Of a stretch of 64,000 nt of DNA, positions 1-64,000 are shown piece after piece. The position numbers and the translations under genes are program-made. This DNA comes from Kutzneria kofuensis (GTDB lineage: Bacteria > Actinomycetota > Actinomycetes > Mycobacteriales > Pseudonocardiaceae): contig NZ_JACHIR010000002.1 of the NCBI RefSeq assembly GCF_014203355.1, forward strand, positions 248,001-312,000, given 5' to 3'. The notes under the pieces are model-generated. The model worked only from the letters and a program-made list of their open reading frames with translations, ran no database searches and had not been told where the DNA came from. Numbering within the stretch: position 1 is the first letter of the stretch; each line of letters begins with the position of its first letter.

Positions 1-210
1 CCAGCTGGTCGACCACGGCCGCCCCCAGCGCTGCCCCACGGCGAACGGCTCGTACTCGGCGGCCAGCGCCTCGGCCACCGGCACCGGCTCGTCGGGGACG
101 TGCCACGCGGTCAGCGTCAACGGGATCCTCGGGCCGTGGACGGCGGGCCGGATGCGCTGCTCCAGGACGCGGTCGAGACGCGCCTCGACCTGCTTGCGGT
201 CGTCAAACAC
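1..210 (-). CDS. GH38 alpha-mannosidase, N-terminal part (runs off the left edge)
   Basis: Only the first 70 codons are visible, starting at the GTG at 210-208 and reading open to base 1. The peptide has the actinobacterial GH38 N-terminal pattern: a leader with RLDRVLEQRIRPAVHG, then TAWHVPDEPVP and FAVGQRWGRPWSTSW, the segment just before the catalytic domain. GH38 enzymes release alpha-mannose from glycans. The catalytic residues lie outside the window. Its start overlaps the last 8 bases of the GH4 gene, so the two are translationally coupled in a leftward operon headed by the DeoR regulator. No signal peptide is present, so action inside the cell on imported oligosaccharide is likely. 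Confidence 0.75.
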   Translation of the reverse strand, partial: MFDDRKQVEARLDRVLEQRIRPAVHGPRIPLTLTAWHVPDEPVPVAEALAAEYEPFAVGQRWGRPWSTSW

Positions 211-1555
211 GGGGTTCCTTCAGGTAGTCCAGGCCCGGGAGGTCGGCGAGGTAGCCGTCGAACAGCCGCCGCGCGACGGCGACGGAGTCGACCAGCGGGT
301 GCAGGGCGAAGGCCCGCAGCGCGGCCGCCCGGTCGCCGGTGGTGGCGGCGCGGATGACGTCCCGCTCCACGGCCTTCACGGCGGTGACCAGGCCGACGGC
401 GTGACCGGCCAGCGGCTCGCCGATGATCGGCCGGGCGCCGTTGGCGTCCACATGGCAGTTCGTCTCCACGACCGCCTCGTCGTCGAGCGGCTTCAACGCT
501 CCTCGGCCGCGGACGTTGAGGATCAGCGTCGTTCGCTCGTCCAGCGCGATGGCCCGCATCAGGGCCAGCGCGACCTTCTCGTAGCCGCCGGAATCCAGAT
601 CGCACGAGTTGCGCTCGCCGGCGTCCACCGCCTCGCGGTTCTCCGCCATGTACGTGACCTCGCGCTCCAGCCGGGTGGCGTCCCAGGTGGCGAACGGCGG
701 CGTGCCGGGGGCCTCCATCCGCTCGTAGAACCGGGACTGCTGGTCGAGGAGGAACGCGCCACGCGTCTTCTCGGCGCTGCGAGCCCCGGCCACCGCCTCG
801 CGGTTGAAGTAGTAGTAGTGCAGGTACTCGTTGGGCAGCGAGCCCAGCGTGCGCAGCCAGTCCGCGCCGAAGAGCTTGCCCTCCTCGAACGACGTCAGCG
901 CGGACTCGTCGTCGAGCAGCCTCGGCAGCACGTCAACGCCGTCGACCCGGATCGCCCGCAGCCAGCCCAGGTGGTTGAGGCCGGCGTAGTCGAACCAGGC
1001 CCGCCCGGGGTCGACGCCCAGCGCCTGGGCGGCCCGGCGGCCGAGGCCGACCGGTGAGTCGCAGATGCCGATGACCCGGTCGCCCAGGTGCGCGGCCATC
1101 GCCTCGGTGACCATGCCGGCCGGGTTGGTGAAGTTGATGACCCAGGCGTCCGGGGCCAGCCGGGCGATCCGCCGGGCGATGTCCACCGCCACCGGGATCG
1201 TGCGCAGGCCGTACGCGATGCCCCCGGCGCCGACCGTCTCCTGCCCCAGCACCCCCAGTTCCAGCGCCACCCGCTCGTCGGTGGCCCGACCGGCCAGGCC
1301 GCCGACGCGAATCGCCGAGAAGACGAAGTCCGCGCCGGTCACCGCCTCGTCCAGATCGGTCGTCACGTCCACGGCCGGCGCGTCGTCGTACCCCGCCGCC
1401 TGCTCGCGCAGCACCTTGACGATGGCGTCCAGCCGGCGCGGATCCAGGTCGTGCAGGGTCACGTGGGTGACCCGCCCCTTGCCCCGGTCCGCCAGCAGCG
1501 CCCGGTAGACGAGGGGGACACGGAAGCCACCCCCGCCGAGGATCGTCAGCCTCAT
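203..1555 (-). CDS. GH4 family NAD/Mn-dependent glycosidase
   Basis: The 450-residue protein has the usual GH4 length. The N-terminus carries the Rossmann glycine motif LGGGGFRVP. Mid-protein GICDSP (C165) and GLNHLGW (H195) supply the Cys/His pair that binds Mn in this family, and INFTNPAG is the substrate/NAD loop. GH4 enzymes cleave glycosides by a redox elimination mechanism; members act on 6-phospho-beta-glucosides, alpha-glucosides, alpha-galactosides or galacturonides, and the specificity cannot be read here. The start is the ATG at 1555, which overlaps the DeoR stop as ATGA; upstream in-frame codons lie inside deoR and are not used. No PTS genes are seen, so a non-phosphorylated substrate imported by ABC transport is a reasonable inference. 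Confidence 0.85.
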   Translation of the reverse strand: MRLTILGGGGFRVPLVYRALLADRGKGRVTHVTLHDLDPRRLDAIVKVLREQAAGYDDAPAVDVTTDLDEAVTGADFVFSAIRVGGLAGRATDERVALELGVLGQETVGAGGIAYGLRTIPVAVDIARRIARLAPDAWVINFTNPAGMVTEAMAAHLGDRVIGICDSPVGLGRRAAQALGVDPGRAWFDYAGLNHLGWLRAIRVDGVDVLPRLLDDESALTSFEEGKLFGADWLRTLGSLPNEYLHYYYFNREAVAGARSAEKTRGAFLLDQQSRFYERMEAPGTPPFATWDATRLEREVTYMAENREAVDAGERNSCDLDSGGYEKVALALMRAIALDERTTLILNVRGRGALKPLDDEAVVETNCHVDANGARPIIGEPLAGHAVGLVTAVKAVERDVIRAATTGDRAAALRAFALHPLVDSVAVARRLFDGYLADLPGLDYLKEPRV

Positions 1556-2340
1556 ACCTCCACGACCTCCACCCCAGCCTCGCGCAGCGCGTCCCGGGTG
1601 GCCGCGTCCGCGGGCCCGTTCGTCACCACGACGTCGAGATCCTCCGGCCCGCACACGCGGGCCATGCCGGTGCCGGGGAACTTCCCGGCGTCGGCGGCCA
1701 GCACCACCTTCTCGGCGGCGGCGATCATCGCGCGCTTCACCGGCACCTCGACTGCGGTCGTGTCGAGCACGTGGCCGTCCGGGCGGATTCCGCTCGTGCC
1801 GAGGAAGAGCACGTCGGCGTGCACCTGGCGCAGGTTGTCCTCGGTGAGGAAGCCGACCAGCGAGCGGTAGTCGCGGCGGACCACCCCGCCGAGCAGGATC
1901 AGCTGGATGTCCTTGTCCTCCACCAACTCCTCGTAGACGGCGAGGTTGCTGGTGATGACGGTGAGCGAGCGGCCGCGCAGGTGCCGAGCGATCCGGTGCG
2001 CGGTGGTGCCGATGTCCAGCAGCGCGGTCTGGCCGTCCCGCACCATCGACGCGCAGTGCGCCGCGACGGCGTCCTTGGCCTCCACCCGCACGCCGGCGAC
2101 GTCCGCGAACGGATCGTCGTGGCCGTTCACCGGGACCGCGCCGCCGAACACCCGCCGCAGCAGGCCCTCGTCCTCCAGCTGCAGCAGGTCACGGCGGATC
2201 GTCGCCTGGCTGGTGTCGAGCAGCTCGGCCAGCGCGGTGACCGTGCTGGGGCCGTCCGAGCGCAGTGCGCGCAGGATCAGCTCGTGTCGTCGGGCGGGAA
2301 GCACAGCCGAACCGTACTCTGCAAACTCGCTCAAAGTCAC
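1552..2340 (-). CDS. DeoR/GlpR-family transcriptional repressor
   Basis: A 262-residue regulator with an N-terminal winged helix (LPARRHELILRAL, then TALAELLDTSQATIRRDLLQLEDEGLLRRVFGGA) and a C-terminal sugar-phosphate sensor domain of the DeoR type (ALLDIGTTAHRIARHL, ITSNLAVYEEL, LLGGVVRR, LFLGTSGI). Such proteins usually release DNA when a phosphorylated sugar accumulates, which fits the divergent PfkB kinase. It heads the leftward operon regulator, GH4, GH38 and lies 70 bp from the rightward kinase-transporter operon, so it probably controls both. The GTG at 2340 is preferred; a GTG at 2364 is also in frame. Neither has a strong ribosome-binding site. Confidence 0.85.
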   Translation of the reverse strand: MTLSEFAEYGSAVLPARRHELILRALRSDGPSTVTALAELLDTSQATIRRDLLQLEDEGLLRRVFGGAVPVNGHDDPFADVAGVRVEAKDAVAAHCASMVRDGQTALLDIGTTAHRIARHLRGRSLTVITSNLAVYEELVEDKDIQLILLGGVVRRDYRSLVGFLTEDNLRQVHADVLFLGTSGIRPDGHVLDTTAVEVPVKRAMIAAAEKVVLAADAGKFPGTGMARVCGPEDLDVVVTNGPADAATRDALREAGVEVVEV

Positions 2341-2410
2341 GCACCTATTGCCATTCTCGTGCACGCGGTGCAGTCTCTAGCTCAACTTCGAGCGGACAGA
2401 AGGTTGCGGA
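2341..2410. promoter_or_regulatory. Divergent promoter region between deoR-type gene and sugar kinase
   Basis: These 70 bases separate the two starts and must hold both promoters and the repressor site. I see no clean inverted repeat. The only AT-leaning part is around 2341-2360 and 2385-2400. The kinase GTG has a GAAGG-like ribosome site about 8 bases upstream. Confidence 0.4.
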
Positions 2411-3421
2411 GTGGCAACACCAGCGGCGGTCCCCGACGTGTTCCTGTCGGGCCTGCTCTTCTACGACATCGGATTCGCCTGCCTGCCCGCCGCACCGGCC
2501 GCCGGCACCGAGGTCTGGGCCCGGGAGCGCGGCACGAGTCCCGGGGGCATCGCCAACTTCGCCGTCGCGCTGAGCCGCCTCGGCCTGCGCACCGCGCTGG
2601 CCGCCGCCATCGGCGACGACGTCACCGGCGACATGTGCCGGCGGGAACTGACCGCCGAGGGCATCGACCTGTCGCTGTCCCGCCGGCTCCCCGACTGGCC
2701 GATGCCGCTGACCGTCGCCATGGCGTACGACGGCGACCGCGCGCTGATCACCCACGGCTCCGCGCCGCCGGTCACCGCCGACGACCTCATCGGCACCCCG
2801 CCGACCGCCCGCGCGGCCGTCGCCCACCTCTGCCCCGAGCCGCAGGCGTGGATCGGCAAGGCCGCCGCCCAGGGCACGCTGCTGTTCGCCGACGCCGGCT
2901 GGGCGGAGGCGTCACACCACCGCGAGGCGATCCTGGCCCAGTTGCCCGACTGCCACGCGTTCCTGCCCAACGACCGCGAGGCGATGGCCTACACCCGTAC
3001 CGACTCCCCCACCGCCGCGCTGGCCGCGCTGGCCGAGCTGGTGCCGCTCGCCGTCGTCACGTGCGGCGCCGACGGCGCACTCGGCATCGACGCCACCACC
3101 GGCGAAACCGCCACCGTGCCCGGCATCGCGGTCGACGCGGTGGACACCACCGGCGCCGGGGACGTCTTCGGCGCGGCCCTGGTCTTCGCCACGCTGGCCG
3201 GGCTGCCGCTGGCCGACCGGCTGCGCTTCGCCGCCCTCGTCGCCGCGCTCTCCGTGCGGCGCATCGGCGGTGCCGCCTCCGCCCCGCACTGGTCCGATGT
3301 GGACAGCTGGCGGCGCGACAATCCCCGACCCGACTACGTCTTCCTCGACGACCTCCAGGCACGAGTAGGAGCGAGCCCATGGAACTCTCCCGCAGACGAT
3401 TCCTCCAGGCATCCGCGCTGA
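2411..3421 (+). CDS. PfkB-family carbohydrate kinase
   Basis: A 336-residue ribokinase-fold sugar kinase. N-terminal GLLFYDIGF and the substrate loop GGIANFAVALSRLG are followed by the C-terminal PfkB signature DTTGAGDVFGAALVF, whose GAGD aspartate is the catalytic base. The partner sugar is unknown; given the fucosidase and mannosidase nearby, a monosaccharide from the imported glycan is likely. It is first in the rightward operon and its last 43 bases overlap the substrate-binding-protein gene in another frame, an unusually long overlap. The phosphorylated product is a plausible inducer for the divergent DeoR protein. Confidence 0.85.
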   Translation: MATPAAVPDVFLSGLLFYDIGFACLPAAPAAGTEVWARERGTSPGGIANFAVALSRLGLRTALAAAIGDDVTGDMCRRELTAEGIDLSLSRRLPDWPMPLTVAMAYDGDRALITHGSAPPVTADDLIGTPPTARAAVAHLCPEPQAWIGKAAAQGTLLFADAGWAEASHHREAILAQLPDCHAFLPNDREAMAYTRTDSPTAALAALAELVPLAVVTCGADGALGIDATTGETATVPGIAVDAVDTTGAGDVFGAALVFATLAGLPLADRLRFAALVAALSVRRIGGAASAPHWSDVDSWRRDNPRPDYVFLDDLQARVGASPWNSPADDSSRHPR

Positions 3422-4656
3422 CCGCCGCCGCGGCCGGATTCACCGCCGCCTGCGGCAGTTCCGGTTCCACCAGCGCCCACGGCAAGGACCTGACCCTCTG
3501 GTACTGGGGCGGCGGGCTCAGCGACAAGGTGGTGGGCGACGCCAAGACCCACTTCGCCGCCGACATCACGCTCACCGCCAGCTCCATCGGCGGTGACTTC
3601 AAGCAGAAGCTGGTCACGACGCTGGCCGCCGGCGGCTCGTCGGTGCCCGACATCACCGGGATCAAGGGCGAGGACATGGCCTCGTTCATCCCCAGCGCCA
3701 GCAAGTTCCTCGACCTCAACGAACTGGGCTTCAAAGACATCGCCTCGCAGTACCTGGCCTGGAAGACCAAGCGCGCGCAGACCCCGGACGGCAAGCAGCT
3801 CGGCTTCCCGATCGACATCGGCCCCACCGGCATGTACTACCGGGTGGACCTGTTCGAGCAGGCCGGGCTGCCGACCGACCCGGCCCAGGTGGCCGCGCAG
3901 GTCAAGACCTGGGACGACTTCTGGGCCGCCGGCGCCCAGCTGCACCGGGCGGTGCCCAAGTCCTTCCCGGTGCGCAACCTGCCCGAGCTGTTCAGCATCG
4001 TCATCAACCAGGGCACCAAGCGCTTCGTCGACGAGAACAACCACTTCATCGGCGACCAGGACCACATCCGCAATGCCTGGAACACCGCCGTGAAGAGCCA
4101 GACCTCGGGCCTGAACGGCAAGGTGGACGACAACAGCTGGAACGCGGCCATCGCCACCGGCACCCTCGGCGTCGAGCTCGGCGCCGCCTGGCACGCGCTG
4201 GACATCGAGCAGGCCGCCCCGGACCTCAAGGGCAAGTGGCGGGTCGCGCCGATGCCGGGCGGGCCGGCCAACGACGGCGGCTCGTTCCTGGCGCTGCCCC
4301 GGCAGTGCCGCAACCCCGAGCAGGCGTTCAAGATCATCAGCTGGATCCTCGACCCGGAGAACGACGCCCGCGGCTTCACCGACGCGGCGCTGTTCCCCGC
4401 CGCCCCGGCCGCGTACAAGCTGCCGGCGATGACCACCGGCGACCCGTACTTCGGCGGCCAGAAGACCATCGACGTGTTCGGCCCCGCCGCCGAGGCCATC
4501 CCGATCAGCTACGAGGCGCCGGCCGACGCGGCCGTGATGGCGCCGTACCGCACCGAGCTCGGCAACATCGAGAACAACGGCAAGTCGCCCGACGCCGCCT
4601 GGAATGACGCCGTCAGCCAGGCCAAGCAGATCGCCCAGCGGCAGGGGGTGAGCTGA
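3379..4656 (+). CDS. Sugar ABC transporter substrate-binding lipoprotein
   Basis: A 425-residue family-1 extracellular solute-binding protein. The N-terminus has a twin-arginine motif (SRRRFLQ) followed by a lipobox ending at C25 (TAAC), so it is likely exported folded and lipid-anchored. The mature protein shows the expected features: LTLWYWGGG start, SVPDITGIKGEDM hinge strand, GFPIDIGPTGMYYR and a C-terminal DAAWNDAVSQAKQ helix. The frame is open far upstream, but the ATG at 3379 gives the signal peptide and has a GGAGCGAG ribosome site. It delivers an oligosaccharide to the two permeases that follow. No ATP-binding gene is present, as usual in actinobacteria, where a shared MsiK-type ATPase serves many importers. 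Confidence 0.9.
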   Translation: MELSRRRFLQASALTAAAAGFTAACGSSGSTSAHGKDLTLWYWGGGLSDKVVGDAKTHFAADITLTASSIGGDFKQKLVTTLAAGGSSVPDITGIKGEDMASFIPSASKFLDLNELGFKDIASQYLAWKTKRAQTPDGKQLGFPIDIGPTGMYYRVDLFEQAGLPTDPAQVAAQVKTWDDFWAAGAQLHRAVPKSFPVRNLPELFSIVINQGTKRFVDENNHFIGDQDHIRNAWNTAVKSQTSGLNGKVDDNSWNAAIATGTLGVELGAAWHALDIEQAAPDLKGKWRVAPMPGGPANDGGSFLALPRQCRNPEQAFKIISWILDPENDARGFTDAALFPAAPAAYKLPAMTTGDPYFGGQKTIDVFGPAAEAIPISYEAPADAAVMAPYRTELGNIENNGKSPDAAWNDAVSQAKQIAQRQGVS

Positions 4657-4658
4657 GG

Positions 4659-5633
4659 GTGGCGTCTGTGCCCGCCACCCGGTCGCGGCCGGCGCGCTTC
4701 CGGCCGCGGCGGACGCCTGTCCCGTCCGCCCGGCCGCCGCGCCGCGGGGTGTTGTCGTACTGGCGGCAGTACCTGGCGATCTCGCCGTTCTACCTGGTGT
4801 TCGCGGTGTTCTCGCTGTTCCCGGTGTTCTTCTCGCTGTTCCTGGCCTTCCAGCGCTGGGACGGCCTGAGCGACATGACGTTCGTCGGGCTGCAGCAGTT
4901 CCAGTTCCTGGTCAAGGACCCGGTGTTCTGGCAGTCCGTCGGCAACACGCTGGTGATCTGGGTGCTGTCCACCGTGCCGACGCTGTTCGGCGCGCTGGTG
5001 CTGGCCGCGCTGGTGCATTCGGTGCGGCGGTTCAAGGGCTTCTACCGGATCGCGCTGTTCGTGCCCAACGTGACGTCCATCGTGGCGGTGTCCATCTTCT
5101 TCGCGGCCGTGTTCAGCAACAACTTCGGTCTGGTCAACGCGATCCTGGGCCTGGTCGGCATCGGGCCGATCGCCTGGCTGACCAACCCGTGGCTGATCAA
5201 GGTGGTCATCGCCCTGCTGATGACCTGGATGTGGACCGGCTACAACATGATCATCTACCTGGCGGGGCTGCAGGCGATCCCGCCGGAGGTGCACGAGGCG
5301 GCCCGGATCGACGGCGCCGGACCGGTGCGCGCCTTCTTCGGCATCACGCTGCCGATGCTGCGGCCGATCATCCTGTTCACCGTGGTGATCTCCACCATCA
5401 ACGGCCTGCAGAGCTTCAGCGAACCCCAGGTCCTGTTCGGCACCAACGCCGCCAACGCCAGTCTCGGCGGCCCGGGCCAGGCCGGCCTGACCACGCTGCT
5501 GTACTTCTACCAGGAAGCGTTCATGAACAACGACTACGGCTACGGGGCCGCGATCGTGTGGGCGTTCTTCCTGCTGATCATCGTGCTGGTCGTGGTCAAC
5601 TGGCGGCTGGTGCAACGCGGGAGGAAGGAATGA
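4659..5633 (+). CDS. Sugar ABC transporter permease (MalF type)
   Basis: A 324-residue inner-membrane permease with a basic, proline-rich cytoplasmic N-terminus (about 40 residues) and about six membrane spans beginning at YLAISPFYLVFAVFSLFPVFF. The EAA loop that docks the ATPase reads HEAARIDGAGPVRAFFGITLP. The start is a GTG two bases after the binding-protein stop, with GGGGGTGAG as ribosome site. It overlaps the second permease by ATGA. It forms the translocation heterodimer with that gene product. Confidence 0.9.
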   Translation: MASVPATRSRPARFRPRRTPVPSARPPRRGVLSYWRQYLAISPFYLVFAVFSLFPVFFSLFLAFQRWDGLSDMTFVGLQQFQFLVKDPVFWQSVGNTLVIWVLSTVPTLFGALVLAALVHSVRRFKGFYRIALFVPNVTSIVAVSIFFAAVFSNNFGLVNAILGLVGIGPIAWLTNPWLIKVVIALLMTWMWTGYNMIIYLAGLQAIPPEVHEAARIDGAGPVRAFFGITLPMLRPIILFTVVISTINGLQSFSEPQVLFGTNAANASLGGPGQAGLTTLLYFYQEAFMNNDYGYGAAIVWAFFLLIIVLVVVNWRLVQRGRKE

Positions 5634-6454
5634 CCCGGCGCTGGGGCGGCATCGGCGCGCACGTCGTCCTGGTGGCGGCCGTGCTGATCTCCGTGTTCCC
5701 GTTCGTGTGGACGGTCGTGATGGCGACCAACACCACCACCGACATCTACCACAGCCCGCCCAAGTTCACCCCGGGCTCGCACCTGCTGGAGAACGTCGGC
5801 AACGTGCTGGCCGACATCGACTTCTTCGGGTCGATGCTGAACACGCTGATCGTCGCGACCGTCACCACCGCGCTGGTGGTGTTCATCGACTCGTTGGCCG
5901 CCTTCGCCTTCGCCAAGTTCGACTTCCCCGGCCGACGGGTCCTGTTCGGACTGCTGCTGGTGTTCATGATGCTGCCGCTGCAGCTCGGCACGCTGCCGCA
6001 GTTCATCATCATGTCCCAGATCGGCTGGGTCGGGACGCTGCAGGCGCTGGTGCCGCCCGCGCTGGCCAACGCCTTCGGCATCTTCTGGATGCGGCAGTAC
6101 ATCAGCGGCGGCGTGCCCGACGAGCTGCTCGACGCGGCCCGCATCGACGGCTGCGGCTTCTTCCGCCAGTACTGGAACGTCGCCGTCCCGTTGATGCGGC
6201 CGGCGCTGTCGTTCCTGTCCATCTACGCCTTCGTCAACTCCTGGAACGACTACATCTGGCCGTTGATCGTGCTGACCGACCCGAGCCGGCTGACCCTGCA
6301 GGTCGCCCTCGCGCAGCTCAACGTCGGCCACAACACCGACTACAGCATGGTGATGGCCGGCGTGCTGCTGGCGACGGTGCCGATGGTGGCGGTGTTCGCG
6401 CTGTTCGCTCGCGGCTTCATCGCCGGCGCGACCGAGGGGGCGCTGCGCGGGTGA
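5630..6454 (+). CDS. Sugar ABC transporter permease (MalG type)
   Basis: A 274-residue permease with about six membrane spans and the EAA-loop motif LLDAARIDGCGFFRQYWNVAVPL. The ATG at 5630 overlaps the previous stop and follows GAGGAAGG. Its own stop overlaps the GTG of the fucosidase (GTGA), so importer and glycosidase are translationally coupled. That coupling strongly suggests that the imported sugar is the substrate of the fucosidase. Confidence 0.9.
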   Translation: MTRRWGGIGAHVVLVAAVLISVFPFVWTVVMATNTTTDIYHSPPKFTPGSHLLENVGNVLADIDFFGSMLNTLIVATVTTALVVFIDSLAAFAFAKFDFPGRRVLFGLLLVFMMLPLQLGTLPQFIIMSQIGWVGTLQALVPPALANAFGIFWMRQYISGGVPDELLDAARIDGCGFFRQYWNVAVPLMRPALSFLSIYAFVNSWNDYIWPLIVLTDPSRLTLQVALAQLNVGHNTDYSMVMAGVLLATVPMVAVFALFARGFIAGATEGALRG

Positions 6455-7755
6455 ACTGGTTCCAGGAGGCCAAGTTCGGCATCTTCGTGCACTGGGGCGC
6501 CTACTCGGTGCCGGCGTGGGCGGAGCCGATCGGCGAGCTGGGGACGTTCCCCTCGGACGTGTGGTTCACCCGCAACCCGTATGCCGAGTGGTACTGGAAC
6601 ACCAGTCAGATCCCCGGCAGCGCCGCGGCCGAGCACCACCGCACCCATCATGGCGGCCGGCCGTACGACGGCTTCCTCGACCAGTGGCGGGCGGAGCGCT
6701 TCGACCCTTCCGACTGGGCCTCGTTGTTCGCCCGCGCCGGCGCTCGCTATCTCGTGCCGACCACCAAGCACCACGACGGGATCACGCTCTGGGATGCCCC
6801 CGGCACCGGCACCCGCAACACCGTGCACCGCGGGCCTCGCCGTGATCTCGTCGCCGACCTCGCCCGCGCCGCCCGCGCACACGGCCTGCGTTTCGGCGTC
6901 TACTACTCCGGCGGCATCGACTGGCACGCCGGCCGGCGGGCCGTCATCCGGCACGAGGACGAGATCGACGATCACGGCCGGGCCAACGAGGCCGCCTACG
7001 CCGCGTACGCGCTGCGCCAGGTTCGGGACCTGATCCTGCGCTACCGGCCCGACGTGCTGTGGAACGACATCGGCTGGCCCGACCTCGGCCTGGCCGACCT
7101 TCCCGCGCTGTTCGCCGAGTACCGCGCGGCCGTGCCCGAGGGCGTGGTCAACGACCGCTGGGACGGGACGCATTCGCGCCGACCGTCGGTCCGACCCGAC
7201 TTCCGGACCAGCGAGTACCAGGCCAACCGCCAGAACGAGGCCGACGGCCCGTGGGAGAACTGCCGCGGCGTCGGCTATTCCTTCGGCTGGAACCGTGCCG
7301 AGGGGCCGGAGCACTCCCTCTCCCCGGCCGGCGCGATCCGGCTGCTGGCCGATGTCGTCTCGCGGGGCGGCAACCTCCTGCTGAACATCGGTCCCCGCGC
7401 GGACGGCACCCTCCCGGAGACGCAGCGTTCCGTGTTGGAGGGCATGGCCGAATGGATGGCCGTCAACTCCCCGGCCATCCACGGCACCCGCCCGCTGGAC
7501 GACGCGTCGCCCGGGGACACGCCGTGGCTCCGGTGGACGCGCAGCGGCGGTCACGCGTACGCGATGCTCGCCGATGTCCGTGGCGAGGCAACGCTTTCCC
7601 ACCGCTCGGGTCTGGTGAACCCGGTCCGGCTCGACGGCGGTCGCATCGCGGCTCGGGCCGTTCCCGAGGGAACGGCAGTCGATGTCGGCGAGGTCGGCGC
7701 AACGCCCGTCGTCCTCCGCTTCGACGTGACGGGCCTTCCCGCACATCCGCGGTAG
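6451..7755 (+). CDS. GH29 alpha-L-fucosidase, cytoplasmic
   Basis: A 434-residue glycoside hydrolase family 29 enzyme that removes alpha-L-fucose with retention. It opens directly in the catalytic barrel (NWFQEAKFGIFVHWGAYSVPAW), then ARYLVPTTKHHDGITLWDAPGT and, for the nucleophile strand, RPDVLWNDIGWPD, where the Asp of WND is the expected nucleophile. GGNLLLNIGPRADG near residue 310 is also diagnostic. There is no signal peptide, so it works inside the cell on transported oligosaccharide. The GTG at 6451 overlaps the permease stop. The C-terminal sandwich domain is short. The gene ends the operon. Confidence 0.88.
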   Translation: MNWFQEAKFGIFVHWGAYSVPAWAEPIGELGTFPSDVWFTRNPYAEWYWNTSQIPGSAAAEHHRTHHGGRPYDGFLDQWRAERFDPSDWASLFARAGARYLVPTTKHHDGITLWDAPGTGTRNTVHRGPRRDLVADLARAARAHGLRFGVYYSGGIDWHAGRRAVIRHEDEIDDHGRANEAAYAAYALRQVRDLILRYRPDVLWNDIGWPDLGLADLPALFAEYRAAVPEGVVNDRWDGTHSRRPSVRPDFRTSEYQANRQNEADGPWENCRGVGYSFGWNRAEGPEHSLSPAGAIRLLADVVSRGGNLLLNIGPRADGTLPETQRSVLEGMAEWMAVNSPAIHGTRPLDDASPGDTPWLRWTRSGGHAYAMLADVRGEATLSHRSGLVNPVRLDGGRIAARAVPEGTAVDVGEVGATPVVLRFDVTGLPAHPR

Positions 7756-7793
7756 GACCGACGCCCGGCACGCACCGGACGGGACATCAGTCC

Positions 7794-8603
7794 TCAGGTC
7801 TTGACGGCGACACCCGCGTACAGCCCGTCCTCCTCCGGATCGACGGCCGCCGCCGTGGAATCGTCCGGACGCCATCCCGACGTCGTGACGAGGCCGGGCG
7901 CGACCAGGGCGAAGTCGCCGAACAGTTCGAGCACCCGCGCCCGCGTCCGCGGGAAGACGTTGTTCTGCGTGCTCCTCATCGTCTCGACGATCGCGTCGCC
8001 GTGCAGGCCGGCGAAGTCGTCGGTCAGATGCGAGAGCGCGAGGTGGCTGCCCGGCGCGACGGCGTCGCGGTAGCGGGCGAACACCCCGACCGGGTCGGTG
8101 GCGGGCGGCAGGTAGTGCCCGATCGTGACCGCCAGCAGACCGACCGGCCGAGAGAAGTCGATCAGCCTGCGGGTCCCGTCGGCGGCCAGCACCTCGTCGG
8201 GCCGGGTCACGTCCCGCTGCACGACGGCGGCGTTCTCGTTGCCGGCGAGCAGGAGCTCGCTGTGCGCGACGGCGATGCCCTCGTAGTCCACGTAGACCAC
8301 CCGCGAGCCGGGCGCGGCCTGCTGGGCGATCTCGTGCACGTTCCCGGCGGTCGGGATGCCGGAGCCGAGGTCGAGGAACTGGCGGATGCCGGCCGCCGCC
8401 ATGAACAGCACCGCGCGGCGCAGGAACGCCCGGTTGCGTCGGGCGATGTCGGCGACGTTGGGCTGCACGGCGAGCAGCTTGTCCGCCAGCTCGCGGTCCG
8501 GCCCGAAGTTGTGACTGCCGCCGAGCAGGTAGTCGTAGATCCGCGCCGCGCTCGGCACGTCCGGGTCGACCTCGGCCGGCGTCCAGCTGGTCATGTCCGA
8601 CAT
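7794..8603 (-). CDS. SAM-dependent methyltransferase of the PF04672 (DUF574) family
   Basis: A 269-residue member of an actinobacteria-specific methyltransferase family. The diagnostic N-terminal segment is ARIYDYLLGGSHNFGPDRE, followed by the SAM-binding loop FLDLGSGIPTAGN and the acidic strand VVYVDYEG. Substrates in this family are mostly unknown; many copies occur per genome near regulators. The ATG at 8603 is chosen because it follows GGGGGAGAAGC; the frame extends upstream to 8657 without a ribosome site. It is transcribed away from the nSTAND1-WD40 gene across 118 bp. Confidence 0.85.
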   Translation of the reverse strand: MSDMTSWTPAEVDPDVPSAARIYDYLLGGSHNFGPDRELADKLLAVQPNVADIARRNRAFLRRAVLFMAAAGIRQFLDLGSGIPTAGNVHEIAQQAAPGSRVVYVDYEGIAVAHSELLLAGNENAAVVQRDVTRPDEVLAADGTRRLIDFSRPVGLLAVTIGHYLPPATDPVGVFARYRDAVAPGSHLALSHLTDDFAGLHGDAIVETMRSTQNNVFPRTRARVLELFGDFALVAPGLVTTSGWRPDDSTAAAVDPEEDGLYAGVAVKT

Positions 8604-8721
8604 GCTTCTCCCCCACCGCATTCCCCACTGTCTACCGCATCGCCGGGCTCGGGGCACTCGGCCCTTTCGCCCATACGGGCACGGCCGGCCTGGCTAGGAT
8701 GTGCCCGCTGGGGGTGAGGCT

Positions 8722-11700
8722 GTGCCTCGTGGAGAACGACCGCTGGATCCGGGCGACACACCGCTGCTGCGGTTCGCCGCCGACCTGCGCAAACTGCGCG
8801 AGAAGGCCGGGAACCCGGTGTACCGGGAGCTGAGCCGGCGCGCGCACTACTCGGCGCCGTCGCTGTCGGACGCCGCCGGTGGGCGCAAGCTGCCGACGCT
8901 GGCGGTGACGCTCGCGTACGTGGCGGCCTGCGACGGCGACACGGCGGCGTGGGAGCAGCGGTGGCGCGAGGTCGCGGCCGAGCTGGCGTACGACGCGACG
9001 CCGGAGACCTCCGGCCGGCCGCCCTACCTGGGCCTGTCGGCGTTCCAGATCGAGGACGCCGACCGCTTCTTCGGCCGTGACGACCTCGTCGCCGAGCTGC
9101 TGGAACAGGTGCGCAACCGGCGGTTCGTCGGGGTGTTCGGCGCCTCCGGCGCCGGCAAGTCGTCGCTGCTGCGGGCCGGCCTGGTGGCCGCGGCCGAGTA
9201 CCGCGCGCTGGTGTTCACGCCGGGCGCGCATCCGCTGGAGGAGGCCGCGGTCCAGGTCGGCGGGCTCACCGGCGTGTCGACGGTGACGCTGCGCGCGGAG
9301 TTTGCCGATGATCCCACGGCTTTGCACCTGCGGGTCCGGGAAACGCTGCCGGACGAGGATCTCCTGCTGGTCGTCGACCAGTTCGAGGAACTGTTCACGC
9401 TGTGCGCCGACGAGGCCGAGCGGCAGGCGTTCGTCGCGGCCCTCGTGCACGCGGCGACCGTCGAGACGAGCCGGACCCGAGTGGTGATCGGTGTCCGCGC
9501 CGACTTCCTCGGCCACTGCACCCAACTGCTCGACCTGCGGGAGGCGCTGCGCGGCGGGCAGGTGCTGGTCGGGCCGATGACCGCCGACGAGCTGCGGGTG
9601 GCGATCACCAAGCCGGCCGCCGGCCTCGGGCAGGGCGTGGAGGCCGCCCTGGTCACGCGGCTGATCGCCGACGCCGTCGGGCAGCCGGGTGTGCTGCCGC
9701 TGGTGTCGCACGCGCTGCTGGAGACGTGGCGACGCCGGCAGGGCGTGACGCTGACGCTGGCCGGCTACGACGCCGCCGGCGGCATCCGGCACGCCATCGC
9801 CCAGACCGCCGAGGCCGTGTACGCCGGATTCGACGCCGCGCAGCAGGATCGCGCCCGCCAGCTGTTCGTGCGGCTCACCGCGCTCGGCGACGGCACGCCC
9901 GACACCCGTCGCCGGGTCAGCCGGGCCGAACTCGACGCCGACGAGACCATGGACGCGGTGCTCGACGCCCTGACCGACGCGCGCCTGATCACCGTCGACC
10001 GGGACGGCGTCGAGGTCACGCACGAGGCGCTGATCAGCCATTGGCCACGGCTGCGCGACTGGCTCGCCGCCGACCGCGAAGGGTTGCGCACGCACCGGCA
10101 GCTCACCGACGCCACCGAGGCGTGGGCGGCGGTCGACGAGGACCCCGGCGCGCTGTACCGGGGCACCCGCCTGGAACTCGCCCGGGACTGGGTCGACCGC
10201 GCCGATCCCGTGCTGACCGAACGGGAGCGCCGCTTCTACGACGCCAGTGTCGCCGCCCGGACCCGGGAGGAGACCGCCGGGCGCCGCCGGACCACCCGGC
10301 TGCGGCTGGTCGTCGCCCTGCTCGCGGTGCTGGTGCTCGCCGCGACCGCCGGCATCGTGCGCAGCGTCGCCGCCGAACACGACGCCGACCAGCAGCGGGA
10401 CATCGCCGTCGCGCAGGACGCCGCGCGCCAGGCGGCGACCCTGCGGGGCTCGAATCCCGCGCTGTCGCTGCAGCTCAGCCTGGCGGCGTACCGGCTGGCC
10501 AACGTCCCGGTGACCCGCGACGGGCTGCTGAGCAGCTTCGCCCAGCCGTACTCGACCCGGGTGGACGCCGGCCCGGACGTCAGCTTCCAGGCCGCCGTCA
10601 GCCCCAAGCGGCACCTGATGGCGCTGAGCAGCAGGGTCGGCGCGAGCATCTGGGACATCGCCGATCCGCACCGGCCACGCCAGGTCTTCTTCGTCCCCGG
10701 CCACACGCAGACGCTGCTGGCCCTGGCGTTCAATCCGGAGGGCACGCTGCTGGCCTCCGTGAGCACGGACAGGTCCACCAAGCTCTGGGACGTCACGGAT
10801 CCGGCCCACATCCGGCTCGACGCCACGATGGAGGGGCACGCCGGCGTGGTCGACGCGGTCGCCTTCGCCCCGGACGGCCGGACCCTCCTCACCGGCTCGT
10901 ACGACGGCACGGCCCGGCTGTGGGACGTCACCGAGCCGGCGCAGCCGCGGCCCGCCGGCACCATTCCGGCGCCGGGCGGCGCGCTGGCGGTGGGGTTCGC
11001 GCCGTCGGGCGACTTCATCGCGGTCGCCGGCGCCGGCGTCCGGCTGTGGGACCCGCACGATCTGTCGGCGCCGCTGGGTGTCGTCGACGACAACTCGGCG
11101 GCGCTCGCGTTCACCCCCGACAGCCGGCGGCTGGCCGTGGCCGCGCCGGGGAACCAGATCATGCTGCTGGACGTCGGCAATCCGCGGCAGCCGCGCACCG
11201 AGTCGACCACGCCCGGCCCCGACAGCGGCGTGAGCAGCCTCGCGGTCAGCGCCGACGGCACGCTGCTGGCCGCCGGCAGCGGGGACCACAACGTGCGGCT
11301 GTGGGACATCAGCGACGCCGCCCATCCCGTCACCCGCGCCACGCTGCCCGACTACGACAGCGCGGTCCCGGCGGTCGCGTTCACCCCGGACGGCTCGGCG
11401 CTGGTCGCGCTGACCCAGGACCACATCGCGATGATCACCGACGTGGCGCCGCTGCTGACCCAGGCCCAGCCGAACGTGGTCACCGCCGGGTTCGGACCGG
11501 GCAACACCGTCGTCACCGCGGACAAGTCCGGGGTGGCCACGGTGCGGGACCTCGGCACCGGCAAGGCGTTGGGCTCCGTCCCCGGCAACGCGCCGCCGAA
11601 CGCCGTCCCCGGTGGCATCGCCATCAGCGGCGACGGCCGACTGCTGGCCGTCAACCACGACAACGTCGTGTCCCTGTGGGACATCAGCGATCCGCGCCGG

Positions 11701-12486
11701 CCGCGTGAACTGCCGCCGCTGCCCTCGCCGCAGTGCATCGTGTACGCGCTGGTGTTCAGCCCCGACCACCGCCGGCTCGGCTGCATCGGGCAGGCCGGCG
11801 TGCGCATCTGGGACATCCACGACCCGGCGCACGCGGTCGCCGCGCCGCTCATCTACGTCGCCGGTCCGGGCCTGTCGACCATCCACCGGGCGACCGGCCT
11901 CGCCTTCAGCCCGGACAACCGGCTCGCGGTCCTCGCCCGGGGCGACGGCAGTCTGCGCCTGTGGGACATCGCCGACGCCGCGCAGCCCCGGGAACTGTCC
12001 AGCATGACCGGCCACCGGGACCTGACGCTCGGCGTCGCCTTCTCCCCCGACGGCAAGGTGATCGGCTCCGCCAGCGTCGACGCCACCGTCCGGCTCTGGG
12101 ACGTCGCCGACCCGACCCGTCCGCGGGCCGCCGCCGTGCTCACCGACCAGCACGACACCGGCGGCGCCATCGCCTTCACCCCCAGCGGCCACATCCTCGC
12201 CACCGGCGGCGACGACAGCGCCGTACGGCTGTGGGACGTCGAGGATCCCGACCATCCCGTCAGCGTCGGCGTGCTCACCGGCCATTCCGGCGGCATCGCC
12301 AAGCTCGCCATCGCCCCCGACGGCCACAGCCTGATCACCGCCGGCGGCGACCACACCGTGCGGCTGTGGGACACCGACCCGTCACGGGTCGCCGCCCGGG
12401 TCTGCGCCACCGCCTGGCCGCCCATCACCCGTGAGCAGTGGAACCAGTACCTGCCCGGCATCGACTTCTCCCCGCCGTGCGGCTGA
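8722..12486 (+). CDS. HTH-nSTAND1-WD40 repeat protein
   Basis: A 1254-residue signalling protein. Residues about 10-90 form an XRE-like helix-turn-helix (LLRFAADLRKLREKAGN, YRELSRRAHYSAPSLSDAAGG). An nSTAND1 NTPase follows, with Walker A GASGAGKS at 140-147 and Walker B LLLVVDQFEELF near 214-225. A single membrane span lies near 525-545 (LRLVVALLAVLVLAATAG), then about a dozen WD40 blades from about 620 to the end, each closing on LWD. The GTG at 8722 has GGGGGTGAG upstream and gives the family start MPRGERPL; a GTG at 8701 is less likely. Members are proposed as threat-sensing or conflict proteins, but no function is proven here. The C-terminal cysteines (VCATAW, PPCG) recur in the family. 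Confidence 0.85.
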   Translation: MPRGERPLDPGDTPLLRFAADLRKLREKAGNPVYRELSRRAHYSAPSLSDAAGGRKLPTLAVTLAYVAACDGDTAAWEQRWREVAAELAYDATPETSGRPPYLGLSAFQIEDADRFFGRDDLVAELLEQVRNRRFVGVFGASGAGKSSLLRAGLVAAAEYRALVFTPGAHPLEEAAVQVGGLTGVSTVTLRAEFADDPTALHLRVRETLPDEDLLLVVDQFEELFTLCADEAERQAFVAALVHAATVETSRTRVVIGVRADFLGHCTQLLDLREALRGGQVLVGPMTADELRVAITKPAAGLGQGVEAALVTRLIADAVGQPGVLPLVSHALLETWRRRQGVTLTLAGYDAAGGIRHAIAQTAEAVYAGFDAAQQDRARQLFVRLTALGDGTPDTRRRVSRAELDADETMDAVLDALTDARLITVDRDGVEVTHEALISHWPRLRDWLAADREGLRTHRQLTDATEAWAAVDEDPGALYRGTRLELARDWVDRADPVLTERERRFYDASVAARTREETAGRRRTTRLRLVVALLAVLVLAATAGIVRSVAAEHDADQQRDIAVAQDAARQAATLRGSNPALSLQLSLAAYRLANVPVTRDGLLSSFAQPYSTRVDAGPDVSFQAAVSPKRHLMALSSRVGASIWDIADPHRPRQVFFVPGHTQTLLALAFNPEGTLLASVSTDRSTKLWDVTDPAHIRLDATMEGHAGVVDAVAFAPDGRTLLTGSYDGTARLWDVTEPAQPRPAGTIPAPGGALAVGFAPSGDFIAVAGAGVRLWDPHDLSAPLGVVDDNSAALAFTPDSRRLAVAAPGNQIMLLDVGNPRQPRTESTTPGPDSGVSSLAVSADGTLLAAGSGDHNVRLWDISDAAHPVTRATLPDYDSAVPAVAFTPDGSALVALTQDHIAMITDVAPLLTQAQPNVVTAGFGPGNTVVTADKSGVATVRDLGTGKALGSVPGNAPPNAVPGGIAISGDGRLLAVNHDNVVSLWDISDPRRPRELPPLPSPQCIVYALVFSPDHRRLGCIGQAGVRIWDIHDPAHAVAAPLIYVAGPGLSTIHRATGLAFSPDNRLAVLARGDGSLRLWDIADAAQPRELSSMTGHRDLTLGVAFSPDGKVIGSASVDATVRLWDVADPTRPRAAAVLTDQHDTGGAIAFTPSGHILATGGDDSAVRLWDVEDPDHPVSVGVLTGHSGGIAKLAIAPDGHSLITAGGDHTVRLWDTDPSRVAARVCATAWPPITREQWNQYLPGIDFSPPCG

Positions 12487-12680
12487 CCGGCTGGTCCAAA
12501 CCGGAATGCGGTACGGCGTAATTACCCACACTTTTCCCGGCCAGCACAGGACGTTTGTCCGGACCCACTGCCCGCGCACGCCTTGAGGAGTCGCGGCGGA
12601 ACTCCGTTTCATTACCGTGCCGAGAATGCTCCACGGGGGACAGTCCGGCGCCTGTAGTGAAATGCTCACGAGGAGTGGCA

Positions 12681-13121
12681 GTGCCAAGCAAGGAAGAACT
12701 GAAGAGCGCCATCCACGCGGCTTTCGAGTCGGTGGTCGCGGACGGGGCGAGCTACACCAAGGTGTACGCGGCCGAGGTCAAGCAGAAGAACTTCATCGTG
12801 TTCCGCACGACCACCGTCAGCAACTTCGCCGTGGGCTTCAAACCGGGGCGGACCGACCTGGTCGTGGTCCCGCTCGACGAGAAGAACGGGAAGGTCACCG
12901 CGGGCGCCCCGCTGACGATCACGGACGCCAACCGGGCCTCGGTGAAGCGGCGCGACCTCCAGGGCCGGTTCGTGGTCAAGACGACGGACGGCCAGACGTT
13001 CAAGCTCTCCGTCCTCCCGTCGGTGCCGAAGCTGATGGCCGTGGCCTACCAGCTGCCGGTGGACCAGAAGGCGGAGTACGAGGCGTTCGTCGCGGTGCGG
13101 GACACCCTCGCCGCCGCGTAG
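12681..13121 (+). CDS. Conserved hypothetical protein, 146 aa
   Basis: I do not recognise a named family. The protein is soluble, with a helical N-terminus (KEELKSAIHAAFESVV), a run of short beta strands (FIVFRTTTVSNFAVGFKPG, LVVVPLDEKNGKV, RFVVKTTDGQTFKLSVLP) and a C-terminal helix. This strand pattern resembles a small PH-like barrel, but that is a guess. The GTG at 12681 follows GAGGAG with good spacing; an upstream reading to 12555 is non-coding in composition. It is monocistronic, ended by a strong terminator. Confidence 0.7.
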   Translation: MPSKEELKSAIHAAFESVVADGASYTKVYAAEVKQKNFIVFRTTTVSNFAVGFKPGRTDLVVVPLDEKNGKVTAGAPLTITDANRASVKRRDLQGRFVVKTTDGQTFKLSVLPSVPKLMAVAYQLPVDQKAEYEAFVAVRDTLAAA

Positions 13122-13137
13122 TCGACTTCACGCGAGA

Positions 13138-13174
13138 CGCCGACGGCACGGTCCCCGTGCCGTCGGCGTTTTTT
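13138..13174 (+). terminator. Rho-independent terminator
   Basis: A perfect 14-bp stem CGCCGACGGCACGG / CCGTGCCGTCGGCG with a 3-base loop TCC is followed by six T. It lies 16 bases after the stop of the 146-aa gene and is one of the few canonical intrinsic terminators with a U tract in this window. Confidence 0.93.
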
Positions 13175-13267
13175 GGCGTTGAAAACGTCGAAAACGCGAA
13201 GTCCTCATCGACGCGGCCGAATGTGAGCCGTCCACGCACCGGCCCGACTCGCCCGGAATGCGCTTTC

Positions 13268-13290
13268 TTGACAGCGCTGTCCGGGCAATG
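13268..13290 (+). promoter_or_regulatory. Promoter with overlapping LacI-type palindrome
   Basis: A perfect -35 TTGACA at 13268-13273 is embedded in the 12-bp palindrome GACAGCGCTGTC (13270-13281), which has the central CG and AGCGCT core typical of LacI-family operators in actinobacteria. A -10 element is not clear (TGAGAT at 13292). The PEBP gene starts about 78 bp downstream. No LacI gene lies in the window, so the regulator would act in trans. Confidence 0.5.
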
Positions 13291-13358
13291 CTGAGATGGT
13301 CGACGTTACCCGCCCGCCCGCCGCCTCCATCCGATCGAAGGACACGTGGGAGGACGCA

Positions 13359-13979
13359 GTGGCACCCCTCTTTCCGTTGCGCGCGCTACTGACCGGCGCC
13401 GTGGCCGCGGCCGTCGCCGTGACGGTCGCCGCATCCCCGTCGGCGGCAAGCCCGGCGGCGCAAGGAAATCCGTCGGCGGCCGGCGACTTCGCCCTCACCA
13501 GCACGGCGTTCGCCGACAACAAGACGATCCCCGACCACTACACCTGCGCCTTCACCCACAAGGCCGGCAAGAACGTGTCGCCGCCGCTGGCCTGGGGCGC
13601 CGGGGCCACGAACGCCAAGGGCTACGCGATCATCCTGCGCGATGTCGCCAACGGCGGCGACAAGGTGCACTGGGCGATCTGGAACCTCACGGCCGACACC
13701 CTGTCGCTGCCGGAGGGTCTCAGCGCCGGGTACACCGTGCCCGGCCAGAACGGCGCCAAGCAGAAGGCGATGGGCAGCGGCTCCGTCACCCAGCAGTACT
13801 TCGGCCCCTGCCCCGGCGGCCGTGAGCACCCGTACACGTTCACCCTCTACGCGGTGAAGTCCGCGACCGTGCCCGGGCTGAGCTCGTCGTCGAGCATGTC
13901 CCAGATCGAGTCGGCGATCAAGAAGGCCAGCAGCGCGAACGTTGTGCTGCACGGGAAGTCCGCCGCGTCGGCGAACTGA
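13359..13979 (+). CDS. Secreted YbhB/YbcL-type phosphatidylethanolamine-binding (PEBP) protein
   Basis: A 206-residue protein with a signal peptide (residues 1 to about 30, ending near AASPSAAS) and one PEBP domain. The ligand-pocket motifs are visible: YTCAFTHKAGKNVSPPLAW, VHWAIWNLT and GPCPGGREHPYTFTLYAV. Bacterial members are often annotated as Raf-kinase-inhibitor-like and bind small anionic ligands; their role is poorly known. The GTG at 13359 follows GGGAGGACGCA, whereas an ATG at 13296 would place 21 charged residues before the signal peptide. The gene is monocistronic. Confidence 0.85.
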   Translation: MAPLFPLRALLTGAVAAAVAVTVAASPSAASPAAQGNPSAAGDFALTSTAFADNKTIPDHYTCAFTHKAGKNVSPPLAWGAGATNAKGYAIILRDVANGGDKVHWAIWNLTADTLSLPEGLSAGYTVPGQNGAKQKAMGSGSVTQQYFGPCPGGREHPYTFTLYAVKSATVPGLSSSSSMSQIESAIKKASSANVVLHGKSAASAN

Positions 13980-14015
13980 CGTCCGGGGCGCCGGGCCGAC
14001 GCCACGGCCCGGCGC

Positions 14016-14786
14016 TCACCCGTGCGCTTCGGTGAGCACCGACAACGCCACGTCCGGCTGGTAGGCGCTCACGATCCGGGTGGCCGGCCGGCGGAGGGCT
14101 TCGACGGCGTGCTGCCGGCAGGCCGGCACCGGACCGTGATCGTCGGGCCGAAGCAGGTCGACGATCGGCTCGGCCGGGCAATCGACTGTCCCGCAAGCCT
14201 TGGCCTCGCGGCCGATCAGCGCCGAGTGGCCGTTCGTCGCGGCATAGGCGTCGGCGGTCAGCGCGGCGAGCAGACCGATCGAACGTGCGGCGGCGGGGTC
14301 GGCCGGCGTGGCGGCGTTCAAGGCCACCGCGTGTGCGTCCACCACCATCAGGTCGAGCGCGTCGCTCGACGCCTCCTCCAGCCGGGCGCGCAGATTCGCC
14401 GACCACGGCAGTTCCTCGGTCACGGCGAGCACGGCGCGGACGCACTCCACGAACTGCTCCCCCCACGTGTTCCACCACGCGAGCTTGCGCTGTCGCGCGT
14501 CGGCCAGCCCGGCCAGTCCGGGCCACTTGCGCCGGGCGCCCTGCCTGGTCATCCCGGCCGCCGCACCGATGTCGGGATAGTCGGCGCCGTGTTGTGCCGC
14601 CGACAGCGCCGCCGACGCCGCCAGCTGTTCGGCGCTGTCCCGGATGACCAGCAACGAAGTCAGCGCGGCCAGCCACGATTCCCGCCGGTCGGCGTCCGGC
14701 CCCGCCGTTTCCCGCGCCGAAGTCCACGCCAGTCGGTCGACGGCGGCGGCCAACTCGGCGCGTTGCTCGTTGGACAGACCTCGCAC
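14016..14786 (-). CDS. HTH-containing putative regulator
   Basis: A 256-residue protein. Near residues 70-95 the segment YPDIGAAAGMTRQGARRKWPGL looks like a helix-turn-helix in which the recognition helix starts after the glycine. The rest is alanine-rich and mostly helical, with a small cysteine/histidine cluster near the C-terminus (CGTVDCPAEP, CRQHAVEAL). I cannot assign a named family. The GTG at 14786 follows AAGGAG at 5 bases. The gene is divergent from an epimerase gene, with two related palindromes between them; the simplest reading is an autoregulated repressor. Regulation by it is inferred from layout only. Confidence 0.6.
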   Translation of the reverse strand: MRGLSNEQRAELAAAVDRLAWTSARETAGPDADRRESWLAALTSLLVIRDSAEQLAASAALSAAQHGADYPDIGAAAGMTRQGARRKWPGLAGLADARQRKLAWWNTWGEQFVECVRAVLAVTEELPWSANLRARLEEASSDALDLMVVDAHAVALNAATPADPAAARSIGLLAALTADAYAATNGHSALIGREAKACGTVDCPAEPIVDLLRPDDHGPVPACRQHAVEALRRPATRIVSAYQPDVALSVLTEAHG

Positions 14787-14797
14787 GGCAACTCCTT

Positions 14798-14845
14798 GAC
14801 AACAAGTGTTTACGACCCGACCATAGCTCGACAACACCTGTTGTC
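14798..14845. promoter_or_regulatory. Tandem operator: two copies of GACAACA-N2-TGTTGTC
   Basis: Site 2 (14830-14845) reads GACAACACCTGTTGTC, a perfect 7-bp inverted repeat around a 2-base spacer. Site 1 (14798-14813) reads GACAACAAGTGTTTAC, with an identical left arm and a degenerate right arm. Their starts are 32 bp apart, three helical turns, so bound dimers would lie on the same DNA face. Site 1 also holds the ribosome-site region of the leftward gene; site 2 lies just before the rightward gene. Confidence 0.75.
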
Positions 14846-14861
14846 ACCAAGGGGGATGCAC

Positions 14862-15875
14862 ATGAGGCTTCTGGTCATCGGCGGCACGGCGTTCGTCGGC
14901 CGCGCGATCGTGGCCGACGCCCTGGCCCGGGGGCACAAGGTCACGACGTTCAACCGGGGCCTGACCGGCCAGGATGCCGACGGCGTCGAGGCGCTGCGCG
15001 GCGACCGGTCCACGGACGCGGGTCTCCGGGAACTCACCGGCCGCTCCTTCGACGCGGTCATCGACCCGGGCGGCCTGGTGCCGGCCCACGTGCTCCGCAC
15101 CGCCCGAGCCGAGTTGGCGCCGTTCTACGCGTTCGTCTCCACCACGGCCGTCTACCGGTCGTGGACCACGGCCGGAACGGACGAGTCGGCGCCGACCTGG
15201 CCGGGCGTGCCGGACGAGGACGGCGACCCCGACCTGGCCCGGCTCGGCGTCCGCAAGCGCGGCTGCGAGCTGGCGGTGGAGCAGACCTTCGGCCCGGACG
15301 CCGCCGTGATCGCGCGGGCCGGCATGATCGTCGGCCCACACGACAACGTCGGCCAACTGCCCTGGTGGCTCACCAGGATCGCCCAGGGCGGCCGGGTGCT
15401 CGCGCCCGGCGATCCGGACCGCGGGCTGCAGCTGATCGACGTGCGCGACCTGTCGGCGTTCGTGCTGGACCAGGTCGAGGCGCGAGCGGGCGGCATCCAC
15501 AACGTCGTCCCGGACGAACCCAACACGACGATGGGCCACCTCGTCGACGACTGCGCACAGGCCACGGGTTCGACCGCCGAGGCCGTCTGGGTGGACGAGG
15601 GTTTCCTGTTCTCCCAAGGCGTTCAGCCCTGGGCCGAGCTTCCGCTGTGGATCCCGGACGGGCCCGCCACCGCCGGGTTCTGGGCGGTGTCCGGCGCGAG
15701 CGCGAAGGCCGCCGGCCTACGCACCCGGCCGGTCGCCGAATCCGTCCGGGACACATGGGAATGGCTCCGGTCGGGCGGCGAGGTCCGGCTCACCCCCGGC
15801 GCCGCGCCGTTCGGTATCGCCGGCGAGAAGGAACAGCAGGTCCTCACGGCCTGGGACGCGCGATCAGTCGTCTGA
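14862..15875 (+). CDS. NAD-dependent epimerase/dehydratase-like protein
   Basis: A 337-residue extended short-chain dehydrogenase with the N-terminal Rossmann motif GGTAFVG at 7-13 and NRG after strand two. The classical YxxxK is altered: the relevant region reads GVRKRGCELAVE, as in atypical reductase-like members, so epimerase chemistry is doubtful. Later blocks (RAGMIVGPHDN, LQLIDVRDLSAFVL, GIHNVV) match proteins annotated as NAD-dependent epimerases in actinobacteria. The ATG at 14862 is 6 bases after GGGGG; the ATG at 14856 is the alternative. Expression is probably set by the tandem palindromes just upstream. Confidence 0.75.
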   Translation: MRLLVIGGTAFVGRAIVADALARGHKVTTFNRGLTGQDADGVEALRGDRSTDAGLRELTGRSFDAVIDPGGLVPAHVLRTARAELAPFYAFVSTTAVYRSWTTAGTDESAPTWPGVPDEDGDPDLARLGVRKRGCELAVEQTFGPDAAVIARAGMIVGPHDNVGQLPWWLTRIAQGGRVLAPGDPDRGLQLIDVRDLSAFVLDQVEARAGGIHNVVPDEPNTTMGHLVDDCAQATGSTAEAVWVDEGFLFSQGVQPWAELPLWIPDGPATAGFWAVSGASAKAAGLRTRPVAESVRDTWEWLRSGGEVRLTPGAAPFGIAGEKEQQVLTAWDARSVV

Positions 15876-15938
15876 TCACGCGAACGGGCAGTCCGGCTCC
15901 GGCGCGGCCGTCCAGCTCACCGGGATGACAGCACGCTG

Positions 15939-15966
15939 ATGGCGTCCGGCCGGGGCCGGACGCCAT
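15939..15966. terminator. Bidirectional hairpin between convergent genes
   Basis: A perfect 13-bp stem ATGGCGTCCGGCC / GGCCGGACGCCAT with a 2-base loop sits between the convergent epimerase and SRPBCC genes. No U tract follows on either strand, as is common for high-GC actinobacterial terminators. Confidence 0.65.
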
Positions 15967-15982
15967 CGCCTCGCGTGTCGCG

Positions 15983-16447
15983 TCAGATCTGGTCGGGGCG
16001 CTTGACGTGGTCGCGCCAGGCGCCGGTCTCGTGGCCGCGGTGCTCGATGAACTCCTTGAACCGCTTGAGGTCCGCGTTGACCCGGTGGTTGAGGATGCCG
16101 AGCTTGTCGCCGACCTGCTCGACGAAGCCCTCCGGGTCGATGTCCATCTGGGCGGTCACCCGGGTGTTGGCGTCGTCCAGCCGGTGGAAGGTGATGACAC
16201 CGGCATGTGTGGGCCCGCTGTCCGACTTCCACGCCACCCGCTCGTCGGGGTGCTGCTCGGTGATGGTCGCGTCGAACTCGCGGGTGACGCCGCCGACCTT
16301 GGTGATCCAGTGCGTGTGCGTGTCGTCGGTCTGCCGGATCTCCTTGACGCCGTCCATGAACTGCGGGAACGACTCGAACTGCGTCCACTGGTTGTACGCG
16401 GTCGACACGGGCACGGCCACATCGACGGACTCGGTGATGGTGCTCAC
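15983..16447 (-). CDS. SRPBCC/polyketide cyclase-dehydrase-like protein
   Basis: A 154-residue single-domain START-like fold. It opens with ITESVDVAVPVSTAYNQWTQFESFPQF, the family signature, and continues with VGGVTREFDATITEQHPDERVAWKSD. Such proteins hold hydrophobic ligands in a deep pocket; in actinobacteria this subgroup is often stress-associated and the ligand is unknown. The C-terminal helix ends GHETGAWRDHVKRPDQI. The GTG at 16447 has GGAGA five bases upstream. It is divergent from the small unknown gene and CarH-like regulator, and one of the GTGCA repeat pairs lies 25 bp from its start. Confidence 0.85.
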   Translation of the reverse strand: MSTITESVDVAVPVSTAYNQWTQFESFPQFMDGVKEIRQTDDTHTHWITKVGGVTREFDATITEQHPDERVAWKSDSGPTHAGVITFHRLDDANTRVTAQMDIDPEGFVEQVGDKLGILNHRVNADLKRFKEFIEHRGHETGAWRDHVKRPDQI

Positions 16448-16471
16448 ACGCTCTCCTTCCGATTCGTTCCG

Positions 16472-16564
16472 GTGCACCGTTCGTGCATCCCTACGCGACC
16501 CCAGGTACCCGGTCGCCGCACGAATACACGCGCCGGAAAAACCGTCCGGTGCAACGGTTGTGCA
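16472..16564. promoter_or_regulatory. Two 11-bp-spaced GTGCA direct-repeat sites
   Basis: Site A has GTGCA at 16472-16476 and 16483-16487; site B has GTGCA at 16549-16553 and 16560-16564. In both the repeats are exactly 11 bp apart, and the contexts are near-identical (CCGGTGCACCGTTCGTGCAT and CCGGTGCAACGGTTGTGCAT). Sites A and B are offset by 77 bp, seven times 11. CarH/LitR-type MerR regulators are known to bind direct repeats with 11-bp spacing, and such a gene lies downstream. Site A flanks the SRPBCC promoter, site B that of the small gene and merR. Confidence 0.7.
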
Positions 16565-16596
16565 TCACGCGCGGAGAAGTGGGTAGCCGCAGTGCC

Positions 16597-17022
16597 ATGA
16601 CTGAGACACCCGACACCACGCTCGTGCGAGCGGTCGGCACGCTGACCGAGGCGCTGGAAGTGATCGAGGAAGCACGCGGGCACCTGTACGCCTTCCACCG
16701 TCTCACCGGCCACGCCGACGTCCTGGTGGAACAGGCGGCCCAGCAGCTGCGGGACCTCGGCCAGCACGACCTGGCCGACAAGCTGGCGCACGAACTGGTC
16801 GGCCGCAACGTGTTGCCCGGCCGCTGGACGTTCCAGATCGTCGAGGAGTACGACGGCGACTACTACCGCCTGTTCCGGGAACTCGAACGCGAGGGCCGGG
16901 AACTGCTGGGCGGCCGGCGGCACGTGCACGAGGCGCGGATGAAGGAGGACCGCCGCAGCCACGGCCGGCCCGGGCACGAGGCGAGGCCGGACGAGACCCC
17001 GAGCGTGCCGACGAGGCCATGA
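16597..17022 (+). CDS. Conserved hypothetical protein, 141 aa, cotranscribed with CarH-like regulator
   Basis: Not assignable to a named family. The protein is helical, with a long amphipathic helix (AVGTLTEALEVIEEARGHLYAFHRLTGHADVL), a motif VGRNVLPGRWTFQIVEEYDGDYY in the middle, and a charged, disordered C-terminal tail rich in R, H, E and P. The ATG at 16597 gives the compact start MTETPDT; the frame extends upstream over the operator and is rejected there. Its stop overlaps the ATG of the MerR gene (ATGA), so the two products are made together, which suggests a partner or target of the regulator. Confidence 0.7.
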   Translation: MTETPDTTLVRAVGTLTEALEVIEEARGHLYAFHRLTGHADVLVEQAAQQLRDLGQHDLADKLAHELVGRNVLPGRWTFQIVEEYDGDYYRLFRELEREGRELLGGRRHVHEARMKEDRRSHGRPGHEARPDETPSVPTRP

Positions 17023-17861
17023 GTCTCACCGACTCGACGCAGCCGACGTGGACCGCCGGGACGGTGGCCCGTCACCTCGGCATCGCCGAGTCGACCCTGC
17101 GCTCATGGCATCGCCGCTACGGCCTGGCGCCGCAGGGCTCCACGCCCGGCCGGTATCGCCGGTACAGCACCGAGGACGTGGCCCGCTTGCGGCGGATGCG
17201 TGACCTGATCGCGCGAGGGATGCTGCCGTCCGAGGCCGCCAACACGATCGCGTCGTCGCTCGCGCCGATCGGCATCAGCACGTTGGTCGAGGCGGCGCAG
17301 GCACTGGACACCGCCCGCTGTGTGGCGCTGGTGACCGATGCGTTGGCCGCCAACGGAGTCGTGCCGGTGTGGGACCGGCTGTGCCGGCCGGCGCTGGTCG
17401 CGTTGGACACGGTCCAGTCCGTTCAGCCGGCCTGTGTGGACAGTGAACACGTGCTGTCCTGGTCCGTGCTCACGGCTCTGCACCGCGTGGTGGGGCCGCC
17501 GCCCGCGCCGGACGCGCCCCGCGTCCTGTTGGCGTGCACACCGAACGAACAGCACACGCTGCCGCTGGAGGCATTGGCTGCCGCGCTGGTCGAAAGGGCC
17601 GTGCCCATTCAGATGCTGGGCGCCGCGACGCCCGCGATCAGCATCGCGCACTCGCTGCAGACCTCGGCGCCGGCTTCCCTCGTGCTGTGGAGCCAGCGCC
17701 GCGAAACCGCCGACCGTGACGTGCTTCGGGCCGTGCTGCCCTCGTCGGCACGCGTGGTGCTGGCCGGACCCGGCTGGAACGGCCTGCGGTCTCGGCCATC
17801 GGGCGCAGCAGGCTCGTCGCGGGTGACGAGCCTGCCGGACGCCCTGAACGCCCTGGTGTGA
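17019..17861 (+). CDS. CarH/LitR-like MerR regulator with degenerate B12-binding domain
   Basis: A 280-residue protein. Residues 10-75 form a MerR winged helix (TAGTVARHLGIAESTLRSWHRRYGL, RRYSTEDVARLRRMRDLIARG). The rest matches the cobalamin-binding part of CarH photoreceptors. H144 (in DSEH) and H179 (in NEQH) stand 35 residues apart, the same spacing as His142 and His177 of Thermus CarH, which ligate cobalt. Two departures are visible: the tryptophan that caps adenosylcobalamin is Q133, and the glycine of the E-x-H-x-x-G motif is P182. It may bind B12 differently or not at all. It probably binds the 11-bp GTGCA repeats upstream and controls itself and the SRPBCC gene. Confidence 0.75.
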   Translation: MSLTDSTQPTWTAGTVARHLGIAESTLRSWHRRYGLAPQGSTPGRYRRYSTEDVARLRRMRDLIARGMLPSEAANTIASSLAPIGISTLVEAAQALDTARCVALVTDALAANGVVPVWDRLCRPALVALDTVQSVQPACVDSEHVLSWSVLTALHRVVGPPPAPDAPRVLLACTPNEQHTLPLEALAAALVERAVPIQMLGAATPAISIAHSLQTSAPASLVLWSQRRETADRDVLRAVLPSSARVVLAGPGWNGLRSRPSGAAGSSRVTSLPDALNALV

Positions 17862-17862
17862 G

Positions 17863-18759
17863 TCAGACGATCGGCGAGCCGCCGGTCACCGCGATCACCT
17901 CGGCGGTGACGAAGCTGGATTCCTGCGAGGCCAGGAAAACGTAGGCCGGCGCCAGTTCGGCCGGCTGCGCGGGCCGGCCCATCGGCGACTGCTCGCCGAA
18001 CGACTCGACCTTCTCCTCCGACATCGTCGCCGGAATGAGCGGCGTCCACACCGGACCCGGAGCCACCGAGTTCACCCGGATGCCGTGGCCGACCAGGTCC
18101 TTGGCCAACCCCTTGGTGAAGTTGACGATCGCGGCCTTGGACGTCGCGTAGTCGAGCAGGTGCGGCGACGGCTGGAACGCCTGGATCGACGAGGTGGTGA
18201 TGACACTCGCGCCCTTCGGCATGTGCGGCACGGCCGCCTTGCACAGCCAGAACAGGGCGTACACATTGGTCTTGAACACCCGGTCGAACTGCTCGCTGCT
18301 GATGCCGGCCAGGCCGTCGTCCTGCGACATCTGGTACGCCGCATTGCTGACCAGGACGTCGATGCGGCCGAACTCGGCCACCGCCCGCTCCACGACCTCC
18401 TGGCAGACGCTCTCCTCGCGCAGGTCGCCGGCGACGCCCACACCGCGCCGGCCGGCCTCCCGCACCCAGCGCAGCGTCTCCTCGGCGTCGGACTTCTCCT
18501 CGTCCAGGTAGTTGATCAGCACGTCGGCGCCCTCACGGGCGTACGCGATCGCCACCGCCCGGCCGATGCCCGAGTCGCCGCCGGTGATCACCGCCACCTT
18601 GTCGGTCAGCCGCCCGCTGCCGCGGTAGCTGTGCTCGCCGTGGTCGGGCTCGCGGTCGAGTTCGTCCGTGCGGCCGGGATGCGGCACCGTCTCCCCGCTG
18701 CTGACCGTGGCGGGCTGCTGCCGGGTCGGGTCCTGCTGGTCGTACTGGTCCTGGGGCAT
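17863..18759 (-). CDS. Short-chain dehydrogenase/reductase of the YghA/general-stress type
   Basis: A 298-residue NAD(P)-dependent SDR with a characteristic hydrophilic N-terminal extension of about 55 residues (QDQYDQQDPTRQQPATVSSG ... GSGRLTDKVAVITGG). The cofactor motif is TGGDSGIG, the structural motif SNAAYQ, and the catalytic Ser and YATSK follow in SSIQAFQPSPHLLDYATSK. It ends TAEVIAVTGG as usual. Homologues are described as general-stress oxidoreductases with unknown carbonyl substrates. The ATG at 18759 is preferred over 18876, giving the normal family start. Its 3' end abuts the merR gene convergently with one base between them. Confidence 0.88.
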   Translation of the reverse strand: MPQDQYDQQDPTRQQPATVSSGETVPHPGRTDELDREPDHGEHSYRGSGRLTDKVAVITGGDSGIGRAVAIAYAREGADVLINYLDEEKSDAEETLRWVREAGRRGVGVAGDLREESVCQEVVERAVAEFGRIDVLVSNAAYQMSQDDGLAGISSEQFDRVFKTNVYALFWLCKAAVPHMPKGASVITTSSIQAFQPSPHLLDYATSKAAIVNFTKGLAKDLVGHGIRVNSVAPGPVWTPLIPATMSEEKVESFGEQSPMGRPAQPAELAPAYVFLASQESSFVTAEVIAVTGGSPIV

Positions 18760-19124
18760 CTCTCGTCCTCGCTCGGCTCGGCTGCTTCCGCGCGTTCGGA
18801 TGCCCATTCCCACGGTCCGTAACCGTGACGGCTCAAGACCCCGGCACCTGCGGCCGTGCGACGAACGCCACCTCACCGGCGGGAGGGATGATCAGGGGTC
18901 GGCGCGGCGGTCGCCTCTCGGCGAGTGGCGCGACGCGGCTCCAGCCGAACGGTATTCCGCGAAGGCGTGTAGGTGAGGCCCGGGGGACACGGACCGCACC
19001 GACCGCTCCCTGCAACGGCAAGACGCTGACCGTTGTTCCCCGACGGACGTGTCCCTCGGCTCAGCCGCCGTGACGGGACGGGCCCGGCCGATCGGATCGG
19101 CCGGGCCCGTCGTTCGACGCCGGC
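18760..19124. other. 365-bp intergenic region between SDR and katG
   Basis: No supported gene. The SDR-proximal end contains, on the minus strand, GGTTAC, 13 bases, then GGGCAT (about 18817-18793), a weak resemblance to SigB-type promoters that would suit a stress SDR. The katG-proximal end holds a long hairpin listed separately. The middle is GC-rich without repeats I can see. Confidence 0.5.
19077..19111 (-). terminator. Hairpin terminator downstream of katG
   Basis: A perfect 16-bp stem (GACGGGCCCGGCCGAT / ATCGGCCGGGCCCGTC) with loop CGG starts 13 bases beyond the katG stop. No U tract is present. It is the strongest hairpin in this part of the window. Confidence 0.8.
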
Positions 19125-21875
<2,751 letters not shown>

Positions 21876-21886
21876 TATGGTGACGC

Positions 21887-23077
21887 TCACCGGAGGAGGT
21901 CGAGGTCGACGGCGCTGCCCATCGCCCGGTAGCCGGCGTTGTTCGGGTGCAGGTGGTCGCCGCTGTCGTACGCCGGCAGCAGGCGCAGCGGATCCGACGG
22001 ATCGGCGACGGCCGTGGCGAAGTCGACCACACCGTCGAATGCCCCGCTTGTCCGGATCCACGAGTTGATGGCCTGGCGCTGCCGTTCCATGTCGGCGTCG
22101 TAGCGGGCACTGCCCTCCACCGGGGTGATGGTGGCGCCCAGGATCCGTGCGCCGCGGCCGTGCACCCGCGCGATGACCTGCCGGTAGCCCGCGATGATCT
22201 GCGCCGCCGTGGCCGGCGGCGTCGTGCTGCGCAGGTCGTTGACGCCCTCCAGCATGATCACCGTGCGCAGGCCGGGTTGGGAGAGCACGTCGCGGTCGAG
22301 CCGGTGCAGCACGCTCTGGCCGCTCACCGGGTCGTCGGTGAGCACCTTGTTGCCGGCGATCCCTTCGTCCACAACGGATTGGTGGGCGACGCGGTCGGCA
22401 AGGACGTCGGGCCAGCGGTGGTTGCCGCCGGAGGAGCCCGATCCGTCGGTGATGGAGTCGCCCAGCGCGACGATCGTGCCGACGTCGGAGCGGCCGGCCA
22501 CGCCGACTGAGTCGAGGAAGAACCAGTGTCCGGCCTTCGTCGTGAAGTTCGTGGCCGCCGGATCGGTGGTGTGGTCGCCGTCCGTGGAGACGTAGTTGGT
22601 CTGGTACGCCGCCCGGTGATAGGTCGCCGGGCCGGTGTCGTCGGGCAGGTAGACGCTGACCGCGAGGTCCGCGCCGGCCGTGACCCGCAGCGGGGCCGGG
22701 TCGCTGACCGCCTCGCGGCCGACCGGCACCGTCACCGAGGCGGCCCGGTTGAAGGTGAGCGTGCGGAGCGTGCCCGCGACCACTGCCCCGCCGCCGGCGC
22801 TCAGGCCCACGGTGGCCCGGCCGAAGGTCACGGGCCGGTTCCCGAAGGTGTTGGACAGCCGGATCCGCACCGCTTGGCCGTCGGCGCGCGAGTGCACGAT
22901 CAACCGGACAGTCTGGTGAACAAACGTCGGAGGTGCCGGCAGGGTGGTGGTGGACTGCTGCCCGGCGGCCCATGCCGCCACCCATGGCGGTGATGCGGCC
23001 GCCTGTCCGCTCGATGCCAGTGTCCCAGCGGCAAATGTTGCCGCCACTACGGCGAAACGCAGTCCGGATCCGGACAT
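21887..23077 (-). CDS. Secreted SGNH/GDSL-family hydrolase
   Basis: A 396-residue extracellular esterase-like protein. A signal peptide (to about residue 28, SSGQAAAS) is followed by a family-specific beta domain (about 30-195; VRLIVHSRADGQAVRIRLSNTFGNRPV) and the SGNH catalytic domain. Catalytic Ser208 sits in VALGDSITDG, Gly/Asn in EGVNDLR, and the Asp-His pair in DSGDHLHPNNAGY. Such enzymes deacylate polysaccharides or lipids; the substrate is unknown. The gene ends only 12 bases from the FurA box of the neighbouring operon but reads toward furA in the same direction. Confidence 0.9.
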   Translation of the reverse strand: MSGSGLRFAVVAATFAAGTLASSGQAAASPPWVAAWAAGQQSTTTLPAPPTFVHQTVRLIVHSRADGQAVRIRLSNTFGNRPVTFGRATVGLSAGGGAVVAGTLRTLTFNRAASVTVPVGREAVSDPAPLRVTAGADLAVSVYLPDDTGPATYHRAAYQTNYVSTDGDHTTDPAATNFTTKAGHWFFLDSVGVAGRSDVGTIVALGDSITDGSGSSGGNHRWPDVLADRVAHQSVVDEGIAGNKVLTDDPVSGQSVLHRLDRDVLSQPGLRTVIMLEGVNDLRSTTPPATAAQIIAGYRQVIARVHGRGARILGATITPVEGSARYDADMERQRQAINSWIRTSGAFDGVVDFATAVADPSDPLRLLPAYDSGDHLHPNNAGYRAMGSAVDLDLLR

Positions 23078-23159
23078 GACACGTCCCCTCGGAGTAACGC
23101 GGCGGTCACTCCAAGCTATGAGCCCTCCGATGTCTGGTCAATAGCGACGAAAGGCCACA

Positions 23160-24611
23160 ATGGAGCGCGTGGCCACACCGGAGACGCAGCGGCTGGTTGC
23201 CGGCAGATACGCCCTGCTGGCCGAGTTGGGCCGGGGCGGCATGGGCGTGGTGTGGCGTGCCGAGGACAAGGTGATCGGCCGGCAGGTCGCGGTCAAGGAG
23301 CTTCGACTGCCCGACGGCCTGCACGGTGAGCAGCGCGCCGTGCTGGAGGAGCGGGTCCTGCGGGAGGCCCGCAGTGCCGGACGGCTCAACGACCCGACCG
23401 TGGTCACGGTGTTCGACGTCGTCACCGACGGCGGCCTCCTGTACCTGGTGATGGAACTCGTCGAGGGGCCGACGCTGACGCAGTGGGTCGCCGCGAACGG
23501 CCCGATGCCGCCGGCCGCCGCGGCGGCGCTGGGCAAGCAGGTGCTCGCGGCATTGGAATGCGCGCACGCCGTCGGCGGCGTGCACCGCGACGTCAAGCCC
23601 AGCAACATCATGGTGCTGCCTTCGGGCCGGGCGAAGCTGGCCGACTTCGGCATCGCCCGGATCGACGACGACCCCCGGCTGACCAGCACCGGCGCGGTCG
23701 TCGGCTCGCCCGGGTACCTTGCGCCCGAACGCATCCAGCACGCCGTGGCGACGCCCGCCACCGACCTGTGGGCGCTCGGCGCGACCCTGTTCTTCGCCGT
23801 GGAGGGCTACGCCGCCTTCGAGCGCGCCACCACCGCCGCCACCCTCTACGCGGTCACGAACGAGGTGCCCTACCTCAGCCGCTGCCAGGGACCGCTGGCC
23901 TCCGCCGTGATGGGCCTGCTGATCAACTCACCGGACGCTCGGCTGTCCCACCAGCAGGCGATGCACCTGCTGGACCTGGCCAGCACCCAGGGCGGCCCCC
24001 AACCGAACCTCACCAACCCCATCACCCGTTCCGCTCCCGTGCCGAAGCCGGGCGGGCGGCTGAAGCGGGTCGCCGCCCTGCTCGGCTCGGCGGTGTTGCT
24101 GGCAGCCGCCTGCTTCGGCGGCGGCTGGCTCACCGGCCGGCTCGGCGTCACCGCCACCGCTGTCGGCTCCCCCGCCCTCCAGCCCACGTGGACCTACGGC
24201 CCCGGCGGCCAGATCCCCCAGTTCAAGCTCTACACCGGCAGTTGTGCCGGCGGCAGCATGCAGGCCGGCCGGGCCTACACCACCTCGATGTCGTGCGACC
24301 AGCCCCACGACATCGAGGTCTTCGGCACCACCACTCCCTTGGACACCAACTTCAAGGGCGGCTACCCCGGCCAGGACCCCTTGGCCCGCGACGCCGAGGG
24401 CTACTGCGCCCTGCTGTTCAGCAGCGCCAAGATCGCGCCGGCCGACAAGGACACCTCCCTCCGCTTCCGCGCCCTGATCCCCGGTGAACAGGCGTGGGAC
24501 CACGTCAAGACCGAGGACGACCCCGACGGGGCCGCCCGCGACGCCTACTGCATCGTGTCGTCCGCCAACGGCGGCCAGCTCACCGACTCCGTGATCAAGA
24601 AACCCTCCTGA
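23160..24611 (+). CDS. Membrane Ser/Thr protein kinase with extracellular septum-formation-like domain
   Basis: A 483-residue receptor-type kinase. The Hanks kinase domain spans about 16-280: glycine loop GRGGMGVV, K46 in VAVKE, HRDVKPSN with catalytic D144, DFG at 162-164 and GSPGYLAPE. A membrane helix lies at about 304-326. The outside part (about 340-483) lacks PASTA repeats and instead resembles the septum-formation domain found in actinobacterial membrane proteins, with paired cysteines (GSCAGG, MSCDQPHDIE, YCALLF, YCIVSS). The plausible ligand is a cell-wall or secreted factor, but this is inference. The gene is monocistronic, starting at the ATG at 23160. Confidence 0.9.
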   Translation: MERVATPETQRLVAGRYALLAELGRGGMGVVWRAEDKVIGRQVAVKELRLPDGLHGEQRAVLEERVLREARSAGRLNDPTVVTVFDVVTDGGLLYLVMELVEGPTLTQWVAANGPMPPAAAAALGKQVLAALECAHAVGGVHRDVKPSNIMVLPSGRAKLADFGIARIDDDPRLTSTGAVVGSPGYLAPERIQHAVATPATDLWALGATLFFAVEGYAAFERATTAATLYAVTNEVPYLSRCQGPLASAVMGLLINSPDARLSHQQAMHLLDLASTQGGPQPNLTNPITRSAPVPKPGGRLKRVAALLGSAVLLAAACFGGGWLTGRLGVTATAVGSPALQPTWTYGPGGQIPQFKLYTGSCAGGSMQAGRAYTTSMSCDQPHDIEVFGTTTPLDTNFKGGYPGQDPLARDAEGYCALLFSSAKIAPADKDTSLRFRALIPGEQAWDHVKTEDDPDGAARDAYCIVSSANGGQLTDSVIKKPS

Positions 24612-24642
24612 CCGCCGAGGGCGGACTTCGGTGCGATCGGCT

Positions 24643-27222
24643 TCAGCACCGGAGTTCGTCGGCGATGCGGGTGACTGTCGCGGCGGCGTCGCCGTGTGCC
24701 TGCCGGGACAGGTTGCGAACCTGCCAGCACGCGTCGGGGCGGCCGGTGACGACGGACTGGCCGGCAGCGGCGACCCCGCGCAGTGTGTCGCGGGAGCCGC
24801 CGAGCATGCCGGCGAGGTCGAGCAGGTCGGTCTCGGCGACCTGGCGTGAGGCACGGGTCCAGGCCTGGCCGACGCGTTCGGGGGTCACCCACGGGCCGAC
24901 GGTGCCGGCGGAGAAGCAGCCGAGCTGCAGCTCGATCTGGTTGGCCGACAGGAGCAACACGGCCTGAGCGGCGGTTACGCCGCGGCCGGAGCCGACCTGG
25001 TCGAACAGGGCGCGGAGGAAGCCGTCGAGAGGCGCGCACGCCTTGGCGGCGGAGATTGCGGCGTCTAGCTTGGTCTGCAGATCGCGGGCCTCCCGGGCGG
25101 GCAGGTTGAGGGAGGCGACGGTCGAGCGCAGTGCGGCGATCCCGGCGGTAGCGTCGCCGGAGCCGGTGGCGGCGGCGAAAGCGGAGGTGCCGCCGACGAT
25201 CGGCAGGGTGACGTTGCTACGACCGAGGTCCACGGTCAGGCGGGTGCCCGGCGCGGGCCGAATGGTGGCCTCCTGGTCGCTGGACAGCACCAGCAGGCCG
25301 AGCCGATGACCGGCGACCACGACGGCGTCCTTGGGCTGCAGGTCGAGGCGCAGCCGGTGGAACTGGCCGGGAGTGACGGGCTCACTGGTCGCCGCGGAGT
25401 CGCGGTTCGCCGGGTCGAGCCAGCCACGGGTGAGGATGGTGCCGTTGCCGGTCGGCGGGTAGTCGACCAGCGCGACGGTCAGGTTGGCCTTGGGCGCGGA
25501 CGACGCCACCCACAGCGAAGCCCATGGCGTGCCGGAGATCCGGACGTTGGTGGCCAGCACCGGGGTTTGGTAGACGAGTCTGGTCGCGGAGGTGGCGGCG
25601 TTGGCCGACGTCGCGGCCGGCACGGTCGCGTCGTCGGTGAGCGTCTCGGCCTGCGGGCTGCCCGGGCGCAGGGTCAGGCCGCCGACACCCGGTGCGCCGG
25701 CGGTGAGGTCCGCGGTGACCAGGCCGGTGGCCGGATCGGGCCATTCCGCGTACGGCGTGGGGTTCGCGCTGCCGCACGCCAGTCCGACCGTCGCCCCGCC
25801 GACGATGTGTTCGCCGGGCTTGGTCGCCACCGCCGACGCCAGCGTGATGTGCTGAGCGTCCGGGATGGCGGTGATGATCCGCGTCGCGGTGGCGACGGTG
25901 CCGTCGGCGCCGGTGACGGGGATCGACACCGTGAAACCGAGGGTGAGTCGGGTTGCGTCGGCGACCGTGAGGGACGCGGTGCCGGACTGGTCGCCGACGG
26001 CCGTGGTCTGCCGGGGCGGGCACGCGTTGGCCTCACGCACGATCCACGCCTTCGGCAGCTGCTCGACGCCGTTGTGCACGCCGAACAGGTACCGCGTGAA
26101 CCACCGGTTGATCATCACGTCCGGCGGCGCGCCGCCGTGGCCGCCCTGGTGGAAGTACAGCATGTGCGGCACGCCCTGCGCCTTGACGGCGTCGTAGAAC
26201 TGGGCCATGTTCTTGGTCATCACGTTGAAGTCGTTGTCGCCGTGGGCAACCAGCACCGCGGCGTGCACGTTCCGCACGTCCCGCATGGTGTTCCGGTCGT
26301 TCCAGAACGCACTGAAGTCGCCGGTGGCCCGGTCCTCCCCCGCTCGCAGCGCGGCGAGCACCGGCTGGCAGATCGCCCGGTCGGACCGCGAGTACACGGC
26401 GTCGGCCAGCACGTCCAGGTCCTCGCCCTGGTAGGTGAACGGGGCTCGGACCATGCCGTTGGCGCGGTAGTAGTCGTACCAGTCGGAGATCGCGGACACC
26501 GGCACGATCGCGGCCAGGCCGTCGACCCCCGTGCTGGCGACGGCCTCCGGCAGCGTGCCGTTGTAGGACGTGCCCATCATCGCGACCTTGCCGGTCGCCC
26601 AGTTCGCGGCGACCTGGTCGGCGGACGTGGCGCTGGTGAACGCCGGCGCCCGGCCGTTGAGCCAGTCGATCACCGCCTTGCCGGCGCGGGTCTCGTTCGG
26701 GCCGCCGGAGGTGGGGCACCCGGTGGACAGGCCGGTGCCCGGCGACTCCGCGTGCACCACCGCGAAACCGCGCGGCAGCCACGTGGATTCGTAGACCTGG
26801 CTGATGATCGGGCTGGTGTTCTTGGCCGGCCAGTCCGGCGTCACCGGCCGGGTCGCCGGCGGGCTGCCGAGCGGGTGGTCGACGTTCCAGTTCTCGGCCG
26901 GGCCGATGCCCGCGTAGTACGGGCTGTCCTCGAACACGACCGGCGCCCGGTAGTGGCAGGCCGGATCCGCGGTCGCGGCCGGCCGGGTGATGTCGACGTG
27001 CACGCGGTCCGGTAAGCCGTCGTGGTCGCTGTCGTCCGGCGTCTGCACCCAGGCCTCGGCCCGCACCCACGTCGTCGGGTCGGCCGGGAAGACGTTCTGG
27101 GCCAAGCCGTCGGTGAACCGCGGGCTGACGCACGGGGCGGACGGCGTCGCGGCGGCCGCCGGTTGGGGCGCCGCGAGAGCGAGCGTGATCAGCGCTGCGG
27201 CCACCGGGAACAGAGCGCGCAT
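24643..27222 (-). CDS. Secreted X-Pro dipeptidyl-peptidase / CocE-NonD hydrolase
   Basis: An 859-residue secreted alpha/beta hydrolase of peptidase family S15. A signal peptide (to about residue 25) precedes the catalytic domain, with nucleophile S219 in MMGTSYNG, an acid-strand motif AHGDNDFNV and the histidine loop HQGGHGG. The C-terminal jelly-roll (GTPWASLWVASSAPKANLTVALVDY) is typical of the family. An extra segment at about 410-480 (SLTVADATRL to KPGEHIVGG) interrupts the usual order. The final 150 residues are a helical domain ending in a disulfide-capable cysteine. The role is extracellular peptide or ester hydrolysis. Confidence 0.88.
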   Translation of the reverse strand: MRALFPVAAALITLALAAPQPAAAATPSAPCVSPRFTDGLAQNVFPADPTTWVRAEAWVQTPDDSDHDGLPDRVHVDITRPAATADPACHYRAPVVFEDSPYYAGIGPAENWNVDHPLGSPPATRPVTPDWPAKNTSPIISQVYESTWLPRGFAVVHAESPGTGLSTGCPTSGGPNETRAGKAVIDWLNGRAPAFTSATSADQVAANWATGKVAMMGTSYNGTLPEAVASTGVDGLAAIVPVSAISDWYDYYRANGMVRAPFTYQGEDLDVLADAVYSRSDRAICQPVLAALRAGEDRATGDFSAFWNDRNTMRDVRNVHAAVLVAHGDNDFNVMTKNMAQFYDAVKAQGVPHMLYFHQGGHGGAPPDVMINRWFTRYLFGVHNGVEQLPKAWIVREANACPPRQTTAVGDQSGTASLTVADATRLTLGFTVSIPVTGADGTVATATRIITAIPDAQHITLASAVATKPGEHIVGGATVGLACGSANPTPYAEWPDPATGLVTADLTAGAPGVGGLTLRPGSPQAETLTDDATVPAATSANAATSATRLVYQTPVLATNVRISGTPWASLWVASSAPKANLTVALVDYPPTGNGTILTRGWLDPANRDSAATSEPVTPGQFHRLRLDLQPKDAVVVAGHRLGLLVLSSDQEATIRPAPGTRLTVDLGRSNVTLPIVGGTSAFAAATGSGDATAGIAALRSTVASLNLPAREARDLQTKLDAAISAAKACAPLDGFLRALFDQVGSGRGVTAAQAVLLLSANQIELQLGCFSAGTVGPWVTPERVGQAWTRASRQVAETDLLDLAGMLGGSRDTLRGVAAAGQSVVTGRPDACWQVRNLSRQAHGDAAATVTRIADELRC

Positions 27223-27284
27223 GACGAGGGCTCCTGATCTGTCAGGGATGCCCTGGCATGCTCTCGGACCAGGATCGGTCCGGA

Positions 27285-27304
27285 CAACCGACCAAAGTCG
27301 GTTG
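27285..27304. promoter_or_regulatory. Palindrome CAACCGAC-CAAA-GTCGGTTG
   Basis: A perfect 8-bp inverted repeat with a 4-base spacer lies 8 bases after the stop of the 4Fe-4S gene and 63 bp upstream of the peptidase start. Without a U tract it is a poor terminator; its size suits a TetR-type operator for the peptidase gene. I cannot decide between the two. Confidence 0.45.
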
Positions 27305-27312
27305 GTTCGCTG

Positions 27313-28380
27313 TCACCGCCCGGATTCGTCTGCCCTGTCACCGGTTCCGGCCGCCCGGCGGCGGCCGCCGGTGACCTCGACCGTGCGCTTGTGCGGGAAC
27401 CGCTTCTCCACGTGCTCCTTGGCCTCGGAGCCGGCGAGCACGTAGATGGGTTCCACCTTGTCCTGCAACGGCTTGAGCACGGTGTTCATGAACTCCCGCC
27501 GGTCGTCCAGGTAGGGCGCGATGACGTCCTCGCCGGCCGGGCAGACGGCCAGGCAGTAGGCCGCCTTGTAGTTCGGCTTGAACGACAGGCTCTGCCACAT
27601 CGACGCGTTCTCGGAGTCGGTCACGCGGTCCCGGAACTCGGCGCCGTCCTTGCTGTCGGCGATGGTCTCCACCCACTCGGTGAAGCCGCCCATGAATTCC
27701 CGGTAGTTGTGCGTCGAGCAGGCCACCCAGTCCAGCACGCCGTCCTTGCTGATCGCGCCGACCGGGCAGGCCGCGACGCACAGCTTGCACTCCAGGCAGG
27801 GGTTGTAGTCCAGCTTCTCGCCGTGCTCGCTGATCTCGGCGTCGACCAGGATGGTGCCGAGCAGGATGAAGTTGCCGTACCTGGGGTGGATCACGTTGCG
27901 GTGGATGCCCATCGCGCCCATCCCCGCGGCGACGGCGATCGGCTTGTGGGCGATCACCCAGATCCGCCCGGGGTACTGTCCCATCTCCATCGGGAAGGTC
28001 GCCGACGGGTTGATCGCCCGGTGTCCCGCGTCCTCCAGCGCCCGGACGATGCTGTGCGCCGCCTCGTTGAGCAGTTCGCCCGTGCGGTGGAACTCCTGGT
28101 TGGCCACGCTGCGCGCCGGGGAGCGCACATTGTCCCGGTTCATCCGCGCCACCAGGGAGATGTAGCTGCGGGTGCCCGGCAGCGCGTTCTTCGCGTGGTC
28201 GACCTCGCTCGCGAGTTCCGGGTGGTCGATCGAGACGAAGCCGACGTCGTCCACCCCGGCGTCCAGGCACAGCTTGCGCAGCCATCCCGCGTCGATCACC
28301 TGGGCCGCGCCGGCCGCCGGCCTCTCGCGCACGGCACGCACGGACGGGTGGTTCTCCAGCCGCGCCGGGATCTTCGCCAC
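27313..28380 (-). CDS. 4Fe-4S protein of the reductive-dehalogenase/QueG-like fold
   Basis: A 355-residue cytoplasmic iron-sulfur protein. The N-terminal half is the flavodoxin-like nitroreductase/QueG-type fold (GVDDVGFVSID, AAGMGAMGIHRNVI, GNFILLGTILVDAEI). The first ferredoxin motif is complete (C195, C198, C201, C205 in CLECKLCVAACP). The second is incomplete: only C276 and C280 of CLAVCP remain and the first two cysteines are absent, though C221 might substitute. Related proteins reduce organohalides or epoxyqueuosine with cobalamin, but this subgroup is uncharacterised. The GTG at 28380 follows GGAGG by six bases; the frame upstream to 28452 is not needed. Confidence 0.75.
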   Translation of the reverse strand: MAKIPARLENHPSVRAVRERPAAGAAQVIDAGWLRKLCLDAGVDDVGFVSIDHPELASEVDHAKNALPGTRSYISLVARMNRDNVRSPARSVANQEFHRTGELLNEAAHSIVRALEDAGHRAINPSATFPMEMGQYPGRIWVIAHKPIAVAAGMGAMGIHRNVIHPRYGNFILLGTILVDAEISEHGEKLDYNPCLECKLCVAACPVGAISKDGVLDWVACSTHNYREFMGGFTEWVETIADSKDGAEFRDRVTDSENASMWQSLSFKPNYKAAYCLAVCPAGEDVIAPYLDDRREFMNTVLKPLQDKVEPIYVLAGSEAKEHVEKRFPHKRTVEVTGGRRRAAGTGDRADESGR

Positions 28381-28533
28381 GCCCAACCTCCACTGAGTCT
28401 GCTCGTGCAACTCACCTGCCCATCCAGCGTGGCAGAGTGAGTTGGAAAACACAATTCTCTGGCTACGGCGACCCTCGTCCCCACGGCCGGAAATCCGGCG
28501 GACATGCCGGCGGGTGGGCGATACGCTGCGGCG

Positions 28534-29163
28534 ATGTCGGACTCATCCCTTACCGTGACCGCCGACGATGTCGAAAGCGTTGTGCGGCTGGCGGTTGAGA
28601 CGCTGGCCGGCGCGGGAGACGTCGATTGGGAGGCGAAGGCCGGGCAGCTGGAGTGGAGCTGCTGGGAGACGGCGGAGCACATCGCCGACAACCTGTTCTT
28701 CTACGCGGCGCACCTCGGACCCAAGGCTCCGTCGACGGAGCGGGCGGTGCCGTTCGCGTGGGCCCAGCACCGGCCCGGTGGCCCGGGACTGATCATCTTC
28801 GCGGACCGGAAGGCAGGCCCGGCGGGGTTGGTGCAGGTGGTGGAAGCGTGCGGGGCGCTGCTGGTGGCGATGGTGCGGACCACGCCGCCGGACGTTCGCG
28901 CGTACCACGACACGGGGGTGTTGGACACCGCCGGGTTCGCGGCGATGGCCGTCGCGGAAACGCTGCTGCACATGCACGACGTCGCCGAGGGGCTCGGGCT
29001 CGAATGGACGCCGCCGGCCCACGTGTGCGGGCGGGTGCTCGCGAGGTTCGTTCCTGACGCGCCAACGGACACGGACCGATGGGCAACCCTGCTGTGGGCG
29101 ACCGGGCGGGCGGAACTGCCGGGGCGGCCGCGGCTCACGGAATGGCAGTGGCACAACTCCTAG
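28534..29163 (+). CDS. DinB-like / mycothiol-dependent-isomerase N-terminal family protein
   Basis: A 209-residue helical protein of the DinB superfamily as found in actinobacteria. The signature is DVDWEAKAGQLEWSCWETAEHIADNLFFYAAHL, with later AMAVAETLLHMHDVAEGLGL, giving the His residues expected for a metal site. Many relatives are mycothiol-dependent transferases or are of unknown function. The ATG at 28534 (MSDSSLTV) is preferred to the one at 28504. It is divergent from the 4Fe-4S gene with 153 bp between starts. Confidence 0.8.
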   Translation: MSDSSLTVTADDVESVVRLAVETLAGAGDVDWEAKAGQLEWSCWETAEHIADNLFFYAAHLGPKAPSTERAVPFAWAQHRPGGPGLIIFADRKAGPAGLVQVVEACGALLVAMVRTTPPDVRAYHDTGVLDTAGFAAMAVAETLLHMHDVAEGLGLEWTPPAHVCGRVLARFVPDAPTDTDRWATLLWATGRAELPGRPRLTEWQWHNS

Positions 29164-29191
29164 CGGCGAGTCGTTTCCTGGGCTGACGCGG

Positions 29192-29275
29192 TCAGCTCGG
29201 GCCGCGGGACTCGGCCAGCTCCCACTCGCGGGGCTCGTGCGCCCAGCTGTCGAACAGGGGGCTGCGGCGGGCCTC
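29192..29275 (-). pseudogene. Unidentified gene fragment (C-terminal tail)
   Basis: Read leftward, 27 codons give a natural-looking C-terminus, EARRSPLFDSWAHEPREW and so on, ending at a TGA at 29192. It has no start and sits in a different frame from the LysR fragment it abuts, so it is the tail of a third, unidentified gene or a frameshifted continuation. Confidence 0.4.
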
Positions 29276-29276
29276 G

Positions 29277-29399
29277 CAGATCGCCGAGCTCGACGATGTC
29301 CTTCGCGGCCAACGGATGCTTCTCGGGCAACAGGACGGCGGTCGGGTCCGCCATGAACGCCGTGACGTGCACGTTCGGCGGCAGCGGGTGCTCGTAGCC
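29277..29399 (-). pseudogene. LysR-family regulator fragment
   Basis: Forty-one codons, without start or stop, encode part of a LysR effector-binding domain: NVHVTAFMADPTAVLLPEKH then PLAAKDIVELGDL. The motif in which AVLLPEKHPLA precedes the loading helix is typical of LysR proteins. It is broken at both ends, by a frame change at about 29276 and a junction at about 29400. Confidence 0.7.
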
Positions 29400-29401
29400 G
29401 C

Positions 29402-29524
29402 AACAGCGAGCTCGTCGGCGCCGAGCTGATCAACCTCGGCTACCGCAACGTCTACAAGTACCGCGAGGGAATCGAGGACTGGGTCACCGCGGGCCTGCCC
29501 ACGGAGAGCAGCCAGCCGGCTTGA
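29402..29524 (+). pseudogene. Rhodanese-domain C-terminal fragment
   Basis: Forty codons on the opposite strand encode the end of a rhodanese-like domain: SELVGAELINLGYRNVYKYR then EGIEDWVTAGLP, with a proper TGA at 29522-29524. The catalytic cysteine loop would lie upstream and is missing; the sequence jumps directly into the LysR fragment at about 29400. Confidence 0.75.
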
Positions 29525-29527
29525 TCG

Positions 29528-30868
29528 CTAGTGCGGCGCGACCAGGCGGTAGACGGCGCCGGCCTCGTCGTCGGTGATGTAGACGGCGTGGTCGGGGCCG
29601 ATGACGGCGGCGACCGGGCGGCCCCAACGAGAGCCGTCGGAAGCCTGGAAGCCGCCGACCAGGGTCTGCTGCGGCCCCAGGTTGCCGTTGGCCCACGGGA
29701 AGAAGGAGACCTCGGGGGCACGGGGTGGGGACGCGTTCCACGAGCCGTGCACGCCGACCAGGGCACCGTGGGCATAGCCGCCCGGGAGGCCGCCGTCGAC
29801 GAAGGACAGGCCCAAGGGAGCGGAGTGGCCGCCGAGGGTCTGCTCGACGCGGGGCAGGGTCGAGCAGTCGAGCAGGTGGCCGTCGGGGTTGGTCTCGACG
29901 TCAAGGGTGAAGGGGGCGTTGGAAGGGTTCTGGGAGCTGCCCTTGACGCCGGGGTTGGTGTCGGCGTCGGGGTTGCAGTAGGGCCAGCCGAGGTTGCGGC
30001 CCTGGGTGAGCTTGGCCAGGGGCTCGACGGGGTGGTCACGGACGTAGTCGGGGATCACCTGCCCCCGCGACGAGCCGGAGGCGTCGCCGTAGGGGCGGTC
30101 GAAGGGGTATTGGATGTTGTCGCGGTTGTTGACGGCGGTCCACACGGCGCCGTCGGGAGCGATGGCCAGGCCGGTCCCGTTGCGGACGCCGACGGCGAAG
30201 GGCGTGGGGGAACCGCCGCCGGGTGGGACGCGAAGGATGGAAGCCCGGGGCGGGGTGGCCTTGAGGTCCTCGGCGGAGATGTTGCCGGTGGAACCGACCG
30301 ACACGTAGACGGAGCCGTCCAGGCCCACGGCGACGCTCTTCAACGCGTGGGCGTACTTGCCGCCCAGCTCGGGGCTCCGGGCGTCGGGCAGGCCGACGAC
30401 GACCGGCCGCGGATCGGTGGCGGAGCCGGAAGCGTAGGAGTAGCTGTCCACGCGGTCACTCTGGGCGACGTACAGGGTGGAGCCGACGAACGCGAGACCG
30501 TGCGGCTGGTTCAGGCCCTTCAGCAGCACCGACTCCGTCGCCTGGCCCTGCCCGTTCGGCACGAGTCGAACAACGGTGCCGTTGGCCGGCACGGACACGA
30601 GCAGCGTGCCGCCCGGCGCCCACGCGGCGAGCCGGGCCGACGGAACCCGGGCGAACACCGCCATCGTCCAGCCACTGGGCACGAGCACCTGCCGCGCCTC
30701 GTCCAGCGGCGCACCGCCCATGCCCGCCGGCACCGTGAGGGGCACCGGCACCAGTCCGGCCGGTACGGCGGCCGAGGGCGCGGGGCCGCCACCCGCGCCG
30801 GCAGCGGTGCAGGCGCTGACCAGCAGGGTCGCGGCCAGTGCCAGTACGGCGACGCGTCGGATAGTCAT
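29528..30868 (-). CDS. Secreted PQQ-type sugar (sorbosone) dehydrogenase-like lipoprotein
   Basis: A 446-residue exported protein with a lipobox ending at C20 (LVSAC) and a six-bladed propeller of the soluble glucose/L-sorbosone dehydrogenase class. Diagnostic strings include LNQPHGLAFVGSTLYVAQSDRV, VGVRNGTGLAIAPDGAVWTAVN, GRNLGWPYCNPD and the C-terminal YITDDEAGAVYRL. Family members oxidise sugars with PQQ at the cell surface, but many actinobacterial copies have no proven cofactor. The ATG at 30868 gives the signal peptide. It stands alone, adjacent to the gene-remnant patch. Confidence 0.85.
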   Translation of the reverse strand: MTIRRVAVLALAATLLVSACTAAGAGGGPAPSAAVPAGLVPVPLTVPAGMGGAPLDEARQVLVPSGWTMAVFARVPSARLAAWAPGGTLLVSVPANGTVVRLVPNGQGQATESVLLKGLNQPHGLAFVGSTLYVAQSDRVDSYSYASGSATDPRPVVVGLPDARSPELGGKYAHALKSVAVGLDGSVYVSVGSTGNISAEDLKATPPRASILRVPPGGGSPTPFAVGVRNGTGLAIAPDGAVWTAVNNRDNIQYPFDRPYGDASGSSRGQVIPDYVRDHPVEPLAKLTQGRNLGWPYCNPDADTNPGVKGSSQNPSNAPFTLDVETNPDGHLLDCSTLPRVEQTLGGHSAPLGLSFVDGGLPGGYAHGALVGVHGSWNASPPRAPEVSFFPWANGNLGPQQTLVGGFQASDGSRWGRPVAAVIGPDHAVYITDDEAGAVYRLVAPH

Positions 30869-30984
30869 GCCGGCCCTTCGACGTCGGTGGGCTGTCACCC
30901 CCGATAGTGGCACTTGAACAACCCCCGCGACGACCTCGCCGAGGGCCGTGATCACGCCGGAGCGGCGCGGATCGTCCGGCGGGG

Positions 30985-31596
30985 TCAGGAAGATCGAGCG
31001 GGGCGAGCCTCGACGAAGGCGCCGGCCCGGGCGGCCAGGAACGCGGCGTGGGCGGCCCGATCGGCGGCCGGCTCGTCCGGCACCTGGCCGGTGATCAGCA
31101 GCTCGTAGTACAGCGGCGCCGACACGGCTCGGATCACCGCCTTGGCGTCGCTGCCGGCCGGCAGCTCGCCGCGGTCGATCGCGGCGACGACGCAGGGGGC
31201 CCACTCGTCGACACGGGTGCGGTAGAAGCCCCGCAGCGCGGTCGCCGCCTGCTCGTCCCAGGTCGCGGCGGCGATGACGGCCTTGAACAGAGCGCCCTGA
31301 CGCTCGTCGGCCAGCGTGCGTTGCACCAGCCGCGCATTGGCGCGCAGGTCCTCGGCCAGGTCACCGGTGTCGGCACGGGGCGACGACTGCTCGGCCATGT
31401 CGAGGAGCAGATCGGTGACCAGCGCGATGGCCGTTCCCCAGCGCCGGTACACCGTGGTCCGCCCCACCTCGGCCCGGCGCGCGACCTCGGCCAGGTCCAG
31501 CTGGGCAAAGCCCCGCTCCGCCACCAGGTCGCCGGCGGCGCGGAGGACGTCCGCGCGCACCCGAGCCGTCCGGCCGCCCGGCCGACTGACCGCCAT
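30985..31596 (-). CDS. TetR-family transcriptional regulator
   Basis: A 203-residue TetR protein. The N-terminal DNA-binding domain reads RADVLRAAGDLVAERGFAQL then EVARRAEVGRTTVYRRWGT, followed by a helical ligand-binding domain of the TetR_C-16-like type (ARLVQRTLADERQGALFKAV). It is divergent from the aldo/keto reductase with 69 bp between starts and is probably its repressor and its own. The effector is unknown. Confidence 0.9.
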   Translation of the reverse strand: MAVSRPGGRTARVRADVLRAAGDLVAERGFAQLDLAEVARRAEVGRTTVYRRWGTAIALVTDLLLDMAEQSSPRADTGDLAEDLRANARLVQRTLADERQGALFKAVIAAATWDEQAATALRGFYRTRVDEWAPCVVAAIDRGELPAGSDAKAVIRAVSAPLYYELLITGQVPDEPAADRAAHAAFLAARAGAFVEARPARSS

Positions 31597-31611
31597 AACG
31601 GTACTCCAGTC

Positions 31612-31639
31612 CCCTTAACGTGCTACGGTGCTAACGGGA
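31612..31639. promoter_or_regulatory. Imperfect inverted repeat between tetR and aldo/keto reductase
   Basis: The stretch from CCCCTTAACG to GCTAACGGG has arms CCC-TTA-C and G-TAA-GGG around a central TGCTACGGT that repeats TGCTA. It lies in the 69-bp divergent promoter, where a TetR dimer would be expected to bind. Confidence 0.45.
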
Positions 31640-31665
31640 CCACAATACCGATAGGGGTGGATGGC

Positions 31666-32697
31666 ATGGAGTACCGCAGGCTCGGCGCGTCGGGACTACA
31701 GGTGCCGGCGCTGAGTTTCGGGGCCGGCACGTTCGGCGGGCGCGGCCCGCTGTTCGGGGCGTGGGGCGACGCCGACGCGAAGGCGGCCCGGCGGCTGGTG
31801 GACATCTGTCTGGACAACGGGGTCACGATGTTCGACACCGCCGACGTGTACTCCGACGGGGAGTCCGAACGGGTGCTCGGCGCCGCCGTCAGGGGCCGGC
31901 GGGACGCGGTGTTGTTGTCCACCAAGGCGAGCCTGCCCACCGGGGACGGCCCGAACGACGCCGGCTCGTCCCGGTCCCGGCTCATCCGCGCCGTCGAGTC
32001 CGCGCTGCGCCGCCTGGACACCGACTACCTCGACCTGTTCCAGCTGCACGCCTTCGACGCCGGCACACCGGTCGAAGAGGTGCTCGACACGCTGCACGAC
32101 CTGGTGCGCGCCGGCAAGGTCCGCTACCTCGGCGTGTCCAACTTCGCCGGCTGGCAGCTGATGAAGTCGCTGGCGCTGGCCGACGAGCACCATCATCCGC
32201 GCTACGTCGCGCACCAGGTGTACTACTCGCTCGTCGGCCGCGACTACGAGTGGGAGCTCATGCCGCTGGGTCGCGACCAGGGCGTCGGCGCGCTGGTGTG
32301 GAGCCCGCTCGGCTGGGGTCGGCTCACCGGCCGGGTGCGCCGCGGCCGGCCGCTGCCCGAGAACAGTCGCCTACACGCCACCGCCGACTTCGGCCCGCCC
32401 GTGGACGACGAACTGCTGTACGACGTCGTGGACGTGCTCGACGAGATCGCCGCCGAGACCGGCCGGGCCGTGCCGCAGATCGCCATCAACTGGCTGCTCA
32501 CCCGCCCGACCGTCGCCTCGGTGATCATCGGCGCCCGGAACGAGGACCAGCTGCGGCAGAACCTCGGCGCGGTCGGCTGGCGACTCGGCGACGACCAGAT
32601 CGCCCGACTCGACGCGGCGAGCGCCCGGACCGCCCCCTACCCGTACTTCCCGTATCACCGGCAGGAGGGATTCGCCCGCCTCAACCCGACGGCCTAA
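31666..32697 (+). CDS. Aldo/keto reductase
   Basis: A 343-residue NADPH-dependent oxidoreductase of the (beta/alpha)8 aldo/keto reductase family. The catalytic tetrad is intact: D57 and Y62 (FDTADVYSDG), K87 (STKASL) and H128 (LFQLHAF). The C-terminal cofactor loop is VASVIIGARNEDQLRQNLGA. The ATG at 31666 (MEYRRLGASGL) is the standard family start. Regulated by the divergent TetR protein by inference; the carbonyl substrate is unknown. Confidence 0.93.
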   Translation: MEYRRLGASGLQVPALSFGAGTFGGRGPLFGAWGDADAKAARRLVDICLDNGVTMFDTADVYSDGESERVLGAAVRGRRDAVLLSTKASLPTGDGPNDAGSSRSRLIRAVESALRRLDTDYLDLFQLHAFDAGTPVEEVLDTLHDLVRAGKVRYLGVSNFAGWQLMKSLALADEHHHPRYVAHQVYYSLVGRDYEWELMPLGRDQGVGALVWSPLGWGRLTGRVRRGRPLPENSRLHATADFGPPVDDELLYDVVDVLDEIAAETGRAVPQIAINWLLTRPTVASVIIGARNEDQLRQNLGAVGWRLGDDQIARLDAASARTAPYPYFPYHRQEGFARLNPTA

Positions 32698-32865
32698 CAG
32701 AGCAGGCCGCAGTCCCCCGTCGGGTGGTCGAGTGGTCCGAGCAAATCCGGCGACTCCGACGCCGACATGGCTCAGATCAACGGATTCGGCGGGAGCGATC
32801 ACGGCATCGGCCGGAGCGAAGGACACTCATCGATCCACAAGGGACAGTCGATCGACTGCGGACGA

Positions 32866-32940
32866 TTGACACGAAGGTCCGATCAATCATACCCTCGCGG
32901 GCGTAATGGACGCCTGAAAGCGCCCATACATCCGATGTAT
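32866..32940 (+). promoter_or_regulatory. Promoter with operator palindrome ATACATC-C-GATGTAT
   Basis: A perfect -35 TTGACA at 32866-32871 is followed at 17 bp by ATACCC (32889-32894), a weak -10. The perfect 7-bp inverted repeat ATACATCCGATGTAT at 32926-32940 lies about 25-40 bases after the expected start, where a bound repressor would block transcription of the secreted fucosidase-like gene. The regulator family is not certain; no candidate gene adjoins. Confidence 0.6.
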
Positions 32941-33042
32941 CGGCCACTATCCGCCGCGTGGCCGTCGACGACGGGCGACCCGGTCGCGCGCCGCCGACCC
33001 AGGTCGAGGCTGTGACTCACACGCGATCGTGGGAGGTCCACC

Positions 33043-33105
33043 ATGGCGGAGCCCCTGCACGGACGACGTCGCCATGGCCGACCCCGAAATCGACGGCGGC
33101 GATGA
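33043..33105 (+). CDS. Possible arginine-rich leader peptide (20 aa)
   Basis: A 20-codon ORF starts at an ATG preceded by GGGAGG at six bases, the best ribosome site in the leader, and stops 44 bases before the main gene. Nine of 20 residues are arginine (MAEPLHGRRRHGRPRNRRRR). In GC-rich DNA, arginine-rich frames arise by chance, so this may be fortuitous; the strong ribosome site is the only positive evidence. Confidence 0.25.
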   Translation: MAEPLHGRRRHGRPRNRRRR

Positions 33106-33149
33106 CACCATCGCCGCCCGGTCTTCACCTCAGCGACGAGAAGGAAGCC

Positions 33150-35342
33150 ATGCGAAGAAGTTGGGGCAAGCGACTGCTCGCCTACGGAGCCGCGATGGTC
33201 GTCGCGGCGGGGCTGGTGGCGGCGGCGACGCCGTCGGTGGCACACGCCGAGCTGCAGGACCCGCGCCAGGCGTTCCTGCGCGCCTCCCAGGCGGGCCTGT
33301 TCCTGCACTGGGGCGAGCGAACGGCGCCCGCGCACACGGACTGCAACGCCTGGGAGTCCGATGTCACGAAGGGCGGCTGGAGCGCCGACTACTGGGTCAC
33401 CGAGGCGAAGAAGCTGCACACGCAGTACATCGTGCTCGCGACGTTCCACAGTAGACTCGGCTACGCGCGGCCATGGCCGTCGGCGATCCCGGGCAGCTGC
33501 CACACCAAGCGCGACTTCCTCGGCGAGCTGATCGCGGCCACGAAGAAGGCCGGGATGAAGACCATCCTCTACATGACCGACGACCCGCAGTGGTCGAGCG
33601 AGGGCCTGCCGTCCGGCAAGAGCTGGCTGGACTCCAAGGGCTTCTCCGGCTACGCCGGCCACAACGTCGACCTGACCAGCCGCGACGGGTTCGGCGAGTT
33701 CAGCTACGACAACTTCCTCGAGGTCATGGACCGCTATCCCGACCTCGGCGGGTTCTGGATCGACAACGACAACCAGTACTGGCTGGACCACAAGCTGTAC
33801 GAGCAGATCCGCCAGCGCCGGCCGAGCTTCACGCTGAGCAACAACAACGAAGACACGCCGATCATGGACATGGTCAGCAACGAGCAGAAGACCGGCATGA
33901 CGCCGTCCTACGACTACCCGCAGGCGGTGTGGACCGCGGCGCCGCGGCTGGTCGAGGCCGACTACAAACTGCCGGACACCGGCTCCTGGTGGTACACCGG
34001 CACCGACTCGACGGTGAACACCGCGCTCAACGTCGGACGCTACATCGCCAACTCCGGCTCGTCGATCAAGTCGCTCATGGACGAGACCGCGATGGTCAAC
34101 GGCAAGTTCCCCAGCCACCAGCTGGACTACAACAACTTCCTCGACGGCTACCTCGACCAGATCTGGGGCTCGATCGACGGGACCGAGGGCGGCGGCTACA
34201 TGTACGGCGGCCTGCAACCCGGCTTCTGGAACGACGGCTCGCACGGCGTCACCACGATCAGCAAGACCAACCCGGACCTGCAGTTCGTCCACGTGCTCAC
34301 CAAGCCATCGGGCTCGACACTGCGGTTGCGGGACAACGGGTACCAGGTGACGCGGGTGACCAACTTCCGCACCGGCGCCGCCGTCGACTTCTCTCAGGGC
34401 AACGGTTACCTGACGCTGAACGGGATCTCCGGCTGGGACAAGTACGACACGGTGTTCCGGGTGGAGACCCACGGCCGGGCGGGCATCTACCCGGCGTCGT
34501 CGTACACGATGAGCGCCTCCGCGTCGGCCAGCGGGCACGCCGCTTCCGCCGCGGCCGACGGCAACTACCTGACCTACTGGGACAACAAGAAGACCCTGCC
34601 GGTGTCGCTGACCTACGACCTCGGTTCGTCCAAGCGGGTGCAGTACCTCGGGATCAACCAGCGCGAGGACTCGGTCAGCTACGCCCGGTCCAGCACCGAG
34701 CAGTCGGCCCGCATCCGCGACTACAAGGTCTACGTCTCCGCCAACGGCAGCGACTGGGGCAACCCGGTGGCCAAGGGCACGCTGCCCAGCCACCGCGGCG
34801 TGCAGTTCATCGACGTGCCGGCGGCCAACGCCCGCTACGTGAAGCTGGAGGTGGACAGCACCTGGGCGGCGTCCAGCGACTCCACCCACGCCAAGCTGCT
34901 GCGGATCGACGACTCGTGGATCGGCTCCGACTACGTGGGCGCCGCCACGCCGCCGCCGTCGGGCAACCGGTACGAGGCGGAGGACGCCACCTGCCAGGGC
35001 ACGATCGACTCCGATCACGCCGGGTTCTCGGGAACCGGCTTCTGCAACACCACGAATGCCACCGGTTCCTACGCGGAGTGGACGGGCGTGCAGGCCGACG
35101 CGGACGGGAACGCCACGGTGAAGTTCCACTACGCCAACGGAACGACGACGGATCGGACGGCGTCACTGACCGTCGACGGGACGGCCGCGGGCACGTTGTC
35201 CTTCCCGCCCACGGCGTCGTGGGACACCTGGGACGACGCCACCGCGACCGTGAAGGTCAACAGCGGGTCGAACACGATCCGCCTCACCTCGACCAACACG
35301 GGCGGCACACCCAACCTCGATTACCTCGAGGTGACTCAGTAG
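33150..35342 (+). CDS. Secreted GH29-like alpha-L-fucosidase with F5/8C and CBM35-type modules
   Basis: A 730-residue exported multidomain glycosidase. The signal peptide ends at AHA (residue 33). A GH29-type barrel spans about 35-445 (AGLFLHWGE; LGGFWIDNDNQYW, where the Asp of FWID is the expected nucleophile). A discoidin/F5-8C (CBM32-like) domain covers about 450-600 (SAAADGNYLTYWDNKKTLPV), and after a PPPSG linker a CBM6/35 module covers about 605-730 (RYEAEDATCQGTI to GTPNLDYLEV). The modules suggest attack on insoluble plant or microbial polysaccharide outside the cell. The ATG follows AGAAGGAA. It is distinct from the cytoplasmic GH29 at 6451. Confidence 0.85.
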   Translation: MRRSWGKRLLAYGAAMVVAAGLVAAATPSVAHAELQDPRQAFLRASQAGLFLHWGERTAPAHTDCNAWESDVTKGGWSADYWVTEAKKLHTQYIVLATFHSRLGYARPWPSAIPGSCHTKRDFLGELIAATKKAGMKTILYMTDDPQWSSEGLPSGKSWLDSKGFSGYAGHNVDLTSRDGFGEFSYDNFLEVMDRYPDLGGFWIDNDNQYWLDHKLYEQIRQRRPSFTLSNNNEDTPIMDMVSNEQKTGMTPSYDYPQAVWTAAPRLVEADYKLPDTGSWWYTGTDSTVNTALNVGRYIANSGSSIKSLMDETAMVNGKFPSHQLDYNNFLDGYLDQIWGSIDGTEGGGYMYGGLQPGFWNDGSHGVTTISKTNPDLQFVHVLTKPSGSTLRLRDNGYQVTRVTNFRTGAAVDFSQGNGYLTLNGISGWDKYDTVFRVETHGRAGIYPASSYTMSASASASGHAASAAADGNYLTYWDNKKTLPVSLTYDLGSSKRVQYLGINQREDSVSYARSSTEQSARIRDYKVYVSANGSDWGNPVAKGTLPSHRGVQFIDVPAANARYVKLEVDSTWAASSDSTHAKLLRIDDSWIGSDYVGAATPPPSGNRYEAEDATCQGTIDSDHAGFSGTGFCNTTNATGSYAEWTGVQADADGNATVKFHYANGTTTDRTASLTVDGTAAGTLSFPPTASWDTWDDATATVKVNSGSNTIRLTSTNTGGTPNLDYLEVTQ

Positions 35343-35345
35343 ATG

Positions 35346-35383
35346 ACACTGGTGGCCCTCGGACTCGCGAGGGCCACCAGTGT
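35346..35383. terminator. Bidirectional terminator
   Basis: A perfect 16-bp stem ACACTGGTGGCCCTCG / CGAGGGCCACCAGTGT with a 6-base loop lies between the convergent GH29-CBM gene and the TolB-like gene, 3 bases from each end. TCTT follows on the plus strand. Confidence 0.85.
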
Positions 35384-35386
35384 TCT

Positions 35387-36331
35387 TCACCCCGTGACGG
35401 CCGGAGTGGCGGCATCCCCGGCCAGCCGACGGGGAGCTCCGGAGCCATCGGCCGGAACCGCCCACACGGCGTTGTCCAGTCCATACAGGACAGTGTGATC
35501 GTCCTGCCACAGCGCCTGGTCGTCCACGCTGCGCCTCTCGGCGAGTTCGGTCTCGCGCATCGTCGCCAGGTCGAGGACGGACAGCCGCCAGACGCCGTCG
35601 CCGACCTTCTTCTTGAACGCCACCCGCGTGCCGTCCGGGGACAGCGACGGGCATTCGACGTTCTCGCGCAGGGCTTTCCCGTGGAAGTGCGCGTAGTCGC
35701 CCTCGACGAGGTACGTCTTGCCCTTGCTGCCGAGCGTGGCGTAGAACCGGTTGCCGTCGGCGGCGAAGGTGATGCCCCAGTAGTTGACGTCCGGCGCGAA
35801 GTACCGGCTGCCGTCGACGAGCACCGGCAGCTCCTCGATCGTCTTGACCAGGCTTCCGGTGTCCACTTCGTACACTCCGGCCCGCGTGGAGAATCCCGTG
35901 GCGGCATAGGAGTCCCCGGTGACGAACACCGTCCAGTAGACGAGCTTGCCGTCCGGGGACACCCGGGCGCGGCTCGGCGTGCCGGGCAGGGTCTCGGTGT
36001 GTCGGACGTTGAGGTGGTCGTCGAGGACGAGGACGTCGGTCTCGACCGGGAGCGTGCCCGGCCGCGCGGCCAGGCACACCGCCGTCTGCTTCGCCACCGC
36101 GAACCGGTCGCACTTGAGACCGCTGAGCTTCGGCTTCGCGCCCGGGTCGGTGAGCGGAACCGAGGCGATGCGGCCGGTGGAGACGTTGCGGTACAGCAGC
36201 TGGCCGTGGGCGAGGGTGAGCTGGGCCGCCGGCACGGCCTCCGCGGCGTCGGGCCGGGCGCTGACGGTGTACGTGACGGCCGCGGCGGCCAGCACCACCG
36301 TGCCGGTCAGGGCGAGAACGAGTTTCTTCAT
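35387..36331 (-). CDS. Exported TolB-like beta-propeller protein
   Basis: A 314-residue protein with an N-terminal signal or anchor helix (MKKLVLALTGTVVLAAAAVTY) and WD40-like/TolB repeats: SRARVSPDGKLVYWTVF, GITFAADGNRFYATLG and CPSLSPDGTRVAFKKKVGDG. Such propellers usually bind partners rather than catalyse. The ATG at 36331 overlaps the MFS stop (ATGA), placing it last in an operon with the transporter and a phosphoesterase. The role is unknown; a surface protein linked to the transporter is possible. Confidence 0.8.
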   Translation of the reverse strand: MKKLVLALTGTVVLAAAAVTYTVSARPDAAEAVPAAQLTLAHGQLLYRNVSTGRIASVPLTDPGAKPKLSGLKCDRFAVAKQTAVCLAARPGTLPVETDVLVLDDHLNVRHTETLPGTPSRARVSPDGKLVYWTVFVTGDSYAATGFSTRAGVYEVDTGSLVKTIEELPVLVDGSRYFAPDVNYWGITFAADGNRFYATLGSKGKTYLVEGDYAHFHGKALRENVECPSLSPDGTRVAFKKKVGDGVWRLSVLDLATMRETELAERRSVDDQALWQDDHTVLYGLDNAVWAVPADGSGAPRRLAGDAATPAVTG

Positions 36332-37560
36332 GGCCGCACCGGCTTCACGACTGCGGCGGCGAGGGCGACGACGGCCAGGCAACCGGCGGCGACGAACACC
36401 GCCGGTCGCAGGTCCCACAGCGTCCACGCCAGTCCGAACAGGACGGAAGACAGCATGCGCGCCACCGCCTGTCCGGTCTGCACGACCGCCAACCCGGTCG
36501 CTCGCAGCCCCGACGGCACGAGCGGCCCGGCGGCGGCCATGAGCACCCCGTCGGTGGCCGCGTAGAACACCCCGTGCAGGCCGAGAGCGACCACCGCGAG
36601 CCAGATCCCCGCCTGCGGACCGCACAGCAACACCAGTGCCACGCACAGCGCGGCGTGGCCGCCGAGGAACACCGGCCACCGGCCGATCCGGTCCGCCAGC
36701 CGGCCGAGCGGCACGGCCAGCAGCAGGTAGATCCCGGCGGTGCCCAGCGGCAGCAACGGGAAGTACGTCGCCGCCACGTCCCAACGCCGTTGCAGCACTA
36801 GGTAGATGAACGAATCCCCGACGGTCACCAGGCCCAGCAACGCCGCCCAGATCGTCACCCTTCGGAAATCCTTGGCGCGCAACAGGTCGATCGCCGCACG
36901 GAGCGACACCGCGGCACGGTCCATCGTGCCCGGGCGGTCGCGGACGAACAGCACCAGCAGCATCACCGCGATCGTCGCGATGCAGAAGCTGGTGAAGAAC
37001 ACCGAGGTGTAGCTGCCCAGGCTCAGGGCGAGCACCGCCATCGCCACCAGCGGGCCGAGGAAGGCGCCCACGGTGTCCAGAGCGCGGTGCACCCCGAACG
37101 ACCGGCCGAGCGCGTCGGGCTCGCTGCTGAGCGAGATCAGCGCGTCGCGCGGGGCGGTGCGCAGCCCCTTGCCGGTCCGGTCGGCGGCGAGCACGACGCC
37201 GATCGCCGCGACCGACGAGCCGGCCGCGATCAGCCCGAGCTTGCACACCGCGGACAAGCCGTACCCGAACCCGGCGACCGTCTTCAGCCGCCGCCACCGG
37301 TCGGCGAGGTGGCCGCCGAGCACCCGCACGACCGCGGTGGCGCCGGCGTAGAGCCCGTCCAGCAACCCGAACTGCAAGGGGTTCAGGCCGAGGCCGAGCA
37401 CCAGGTAGAGCGGGAGGACGGCGGTGACCATCTCCGACGACACGTCGGTGACCAGACTGACCAGGCCGAGCGCGACGACGTTGGCGGCGACCCGCCGCAG
37501 CGCCGGTTTCCGTTCCGTCCCGGCCGCCAGGTCCGAGGTACGGCTTGCCGCGATGTACAT
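36328..37560 (-). CDS. Major facilitator superfamily transporter
   Basis: A 410-residue integral membrane protein with about twelve hydrophobic segments. The loop 2-3 motif reads GGHLADRWRRLK and a second copy LGRLADRIGRWPV follows helix 8; DVSSEMVTAVLPLYL in helix 1 is typical of the subfamily of uncharacterised MFS proteins related to multidrug exporters. The substrate is not predictable. It lies 8 bp downstream of the phosphoesterase gene and overlaps the TolB-like gene. Confidence 0.88.
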   Translation of the reverse strand: MYIAASRTSDLAAGTERKPALRRVAANVVALGLVSLVTDVSSEMVTAVLPLYLVLGLGLNPLQFGLLDGLYAGATAVVRVLGGHLADRWRRLKTVAGFGYGLSAVCKLGLIAAGSSVAAIGVVLAADRTGKGLRTAPRDALISLSSEPDALGRSFGVHRALDTVGAFLGPLVAMAVLALSLGSYTSVFFTSFCIATIAVMLLVLFVRDRPGTMDRAAVSLRAAIDLLRAKDFRRVTIWAALLGLVTVGDSFIYLVLQRRWDVAATYFPLLPLGTAGIYLLLAVPLGRLADRIGRWPVFLGGHAALCVALVLLCGPQAGIWLAVVALGLHGVFYAATDGVLMAAAGPLVPSGLRATGLAVVQTGQAVARMLSSVLFGLAWTLWDLRPAVFVAAGCLAVVALAAAVVKPVRP

Positions 37561-37568
37561 GCCGGCTC

Positions 37569-39203
37569 CTAGTGGCAGGTGTAGGTCGGGCTGCTGTCCA
37601 GGGTCTTGCCGTCGACGCCGATCAGCTGCGTCTGGAACGTGCTGTCCGTCATCGACAGCTTCAGGACGCCGTAGGTCTTCAGCAGCTTCGCGGTCGTGGC
37701 GTGCTTCGTGCCCAGCTTGTAGAGGTCGGCGCCGCCGGAGCCGCCGACGATCTCGACGGGGCCGTTCTTGTCCGACTTTCCGCTGGCGTTCTGCGGGATG
37801 AACCGCTCGTAGTCGTGGTCATGCCCGTTGAGGACCAGGTCGACCTTGTTGTCCACCATGATGTTCCACAGCTCGATGCTGTCCTTGTTGTCGCCGTGGT
37901 CGCCGGAGCTCCACCGCGGGTGGTGCCAGTACGCGGCGACACAACCCTTGGTGTTGTTGGCCAGGTCCTGCTTCAGCCAGGCCAGCTCGTCCGACCCGGT
38001 GGAGTCCGGGGCGAAGTCGTCGTGCGTCATGAAGGCGCTGGAGTCGATGGCGACGAAGTGCCAGTTGCCCATGTTCCAGCTGTAGTAGCGCTTGCCGTCG
38101 GGCTTGCCGATGTCGCCGAAGTACTTGTCGTAGCCGTTGTACTTCGGGGAGTCGTAGGTGTCGTGGTTGCCGGGGACGGGGTGGGTGATGCTCTTGAACT
38201 TGCCCCACGTCTTGTCGTAGTAGTTCTTGTAGTCCGACAGGTGGGCGTTGTCGTACTGGTTGTCGCCCATGGTGATCACCGCGGCCGGCTTCATCTGGTC
38301 GACCAGCTTGGCCGTCTTGACGTGGGCGCAGTCCGAGTCGCTGGCGGTGCACTGCTCGGCGATGTCGCCGGCCGCGGCCAGGATGAACGCGCCGCTGCCG
38401 CCGGCCTTGGTCTTCACGGTGATCGGGGCGCCGGCCGGGGACAGGTTCCCGGCGGTGTCCCGAGTGCGGACGGAGTAGGTGTAGGCGGTGTCGGACGCCA
38501 GGCCGATGTCGGTGTAGGACGGGTCGTCGCTGGAGGCCACGACCGTGCCGTTGCGCAGGATGTCGTAGCCCGCGACGGCGACGTTGTCGGAGGCCGCGTT
38601 CCAACTCAGGGCGACGCTGGTGGCGGTGGTCTCCCCGGCGGTGAGACCGGTCGGCGTGGTCGGCGCCTGGTGGTCGCCTGCGGCGTCCGTGAGGCCGTAG
38701 ACCTGTGCCTCCCAGAGCGAGTAGCCGTAGCTCGTGCCCCGGGTGACGCCGACGACGCGCACGTACCGGCCGTGGGCGTTGAGGCCGCTGAGGTCGTCGG
38801 TCTTGCCGTCACCGTCGTCGACGGTGGTCACCGTGGTGAAGTCGGTGCCGTTGTCGGAGATCTCGATGCGGTACTGCTTGGCGTACGCGGCTTCCCAGTT
38901 GAGGACGACGCGGTGGACGGTGGCGGCCTGGCCGAGGTCGATCCGCAGCCACTGCGGGTCGGCGCCCTCGATGCTGGCCCAGCGGGTGGTGCCGCTGCCG
39001 TCGACCGCCTTCGAGCCGGCGTACGAGGAACTCTCGACGGTGGAGGTGGCGACCGGTTTTCCTTGGGAGAGCAGGACATCGTCGGCCTGGCTGGCGGCCG
39101 CCGCGGCGATCGCCGCCGAGGGCAGGACGATGGCGGCGGCGATGACGGGGGCGAGCCTGCGCAGTGGTCGCAGGCCGGTGAGCGGTGGGCGGGTGAACGG
39201 CAC
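37569..39203 (-). CDS. Secreted metallophosphoesterase with F5/8C and fibronectin-III domains
   Basis: A 544-residue exported protein. A signal peptide (to about residue 37) precedes a discoidin-like domain (about 42-170, TRWASIEGADPQWLRIDLGQ), an FN3 domain (about 178-265, APTTPTGLTAGETTATSVALSW) and a calcineurin-type phosphoesterase with all metal motifs: GDIAEQC, MGDNQYD, PGNHD, YWHHPRW and NGHDHDYER. It probably releases phosphate from extracellular phosphomonoesters or diesters while bound to a polymer. It heads the three-gene operon and has an unusual AT-rich promoter with a ROK-like operator. Confidence 0.9.
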   Translation of the reverse strand: MPFTRPPLTGLRPLRRLAPVIAAAIVLPSAAIAAAAASQADDVLLSQGKPVATSTVESSSYAGSKAVDGSGTTRWASIEGADPQWLRIDLGQAATVHRVVLNWEAAYAKQYRIEISDNGTDFTTVTTVDDGDGKTDDLSGLNAHGRYVRVVGVTRGTSYGYSLWEAQVYGLTDAAGDHQAPTTPTGLTAGETTATSVALSWNAASDNVAVAGYDILRNGTVVASSDDPSYTDIGLASDTAYTYSVRTRDTAGNLSPAGAPITVKTKAGGSGAFILAAAGDIAEQCTASDSDCAHVKTAKLVDQMKPAAVITMGDNQYDNAHLSDYKNYYDKTWGKFKSITHPVPGNHDTYDSPKYNGYDKYFGDIGKPDGKRYYSWNMGNWHFVAIDSSAFMTHDDFAPDSTGSDELAWLKQDLANNTKGCVAAYWHHPRWSSGDHGDNKDSIELWNIMVDNKVDLVLNGHDHDYERFIPQNASGKSDKNGPVEIVGGSGGADLYKLGTKHATTAKLLKTYGVLKLSMTDSTFQTQLIGVDGKTLDSSPTYTCH

Positions 39204-39276
39204 GTCGCACTCCTTCGGGGAACCTTGGAGGTAGCGGGGGCCGGCGGCGGAGGTCGGATGAATTTAGGGTAAACAG

Positions 39277-39293
39277 TAAAGAAACTTTCCTAA
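39277..39293. promoter_or_regulatory. ROK-type operator-like palindrome upstream of the phosphoesterase operon
   Basis: TAAAGAAACTTTCCTAA (minus strand TTAGGAAAGTTTCTTTA) is a near-palindrome like the TTAGGAAA-S-TTTCCTAA sites described for ROK-family sugar repressors in streptomycetes. It lies in the most AT-rich 40 bases of the region, about 74 bp before the phosphoesterase ATG. Confidence 0.5.
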
Positions 39294-39443
39294 CTAGGCA
39301 GACTGTAAAAGATCGGTTTGCCCGCTGACAAGAGGTGACCGGGCGTTGAATCGGTCAAGTGAAACAACGCTGTAACGTCACGTCGTGAAGAAAGGTCGGG
39401 TCGGAGTCCCGCTCGCGTTCGGCGCGCCGTCGACCTGCGGTGT

Positions 39444-40157
39444 CTAGGCCGTCCCGGTGAGGAAGGCTCGCCGCAGCTCCGGCTCGAACTTCTCGATGGC
39501 GTAGCGGAGCATGGTCCTCGGCATCGTCTTCTGGTGCCGGACCAGCCACCGCAGCTCGGCGTCGCGGTCGCGGATGCCGACCTCGCGCAGCATCCAACCG
39601 ACGGCCTTGTGGATCAGGTCGTGCGGATCGTCGACCAGCTTGTCGGCCAGCCGCAGGGTCCAGCCCGGATCGCCGCGTCGGATGAACGCGAGGGTGGCGA
39701 TGATCGCGATGCGCCGCTCCCACAGCGACCGCGATCCCGCCAGCTCGTCCAGCACCGCGCGGTCACGGTCCACCAGCCACTCCCCCAGCAGCTGGAAGGC
39801 CGACGAGTCGACCAGGTCCCAGTTGTTCACCGCGGCCGTGTTCGCCAGGTACAGCTCGATGATCTCGGCCCGGCCGGCCTCGTCCGCCTTGGCGAACCTG
39901 AGCACCAGGATGAACAACGCCGTCAGGCGCTCCTCGTGGGCGCCGGTCGTCAGCAACCCGTGGATCTCGGGGAGCTCGAGGCCGGCGAACCGGCGGGCGA
40001 CGCGCCGCTGGTCGGGCACCGAGACGCCGAGGAACCGGTCGCCCTCGCCGTAGCCGCCGGGCTGCGCGCCGAAGAACCGCGCCCTCGCATCGACCGCGCC
40101 CGGGTCGGCGACGGCCGCGAGCGCCGCAGAGACGTCCGCCGCCGTGCTCGAGATCAT
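39444..40157 (-). CDS. AlkD-like DNA alkylation repair protein
   Basis: A 237-residue all-helical HEAT-like protein of the DNA alkylation repair family (PF08713). The family signature VNNWDLVDSSAFQLLGEWL is present, preceded by FFGAQPGGYGEGDRFLGVSVPD and followed by HKAVGWMLREVGIRD. AlkD-type glycosylases excise N3- and N7-alkylpurines without base flipping. It reads leftward toward the phosphoesterase gene, with 240 bp between them. The ATG at 40157 gives a normal length. Confidence 0.88.
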   Translation of the reverse strand: MISSTAADVSAALAAVADPGAVDARARFFGAQPGGYGEGDRFLGVSVPDQRRVARRFAGLELPEIHGLLTTGAHEERLTALFILVLRFAKADEAGRAEIIELYLANTAAVNNWDLVDSSAFQLLGEWLVDRDRAVLDELAGSRSLWERRIAIIATLAFIRRGDPGWTLRLADKLVDDPHDLIHKAVGWMLREVGIRDRDAELRWLVRHQKTMPRTMLRYAIEKFEPELRRAFLTGTA

Positions 40158-40238
40158 GGCGGTAGCCTACGGCGGCAGGTTTCGGCCGGCGCGATAATGG
40201 GGACAAAGGGGGCGAACAGCACCGGAGAGGAGCGGGCC

Positions 40239-40382
40239 ATGGCGTCCATCTGGCAGCGGGTGTCGGACTTCCTGCGCAGTCCGCAGGGCCGCAAGCTGAC
40301 CGAGCAGGTCAAGCGGGCCGCCCGTGACCCGAAGAACCAGCAGCGCGTCAAGGACGCGGTGCGGCGGCTGCGCAAGCGGTGA
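40239..40382 (+). CDS. Small basic protein, 47 aa
   Basis: A 47-residue cationic protein, MASIWQRVSDFLRSPQGRK and so on, ending DAVRRLRKR, with an amphipathic helical pattern. The ATG follows GGAGAGGAG with ideal spacing. Similar tiny proteins are common in actinobacterial genomes without known function. It ends 4 bases from the stop of the convergent permease gene. Confidence 0.75.
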   Translation: MASIWQRVSDFLRSPQGRKLTEQVKRAARDPKNQQRVKDAVRRLRKR

Positions 40383-40386
40383 CCGT

Positions 40387-41715
40387 TCAGTCCCGGCGCA
40401 GGGTGAACGCCAGCTTCAGGACCACCAGCAGCACCGTGCCGAGGATCAGCGGCTGGCCCAGGACCAGCTGAACCACGGTCGGCATCGCGTTGAGCGTCGA
40501 CGCGGGCACGAACAGCCCGCCGATCGACGTGATGAACGGGAAGCCGACCAGAATCAGGTTGTCGCGGGACCAGTGCACGTCCGAGAGCACGTCGATCGCG
40601 CTGGCGAACAGCACGCCGAACAGGACTGTCCCGGCCGCGGCCAGCACGGGTAGCGGGATCGCCTGCAGCAGCCGGTCGAACGGCCCGAGGCCACCGAGCA
40701 CCAGCAGGATGACGCCGGTGGCCAGGGTGACGTAGCGGGAGCCGACCTTCGTCACGCGCAGCAGGCCGATGTTGTCCGGGTAGGCCAGGGTGGACATGCC
40801 GCCGAAGACCGCGCCGACCGTGCTGCCCAGCACCTCGCCGAACACGCCCTGGGCCACCCGGTGCCCCGACAGCTCCTGGCCGCCCCATCGGGCCACGATG
40901 TCGTACGTCGCAATGCTTTCCGCGACCGCCGGCAGCAGCGTGACAAAGAAGATCAGCACCAGGTCGCCCCGCACCGCGAACCCGAACGGAAACGGCGTCG
41001 GCACCGTCACACCGAGGTTCTCCCCCACCGCCGCGAAGCTGGTCGGCGCGAGCAGCGCGTACACCAACGTGCCCGCGATCACCGCCACCAGCACCGCCCC
41101 TCGTCTCAGCAGCGTTCCCTTGGGCAGCAACGTCAACGCGATCACCAACGCCGCCGCCACCCCACCCGCCACCACGTTCACCCAGGGGAATCCCGGACTG
41201 TTCGGCGTGCCGATCCAGTTCGGCAACGCCGTGCTGGTCAGCTGCGTCGCCAGGGTCAACACCAGCACGCCGCAGATGATCGGGTCCCGGACGAACCGGG
41301 CCAGGTAGGCCACCGGCCCGAACCGCCGCGCCGGCACCGCCAGGACACACCAGATCAGCCCCGCGACGGTCATCGACCCGAACGCCGCTCCCAGCCCGCC
41401 CGGGCCATGGCCGACGGCCAACAACGCCGCCAGCGATCCCGCGTACGGCCCTTGGATGATCGGTAATCGCAGCAGCAGCACCGACTGCAGGATCACCACC
41501 AGCCCCGACGTCATGAACGTGACGCCGTACAGGTAGGCGGTGTCCCCCGCCGACAGCTTGAACGCCGTGCCGATCAGCGCGGGGAAGATCAGCAGCCCCG
41601 CCATGCCGAGGATGTTCTGTATCCCCAACCCGACCGCGCTCGACACGCGGACCTTGTCGTCGATGCCGACGTCGAACACGGAGACGGGAGCGTCGACGGT
41701 GCTGCGAACGGCCAT
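40387..41715 (-). CDS. NCS2-family nucleobase (xanthine/uracil-type) permease
   Basis: A 442-residue membrane protein with about 12-14 hydrophobic segments. Family marks include GLGIQNILGMAGLLIFPALI, QSVLLLRLPIIQGPYAG, PAVAESIATYDIV and FGGMSTLAYPDNIGLLRVTKVGSR, which resembles the conserved QN-x-G-x4-T-x-V region of NCS2 carriers. NCS2 proteins import purines, pyrimidines or related heterocycles by proton symport. Its place at the end of the molybdenum-hydroxylase operon makes it the likely uptake route for a heterocyclic substrate. Confidence 0.87.
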   Translation of the reverse strand: MAVRSTVDAPVSVFDVGIDDKVRVSSAVGLGIQNILGMAGLLIFPALIGTAFKLSAGDTAYLYGVTFMTSGLVVILQSVLLLRLPIIQGPYAGSLAALLAVGHGPGGLGAAFGSMTVAGLIWCVLAVPARRFGPVAYLARFVRDPIICGVLVLTLATQLTSTALPNWIGTPNSPGFPWVNVVAGGVAAALVIALTLLPKGTLLRRGAVLVAVIAGTLVYALLAPTSFAAVGENLGVTVPTPFPFGFAVRGDLVLIFFVTLLPAVAESIATYDIVARWGGQELSGHRVAQGVFGEVLGSTVGAVFGGMSTLAYPDNIGLLRVTKVGSRYVTLATGVILLVLGGLGPFDRLLQAIPLPVLAAAGTVLFGVLFASAIDVLSDVHWSRDNLILVGFPFITSIGGLFVPASTLNAMPTVVQLVLGQPLILGTVLLVVLKLAFTLRRD

Positions 41716-41738
41716 GTGCACTCCTGCGGGAATGAAGG

Positions 41739-42575
41739 TCAGCTGACGGGTCTGGCGCCGCGGAGGCGGGCGGCCCACCGTTCGAGGATTCCGGCCAGCA
41801 CGATGCGCAACAGCACGGACGCCTTCAACGGCGGGACACCGTCGGTGGCCGGCGCGGCAGGCGATGGCCCGGCGGCGGATTGCCCGGCGGTAGATGGCGC
41901 GGCGGTGGACGACACGGCGGTCGAAGGCGCTGCCGTGGTTGACGCCGCCGTGGATTGCCCGGCGGTGGATGACGCGGCCTTGGAAGGCGCGGCGGTGGAA
42001 GGTGCCGCCGTAGTTGACGCCGCCGCGGATTGCCCGTTGGTCGACGACGCGGCCTTGGAAGGCGCGGCGGTCGAAGGTGCCGCCGCGGATTGCCCGGCGG
42101 GAGGCGCGGTCGGTGTCGCGGCGGAATCGCCGTGTTCGATCCGGTCCCGCACCCGGCTCGCCAGTTCCCCGACCATCCGGCCGGAGACGTCGGCCATGAT
42201 GCCGCGGCCGAACTGCGCCAGCTTTCCCGAGATGGCCAGGTCGGTCGCCAGGACGACGGAAGCGCCGGAACCGGCGGGGGTGACGCGCATGGTGGCCCGG
42301 GCCTTGGCGGTGCCGGCGCCGCGGGTGTCCTTGCCCTCGGCCATGAGCACGGCAGTGCGAGCGGCGGGGTCGCGTTCGACGACCTTGGCCACGCCCTGGT
42401 AGGCGGCGGTGACGGGGCCGACCTTGATCTTGACCTTGCCCTTGTACGCGTCGTCGCCGAGGTCCTCGACCAGCTCGGCCCCGGGGAAGCAGGCCGCGAC
42501 GTTGTGGGCGTCCTGGAGGAACCGGTACACCTCGTCGGGGTCGGCGGCGACCTCGAAGGAGTTCTCGATGATCAT
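41739..42575 (-). CDS. CoxG-like SRPBCC protein with repetitive Ala/Ser/Thr tail
   Basis: A 278-residue partner protein of molybdenum hydroxylases. Residues 1-150 are a CoxG domain (IIENSFEVAADPDEVYRFLQ, CFPGAELVEDLGDDAYKGKV, SGKLAQFGRGIMADVSGRM). CoxG is known to help membrane anchoring of aerobic CO dehydrogenase. Residues about 155-250 are a low-complexity tail built from about three copies of a 25-residue unit (GQSAAASTTAAPSTAAPSKA plus ASSTA). A C-terminal stretch (PPLKASVLLRIVLAGILERWAARL) looks like a membrane-associating helix. The ATG overlaps the stop of the large-subunit gene by one base. Confidence 0.85.
   Translation of the reverse strand: MIIENSFEVAADPDEVYRFLQDAHNVAACFPGAELVEDLGDDAYKGKVKIKVGPVTAAYQGVAKVVERDPAARTAVLMAEGKDTRGAGTAKARATMRVTPAGSGASVVLATDLAISGKLAQFGRGIMADVSGRMVGELASRVRDRIEHGDSAATPTAPPAGQSAAAPSTAAPSKAASSTNGQSAAASTTAAPSTAAPSKAASSTAGQSTAASTTAAPSTAVSSTAAPSTAGQSAAGPSPAAPATDGVPPLKASVLLRIVLAGILERWAARLRGARPVS
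41866..42090 (-). repeat. 75-bp tandem repeat, three units, inside coxG-like gene
   Basis: Units at about 41866-41940, 41941-42015 and 42016-42090 share the core GACGCCGCCG-GGATTGCCCG and keep the frame, encoding the 25-residue Ala/Ser/Thr unit. The first unit is the most diverged and the last two nearly identical. A partial copy continues to about 42100. Confidence 0.85.
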
Positions 42576-44956
42576 CAGGGGGCCTTTCCTCCGGCGTCGG
42601 CGCCGGGCGAGGTGGAAGACGCGGAGGCCTCCGAGCCATGAGCGGCGGCGACGGCGTCGGCGATGCGGGCGGGGGTGACGGGGGCGCGGGTCACGCGAAC
42701 TCCCAGCGGGCGGAGGGCGTCCTCGACGGCGTTGGCGATGGCGGCGGGTGGCGGGACGGTGCCGCCCTCCCCCGCCCCCTTGGCGCCGAGCGGATTGAGC
42801 GGACTCGGCGTCTGGATGTGGAAGAGCTCGACCGGCGGCACCTCGGCGGACGACACGAGCGCGTAGTCGAGGTAGCTCGTGGCCTGCGGCGTGGCCTCGT
42901 CGTCGTAGACGGCCTCCTCGTACATGGCGTTGCCGAGCCCGTGGGCGAACCCGCCGAGCACCTGCCCGTCGACGAGCAGCGGATTGATCACGGTGCCACA
43001 GTCGTGGCCGATGACGTACTTGAGGATGGTGATCCCACCGGTCTCCGGATCGACCTCGACCATGGCGGCATGAGCGCCGCTGGCGTAGGCGGCCCGCTCG
43101 GGCGAGAAGTAGCTGGCGGTTTCGAGGCCGGCCTTCACCCCACGGGGCAGCGTGATGCCGTGCTTGCCGATGTTGGCGACCTGTGCGAGTTGCTGCAGCG
43201 ACACGGACTTCTCCCGGTCGCCGCCCAAACACACGCAGTCGTCGGCGAAGTCCACTTCGGACGGATCACAGCCGAGCAGGACGGCGGCGGTGTCGAGCAG
43301 CCGGGCCCGCATCTGCTTGGCGGCGTCGAACACGGCGGGACCGCAGGTGGCGGTGATGCGTGAGGCGAAGGTGCCCTGCCCGAACGGAATCCGCGCGGTG
43401 TCGCCGGTGGTGACGTCGATGTGCTCCATGCCGAGCCCGAGCCCGTCGGCGGCGATCTGGGCGTAGACCGTCTCGTAGCCCTGCCCCTGCCCGGCCGCGG
43501 CCAGCGTCACGAGGATCCGGCCCCGGTTGGTGAGACGGATCTTCGCCCCCTCGTACGGACCGAGCCCGCAGCCCTCCACGTACACGGCCAGACCGATGCC
43601 GACATACCGGCCTTCAGCGCGCGACCGAGCCTGCTCGCGGCGGGCCTCGTCGTAGCCGATGCGCTCCAGGGTTCCCTCGAGCAGGGCCGGGAAATCGCCG
43701 CTGTCGTAGGTCAGCGGGCTGCCGTCGCGGAAGGTGATACCCACCTGGTACGGGAACTCGTCGGCCTGGATCAGGTTGCGCCGCCGCACCTCGGCCGGAT
43801 CGAGGCCCAGGTGCGCGGCGATCCGGTCCATCATCCGTTCCATCACGAACACCGCCTGCGGCCGGCCCGCACCCCGCACCGACGAGGTCGGGACCATGTT
43901 GGTGTAGCAGGCCCGCAGTTCGATCGCGATGTTCGGGACCTTGTACGGGCCGGGCACCGTCGACGTCGTGATCGACGGAACCTGCAGACCGGCACAGTAC
44001 GCGCCCTGGTCGTGCTCGATCACGTCCTTGACCGCGAGCAGCCGGCCGTCGTCGTCGAACCCGACCTCGATCCGGTGCGTCTGCGAGCGTTCCATCATCG
44101 CCGAGACGAAGTTCTCCTGCCGGTCCTCGACCCACTTGACCGCGCGCCGCAGCTTCTTGGCCACCCACGGGATGACGACCTCTTCGCCGTAGAACTGGGC
44201 CTTCGGGCCGAATCCGCCGCCGACGTCCGACGGGGCGATGACCCGCAGGTCGTCCTCGGCCATCTCGTAGATCATGGACAGTTGCTGGCGGGCGTAGTGC
44301 GGCGACTGGGTGGTGTCCCAGATGGTCAGCTGGCCGGTCGCCGGCTCGAACCGCGCGGCGACGGCCCGCGGCTCCATCGAGTGGCCGCCGCCGCGCATCA
44401 GGAAGAACTCCTCGCTCAGCGTGTGCGGCGCGGTACGCAGCGCTTCCTCCGCGTCACCGGCCTTCTGGCTGAGCAGCACGGCCACATTGGACTCGTCACC
44501 CGAGTGCGCGAGCGGTCCGCCCGGCCGCAGCGCGATGGCGGTGGAGCCGACCGCCGGCAGCACCTCGTAGTCGACCTCGATCAGTTCGAGCGCGTCCTCG
44601 GCGACGTACCGCGACTCGGCGATCACGACGGCGAGGGGTTCGCCGACGTAGTGCAGTTCCTCCGGCGGCATCGGCAGCCGCGGGTAGTCGCGCAGCTCGG
44701 GATGCAGCACCTTGGGGGCCAACGGTTTCTGGATCTCCGCCAGGTCGGCGCCGGAGAACACGGCGACGACCCCGGGCAGCGCGAGGGCCTCGGTGGCGTC
44801 GAAGGCGGTGATCCGGGCGTGTGCGTGCGGGGAACGCAGGAATGCCGCCGCGAGCGCGTCCGGCAGGTCGAGGTCGTCGAGATACCGGCCGCGACCGGTG
44901 AGCAGCCGCTCGTCCTCACGCCGCGCCAGCCGTGCGCCGATCATCGTCTCACTCAT
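42575..44956 (-). CDS. Molybdenum hydroxylase large subunit (xanthine dehydrogenase/CoxL family)
   Basis: A 793-residue molybdopterin-binding catalytic subunit. The start IGARLARREDERLLTGRGRY is typical. DVGGGFGPKAQFYGEE contacts the cofactor, the active-site loop reads SVRGAGRPQAVFVMERMMD, and the catalytic glutamate lies in LGAKGAGEGG. True CO dehydrogenases carry AYRCSFR in that loop; the GAGR form marks the broader family of aromatic and N-heterocycle hydroxylases. The enzyme would insert water-derived oxygen into a ring carbon. The ATG at 44956 overlaps the small-subunit gene by 8 bases. Confidence 0.9.
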   Translation of the reverse strand: MSETMIGARLARREDERLLTGRGRYLDDLDLPDALAAAFLRSPHAHARITAFDATEALALPGVVAVFSGADLAEIQKPLAPKVLHPELRDYPRLPMPPEELHYVGEPLAVVIAESRYVAEDALELIEVDYEVLPAVGSTAIALRPGGPLAHSGDESNVAVLLSQKAGDAEEALRTAPHTLSEEFFLMRGGGHSMEPRAVAARFEPATGQLTIWDTTQSPHYARQQLSMIYEMAEDDLRVIAPSDVGGGFGPKAQFYGEEVVIPWVAKKLRRAVKWVEDRQENFVSAMMERSQTHRIEVGFDDDGRLLAVKDVIEHDQGAYCAGLQVPSITTSTVPGPYKVPNIAIELRACYTNMVPTSSVRGAGRPQAVFVMERMMDRIAAHLGLDPAEVRRRNLIQADEFPYQVGITFRDGSPLTYDSGDFPALLEGTLERIGYDEARREQARSRAEGRYVGIGLAVYVEGCGLGPYEGAKIRLTNRGRILVTLAAAGQGQGYETVYAQIAADGLGLGMEHIDVTTGDTARIPFGQGTFASRITATCGPAVFDAAKQMRARLLDTAAVLLGCDPSEVDFADDCVCLGGDREKSVSLQQLAQVANIGKHGITLPRGVKAGLETASYFSPERAAYASGAHAAMVEVDPETGGITILKYVIGHDCGTVINPLLVDGQVLGGFAHGLGNAMYEEAVYDDEATPQATSYLDYALVSSAEVPPVELFHIQTPSPLNPLGAKGAGEGGTVPPPAAIANAVEDALRPLGVRVTRAPVTPARIADAVAAAHGSEASASSTSPGADAGGKAP

Positions 44957-45425
44957 CGGACCGTCCCTTCGCGACGTCCACAACGGACCGGACAAGCCCG
45001 CTGTAGCCGGTGCAGCGGCAGATGTTGCCGCTCAACACCTCGCGGGCGTCGTCCTCGTCGCGAACGTTGTCCTCCCGCAGCGCGGCCGTCACGCTCATCA
45101 GAAACCCAGGCGTGCAGAACCCACACTGCAGCGCGTGATTACGCTTGAACGCCTGCTGCAACGGCGACAGCTCGCCGTCAACGGCCAGCCCCTCGACAGT
45201 TTCGACGACAGCACCGTCCGTCTGCACGGCCAGCATCAGGCACGACCGCGCCGCGACGCCGTCGACGATCACCGTGCAGGCGCCGCAGACGCCGTGCTCG
45301 CAGCCGACGTGGGTGCCGGTCAGGCGCAGCCTCTCGCGTAGGAAGTCGGCCAGGGTCATGCGCGCGTCGACGGCTTCGTCGTATGACTCGCCATTGACGG
45401 TGACGCTGAGAGTGTGGTCAGCCAT
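44949..45425 (-). CDS. Molybdenum hydroxylase [2Fe-2S] small subunit
   Basis: A 158-residue iron-sulfur subunit with both clusters intact. The plant-type ferredoxin cluster uses C42, C47, C50 and C62 (GCEHGVCGACTVI and RSC); the second uses C101, C104, C136 and C138 (QCGFCTPGFL and ICRCTGY). It passes electrons from the molybdenum centre to the FAD subunit. It overlaps the FAD subunit gene by 8 bases and the large subunit gene by 8. Confidence 0.95.
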   Translation of the reverse strand: MADHTLSVTVNGESYDEAVDARMTLADFLRERLRLTGTHVGCEHGVCGACTVIVDGVAARSCLMLAVQTDGAVVETVEGLAVDGELSPLQQAFKRNHALQCGFCTPGFLMSVTAALREDNVRDEDDAREVLSGNICRCTGYSGLVRSVVDVAKGRSDE

Positions 45426-46290
45426 GGGCCTTCTCCGTGATGTCGACCAGTGCCCGCTTGACCAGCACGCCGGTCAGCCGCGCACGGTATTCGGCGCTCG
45501 CGTGGATGTCGCCGGTCGGCTCGGTCTGGGCCCCGGCCGCCGCCCCGGCGGCCTCGGCCAACTCCGGCCCGAGCCGGTGGCCGACGACCAGCGCCTCCGC
45601 TTCGGTCAACCGCTGTGGCGTCGGGGCAACCCCGGCCGCCACCAGCCGGCAGGCCGTCACCACGCCCGCACTGTCCACTTCGCACACCGTGGCGACGCCG
45701 GCCAGCGCGAAATCGCCGCGGCGGGTGGCGAATTCGCGGAACGCGGAGAACTGGTTGGGCCCCGGCCGGTCGAAGCTCACCTCAAGCAGCAGCTCGTCCG
45801 GTTCCAGCGCGGTGGTGAGGTGGAACAGGAAGAAGTCCCGCGCCGGCAGCGTCCGCACCCCACGGGCCGACGCGAGTGTGAACCGGGCGTCGAGTGCGGT
45901 GAGCACGCTCGGCAGCTCGGCGGCCGGATCGGCGTGCGCAAGACTGCCGCAGATCGTGCCGCGATTGCGGATCTGCGGGTGCGCGACGTTGTGCAGGGCC
46001 TCGGTGAGCACCGGCAGCAGCCGTGCGGCGTCGGCGGAGCGTTCCAGCTGCCGCTGCCGGACCAGCGCCGGGATGGTGATCGTCTCAGCGCCGAACGTCG
46101 GCGTGCCCCACTGCTCGCCGAGGCGGTTGATGTCGACGAGGTGCTCGACGCGGGCCAGCCGGAAGTTGAGCATCGGCATCAGGCTCTGCCCGCCGGCCAG
46201 CACCTTCGCCTCGTCGCCGTGCTGGCGCAGCAGGTCCAGGGCCTCGTCGAGCTCACGGGGCGCGTGATAGGTGAAGGGTGCGGGTTTCAT
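45418..46290 (-). CDS. Molybdenum hydroxylase FAD-binding medium subunit
   Basis: A 290-residue FAD subunit of the CoxM/xanthine dehydrogenase type. The FAD-binding motifs are VLAGGQSLMPMLNFRLA and RNRGTICGSLAHADPAAELP, both conserved. The order FAD, iron-sulfur, molybdenum subunits matches cox-type operons. The ATG at 46290 overlaps the stop of the alpha/beta hydrolase gene (ATGA), so the hydroxylase is translationally linked to the hydrolase. Confidence 0.93.
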   Translation of the reverse strand: MKPAPFTYHAPRELDEALDLLRQHGDEAKVLAGGQSLMPMLNFRLARVEHLVDINRLGEQWGTPTFGAETITIPALVRQRQLERSADAARLLPVLTEALHNVAHPQIRNRGTICGSLAHADPAAELPSVLTALDARFTLASARGVRTLPARDFFLFHLTTALEPDELLLEVSFDRPGPNQFSAFREFATRRGDFALAGVATVCEVDSAGVVTACRLVAAGVAPTPQRLTEAEALVVGHRLGPELAEAAGAAAGAQTEPTGDIHASAEYRARLTGVLVKRALVDITEKAHG

Positions 46291-47066
46291 CGGGTCTCCG
46301 TCACGCGACGCAGGTGCTGCCGGACGAGGTCGGCCAGCGCCGGCCGCTCGATGAGCGACATGTGCCGTAGGCCGGGCAGGATCTCCAGCTCGGCGCCAGC
46401 GATGCCGTCGGCGAGGGTGCGGGCCATGGACGGCGGGGTCGCGTAGTCGAGCTGGCCCACCATGACCAGCGTGGGTGCGGTGATCGCCGGCAGCAGCGGC
46501 CGGGAGTCCATGGCCCCCATGGCGATCGATGCCGCCGCGTGGGCCTCGCTGTTGGTTCGCAGGAAGATCTTGGCCACGCGGTCGACGTCCTCCGGGTGGG
46601 TCTCGGCGAACTCCGGCGAGAACCAGCGGTCGACCTGGAACCGCAGCTGGTTCGCCCGCGGCACGGTGACGGCCTTCCGCGCCCGTTCCGCCCACGCGGT
46701 GGCGGCGTCGTCGCCGTACCAGGCGGTGGTGTCGGCCAGCACGAGCGAGCGGACCCGTTCCGGGAAGCGGCCGGCGAAGTCGACGGCGACACTGCCGCCC
46801 ATCGACAGCCCGAGCAGGCTCGCCGACGGCAGGTCCAGGGCGTCGAGCGTGCGGCCGACATCGTCGGCGAGGTCGGAGATGGTGAACGGCTTGCCGTCCC
46901 ATGCGCTGTCGCCGTGTCCGCGCAGGTCGAGGGCGAACACCTGGAACTCGTCGGACAGCGCCTCGGCGAGCGGGGTCCAGAGCTCCCCGGACAGCGCCAA
47001 TGGATGCAGCAACACCAGCGGCTCCCCCACACCGCGGCGGCGGACGGCCAGCGGACCGGCGGTCAT
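46287..47066 (-). CDS. Alpha/beta hydrolase (enol-lactonase / NicD-like)
   Basis: A 259-residue alpha/beta hydrolase with oxyanion motif LLHPLALSGELW, nucleophile S88 in GLSMGG and a C-terminal histidine in LPGLRHMSLIERP. It resembles 3-oxoadipate enol-lactonases and the N-formylmaleamate deformylase NicD; which reaction applies cannot be decided by eye. It overlaps both neighbours by 4 bases, tying it to the hydroxylase and amidohydrolase. It probably opens or trims a ring-cleavage product. Confidence 0.85.
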   Translation of the reverse strand: MTAGPLAVRRRGVGEPLVLLHPLALSGELWTPLAEALSDEFQVFALDLRGHGDSAWDGKPFTISDLADDVGRTLDALDLPSASLLGLSMGGSVAVDFAGRFPERVRSLVLADTTAWYGDDAATAWAERARKAVTVPRANQLRFQVDRWFSPEFAETHPEDVDRVAKIFLRTNSEAHAAASIAMGAMDSRPLLPAITAPTLVMVGQLDYATPPSMARTLADGIAGAELEILPGLRHMSLIERPALADLVRQHLRRVTETR

Positions 47067-48058
47067 GCGGGCCTCCGGAACAGCGTGTCGGCGTTGCCGT
47101 GCAGGACCTTCTCGACGGCGACATCGTCGAGACCGCTGTCACGGACCGTCCGCACCGGCTGCGGATCGCCCAGTGCGAACGGGAAGTCGCTGCCGAGCAG
47201 CACCCGGTCCGCCCCGACGAGCCCGGCCAGGAACGCTATCGACGGGCCGGACAAGCCGACCGTGTCGTAGCGGAAGTCGCCGAGGTACGCGGACGGCCGC
47301 TCACGGTCGAGCGTAACGGCGAAGGCCTCCTTGGTGCGGTAGCCGCCGTCGAGGCGATGGGCCTGGTACGGCAGGAAACCGCCGCCGTGCACCAGAACCA
47401 GCGGCAAGCCGGGGTGTCGGTCGAGCACGCCGGCCAGGATCAGCTTCGTGACCGCGACGGTGTTGTCGATCAACCGCCCGTGCACGTTGCCCATCGTGCC
47501 CAATGACGTCAGGTCCCCGGACGGCCCGCAGGTCGGCGGGTGCAGCACGACCGGGATCCCCTCGCTCGCCGCCACCGTCCACAATGGATCGAACGCGGGT
47601 TCGTGCAAGGCCGGTCCGGACGGCGGGTCGGTGTTCAGCAGCAGCCCGGCGAACTCCGGGCGCTTCCACGCCTCCAGAAGGTCGTCCGCGGCACGGTCGC
47701 CGTCGTCGGTGTCCACCGAGGCCAACGCGACGGTCCCCTGCTCGGCCGCCGACTCGGCCATCGCGTCGTTGACCGTGCGTGCCCAGTCGCGGCCGGCCGC
47801 CGGCGTGGCCAGAACGTCCAGCCACGGCGAGAGGATCTGGCGGGTCACGCCGGTGTCGCTCAACCAGGCGGCACGCGGCCCGGCCTCGGTCATCCGCGCG
47901 CCGATCGGACGGGTGTCGCCGGCGCCGGGCACCGCGACCACCCAGCCGGAATCCGTGCGACGGGCCGAGAATCCCGCGGATGCGGTCTTCTCGAGTGCGA
48001 TCAGCAGCGAACGCGGCACGATGTGGGCATGCGTGTCGAGGACTTCCGTCCGACTCAC
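47063..48058 (-). CDS. ACMSD-like amidohydrolase (amidohydrolase_2, probable decarboxylase or hydrolase)
   Basis: A 331-residue metal-dependent TIM-barrel protein of the amidohydrolase_2 family. The metal-binding pair is H10 and H12 in LDTHAHIVP; further ligands are in IPVVLHPPTCGP, LVLVHGGGFLPYQAHRLD and LLGSDFPFALGDP. The family includes aminocarboxymuconate semialdehyde decarboxylase and non-oxidative aromatic decarboxylases such as 3,6-dihydroxypicolinate decarboxylase. The start is uncertain: the GTG at 48058 abuts GGAGG with no spacer, and no better start exists within the open frame. It heads the seven-gene leftward operon and is divergent from ubiX. Confidence 0.82.
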   Translation of the reverse strand: MSRTEVLDTHAHIVPRSLLIALEKTASAGFSARRTDSGWVVAVPGAGDTRPIGARMTEAGPRAAWLSDTGVTRQILSPWLDVLATPAAGRDWARTVNDAMAESAAEQGTVALASVDTDDGDRAADDLLEAWKRPEFAGLLLNTDPPSGPALHEPAFDPLWTVAASEGIPVVLHPPTCGPSGDLTSLGTMGNVHGRLIDNTVAVTKLILAGVLDRHPGLPLVLVHGGGFLPYQAHRLDGGYRTKEAFAVTLDRERPSAYLGDFRYDTVGLSGPSIAFLAGLVGADRVLLGSDFPFALGDPQPVRTVRDSGLDDVAVEKVLHGNADTLFRRPA

Positions 48059-48224
48059 CTCCGCCGGTCGATTCGGTTGCCCCGACGCTAAGTTGACGCG
48101 GCCCGGCGGACCAGCGCGCTTTCCTGGCAGCACCGGTAAGGACTTCTAACAGCGCCAACCCTCGCGCCCGGCGCGGGTTCGTGCTGCGATGTCCGGACGA
48201 GTCCACACGGGAAAGGCGGCCGCC

Positions 48225-48836
48225 GTGACGGAGATCCGGAACGTGGTGGTGGCGATCACCGGCGCCAGCGGAGCGTGTCTGGGCGTGCGCATCCTGCAAC
48301 TTCTGCGCGAGCGCCCCGAGTTTCGCACGCACCTCGTGCTGTCCAAGGCCGGCATCCTCACACTGCGCCACGAATGCGACCTCACGGTGGCCGATGTCCG
48401 CATGCTCGCCGATGTCACGTACCGGCCCGGGGAGATCGGCGCGGCGATCGCGTCCGGCTCGTTCCCGGTCGCGGCGATGCTGGTCGCGCCCTGCTCGGTC
48501 AAGACGCTGTCGGCCATCGCCACCGGCTACACCGACGACCTGGTCAGCCGCGCCGCCGACGTCTGCCTCAAGGAAGGCCGACCGCTGCTGCTGATGGTGC
48601 GCGAGACGCCGCTGCACCTCGGGCACCTGCGGTCGATGGTCGCCGTGACGGAGGCCGGTGCGATCGTCGCCCCGCCGGTGCCCGCGTTCTACCGCCGCCC
48701 GCACACGGTCGACGACCTCGTCGACTACACGGCTCGCCGCGCGCTGGCGCGGGTGGGATTATCGGAGTTCGCGCCGGAGCCGTGGGACGGCGAGCTGAAC
48801 CAGGCCGAGCCCGCGGACCTGGTGGCCGGGCGGTAG
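48225..48836 (+). CDS. ubiX: UbiX-type flavin prenyltransferase
   Basis: A 203-residue UbiX/Pad1-family protein that makes prenylated FMN from FMN and dimethylallyl phosphate, the cofactor of UbiD decarboxylases. Motifs are VVVAITGASGACLGVRILQL, CSVKTLSAIATGY, VRETPLHLGHLRSM and PPVPAFY. The GTG at 48225 follows GGGAAAGG; the ATG at 48189 is the alternative. It is separated from its presumed client UbiD (51238-52668) by two regulator genes. It is the first gene of the rightward group ubiX, lysR, gntR. Confidence 0.92.
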   Translation: MTEIRNVVVAITGASGACLGVRILQLLRERPEFRTHLVLSKAGILTLRHECDLTVADVRMLADVTYRPGEIGAAIASGSFPVAAMLVAPCSVKTLSAIATGYTDDLVSRAADVCLKEGRPLLLMVRETPLHLGHLRSMVAVTEAGAIVAPPVPAFYRRPHTVDDLVDYTARRALARVGLSEFAPEPWDGELNQAEPADLVAGR

Positions 48837-48905
48837 GGCGAGGACCGGGGCGATTGCGGAAGGGCTGAGCCAACGGCGGGTCGGAGCGGGGCGGAAGGGG
48901 CCGGG

Positions 48906-49823
48906 GTGCTGGAGGCGCGGCGGCTGCGGATCTTCTCGGCGGTGGCCGAGCACGGCTCGTTCACCGCGGCCGCCGAGGCGCTGTTCATGACGCATTCCGC
49001 CGTCTCCCAGCAGATGGCGCTGCTGGAACGCCAGCTGGGCGTGCCGCTGATGATCCGCGGCCCCCGCGGCATCGAGCTCACGGAGGCGGGCAGGCTCCTG
49101 GCCGAGCGCAGCACCGGGCTGCTCGGGACGATCGCCACCATCGAGCAGGAGATGCTGGACCTCAAGGCGCAGCAGTCGTCGGTGCGCCTCGGCGCGTTCC
49201 CGACAGCCGGCGCCGACCTCATCCCCCGGGTCGTCCGCGAGTACCAGCGCCGCTACCCGGACACGAAGATCGTGCTGCGGTCGGCGCACGCCTCCGACAT
49301 GACGGCCGCGCTGCGCGACGGGTCGATCCACCTCGGCCTGGTCTGGGACTACGACTTCGATCCGCGCACGGTGCCCGCCGACGTCGAGTGGGTGCACCTG
49401 GCCGACGACCCGCTGTGCGTGCTGGTGCCGCTGGACCACCCCGTCGCCGGGGAGTCCGAGGTGGAGCTGCGGGAGCTGGCCGGCGAGACGTGGGTGGTCC
49501 GCAGTCACCAGCCGCCCTACGACGAGGCGTTCACGACGCTGTGCCGGCTGGCCGGGTTCGAGCCGCGGATCGGCTTCGTCACCGAGGACTACCTGTCGGT
49601 GCAGGGCCTGGTCGCGGCCGGGATCGGCATCGGAACGACCCCGCGGCTGGCGCTCATCGCGCAGCGGCCGGACGTGGTCGCCGTGCCGATCGCCGGCGCC
49701 ACGCCCCGGCGGCGCATCGCGGCCGTGCGGTTGCTGGACGCGCGTCATCCCCCAGCCGCGACTCAGATGCTGGAAGTATTGCGGTCGGTAACGGCGGCCA
49801 CCGACCCTCAGGAGAACTCTTGA
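48906..49823 (+). CDS. LysR-family transcriptional regulator
   Basis: A 305-residue LysR protein. The N-terminal winged helix reads RRLRIFSAVAEHGSFTAAAE then AVSQQMALLERQLGVPLMI; the effector domain starts near residue 92 (SVRLGAFPTAGADLIPRVV). It is the natural activator candidate for the divergent amidohydrolase-molybdenum hydroxylase operon and ubiX, with an aromatic metabolite as coinducer. It starts with GTG at 48906 and its stop overlaps the TTG of the following gntR. Confidence 0.93.
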   Translation: MLEARRLRIFSAVAEHGSFTAAAEALFMTHSAVSQQMALLERQLGVPLMIRGPRGIELTEAGRLLAERSTGLLGTIATIEQEMLDLKAQQSSVRLGAFPTAGADLIPRVVREYQRRYPDTKIVLRSAHASDMTAALRDGSIHLGLVWDYDFDPRTVPADVEWVHLADDPLCVLVPLDHPVAGESEVELRELAGETWVVRSHQPPYDEAFTTLCRLAGFEPRIGFVTEDYLSVQGLVAAGIGIGTTPRLALIAQRPDVVAVPIAGATPRRRIAAVRLLDARHPPAATQMLEVLRSVTAATDPQENS

Positions 49824-50542
49824 CCGTGCCGGAGAACGGCGACCGGCCCGGCAGCGACGTGCTGCGCCAGATGCTGCGCGACGGGCGCACCGACGTCTCG
49901 CTCGTGGACCGGATCGTGGAGGACCTGGCCCGGCAGATCATCGACGGCACGCTGCCGCCGGGCGCCGACGTCAACTCGGTCGAGCTGGCGAAGCGCTACG
50001 GCAGCAGCCGCACGCCGGTGCGGGAGGCACTGCTGACGCTGGAGCGCGAGGGCCTCGTCGACGTCCCGGCCCGCCGCCGGCCGCGGGTCGCGCCGGTCAC
50101 GCTCACCCAGGCGCGGGAGCTCTACGAGATCCGGGCGAGCCTGCACACGCTGGTCAGCGAGCTGATCGTCAGCAACGCTGACGACCAGGACCTCGAGGTG
50201 CTGCACGTCTGGCAGGGCCACCTGCGCGACGATGCGGCGCGCGGCGACGTCGACGCGTACTTCTGGCACAACGTCACGTTCCGCCAGGCCGAGGCGGAGG
50301 TGTCGGGGAACCGGCAGCTGACCCGGCTGCTCAGCTCGCTCGGGCTGCGGACGCTGCAGCTGCGGCACGTCAGCCTGTCGCTGCCGGGGCGGCTGGACCG
50401 CTCCGTGGAGGATCACGAGCGGCTGCTCGCCGCCTACGCCGACCGGGACGCGACGCTGGCCGCCGCCCTGACCCGCTCGATCATCATGAGGGGCCTGCAG
50501 GCCATCGAGGCGTCCGGATGGTCCGGTCTGGACTCAGACTAG
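49820..50542 (+). CDS. GntR-family regulator (FadR-type), copy 1
   Basis: A 240-residue GntR regulator. The winged helix covers about 30-95 (VDRIVEDLARQIIDGTLPPG, SRTPVREALLTLEREGLV) and the helical FCD effector domain follows (REL-YEIRASLHTLVSELI, DVDAYFWHNVTFRQAEAEVS). The TTG at 49820 gives a 4-base overlap with lysR and lies 5 bases from GGAG; the GTG at 49826 is possible. The protein is clearly paralogous to the convergent GntR gene whose end it overlaps by 9 bases. It probably senses a pathway carboxylate. Confidence 0.92.
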   Translation: MTVPENGDRPGSDVLRQMLRDGRTDVSLVDRIVEDLARQIIDGTLPPGADVNSVELAKRYGSSRTPVREALLTLEREGLVDVPARRRPRVAPVTLTQARELYEIRASLHTLVSELIVSNADDQDLEVLHVWQGHLRDDAARGDVDAYFWHNVTFRQAEAEVSGNRQLTRLLSSLGLRTLQLRHVSLSLPGRLDRSVEDHERLLAAYADRDATLAAALTRSIIMRGLQAIEASGWSGLDSD

Positions 50543-51238
50543 GCCGGACCGCTCGATCGCCCGGTACCCCCGCATCACCAGCGACCGGCTCACCGCCGCC
50601 GCCAGGTCGGCGTCGCGGTCGGCGTAGGCGTTGACCAGGCGCTCGTGGTCGGCGACCGAGTGCAGCAGCCGGCCGGGCAGCGACAGGCTCAGGTGCCGGA
50701 ACCGGTGCATCTGCAGCCCCAGCGAGCCGAGCCGGCGCTGCAGCTCGCCGTTGCGGGCCAGGCTCGACTCGGCGTTGCGGAAGCCGACGTTGTGCCAGAA
50801 GTACGCGTCGACGTCGCCCGCCTCCGCGTCCGCCGCCAGCAGGCCCTGCCACGCCCGCAGGCCGTCGATCTCCTCGTCGGTCGCGCGGGCCACCAGCAGC
50901 TCGCTGACCAGCGCGTACAGGCTGGCGCGGATCTCGTAGACCTCCCGCACCTGGGCCATGTGCACCGGGGACACGTACGGCCGGCGGCGCGGCGGGATGA
51001 TCACCAGCGACTCCCGTTCGAGCAGCAGCAGCGCCTCCCGCACCGGGGTCCGGCTGGTGCTGAACCGCCGGGCCAGCTCGGCCGAGTTGACCTCGTGGCC
51101 CGGCGGCAGCCGCCCCTCGACGATGCCGACCGCGATCTCCTGGAAGATCGTGAACGCCAGCGAGGAGCCGCCCTCCACCCCGCCCAGCGCCGTGAACAGC
51201 AGCTCCCGCCGGAGATCCGGGACGCCGGTGGCGGTCAC
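50534..51238 (-). CDS. GntR-family regulator (FadR-type), copy 2
   Basis: A 234-residue paralogue of copy 1, sharing blocks such as SRTPVREALL, REV-YEIRASLYALVSELL, GDVDAYFWHNVGFR and LSLSLPGRL-HSV-DHERL in the same order. Winged helix about 30-90, FCD domain after. The GTG at 51238 overlaps the UbiD stop (TAGTG), so it is translated with the decarboxylase and closes the leftward transporter operon. The two GntR genes converge and overlap at their 3' ends by 9 bases. Confidence 0.92.
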   Translation of the reverse strand: MTATGVPDLRRELLFTALGGVEGGSSLAFTIFQEIAVGIVEGRLPPGHEVNSAELARRFSTSRTPVREALLLLERESLVIIPPRRRPYVSPVHMAQVREVYEIRASLYALVSELLVARATDEEIDGLRAWQGLLAADAEAGDVDAYFWHNVGFRNAESSLARNGELQRRLGSLGLQMHRFRHLSLSLPGRLLHSVADHERLVNAYADRDADLAAAVSRSLVMRGYRAIERSGLV

Positions 51239-52668
51239 TAGCCGAGCACCTCGGGCCAACGCCGGCTCACCGACGCGACCAGCTCCGGGCTGGACTCCGC
51301 GACAGCCGGGAAGTCGCCCAGCCGCTCGTACGGGCGGCAGGCGTCGATGATCGCCCGGCTGTTGAACGCGATCTCGCCGGGCAGCGTCAGCGGGTCGACG
51401 CGGCTGCCCCACGTCCGCTTCATCACCTCGATGTCGAGCGACGGATCGGTCCGCCCGCACATCGCCCACATCACCTCGCCGAGGTCACGCGGGTTGACGT
51501 CGTGATCCACGACGACCGTGAACCGGTTCATGTAGGCCGCGCTCGGCAGCTGCGCCGTGAGGTACGCGGCCTGCCGGGCGTGCCCGGGGTAGCGCTGCTC
51601 GATCGCCACGATCAGCAGCGACCGCCCGCCGCCGGCCTCGTGCGCCCAGACGCCCCGCAGGCCGGGCAATCCGGTCTTGCGCAGCGAGTCCGTGATGATC
51701 GCCGACTTCATCACCGTGCGCATGTACGAGTAGTCGTGCGGCGGCTTGCCCGGCGGGGCGCCGAGCAGGATCGGGTTGTCGCGGTAGTACACCTTCTCGA
51801 CGTCGATCGTGAGGATCGGGTCGCGGGAGCCGGAGTAGTAGCCGGTCCACTCGCCGAACGGGCCCTCGGGGCGCTTGTCGTCCGGCCGCACCCAGCCCTC
51901 GATCGCGATCTCGGCGTCGTGCGGCAGCGGCAGCCCGGTCGCGAGGCCGGCCACCGTCCGCACCGGGGCGCCGAACATCGCGCCGACGTAGTCGTACTCC
52001 GAGACGTCGCCGGGCACCTCGACGCCGGCCGCCACCAGGTACGCGGGGTGGTGCCCGAGCGACGCGGCGATCGGCGCCCGGCCCTCGGCCTCGAACCAGC
52101 GGCGCAGGTGCTGGGCCCCGTGCTTGCCGGCTTCGATGTTGACGCTGGCCGACCGGCCTTCGTCCTGCACCTGCATCCGGTACGCGCCCAGGTTGATCCG
52201 CCCGGTGTCGTAGTCGCGGGTGACCACCGCGCAGCCGGTGCCGATGTAGCGGCCGCCGTCGCCCTCGTGCCAACGCGGCACCGGGAACTTCAGCAGATCG
52301 ACCTCGTCATCCACATTGGACAGCAGTGGCCCGTCCTCCACGGTGACGGCCTTGTGGTCACCGGCCCGCTCGATCCACTCCCCCGGCTTGACCGCCAGCG
52401 CCTCGACCAGGTCCTCGTCGGTGTTGTCCCAGCCCAGCCCGAGCACGGAGCCGAGCAGCCGCGGGTTGCTGACCGAGCCGGACAGCACCCGCAGGCCCGG
52501 CGCGTAGTCCTTGATGCCGTCGAACATCAGCGCCTTGGGCTGGCCGCGCCGGTAGTTGACCTGGGAGAGCGCGCCGATCTCCAGCTCCCAGTGGGCGCCT
52601 TCGACCGTCTGCAGCTCCCCGGCGGCCTCGGCTTCGGCCAGCCACGTGCGCAGGTCCGGGTCGCTCAT
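51238..52668 (-). CDS. UbiD-family prenyl-FMN-dependent decarboxylase
   Basis: A 476-residue reversible decarboxylase of the UbiD family, using the prenylated FMN made by UbiX. Cofactor and catalytic motifs are INLGAYRMQVQDEGRSASVN and IAIEGWVRPDDKRPEGPFGE (the Arg-Glu-Glu set), with WTGYYSGSRDPILTI after them. Family substrates are aromatic, heteroaromatic or unsaturated carboxylates; the substrate here is unknown. It follows the isochorismatase gene with a 4-base overlap (52665-52668). Length and motifs are complete. Confidence 0.93.
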   Translation of the reverse strand: MSDPDLRTWLAEAEAAGELQTVEGAHWELEIGALSQVNYRRGQPKALMFDGIKDYAPGLRVLSGSVSNPRLLGSVLGLGWDNTDEDLVEALAVKPGEWIERAGDHKAVTVEDGPLLSNVDDEVDLLKFPVPRWHEGDGGRYIGTGCAVVTRDYDTGRINLGAYRMQVQDEGRSASVNIEAGKHGAQHLRRWFEAEGRAPIAASLGHHPAYLVAAGVEVPGDVSEYDYVGAMFGAPVRTVAGLATGLPLPHDAEIAIEGWVRPDDKRPEGPFGEWTGYYSGSRDPILTIDVEKVYYRDNPILLGAPPGKPPHDYSYMRTVMKSAIITDSLRKTGLPGLRGVWAHEAGGGRSLLIVAIEQRYPGHARQAAYLTAQLPSAAYMNRFTVVVDHDVNPRDLGEVMWAMCGRTDPSLDIEVMKRTWGSRVDPLTLPGEIAFNSRAIIDACRPYERLGDFPAVAESSPELVASVSRRWPEVLG

Positions 52669-53378
52669 GCCACTGTCCTTCGCGAGGTCTGGCGGAAATG
52701 GTCGATCGCCGCGTCGGCGGTGATCACGTCCGCGTACTTCTGGTCGAGGTCGAACAGGCTGAGCCAGTGCGACGCCTCGAACCGGTCGAAACAGCAGTCG
52801 CCGACGACACCGATCCGGTAGCCCCGACTGCACGCGTCGACCACGGTCGAACGCACGCAGCCGCTGGTGGCCTCGCCGACCACGAGCAGCGTGTCGTGGC
52901 CGCCCATCCTCAGGACGGTGTCGAGCGGGGTGCCGTGGAAGCAGCTGGGCCCGATCTTCGCCAGCACGATGTCGTCCGGCCCGGGCTCCACTTCGGACAC
53001 GATGGCGTTCGGGTCCACCGTGGAGGCGCGCGGGGCGAGCGCCGGCTTGGGTTTCCGGTTCCAGCGGCCGTACCGCGCCGGAGTCTGGTGGAAGTAGATC
53101 ACCGGCGCACCCGCGTCGCGGGCCGCCGCGAGCAGCGGCGCGGTCCGGTCGACGGCGGCCCAGCCGTCCGCGCCGCAGGCGCTGGGCCAGTCCGGGACCG
53201 CATCGAGGATGTCCCGGCGCGGCAGGCCCAGCGCCGCGTAGTACAGGTCGACGACGATCACGGCCGGGGCGACCCCGAGACCGAACGGGCGTTGCTTGGC
53301 CCACGACGTCGCCGCCAGCACCGCGCGGTCGCGTTCGGTCAGGTACTTCGACCACTCCGCGGCGAACGGACCGGTCAT
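52665..53378 (-). CDS. Isochorismatase-fold amidohydrolase (N-carbamoylsarcosine amidase / maleamate amidase-like)
   Basis: A 237-residue cysteine hydrolase with the complete triad D44 (VIVVDLYY), K141 (VLAKIGPSCFHGT) and C174 (EATSGCVRST). The SCFHGT and TSGCVRST strings align by eye with N-carbamoylsarcosine amidases and the maleamate amidohydrolase NicF rather than true isochorismatases. It would remove ammonia from an amide, implying a nitrogen-containing pathway intermediate. It sits between the ABC transporter genes and ubiD, overlapping both by 4 bases. Confidence 0.88.
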   Translation of the reverse strand: MTGPFAAEWSKYLTERDRAVLAATSWAKQRPFGLGVAPAVIVVDLYYAALGLPRRDILDAVPDWPSACGADGWAAVDRTAPLLAAARDAGAPVIYFHQTPARYGRWNRKPKPALAPRASTVDPNAIVSEVEPGPDDIVLAKIGPSCFHGTPLDTVLRMGGHDTLLVVGEATSGCVRSTVVDACSRGYRIGVVGDCCFDRFEASHWLSLFDLDQKYADVITADAAIDHFRQTSRRTVA

Positions 53379-54334
53379 GACGCGGTCAGACTGTTGTCGA
53401 TGTACTTCGAGACGTCCGGCGGCGGTGTCGTCCTGGCGTTGGCCGCGGCCTCGTCGAAGGCCTGCTTGATCACCTTCTCGTCGACGGCCGGCGTCTTCGC
53501 CCAGACGTCGAGGAAGAAGTCGTAGGCGTACGAGGCGAGATCGGTGCTCTGCACGCCGCTGTACTTCTGGATGCTCTTCACGGTCTCGTTCTTGTGGCCA
53601 CGGATGTACTGCAGCGCCTCGGCTTCCGCCGCGACGAACCGCTTCACGACCTCGCGGTTGCTCTGCAGGTACCGGGACTGCACGGTGTACGCGCCGAGCG
53701 GGAACGGCAGGTTCGACAGCGCCGCCAGCCGGTGCGCGCCCTTCTCCCGGCTCTCCGTGCCGTTGGGCGGCTGGGTGAGGATCGCCGACACCGCGCCGCT
53801 GACCAGCGCCGCCACCTCGGCCGGGACGCCCTTGACGAACACCGCCGTGACATCGGCACGCTGGAGGCCGTTGGCCTGCAGCAGCGCGGTCAGGCCGAAG
53901 TCGCTCTCCGAGCCCGGTGAGGTGATGGCGACCTTCTTGCCCCTCAGCCCGGCCACGTCCTTGACGTCGGGACTGGCCCACATCTCCAGGTTGTAGTGCG
54001 GCTCGGACATCGCCACGTACTTCAGGTCCGCACCCTTCATGATCGCCGCCGCGGTGTCGGCCGCGACGCCGACGCCGATCTGCACGCTGTTGCTGGCCAG
54101 CCCGGCGACCAGCTGCGAGCTGTCGTTGAGCCGGGTCAGCTTCACGTTCAGGCCGTGCTTGGCGAAGATGCCGTAGTCCTGCGCGGTGTAGAGGTCGGAG
54201 TAGCCCGCGCCGAGCGCGGTGTAGCCGATGGTGACCGGCAGCGCGCCGTTGGCGTCGGCGGCAACCGTGCCGCCCGCGCAGCCGGTGAGGCCGACCAACA
54301 ACCCGGCGGCGACCAGTGTGATCCGGGTTCTCAT
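53375..54334 (-). CDS. ABC transporter substrate-binding lipoprotein (NMT1/SsuA-like)
   Basis: A 319-residue periplasmic-type binding protein with a lipobox ending at C19 (LTGC). Family marks include VTIGYTALGAGYSDLYTAQD, NSVQIGVGVAADTAAAIMKG, DVKDVAGLRGKKVAITSPGS and FVKGVPAEVAALVSGAVSA. Relatives bind sulfonates, thiamine precursors, phthalates or other aromatics. It is cotranscribed with permease and ATPase upstream and degradative enzymes downstream, so it very probably binds the pathway substrate. Confidence 0.92.
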   Translation of the reverse strand: MRTRITLVAAGLLVGLTGCAGGTVAADANGALPVTIGYTALGAGYSDLYTAQDYGIFAKHGLNVKLTRLNDSSQLVAGLASNSVQIGVGVAADTAAAIMKGADLKYVAMSEPHYNLEMWASPDVKDVAGLRGKKVAITSPGSESDFGLTALLQANGLQRADVTAVFVKGVPAEVAALVSGAVSAILTQPPNGTESREKGAHRLAALSNLPFPLGAYTVQSRYLQSNREVVKRFVAAEAEALQYIRGHKNETVKSIQKYSGVQSTDLASYAYDFFLDVWAKTPAVDEKVIKQAFDEAAANARTTPPPDVSKYIDNSLTAS

Positions 54335-55146
54335 TGCGCACCTGCCCAGTGGGTGAAGCGACGTTCGATGAGCCGGACGGCCCAGTTCAGCAACAGGGCC
54401 AGCACGGCGAGCAGGACGATCCCGGCCATCGCCGAGTCCATGTCGAAGTTGGACGTCTGCGTCTGCACGAAGTAGCCGAGGCCCTGGCTGGCCAGGAACA
54501 GCTCGGCCACGATCGCGCCGACCAGGGCGCGGCCGACGGCCAGCCGGACGCCCGCGAGGATGTACGGCAGCGTGGCGGGAAGTGCGATGGCGTAGAAGAA
54601 CCTGAGTCGCGGCGTGCAGAACACCGTTGCCACGCGGGTGTAGTCGCGGTCGAGGTTGCGGACGCCGGCGGTGATGTTGATGATCAGCGGCAGGATCGCC
54701 GCCCACACGATGACGATCACCCGCGAGGCGTTGTCGATGCCGAACCAGAAGATGATGATCGGCAGGAACATCACGTACGGCACCGAGTAGAGGATGTTGA
54801 CCATCGGCTCGGTCATGTCGTGCAGGATCCGGCTGCGGCCGAGCACCAGCCCGATCGGGATGCCCAGCACGAACGTGATGGCCAGGCCCCACACCAGTTC
54901 CAGGCCGGTGGCGCCGAGCGCCGGGAAGATCTCGCCGGTGCCGAACAGGTTCACCTCGGCCGCCGCGATGCGCGTCGGGCTGCTGCTGAAGGACACGTCG
55001 ACCAGGCCGACGGCCGCCGAGAGCTGCCACAGCGCCAGGACGATCGCGATGCCGGCCGCGCCGAGCAGGGCGCTACGGTGTCGCAGCGCCAAGCCGGACG
55101 GTGCTGATGGCCGCGCCATCGGGCGCGGGGGTGACGCCGTTGTCAT
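54331..55146 (-). CDS. ABC transporter permease (SsuC/TauC-like)
   Basis: A 271-residue membrane permease with about six spans. The ATPase-docking loop reads VRNLDRDYTRVATVFCTPRLR then FFYAIALPATLPYILAGVRL, typical of the nitrate/sulfonate/taurine class, and LGYFVQTQTSNFDMDSAMAG follows. It overlaps the ATPase gene by 74 bases and the binding-protein gene by 4. Confidence 0.93.
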   Translation of the reverse strand: MTTASPPRPMARPSAPSGLALRHRSALLGAAGIAIVLALWQLSAAVGLVDVSFSSSPTRIAAAEVNLFGTGEIFPALGATGLELVWGLAITFVLGIPIGLVLGRSRILHDMTEPMVNILYSVPYVMFLPIIIFWFGIDNASRVIVIVWAAILPLIINITAGVRNLDRDYTRVATVFCTPRLRFFYAIALPATLPYILAGVRLAVGRALVGAIVAELFLASQGLGYFVQTQTSNFDMDSAMAGIVLLAVLALLLNWAVRLIERRFTHWAGAQ

Positions 55147-55945
55147 GGTTCCTCGCTGGGGTCTTGTGGTGGAGGGCCGAGAGGATCTTGTCGCCGTAGG
55201 CCAGGAACTCGGCGCTGCGCCGCCAGGCGGCGTCGCGGGGCCGGGGCACGTCGATGACCACTTCGAGCGCGACGTGGGCCGGCGACGGAGAGAACACCAG
55301 CACGCGGTCGGCGAGCAGCACCGCCTCGTTCACGTCATGGGTCACGAACATCGCCGTCTTCTTCGCGCCGACCGTGCCCGCCTGCCAGATCCGCAGCAGC
55401 TCGTCCTGCAGGTTCTCGCGGGTCTGCGCGTCCAGCGCCCCGAACGGCTCGTCCAGCAGCAGCAACGTCGGGTCCGTCGCCAGGGCGCGGGCCAGGTTGA
55501 CCCGCTGCCGCATCCCGCCCGACAGCTCGTGCGGGTACTTCTTCGCCACCTTGGCCAGGCCGACGATCTCCAGCAGCTCCTCCGCCCGCCGCCGGGTCTC
55601 CGCCGTGAGCTTGCCCTGCACCTGGGGTCCGAACAGGACGTTGTCCAGCACCGTCCGCCACGGGTAGAGGGAGGCGTGCTGGAACACCAGCGACCGCTCC
55701 GGCCCCGGGCCGTCGATCGGCCGGCCGCCCAGTTCCAGGGCCCCGCCCGCGACCGGCACCAGCCCCGCCACCGCCTCCAGGAACGTGGTCTTGCCGCACC
55801 CGCTCGGGCCGACGATCACCACGAACTCCTCGTCGTGGATCTGCAGGTTCAGGTCCAGGCACGCGGTCGAGAACCCGCCCCCGCGCCGCGCCTTGTGCCC
55901 CAACAGCAGGTCGCGGGCGTCCAGGCAGATGTTCGTTCCGGGCAT
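55073..55945 (-). CDS. ABC transporter ATP-binding protein (SsuB/TauB-like)
   Basis: A 290-residue ATPase with Walker A GPSGCGKT at 46-53, Q-loop LVFQHASLYPW, signature LSGGMRQRVNLARAL and Walker B LLLLDEPFGALDAQT, then the H-loop FVTHDVNEA. A C-terminal tail of about 40 residues overlaps the permease start. It energises uptake of the substrate bound by the lipoprotein. It is the first gene of the leftward operon ATPase, permease, binding protein, amidohydrolase, ubiD, gntR; the promoter lies in the 55946-56374 region. Confidence 0.95.
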   Translation of the reverse strand: MPGTNICLDARDLLLGHKARRGGGFSTACLDLNLQIHDEEFVVIVGPSGCGKTTFLEAVAGLVPVAGGALELGGRPIDGPGPERSLVFQHASLYPWRTVLDNVLFGPQVQGKLTAETRRRAEELLEIVGLAKVAKKYPHELSGGMRQRVNLARALATDPTLLLLDEPFGALDAQTRENLQDELLRIWQAGTVGAKKTAMFVTHDVNEAVLLADRVLVFSPSPAHVALEVVIDVPRPRDAAWRRSAEFLAYGDKILSALHHKTPARNHDNGVTPAPDGAAISTVRLGAATP

Positions 55946-56374
55946 CAGGGCACCGCCACATCGTCCGGCGTGGTCACTATCGCTCCTCCTTGCCGATGGC
56001 TACGGACCGCAAGGTGTCGACACTTCGGGAGAGTCTGAGCCTGTGCGCCGCCTCACGTCAAGGCCCGAAACCGGCGTCACAGGCCGTCAGGAATCCACTA
56101 CAGTGGCATACTTTGCAGCACAATCCGCCGGCCACACGGCTCGCGAGGCACCGCCGGGCCGACACTGAGGCCGTAGCGCGGCAGTCGAGATGGGCCGCCA
56201 AACTGTCGACACTAGCCGCTCCGCACTCATGATCGCCGGTTCCGGCCGGCGCGCGGCCACGGCCGATCCGTGCGATGAGAACCGGTTCCCGAGACGACAG
56301 CTCGGGCAGGTGAGCATCGACCGAACCCCGCAGGCCGTTGCGGAACCGGGTGCGGACGCAATACGGTTGGGCGG
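55946..56374. other. Divergent intergenic region between ABC operon and GMC oxidoreductase
   Basis: No convincing gene. Two copies of the 8-bp palindrome TGTCGACA, both followed by CT, are at 56015-56022 (extended to GTGTCGACAC) and 56204-56211. Their GTC-GAC core fits the GT..AC core of FadR-type GntR operators, suiting the two GntR proteins of the adjoining operons. Short frames on both strands here have no family resemblance. Confidence 0.5.
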
Positions 56375-56394
56375 AACTAGAACACGTTACAGTT
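56375..56394. promoter_or_regulatory. KstR operator
   Basis: AACTAGAACACGTTACAGTT contains T-AG-AAC-AC-GTT-AC-A (56378-56391), an exact match to the published KstR consensus TNNAACNNGTTNNA, and the outer AACT/AGTT arms extend the palindrome to 20 bp. It ends 27 bp before the GMC oxidoreductase ATG. KstR is the TetR-family repressor of steroid catabolism in mycolic-acid and related actinobacteria. Confidence 0.8.
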
Positions 56395-56421
56395 TCGGGG
56401 TGGGCTAGGAGCGGAGCGGTC

Positions 56422-58053
56422 ATGGCGAAGAGGGCGCCGCGGGGCGTTGAGGCCGACTACGTGGTGGTCGGATCCGGCAGCTCGGGGGCCGCGATCGCGG
56501 GCCGGCTGGCGGAGTCGGGCGCGAGCGTGATCGTGCTGGAGGCCGGCAAGAGCGACGACCAGCTGCTGGTCAGGAAACCGGGGTTGGTGGCCCCGATGCA
56601 CGCGGTGCCGCAGCTGAAGAAGCTCGTCGACTGGGGCTACTACTCGGTGCCGCAGAAGCACATCCTCGACCGCCGGATGCCGGTGCCGCGGGGCAAGGTG
56701 GTCGGCGGCTCCAGCTCCGTGAACGGCATGGTCTACGTCCGGGGCAACCGCGCCAACTTCGACTCCTGGGCCGCCGAGGGCAACGTGGGCTGGGACGCCG
56801 ACAGCGTGAACGCGGCGTACAAGCGGATGGAGGACTTCGAGGACGGGGAGAACGCGTTCCGGGGAGCCGGCGGGCCGATCCGGGTCACGCGCAGCACGAC
56901 CCCGCAGGAGGCGTCGCTGCAGTTCCTCGAGGCCACGGCCGACGCGCTCGGCTGCCAGATCCTCGACGACTACAACGCGGAGTCGCAGGAAGGCGTCAGC
57001 CGGATGCAGCAGAACGCCGCGAACGGCCTGCGCTACAGCGCCTCACGCGGCTACCTCCACCACCTCGCGCCGCCGACGCTGGAGCTGCAGTCCGAGGTGC
57101 TGGCGCAGAAGGTGATCATCGAGAACGGCCGTGCGGTCGGGGTCGAGGTCGTCGACGCCGACGGGACGCGGCGGACCGTTCGCGCCGGCCGGGAGGTCAT
57201 CCTCTCCGCCGGGTTCATCGGATCCGCGCAGCTGCTGATGCTGTCCGGCGTCGGCCACGCCGACCACCTGAAGGACCACGGCATCCGGGTGATCGCGGAC
57301 CTGCCGGTGGGCGACAACCTGCACGACCACATGTTCCACGCCCTGACGTTCCACGTCTCGTCCAGCAAGAACAAGGGCTCGGCGCCGTACTTCGCGCGCA
57401 ACCTGGTCAAGGAGCTGCTCCGGCCCGGCACCAGCGTGCTGGCCAACACCGTCTTCGAGGCGGTGGCGTTCCTCAGGACGTCCCAGGCCGACGGCATCCC
57501 CGATCTCCAGTTGCAGGTCCTGCCGTGGGCGTACGTGTCGCCCAACCAGGACGAGCCGATCCGGCACGACGTCGACAAGCGGCCCGCGCTCACCGTGCTG
57601 ACGACGCTGATCTACCCGCGCAGCCGCGGCACGCTGCGGCTGGCCTCGGCCGATCCGACGGCGCCGCCGCTCGTCGACTTCCAGTTCCTGGCCGACGCGG
57701 CCGACCTCGAAGTGCTCGGCGAGGGCTCGGAGATGGTGCGCGAGATCTTCGGCTCCCCGGCGTTCCGGGGCGCGGTCAAGGAGGAGATCCACCCCGGCGC
57801 CGAGCTGCGGGGCCAGGAGCTTCGAGACGCGATCCTGAACCGTGCCACGTCGGTGTACCACGGCGTGGGCACCTGCCGGATGGGTGTCGACGAGCTCTCG
57901 GTCGTCAGCCCGGACCTGAAGGTGCGTGGCGTCGACGGGCTGCGGGTCTGCGACGCCTCGATCATGCCGTCGATCACCGGCGGCAACACCAACGCGCCCT
58001 GCATCATGATCGGCGAAATGGGTGCGCAACTCGTCCTCGGGAGCCGGCGATGA
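56422..58053 (+). CDS. GMC-family FAD oxidoreductase (probable KstR regulon member)
   Basis: A 543-residue glucose-methanol-choline oxidoreductase. The FAD-binding motif VVVGSGSSGAAIAGRLAE covers GSGSSG at 17-22; GGSSSVNGMVYVRGN and LSAGFIGSAQLLMLSGVG are the two family signatures. The C-terminal active site contributes His in YHGVGTCRMG and Asn in TGGNTNAPCIM. Such enzymes oxidise alcohols, including sterols and side-chain alcohols. The ATG at 56422 has GGAG upstream. The KstR box in its promoter and the coupled aldehyde dehydrogenase suggest steroid or terpenoid alcohol oxidation. Confidence 0.9.
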   Translation: MAKRAPRGVEADYVVVGSGSSGAAIAGRLAESGASVIVLEAGKSDDQLLVRKPGLVAPMHAVPQLKKLVDWGYYSVPQKHILDRRMPVPRGKVVGGSSSVNGMVYVRGNRANFDSWAAEGNVGWDADSVNAAYKRMEDFEDGENAFRGAGGPIRVTRSTTPQEASLQFLEATADALGCQILDDYNAESQEGVSRMQQNAANGLRYSASRGYLHHLAPPTLELQSEVLAQKVIIENGRAVGVEVVDADGTRRTVRAGREVILSAGFIGSAQLLMLSGVGHADHLKDHGIRVIADLPVGDNLHDHMFHALTFHVSSSKNKGSAPYFARNLVKELLRPGTSVLANTVFEAVAFLRTSQADGIPDLQLQVLPWAYVSPNQDEPIRHDVDKRPALTVLTTLIYPRSRGTLRLASADPTAPPLVDFQFLADAADLEVLGEGSEMVREIFGSPAFRGAVKEEIHPGAELRGQELRDAILNRATSVYHGVGTCRMGVDELSVVSPDLKVRGVDGLRVCDASIMPSITGGNTNAPCIMIGEMGAQLVLGSRR

Positions 58054-59624
58054 CCCTCACTCCGCTGCAGCTCACCCGCCCGGCGTCCACGACCGACGCG
58101 TTCCTGCGGCAACTCGTCGCCCGGGTGCCGGGGTCGTCCGCCGCGCCCTGGCGGCTCACCGAGGTCTACACCGGCGAGTTGCTCGTCGAGCTGCCGCAGT
58201 CGACGCCGGCCGACATCGAGCAGGCCTTCGCCACCGCCCGTGCGGCGCAACGGACGTGGGCCGCCACGCCGATCAAGCAGCGGCTGGCGGTGTTCAAGCG
58301 GGCGCACACGATCTTCGTCGACAACGCGCGGACCGTCGCCGACCTCATCCAGGTCGAGAGCGGCAAGAACCGGCAGATGGCGATCGAGGAGACCTGCGAC
58401 CCGCCGATGGTGATGAGCCACTACCTGAAGCGGGCGGCCAAGCTGCTGGCGCCGGTCCGGCGCGGCGGGCCGGTGCCGATGCTGACGACGTCGACCGAGA
58501 TCCGGCAGCCCAAGGGCGTCGTCGGGGTGATCGCGCCGTGGAACTTCCCGTTCGCCACCGGCATTTCCGACGCCGTGCCGGCGCTGATGGCCGGCAACGC
58601 CGTCGTGTTGAAGCCCGACAACAAGACGGCGCTCTCGCCGCTGTACGGCATCCAGATGCTGGAGGAGGCCGGGCTGCCGAAGGGCCTGTTCCAGGTGGTG
58701 TGCGGCGAGGGACCCGACGTCGGCCCCACGTTCATCGACCACGCCGACTACGTGATGTTCACCGGCTCCACCGCCACCGGCAAGGTGATCGGCGAGCGGG
58801 CCGGCCGCAACCTCATCGGCTGCTGTCTCGAACTCGGCGGCAAGAACCCGATGATCGTGCTCGACGACGCCGACATGGCCGAGACCGTGGCGGGCGCGAT
58901 CTTCGGCGCGTTCGGCAACACCGGCCAGATCTGCATGCACATCGAGCGGATCTACCTGCCCGAGTCCCGCTACGACGAGTTCAGGAACGCCTTCGTGGCC
59001 AGGGCCCGGGCGCTCGACGTCCGCGCCGCCTACGACTTCGGCCCCGAGATGGGCTCGCTCGTCTCCGTGGACCACATGCGCCGGGTCAAGTCCCATGTGG
59101 ACGACGCGGTGGCCAAGGGCGCCACCGTGCTCTGCGGCGGCAAGCCCCGTCCCGATCTCGGCCCGGCGTTCTTCGAGCCGACGATCCTCGAAGGCGTCAC
59201 CAAGGACATGCTCTGCGGCGTCACGGAAACCTTCGGACCCGTTGTCGCGCTGCACAGGTACCGCACCATCGACGAAGCGGTCGCGCTGGCCAACGACACC
59301 GACTACGGCCTCAACGCCTCGGTCTGGGGCCGCGACATGGCCGCCGCGCACGCCGTGGCCAGGCGGCTCGAATCCGGCAACGTCAACATCAACGACATCC
59401 TCGCCACCGCTTACGCCGCCAAGGGAACGCCGTCCGGCGGCGTCAAGAACTCCGGCGTCGGCGCGCGCCACGGCGACCAGGGCCTGCTCAAGTACACCGA
59501 CGTGCAGAACCTGGCCGTGCTCAAGAAGCAGGTCATGGGTCCACGGCCGGGCCAGGATCCCGAGAAGTACGTCGTGGGCATGCTTTCCACGATGAAGCTC
59601 ATGCGGAAGCTGCGGATCAGGTAG
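58050..59624 (+). CDS. Aldehyde dehydrogenase (GabD2-like)
   Basis: A 524-residue NAD(P)-dependent aldehyde dehydrogenase. The catalytic glutamate is in CCLELGGKNPMIVLDDAD and the catalytic cysteine in NTGQICMHIERIY; the cofactor loop is VMFTGSTATGKVIGERAG. By eye it is close to mycobacterial GabD2-type succinic semialdehyde dehydrogenases. The ATG at 58050 overlaps the GMC stop, so the pair would convert an alcohol to an acid in two steps. Its last 8 bases overlap the convergent MocR gene. Confidence 0.92.
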   Translation: MTLTPLQLTRPASTTDAFLRQLVARVPGSSAAPWRLTEVYTGELLVELPQSTPADIEQAFATARAAQRTWAATPIKQRLAVFKRAHTIFVDNARTVADLIQVESGKNRQMAIEETCDPPMVMSHYLKRAAKLLAPVRRGGPVPMLTTSTEIRQPKGVVGVIAPWNFPFATGISDAVPALMAGNAVVLKPDNKTALSPLYGIQMLEEAGLPKGLFQVVCGEGPDVGPTFIDHADYVMFTGSTATGKVIGERAGRNLIGCCLELGGKNPMIVLDDADMAETVAGAIFGAFGNTGQICMHIERIYLPESRYDEFRNAFVARARALDVRAAYDFGPEMGSLVSVDHMRRVKSHVDDAVAKGATVLCGGKPRPDLGPAFFEPTILEGVTKDMLCGVTETFGPVVALHRYRTIDEAVALANDTDYGLNASVWGRDMAAAHAVARRLESGNVNINDILATAYAAKGTPSGGVKNSGVGARHGDQGLLKYTDVQNLAVLKKQVMGPRPGQDPEKYVVGMLSTMKLMRKLRIR

Positions 59625-61017
59625 CCGGCGGGAGGATGCGGCCCAGCGCTGCCAGCGCGGCCTCGTAGCCTCGGTCGGACGGGGCGGCGTAGCCGACGAC
59701 GAGGCCGTCGAAGGCGGGCATCGTGGCGTCCGGATGCCGGAAGTCGGCCAGCCCGTCGAGGGCGATGGACTGCGCGGCGGCGGCCCGGACGGTGGCCCGC
59801 TCGGTCCCGGGTGGCAGGCGCAGCACGGCGTGCAGTCCGGCGACGATACCGGTCGCCGTGATGTGCGGGGCGAGGGCGGCGACCAGACGATCGCGGCGGC
59901 TGCGGTACCGCTGGCGCATGCGGCGAATGTGCCGGTCGTAGTGGCCGGATTCGATGAACTCGGCGAGGGTGAGCTGGTCGACCACGCTGGTCCAGGCTTC
60001 CCGATCCCCTTTGGCGGCAAGGACGGGCGCGACGAGCGACTCGGGCAGCACCATCCAGCCCAGCCGGACCGCCGGCGACAGGCTCTTGCTCAGCGACCCG
60101 AGGTAGACGACCCGCTCCGGGGCCAGGCCTTGCACCGCACCGACCGGTTCCCGGTCATAGCGGAACTCGCCGTCGTAGTCGTCCTCGATGATGAGGTTTC
60201 CTCGGCTTCGGGCCCACTCCACCGCACGGACGCGTCGCTCGGAGTGCAGCGGGCCGCCGGTGGGGAACTGATGGGCCGGCGTCAGCATCGCGGCCCGCAC
60301 GCCCGCCAACTCGTCGGTACGGGCGCCGCGCTCGTCGAGCGGAAGCGGGACCGTGCGAACCGAAGCCGCGTCGAGGATGGATCGGTGAAAGGCGAGCCCG
60401 TACGACTCCAACGCCAGCGGGCCGCGCAGCACCTTGCCGCCGAACAGCAGCCGCAGCGCATGGGCGACACCAGAGCACACCACGATGCAATCCGGCGTCG
60501 TCCGCACCCCGCGTACCCGCGCCAGGTACTCGGCCAGGGCTCGGCGCAGCTCGGGACGCCCCTGCGGATCACCCACGCCGAAGGCGTCGTTCGGCGCGGC
60601 GGTGAACGCGCGGCGGGCGGCGGCCAGCCAGTCCGAGCGCGGGAAGGAAGCCGGATCAGGTTGCCCCTGCTTGAGGTTGTGCGTCGGGGCGGCCGAACGT
60701 GCGGGCGCGGCCTTCGCCGCAGGAGAGATCCGAGCCTCGGTGCGCGGCGCCACCTGCGTTCCCGAGCCTTGCCGGGCGACCAGCCACCCTTCGGCGACCA
60801 GTTCGGCGTACGCCTCGGCGACGGTGTTGCGGGCAAGGCCGAGGTCGGCCGCGAGGGACCGGTACGGCGGCAGCCTGGTGCCCGGCGCCAGCCTTCCGTC
60901 CCGCACGGCGTCACGCAGGGCCCGCATCAGCACCGCCCGGCGGCTGCCGGTGCCGGCCAGCTCCAGGTGCAGGTCACTGCCCAGGCGCGCCGCCGAATTG
61001 ACCCATGAATCCGCCAC
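59617..61017 (-). CDS. MocR/PdxR-like regulator (GntR HTH fused to aminotransferase fold)
   Basis: A 466-residue chimeric regulator. An N-terminal GntR winged helix (ALRDAVRDGRLAPGTRLPPY then LAADLGLARNTVAEAYAELV) is joined by a linker to a type-I aminotransferase domain. The PLP-binding lysine lies in YLGSLSKSLSPAVRLGWM, and the Asp in IIEDDYDGEFRYD. PdxR members activate vitamin B6 synthesis; others control GABA or taurine use. It starts at the GTG at 61017, 41 bp from the divergent AhpD-like gene, its likely target. Confidence 0.93.
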   Translation of the reverse strand: MADSWVNSAARLGSDLHLELAGTGSRRAVLMRALRDAVRDGRLAPGTRLPPYRSLAADLGLARNTVAEAYAELVAEGWLVARQGSGTQVAPRTEARISPAAKAAPARSAAPTHNLKQGQPDPASFPRSDWLAAARRAFTAAPNDAFGVGDPQGRPELRRALAEYLARVRGVRTTPDCIVVCSGVAHALRLLFGGKVLRGPLALESYGLAFHRSILDAASVRTVPLPLDERGARTDELAGVRAAMLTPAHQFPTGGPLHSERRVRAVEWARSRGNLIIEDDYDGEFRYDREPVGAVQGLAPERVVYLGSLSKSLSPAVRLGWMVLPESLVAPVLAAKGDREAWTSVVDQLTLAEFIESGHYDRHIRRMRQRYRSRRDRLVAALAPHITATGIVAGLHAVLRLPPGTERATVRAAAAQSIALDGLADFRHPDATMPAFDGLVVGYAAPSDRGYEAALAALGRILPPAT

Positions 61018-61058
61018 GGAATTGAACTCTAGCGAAGGTCTTTCCGGCCCGTAGCGTT

Positions 61059-61520
61059 GTGCCCGTGACGAACCGACTCACCTTCGCCAAGGCCGCCCGC
61101 CCCGCGTTCCGCGCCCTGCTCGCCTTCGACGCCGAGGCCCGCCGCGACCTCGACCCCACCCTCGTCGAGCTGGTCCAGATCCGCGCCTCGCAGCTCAACG
61201 GCTGCGCCTACTGCCTGCACATGCACACCTCGGACGCCCGCAAGGCCGGCGAGAGCGAGGAGCGGATGCACATGGTCGCCGTGTGGCGGGAGGCGGCCGG
61301 CTTCTTCACGGACAAGGAACGCGCGGCCCTCGACCTGACCGAGGCCGTCACGCTGGTGTCCCGTGCGGGCGTGCCGGAGGCGGTGTACGCCCATGCCGCC
61401 GAGCACTTCGGCGAGGAGGAGCTGGCCCGGCTGCTGGCGCTGATCTTCACGATCAACACCTGGAACCGGATCGCCCTGAGCACCGCCAAGGTCCCCGGCA
61501 CCGACGAGCGGGCGGCGTAG
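61059..61520 (+). CDS. AhpD-like / carboxymuconolactone decarboxylase family protein
   Basis: A 153-residue helical protein with the AhpD-type redox centre: C49, C52 and H56 in NGCAYCLHMH. Alkylhydroperoxidase-like members reduce peroxides through the cysteine pair. The divergent MocR regulator often pairs with this family. The GTG at 61059 or 61065 may start the protein; no ribosome site precedes either, and the promoter region is very short, so a leaderless transcript is possible. Confidence 0.88.
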   Translation: MPVTNRLTFAKAARPAFRALLAFDAEARRDLDPTLVELVQIRASQLNGCAYCLHMHTSDARKAGESEERMHMVAVWREAAGFFTDKERAALDLTEAVTLVSRAGVPEAVYAHAAEHFGEEELARLLALIFTINTWNRIALSTAKVPGTDERAA

Positions 61521-61709
61521 CCCTACCCGTCCTCACGCAGCAACATGCCGCGCCGCCGACACCTACGTGCTGGCCAGCGCCGAGAAGATCGGCGCCGCGT
61601 CGCGTTATCGCGTGCTGGGCGTGCACGAGGTCGCCGGCCGTGACGAACTTCGAGCGTGGCCTGTGCCATCACTCCCCCAGGTGCTCGGCGTGACTCGGTG
61701 ACATGCCAC
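61521..61709. other. Intergenic stretch downstream of ahpD-like gene
   Basis: Within it the plus frame near 61555-61640 reads DTYVLASAEKIGAASRYRVL, which looks protein-like but has neither family resemblance nor clear start; it may be a decayed gene. No terminator hairpin was recognised. Confidence 0.35.
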
Positions 61710-61774
61710 GACTATACGCTCGGAGTATACATTCGCTGTATAGATACATATACGCAGGTCAGAGCGATATAGTC
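61710..61774. repeat. AT-rich nested inverted and direct repeats
   Basis: GACTATACGCTC (61710-61721) is mirrored by GAGCGATATAGTC (61762-61774), with one extra base. Between them TATAC/TATAG elements start at 61713, 61726, 61739 and 61749, the first three spaced 13 bp apart, and TATACA-TTCGC-TGTATA (61726-61742) is a perfect inner palindrome. The segment is far richer in A/T than anything else in the window and lies between two convergent genes. Confidence 0.8.
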
Positions 61775-61778
61775 AAAA

Positions 61779-62537
61779 TCAGGGCCGGTGGGTCAGCAGC
61801 CAGCGGGAGGCGGCGCGAAGGGCGGTCCCCACCGGTTGGACTGCCGGATACCACGCCTTCTCCCACTCAAGCGAGACCCAACCGGACCACGGTCGGAGCA
61901 CTGCGGCGCACTCCCCGAGCGGGACTTCGCCGTCGCCCGGCGGCAGCGGTGTCGGATCGACCGCGCGGGCGTCCTTGAGCTGGAAGTACCCAAGGTAGTC
62001 GCCGAGCACCTCACGCGTACGGATGGGCGACTCACCATGCCGCCACGGATGCAGCGCGTCCCACAGCACCGCCACCGCGTCCGGCGCTCCGATCGGTTCG
62101 ACGATCCGGCGCGCGGCCGCGCCGGTGGGATGCGAATCGTGCGTCTCGACCAGCAGCCTTGTTCCGGCAGCCCGCAGGTCGTCGAGGACGGCCGCGATCC
62201 GGTCGTGCGGACGGCCGTCGCCGCCGGGGAACACCCGGACGGCCGAGGCGTCGAGCTCGTGGGCGAGGTCGATCAGGGCCCTGAGCTCGGCGATCACCGG
62301 CCCGTCCGGGCCCGGCGCGCACACCTTGGCGTAACCGGCGAGGCACGCGATCGCCAGCCCCGCGTCGCCGATCAGCCCTCGCGCCGCGGCGGCGGAGGTC
62401 ATGCCGCAGTGGACCTCCTCGTCGGGGTGGGCCCGTATCTCCAGGCCCTCGCAGCCGTGCGCGACGGCGGTGCGCACGGACCGTGCCAGTGGCGCGCCGG
62501 GCATGCCCAGCGTGCTCACCGCGAACCGCCACCCCAT
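61779..62537 (-). CDS. Sugar phosphate isomerase/epimerase-like TIM-barrel protein
   Basis: A 252-residue AP-endonuclease-2-type TIM barrel (xylose isomerase-like). It opens WRFAVSTLGMPGAPLARSVR, with metal-site strands VRVFPGGDGRPHDR, LLVETHDSHPTG, LWDALHPWRHGES and SLEWEKAWYP. The family isomerises or dehydrates sugars and polyols; the substrate is unknown. Its ATG overlaps the stop of the GH6 cellulase gene by one base, so it probably handles a breakdown product of the polysaccharide attacked by the operon. Confidence 0.85.
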   Translation of the reverse strand: MGWRFAVSTLGMPGAPLARSVRTAVAHGCEGLEIRAHPDEEVHCGMTSAAAARGLIGDAGLAIACLAGYAKVCAPGPDGPVIAELRALIDLAHELDASAVRVFPGGDGRPHDRIAAVLDDLRAAGTRLLVETHDSHPTGAAARRIVEPIGAPDAVAVLWDALHPWRHGESPIRTREVLGDYLGYFQLKDARAVDPTPLPPGDGEVPLGECAAVLRPWSGWVSLEWEKAWYPAVQPVGTALRAASRWLLTHRP

Positions 62538-63457
62538 CAGGTGCCGTTGATCAGCCGGACGGCCAGGTCGGGGCTGAACTGGCCGGCCGGGACCGTGGGC
62601 GCGACGCCGCACTGGCCGTCCGACACGCCGGGGGTCTTGATCCACAGCAGCATGTCCGCCCCGCCGCCGGTCTGGGGCGGCGTGCCGAGCTTGCGGCCGG
62701 CGGGGTTGCACCACTCGCCGTCGGAGCCGTTGCCGTTGCGGCTGGTGTCGATCACGAACTTCGCGGCGTAGCCGAGGGCGGCGTTGACGGAGTCGGCGTA
62801 GCTGATCGACGAACTGGTGGTGTAGAAGTTGGACACGTTCAGCGCGAAGCCCCGGATGCTGCTGACCCCGGCGGATTTCAGCCGGCCGGCCATGGTGCCG
62901 GCGGCGACCCAGCCGGCGTTGCCGGCGTCGAGATAGGCCGACGCGTTGGGGGCCTTCTCCTGGAACATTCTGGCGGCGAAGGCGAGCATGGCGAGCCGGT
63001 CGGAGATGTCCGACGACGAGGTCATGCAGCTGATGTCGGCGAGACCGTCCGGTTCGATGATCACCACCGCCGGCTTGGCGCCGATGCCGGCGGCGAAGCT
63101 GGAGATCCACGTCTCGTAGGCGCTCATGCTGCTCGCGCCGCCGCTGGACTCGCCGCCGCAGACGTCCCGTTCCGGCAGGTTGTAGGCGACGAGCACCGGC
63201 ACCAGGTTGTGGCTGGCGGCGGCCCCGACGTAACTGCCGACGGTGCCGCCGATGTTCGCGTCGTCGCCGAACCAGCGGGCGATCGGCTTGCTCGCGATGG
63301 CCGACTGGATGGCGCCGGCCCGGGAATCGCCGGGATTGTTCCGCACCCAGACCGCCGGGGCCGAGTCCGGATTGACGTAGAAGCCGGTGGTGGCGGCGCC
63401 GGCGGGGACGCCACCGGCGAGCAGCAGCAGGGTCGCGGCGAGGACGGTCCACCTCAT
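62537..63457 (-). CDS. Secreted GH6 cellulase (endoglucanase/cellobiohydrolase), catalytic domain only
   Basis: A 306-residue exported glycoside hydrolase family 6 enzyme cleaving beta-1,4-glucan with inversion. The signal peptide ends near AGA (residue 21). Family blocks: VLVAYNLPERDVCGG, AVVIIEPDGLADISC, YLDAGNAGWVAAG and KFVIDTSRNGNGSDGEWCNP. The Asp of PERD is the expected acid. No carbohydrate-binding module is attached, unlike many GH6 cellulases. The ATG at 63457 has GGAGG upstream, 17 bp after the GH9 stop. Confidence 0.93.
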   Translation of the reverse strand: MRWTVLAATLLLLAGGVPAGAATTGFYVNPDSAPAVWVRNNPGDSRAGAIQSAIASKPIARWFGDDANIGGTVGSYVGAAASHNLVPVLVAYNLPERDVCGGESSGGASSMSAYETWISSFAAGIGAKPAVVIIEPDGLADISCMTSSSDISDRLAMLAFAARMFQEKAPNASAYLDAGNAGWVAAGTMAGRLKSAGVSSIRGFALNVSNFYTTSSSISYADSVNAALGYAAKFVIDTSRNGNGSDGEWCNPAGRKLGTPPQTGGGADMLLWIKTPGVSDGQCGVAPTVPAGQFSPDLAVRLINGT

Positions 63458-63474
63458 CGTGGACCTCCTTTCGA

Positions 63475-64000
63475 TCACGGTCGCAGGGAGTCGACGAAGC
63501 CGGCGAGCCAGGCCAGCGAGGAGTTCCAGTTGATCGCCACCTCGTTGGTGGAGTACGAGTCGATCTCGTCGAGGTAGCACTTGGCCGGCCGGCAGCCGGG
63601 CAGGTTCTGTTGCGCCACCGGGTCGTCCAGCCCGGAGTTCGGGCCGCCGGCCATCGAGCCGGCGGGCGGCTCGGGCAGCTTCGGATCCAGTTCGTGGGCG
63701 AAGATCCGGTTGTGCTCGTTGTGGCTGGCGCGTTCGCCGTAGCCGGTGATGTAGGACTGGTTGACGGCGTTGCGGCCGAGCAGGTAGTCCATCGACTCCA
63801 GCACCGCGTCGCGGTAGCCGGGCCGGCCCGTCAGGTCGTACGCGGTGGCGATGATCAGGGCGTTGTTCGTGGTGGCGCTGTTGGAACCCCACACGTACTG
63901 GCCGTCCGCCGGCCGGTAGGGATTGGGATATCCCTGCGACTTCAGGTCTTTGACGTACCCGTCGGCGACCTTGAGCACCCGCGCGCGGGCCGCCGCGACA
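63475..64000 (-). CDS. GH9 cellulase, C-terminal part (runs off the right edge)
   Basis: The last 174 codons of a glycoside hydrolase family 9 enzyme are visible; the frame is open to base 64000. Diagnostic blocks are GQYVWGSNSATTNNALIIAT, the active-site histidine/arginine loop ERASHNEHNRIFAHELDP, AGGPNSGLDDP and DSYSTNEVAINWN, in which the Glu of TNEV is the general acid. It ends at the catalytic domain without a C-terminal binding module. With GH6 it would give complementary cellulose attack; GH9 lies upstream in the operon. Confidence 0.92.
   Translation of the reverse strand, partial: VAAARARVLKVADGYVKDLKSQGYPNPYRPADGQYVWGSNSATTNNALIIATAYDLTGRPGYRDAVLESMDYLLGRNAVNQSYITGYGERASHNEHNRIFAHELDPKLPEPPAGSMAGGPNSGLDDPVAQQNLPGCRPAKCYLDEIDSYSTNEVAINWNSSLAWLAGFVDSLRP

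What the first reader, a model, noticed from the sequence alone, without database searches (positions are those of the whole stretch)
40387..55945. Unassigned (N-hetero)aromatic carboxylate catabolic island
Seen: a three-subunit Mo hydroxylase with GAGR active loop, CoxG, NCS2 permease, ACMSD-like amidohydrolase, alpha/beta hydrolase, UbiX, UbiD, an amidase-type isochorismatase-fold enzyme with intact D44/K141/C174, and a full aromatic-type ABC importer, in three tightly overlapping gene groups around shared regulators. Known: in nicotinate and picolinate degradation, Mo hydroxylase, an amidohydrolase_2 decarboxylase, an alpha/beta-hydrolase deformylase and an isochorismatase-fold maleamate amidase act in series. 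Inference: a related pathway for a ring carboxylate, unusual in adding a prenyl-FMN decarboxylase and lacking any ring monooxygenase or extradiol/DHP dioxygenase in the island.
Basis: partly seen in the sequence, partly recalled or inferred. Interest (0 to 1): 0.75.

Follow-up and report, generated by a model that had tools for sequence, protein, structure and literature searches.

The report
Oxygenase-free heteroaromatic acid breakdown cluster
A soil actinomycete carries a conserved gene island that probably takes up a ring-shaped organic acid and breaks it down without oxygenases, by pairing a prenylated-flavin decarboxylase with a molybdenum hydroxylase and two further processing enzymes; the compound is not yet known.

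Summary
The island at 40387-55945 is real: the named genes are present with intact catalytic motifs, and a neighbourhood search supports one pathway. Around 80 relatives of the UbiD gene, 55 carry Mo-hydroxylase genes. In the nearest clade (27 loci) 22 have Mo-hydroxylase, 25 the alpha/beta hydrolase, 25 the ACMSD-like protein and 20 the core of a palindromic operator, mostly before the importer/UbiD operon. In eight of these, and in a genome of another family, UbiD, GntR, AH2, hydrolase and Mo genes form one same-strand run. In Streptomyces-type clusters UbiD, GntR and operator are kept, but the Mo-hydroxylase is of another lineage (p-AU 2.7e-56), which argues that decarboxylation and Mo-hydroxylation are coupled steps. 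The amidase is an accessory (8 of 27). The nearest known logic is the hmf furan pathway (UbiD plus Mo-hydroxylase, no oxygenase), not nicotinate/picolinate, but the CoA ligase and enoyl-CoA hydratase of hmf are missing and UbiD is not HmfF. Best reading: a CoA- and oxygenase-independent route for a heteroaromatic (perhaps di-) carboxylate, likely five-membered, opened by hydrolysis. Substrate unproven.

The parts
40387..41715 (-). NCS2-family permease (xanthine/uracil permease superfamily)
   Evidence: PF00860 4e-44; over the cut-off of the purine/pyrimidine permease subfamily model NF037981 only, below the equivalogs
41739..42575 (-). CoxG-like protein with Ala/Ser/Thr-rich linker and hydrophobic C-terminal segment
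   Evidence: PF06240 1.7e-18; sequence and tandem repeat
42575..44956 (-). Mo-hydroxylase large subunit (MoL), GAGR loop
   Evidence: PF20256, PF02738, PF01315; motifs
44949..45425 (-). Mo-hydroxylase 2Fe-2S subunit (MoS)
   Evidence: PF01799, PF00111
45418..46290 (-). Mo-hydroxylase FAD subunit (MoM)
   Evidence: PF00941, PF03450
46287..47066 (-). alpha/beta hydrolase, nearest to 3-oxoadipate enol-lactonase (abH)
   Evidence: NCBIfam PcaDC 197 and PcaD 182 bits, both below cut-off; best PDB hit 2xua 3-oxoadipate enol-lactonase 122 bits, an esterase (4uhc) next at 119
47063..48043 (-). amidohydrolase_2, ACMSD-like (AH2)
   Evidence: PF04909; best PDB hits ACMSD, E 2e-20; metal ligands and two Arg conserved
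48136..48150 (-). GTTAG-N5-CTTAC inverted repeat between AH2 and UbiX, LysR-type box (tentative)
   Evidence: one mismatch to GTTAG-N5-CTAAC; 0-3 mismatches at like places in 6 of 8 islands looked at
48225..48836 (+). UbiX flavin prenyltransferase
   Evidence: NF004685 and TIGR00421 over cut-off
48906..49823 (+). LysR-family regulator
49826..50542 (+). GntR-family regulator 1
   Evidence: conserved
50534..51238 (-). GntR-family regulator 2, last gene of the importer/UbiD operon
   Evidence: conserved
51238..52668 (-). UbiD-family prFMN decarboxylase; R164, E268, E273 by motif
   Evidence: TIGR00148 over cut-off; motif positions, alignment
52665..53378 (-). isochorismatase-fold amidase-like protein (Iso), D44/K141/C174
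   Evidence: PF00857 (given from 53336)
53375..54334 (-). ABC importer solute-binding lipoprotein, SsuA/TauA type
   Evidence: TIGR01728 104 bits, below its cut-off 163.5
54331..55146 (-). ABC importer permease
55073..55945 (-). ABC importer ATPase
56013..56024 (+). operator copy 1, GGTGTCGACACT (consensus AGTGTCGACACT)
56202..56213 (+). operator copy 2, ACTGTCGACACT

Best explanation
The island encodes an inducible, oxygenase-free and CoA-free catabolic route for a heteroaromatic carboxylate, probably one with a second acidic group and probably a five-membered ring (furan- or pyrrole-type). Steps: (1) the SsuA/TauA-type ABC importer, and perhaps the NCS2 permease, take up the compound [inferred]; (2) UbiD, with prFMN made by UbiX, removes a ring carboxyl group [family shown, substrate inferred]; (3) the three-subunit Mo-hydroxylase puts OH from water beside the ring heteroatom and passes electrons through 2Fe-2S and FAD to an acceptor, perhaps a quinone by way of CoxG [family shown, reaction inferred]; (4) the product is a cyclic enol ester or amide, which the PcaD-like hydrolase opens with water, so that no dioxygenase is needed [inferred]; (5) the ACMSD-like metal enzyme decarboxylates an acidic intermediate [site shown, step inferred]; (6) where present, the isochorismatase-fold amidase frees ammonia from an amide, either of an imported carboxamide or of an opened lactam [catalytic residues shown, place inferred]. 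Expression of the importer/UbiD operon is governed by a GntR protein at the duplicated AGTGTCGACACT palindrome [site conservation shown, binding inferred].
For: One pathway: UbiD, GntR, AH2, abH, MoM, MoS, MoL on one strand without an opposite-strand gene between them in L033, L034, L041, L043, L049, L052, L054, L097 and in G704 of another family; Iso lies in that run, between SBP and UbiD, in L041, L049, L054. Mo genes (any subunit) near 55 of 80 UbiD relatives: 22 of 27, 20 of 28, 6 of 8 and 7 of 17 by group, against 5 large-subunit matches, the island's own included, in the whole 10.4 Mb genome. Coupling: window-type and Streptomyces-type UbiDs are one clade (100/99) with the Streptomyces type inside, while their Mo large subunits are separate lineages (p-AU 2.7e-56) and gene order differs. 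Shared UbiD substrate likely: Y313, Y315, R317, K321 in 46 of 46 rows counted (26 + 14 + 6). Second acid group: K321 lies in the column of an HmfF arginine. Lactone logic: abH nearest to enol-lactonase. AH2 keeps H7, H168, H219, D286, R57, R230 in at least 93% of 30 rows. Operator core in 20 of 27 of the clade, 0 of 28, 0 of 8, 1 of 17 elsewhere. Precedent: hmf.
Against: No substrate, product or induction was measured. Ring size and heteroatom rest on chemistry, not on data. In 25 of 80 loci no Mo gene was found; 11 of these 25 are over 21 kb long (L045, L048, L056, L065, L072, L076, L081, L085, L087, L093, L105), so they are not merely cut, and UbiD of this kind can evidently work without a Mo-hydroxylase beside it. 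AH2 is in only 2 of 28 V2 loci, and abH in none of the 25 loci of the last two groups, so only UbiD plus Mo-hydroxylase is common to all groups. AH2 relatives at 35-38% in G593 and G921 have no UbiD or Mo genes in the stretches fetched. The enol-lactonase and ACMSD matches are below cut-off or distant. Optional RraA-like, nitrilase-like and Iso genes suggest that substrates differ between loci. HmfF's key histidine column holds Tyr here, which speaks against FDCA itself. The window's two operator copies are not above chance by number alone.
Confidence: 0.48

Rival explanations
1. A six-membered N-heteroaromatic route of the nicotinate/picolinate kind: Mo-hydroxylation of a pyridine carboxylate, UbiD and AH2 as decarboxylases, ring cleavage by an oxygenase or other enzyme encoded elsewhere, then amide hydrolysis by Iso.
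For: The Mo large subunit is about as close to quinoline 2-oxidoreductase and 6-hydroxypseudooxynicotine dehydrogenase (458 and 461 bits) as to its top solved hit, a CoxL (464 bits); Iso's best solved match is 3ot4/3uao, recalled as NicF maleamate amidase; isochorismatase-like genes also stand beside V2 clusters in 6 of 28.
Against: No ring monooxygenase or dioxygenase among the island's proteins, nor among the seven unlabelled protein families that recur in at least 3 of the 27 V1+VS loci (scanned); the rest of the genome was not searched for one. Iso not found in 19 of the 27 nearest loci, some of them cut by contig ends, and only at 40-42% or not at all in genomes G225, G233, G175.
Confidence: 0.2
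2. A furan-dicarboxylate pathway of the hmf kind with a CoA-free lower part (FDCA to 2-furoate to 5-hydroxyfuroate to 2-oxoglutarate).
For: UbiD, UbiX and a three-subunit Mo-hydroxylase, with CoxG in the Geobacillus case, is the set of the plasmid clusters taken here for hmf; MoS 56-58%, MoM 41-42%, MoL 36-37% to their subunits; a PcaD-like hydrolase suits the enol lactone.
Against: UbiD only 27-33% to HmfF and in another clade; V1 plus hmf large subunits as one clade is mildly rejected (p-AU 0.018); HmfD and HmfE absent from the islands; leaves AH2 and Iso without a role.
Confidence: 0.15
3. A benzenoid aromatic acid pathway in which UbiD decarboxylates a (hydroxy)benzoate or phthalate and the Mo-hydroxylase oxidises an aldehyde or a side chain.
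For: UbiD scores best with phenylphosphate carboxylase beta (247 bits, cut-off 469); a 39% relative sits on Aromatoleum EbN1 plasmid 2 near UbiD and CoA-transferase genes that are recalled as phthalate genes; MoL scores with glyceraldehyde dehydrogenase models.
Against: No ring-cleavage dioxygenase or CoA ligase seen to recur with it; benzenoid rings cannot be opened by the enzymes present.
Confidence: 0.13

Closest known systems
hmf cluster (5-hydroxymethylfurfural / 2,5-furandicarboxylate / 2-furoate degradation)
   Same: UbiD and UbiX with a three-subunit Mo-hydroxylase; CoxG as a separate gene in the Geobacillus cluster and as a weak match inside the Cupriavidus large subunit; oxygenase-free ring opening by water
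   Different: no CoA ligase (HmfD) and no enoyl-CoA hydratase (HmfE); UbiD of another clade; PcaD-like hydrolase, ACMSD-like AH2, optional amidase, ABC importer of another type and GntR control instead
nic/pic pathways (nicotinate, picolinate)
   Same: Mo-hydroxylase, amidohydrolase_2, alpha/beta hydrolase and isochorismatase-fold amidase families occur (pathway recalled; PicC paper seen only as a listing)
   Different: no ring monooxygenase or 2,5-dihydroxypyridine dioxygenase in the island; UbiD and UbiX added; amidase optional
ACMSD (2-amino-3-carboxymuconate-6-semialdehyde decarboxylase)
   Same: AH2 keeps metal ligands and two arginines
   Different: only distant similarity (E 2e-20); no kynurenine-type neighbours in the island
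Aromatoleum EbN1 plasmid 2 UbiD (WP_011255029)
   Same: UbiD 39% identical, ABC importer next to it
   Different: no Mo-hydroxylase gene in the 19 kb shown; function of that UbiD not established here

Membership tests
hmf furan pathway | HmfF-type UbiD | tested here: not met
   27-33% identity; separate clade; Tyr in the HmfF His column
hmf furan pathway | UbiX partner | tested here: met
   UbiX over cut-off
hmf furan pathway | HmfABC-type Mo-hydroxylase | tested here: inconclusive
   36-37/41-42/56-58% identity; one clade with hmf mildly rejected, p-AU 0.018
hmf furan pathway | furoyl-CoA synthetase HmfD | tested here: not met
   none among island proteins; Geobacillus HmfD at E<=1e-20 hits only L118 and L119 (flanks of G168, 26-28%) among 90 loci, and two AH2 loci without UbiD or Mo genes
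hmf furan pathway | HmfE enoyl-CoA hydratase | tested here: not met
   no hit at 1e-20 in 90 loci
nicotinate/picolinate pathway | ring monooxygenase and ring-cleaving dioxygenase | tested here: not met
   none among island proteins nor among recurring neighbours of the V1+VS loci; rest of the genome not searched
nicotinate/picolinate pathway | maleamate-amidase-type enzyme with Asp-Lys-Cys | tested here: inconclusive
   residues kept in 12 of 12 rows, top solved hit 3ot4/3uao, but activity unknown and gene optional
UbiD decarboxylase family | Glu-Arg-Glu triad | tested here: met
   R164, E268, E273 by motif
ACMSD-type decarboxylases | HxH, His, His, Asp metal site and two substrate arginines | tested here: met
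   present in the window-type and Streptomyces-type rows printed; three acidobacterial rows lack the first His; role of the arginines recalled
3-oxoadipate enol-lactonase (PcaD) | passes the PcaD equivalog cut-off | tested here: not met
   182.3 bits against 255.85
aerobic CO dehydrogenase | Cys-containing active loop (recalled) and equivalog score | tested here: not met
   GAGR loop; 484 bits against 991 for TIGR02416
Vdc non-oxidative hydroxyarylic acid decarboxylase | VdcD small subunit gene | tested here: not met
   no extra ORF of 60 aa or more called between island genes; VdcC score 216 against 650

The most novel reading that the evidence does not exclude
A widespread, undescribed class of heteroaromatic catabolism that needs neither oxygenase nor CoA: one conserved UbiD decarboxylase, with one substrate (possibly a pyrrole or furan polycarboxylate such as those from soil organic matter), is combined again and again in Actinomycetota and Acidobacteriota with interchangeable Mo-hydroxylases and hydrolases, so that ring opening is wholly hydrolytic and could run without oxygen.
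Probability: 0.3. Interest if true: 0.75.

Novelty: new variant of a known kind. Interest (0 to 1): 0.55.

Why it matters
It gives a defined gene set, a conserved operator and several independent partnerships with which the substrate of an orphan UbiD clade can be found. If right, it shows that the decarboxylate-hydroxylate-hydrolyse logic known from furans is a more general way to open heteroaromatic acids without oxygen, which bears on soil organic matter turnover and on biocatalysis with UbiD enzymes.

Tried and rejected
First gene callers misread some relatives; a per-locus codon model was used instead. Three own-genome Mo-hydroxylase rows in the tree were taken as longest open frames and are probably antisense; they, the solved chains and several long rows were left out. 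The GMC oxidoreductase and aldehyde dehydrogenase next door were considered as an HMF-oxidising upper pathway and dropped: no match to them in the close loci (0 of 27 each), best solved match of the GMC protein is a chloramphenicol-inactivating oxidoreductase (327 bits) with HMF oxidase at 152 or less. The own genome has no close copy of the nitrilase-like gene (best 31-34%). Loci not put in the UbiD tree (for example L038, L062, L063, L067, L069, L077, L079, L082, L086, L089) were assigned to groups by identity and gene context. In some searches Iso was given from 53336, 14 residues short. Micromonosporaceae neighbours (families c4, c13-c15, c20, c21, c31-c35) were judged by eye only. Ten paper searches (open-licence PMC only, some lists capped: 12 of 1,030, 12 of 171) listed no paper whose title or abstract start describes this gene set; four papers were seen by passages only (PMC8379154, PMC8988006, PMC7976604, PMC12064950), the rest as listings. 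Structure prediction and fold search were not used. A class-wide UbiD search at 1e-165 found only the own genome among 394. Labels such as 3uao = NicF, 8uem's species, roles of the ACMSD arginines and of the HmfF arginine, hmf names for the plasmid genes, and CoxG as quinone partner are recalled.
Full report
What is there. The window lies in a 10.4 Mb, 5-contig genome; the nearest named islands are in Amycolatopsis (L030, L038). They form a minus-strand block NCS2-CoxG-MoL-MoS-MoM-abH-AH2 (listed 3' to 5'), a plus-strand block UbiX-LysR-GntR1, and a minus-strand operon ATPase-permease-SBP-Iso-UbiD-GntR2. Catalytic features are intact: UbiD R164/E268/E273, Iso D44/K141/C174, AH2 metal ligands, MoL GAGR loop and the GAKGAGEGG stretch.

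Is it one unit? I fetched 80 loci that encode UbiD relatives from a collection of one genome per species (the tool kept the best 80 of 577 confirmed, itself a capped list) and mapped the island's proteins on them by tblastn at 1e-10 and half the query's length. Groups: V1+VS, the window's own UbiD clade, 27 loci; V2 with Micromonosporaceae, 28; Acidobacteriota, 8; the rest, 17. Mo-hydroxylase genes (any subunit) are present in 22 of 27, 20 of 28, 6 of 8 and 7 of 17 (all three subunits in 19, 20, 5 and 6). abH: 25 of 27, 18 of 28, 0 of 8, 0 of 17. AH2: 25 of 27, 2 of 28, 3 of 8, 0 of 17. Iso: 8 of 27, 6 of 28, 0, 0. UbiX: 14 of 27, 9 of 28, 0 of 8, 1 of 17. Some loci are cut by contig ends, but 11 of the 25 without Mo genes are over 21 kb long, so UbiD of this kind also lives without them. 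Only 5 large-subunit matches occur in the own genome, so proximity by chance would be of the order of one per cent (my estimate; loci are related, so this is not a formal test). UbiD-GntR-AH2-abH-MoM-MoS-MoL lie on one strand without an opposite-strand gene between them in L033, L034, L041, L043 (which adds LysR and an MFS gene), L049, L052, L054 and L097, and with LysR in G704 of another family. In the Streptomyces type the same gene kinds follow UbiD on one strand in another order. Among 297 genomes of the window's family 15 have a UbiD match at 1e-80, 5 of them (own included) at 83% identity or more: the island is patchy, as catabolic islands are.

Swapped hydroxylases. The UbiD tree puts window-type (V1) and Streptomyces-type (VS) loci in one clade (100/99) with VS nested among V1 rows. 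The large-subunit tree puts their Mo-hydroxylases in separate lineages; holding them together costs 207 log units, p-AU 2.7e-56. V2 and Acidobacteriota clusters carry further lineages, each fully supported; the acidobacterial one is sister to hmf (100/99; 96/96). That related UbiDs keep company with at least four Mo-hydroxylase lineages is the best evidence that decarboxylation and Mo-hydroxylation are coupled steps. The tree contains three faulty own-genome rows; one search does not. Only the V1-VS and V1-hmf groupings were tested by AU.

One substrate for UbiD? The stretch GAPPGKPPHDYSYMRxVMKSA is nearly invariant: Y313, Y315, R317 and K321 in 46 of 46 rows counted (26 V1+VS, 14 V2, 6 Acidobacteriota; the Micromonosporaceae and more distant rows were not counted, and Binatota rows differ). 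Y313 is in the column of PA0254 N318, which PMC7976604 (passages) equates with HmfF H297 and calls key for furan specificity; K321 is in the column of an HmfF arginine (its role recalled). I infer one shared substrate across these clusters, probably with a second acidic group, and not FDCA itself.

Control. Reading promoters of relatives side by side showed a palindrome AGTGTCGACACT. Its core AGTGTCGACA occurs in 20 of 27 V1+VS loci (two or more copies in 16), 0 of 28 V2, 0 of 8 Acidobacteriota and 1 of 17 others; the reversed pattern in 1, 0, 0 and 0; five other control patterns in 0-6 of the V1+VS loci and 0-2 elsewhere, the 6 being for a one-base variant of the pattern itself. Of the 37 copies in the 20 loci, the nearest gene start is ATPase, SBP or UbiD for 26, the nitrilase-like gene before the importer for 3, and a gene on the other side for 8 (my count). 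The window has two one-mismatch copies at 56013-56024 and 56202-56213; by number alone this is not above chance in the window (2 found, 2.2 expected with up to two mismatches) nor is the core in the genome (6, control 7), so the claim rests on conserved place. The sites go with the GntR genes. The AH2/UbiX gap instead holds a GTTAG-N5-CTAAC-like repeat at 48136-48150, seen with 0-3 mismatches at like places in 6 of 8 islands (79 of 2000 shuffles of the window's stretch reach two mismatches), perhaps a LysR box.

What the parts say about chemistry. abH is nearest to 3-oxoadipate enol-lactonase, below the equivalog cut-off and with an esterase close behind. AH2 is nearest to ACMSD with H7, H168, H219, D286, R57 and R230 in at least 93% of 30 rows; the three acidobacterial copies lack the first His of HxH. 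AH2 relatives at 38% and 35% in G593 and G921 stand without UbiD or Mo genes, so AH2 alone is no marker. Iso is nearest to amidase-type isochorismatases, but genomes with otherwise like islands lack a close copy (G225 42%, G233 40%, G175 none at 1e-20), so it is an accessory. In L053 and L097 an RraA-like gene stands at Iso's place, and in L032, L049, L054 and L116 a nitrilase-like gene precedes the importer. More distant UbiD clusters (L098, L100, L101, L103, L106, L107) carry a dihydroorotase/allantoinase-type cyclic amidohydrolase (one member scanned), again a hydrolytic ring opener. Of the seven unlabelled families that recur in at least 3 of the 27 V1+VS loci (XdhC, SDR, RraA-like, beta-lactamase-fold, zinc alcohol dehydrogenase, nitrilase-like, O-methyltransferase) none is an oxygenase.

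Reading. A Mo-hydroxylase makes a cyclic ester or amide tautomer beside a ring heteroatom; a hydrolase opens it. As yardsticks I took seven stretches of five plasmids as hmf, by UbiD match to Pelotomaculum HmfF (47-57%) and by gene content; their annotations do not carry hmf names. Membership fails on HmfF, HmfD and HmfE. Five-membered rings suit this best, since their hydroxylated forms are hydrolysable lactones or lactams; this is established chemistry applied by inference. The substrate remains open.

Verdict. Real, conserved and coherent; a new variant of the UbiD plus Mo-hydroxylase kind; not shown to be a nicotinate/picolinate relative. Ten searches of an open-licence library (lists partly capped, most papers seen only as listings) showed no description of it, which does not exclude one elsewhere.

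Noticed in passing
window 56422-61017: A GMC oxidoreductase (nearest solved: chloramphenicol-inactivating oxidoreductase) overlaps a succinic-semialdehyde-dehydrogenase-type ALDH over its cut-off, followed by a PdxR/MocR-type regulator over its cut-off; GMC and ALDH not found beside the close relatives of the island.
   Followed up: partly
window 41875-42085: 75-bp tandem repeat inside the CoxG gene that codes an Ala/Ser/Thr-rich linker before a hydrophobic C-terminal segment.
   Followed up: partly
L001 (G000:C1:2820099-2820341): A second UbiD with a UbiX-like gene just before it in the own genome, 31% identical to the island's UbiD.
   Followed up: no
L146 (G000:C1:460603-462765): A Mo-hydroxylase large-subunit relative in the own genome with one in-frame TGA; broken gene or sequencing error not examined.
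   Followed up: no
L098, L100, L101, L103, L106, L107: Distant UbiD clusters in Binatota and Deltaproteobacteria pair Mo-hydroxylase genes (none seen in the short L107) with a dihydroorotase/allantoinase-type cyclic amidohydrolase.
   Followed up: partly
L120 (Aromatoleum EbN1 plasmid 2): An unassigned UbiD, 39% identical to the island's, with its own ABC importer, between two other UbiX/UbiD pairs and CoA-transferase genes.
   Followed up: no
L052: Saccharopolyspora soli carries two different Mo-hydroxylase sets in one UbiD island.
   Followed up: no
L053 and L097: An RraA-like (aldolase/decarboxylase family) gene occupies the place of the amidase gene between SBP and UbiD.
   Followed up: partly
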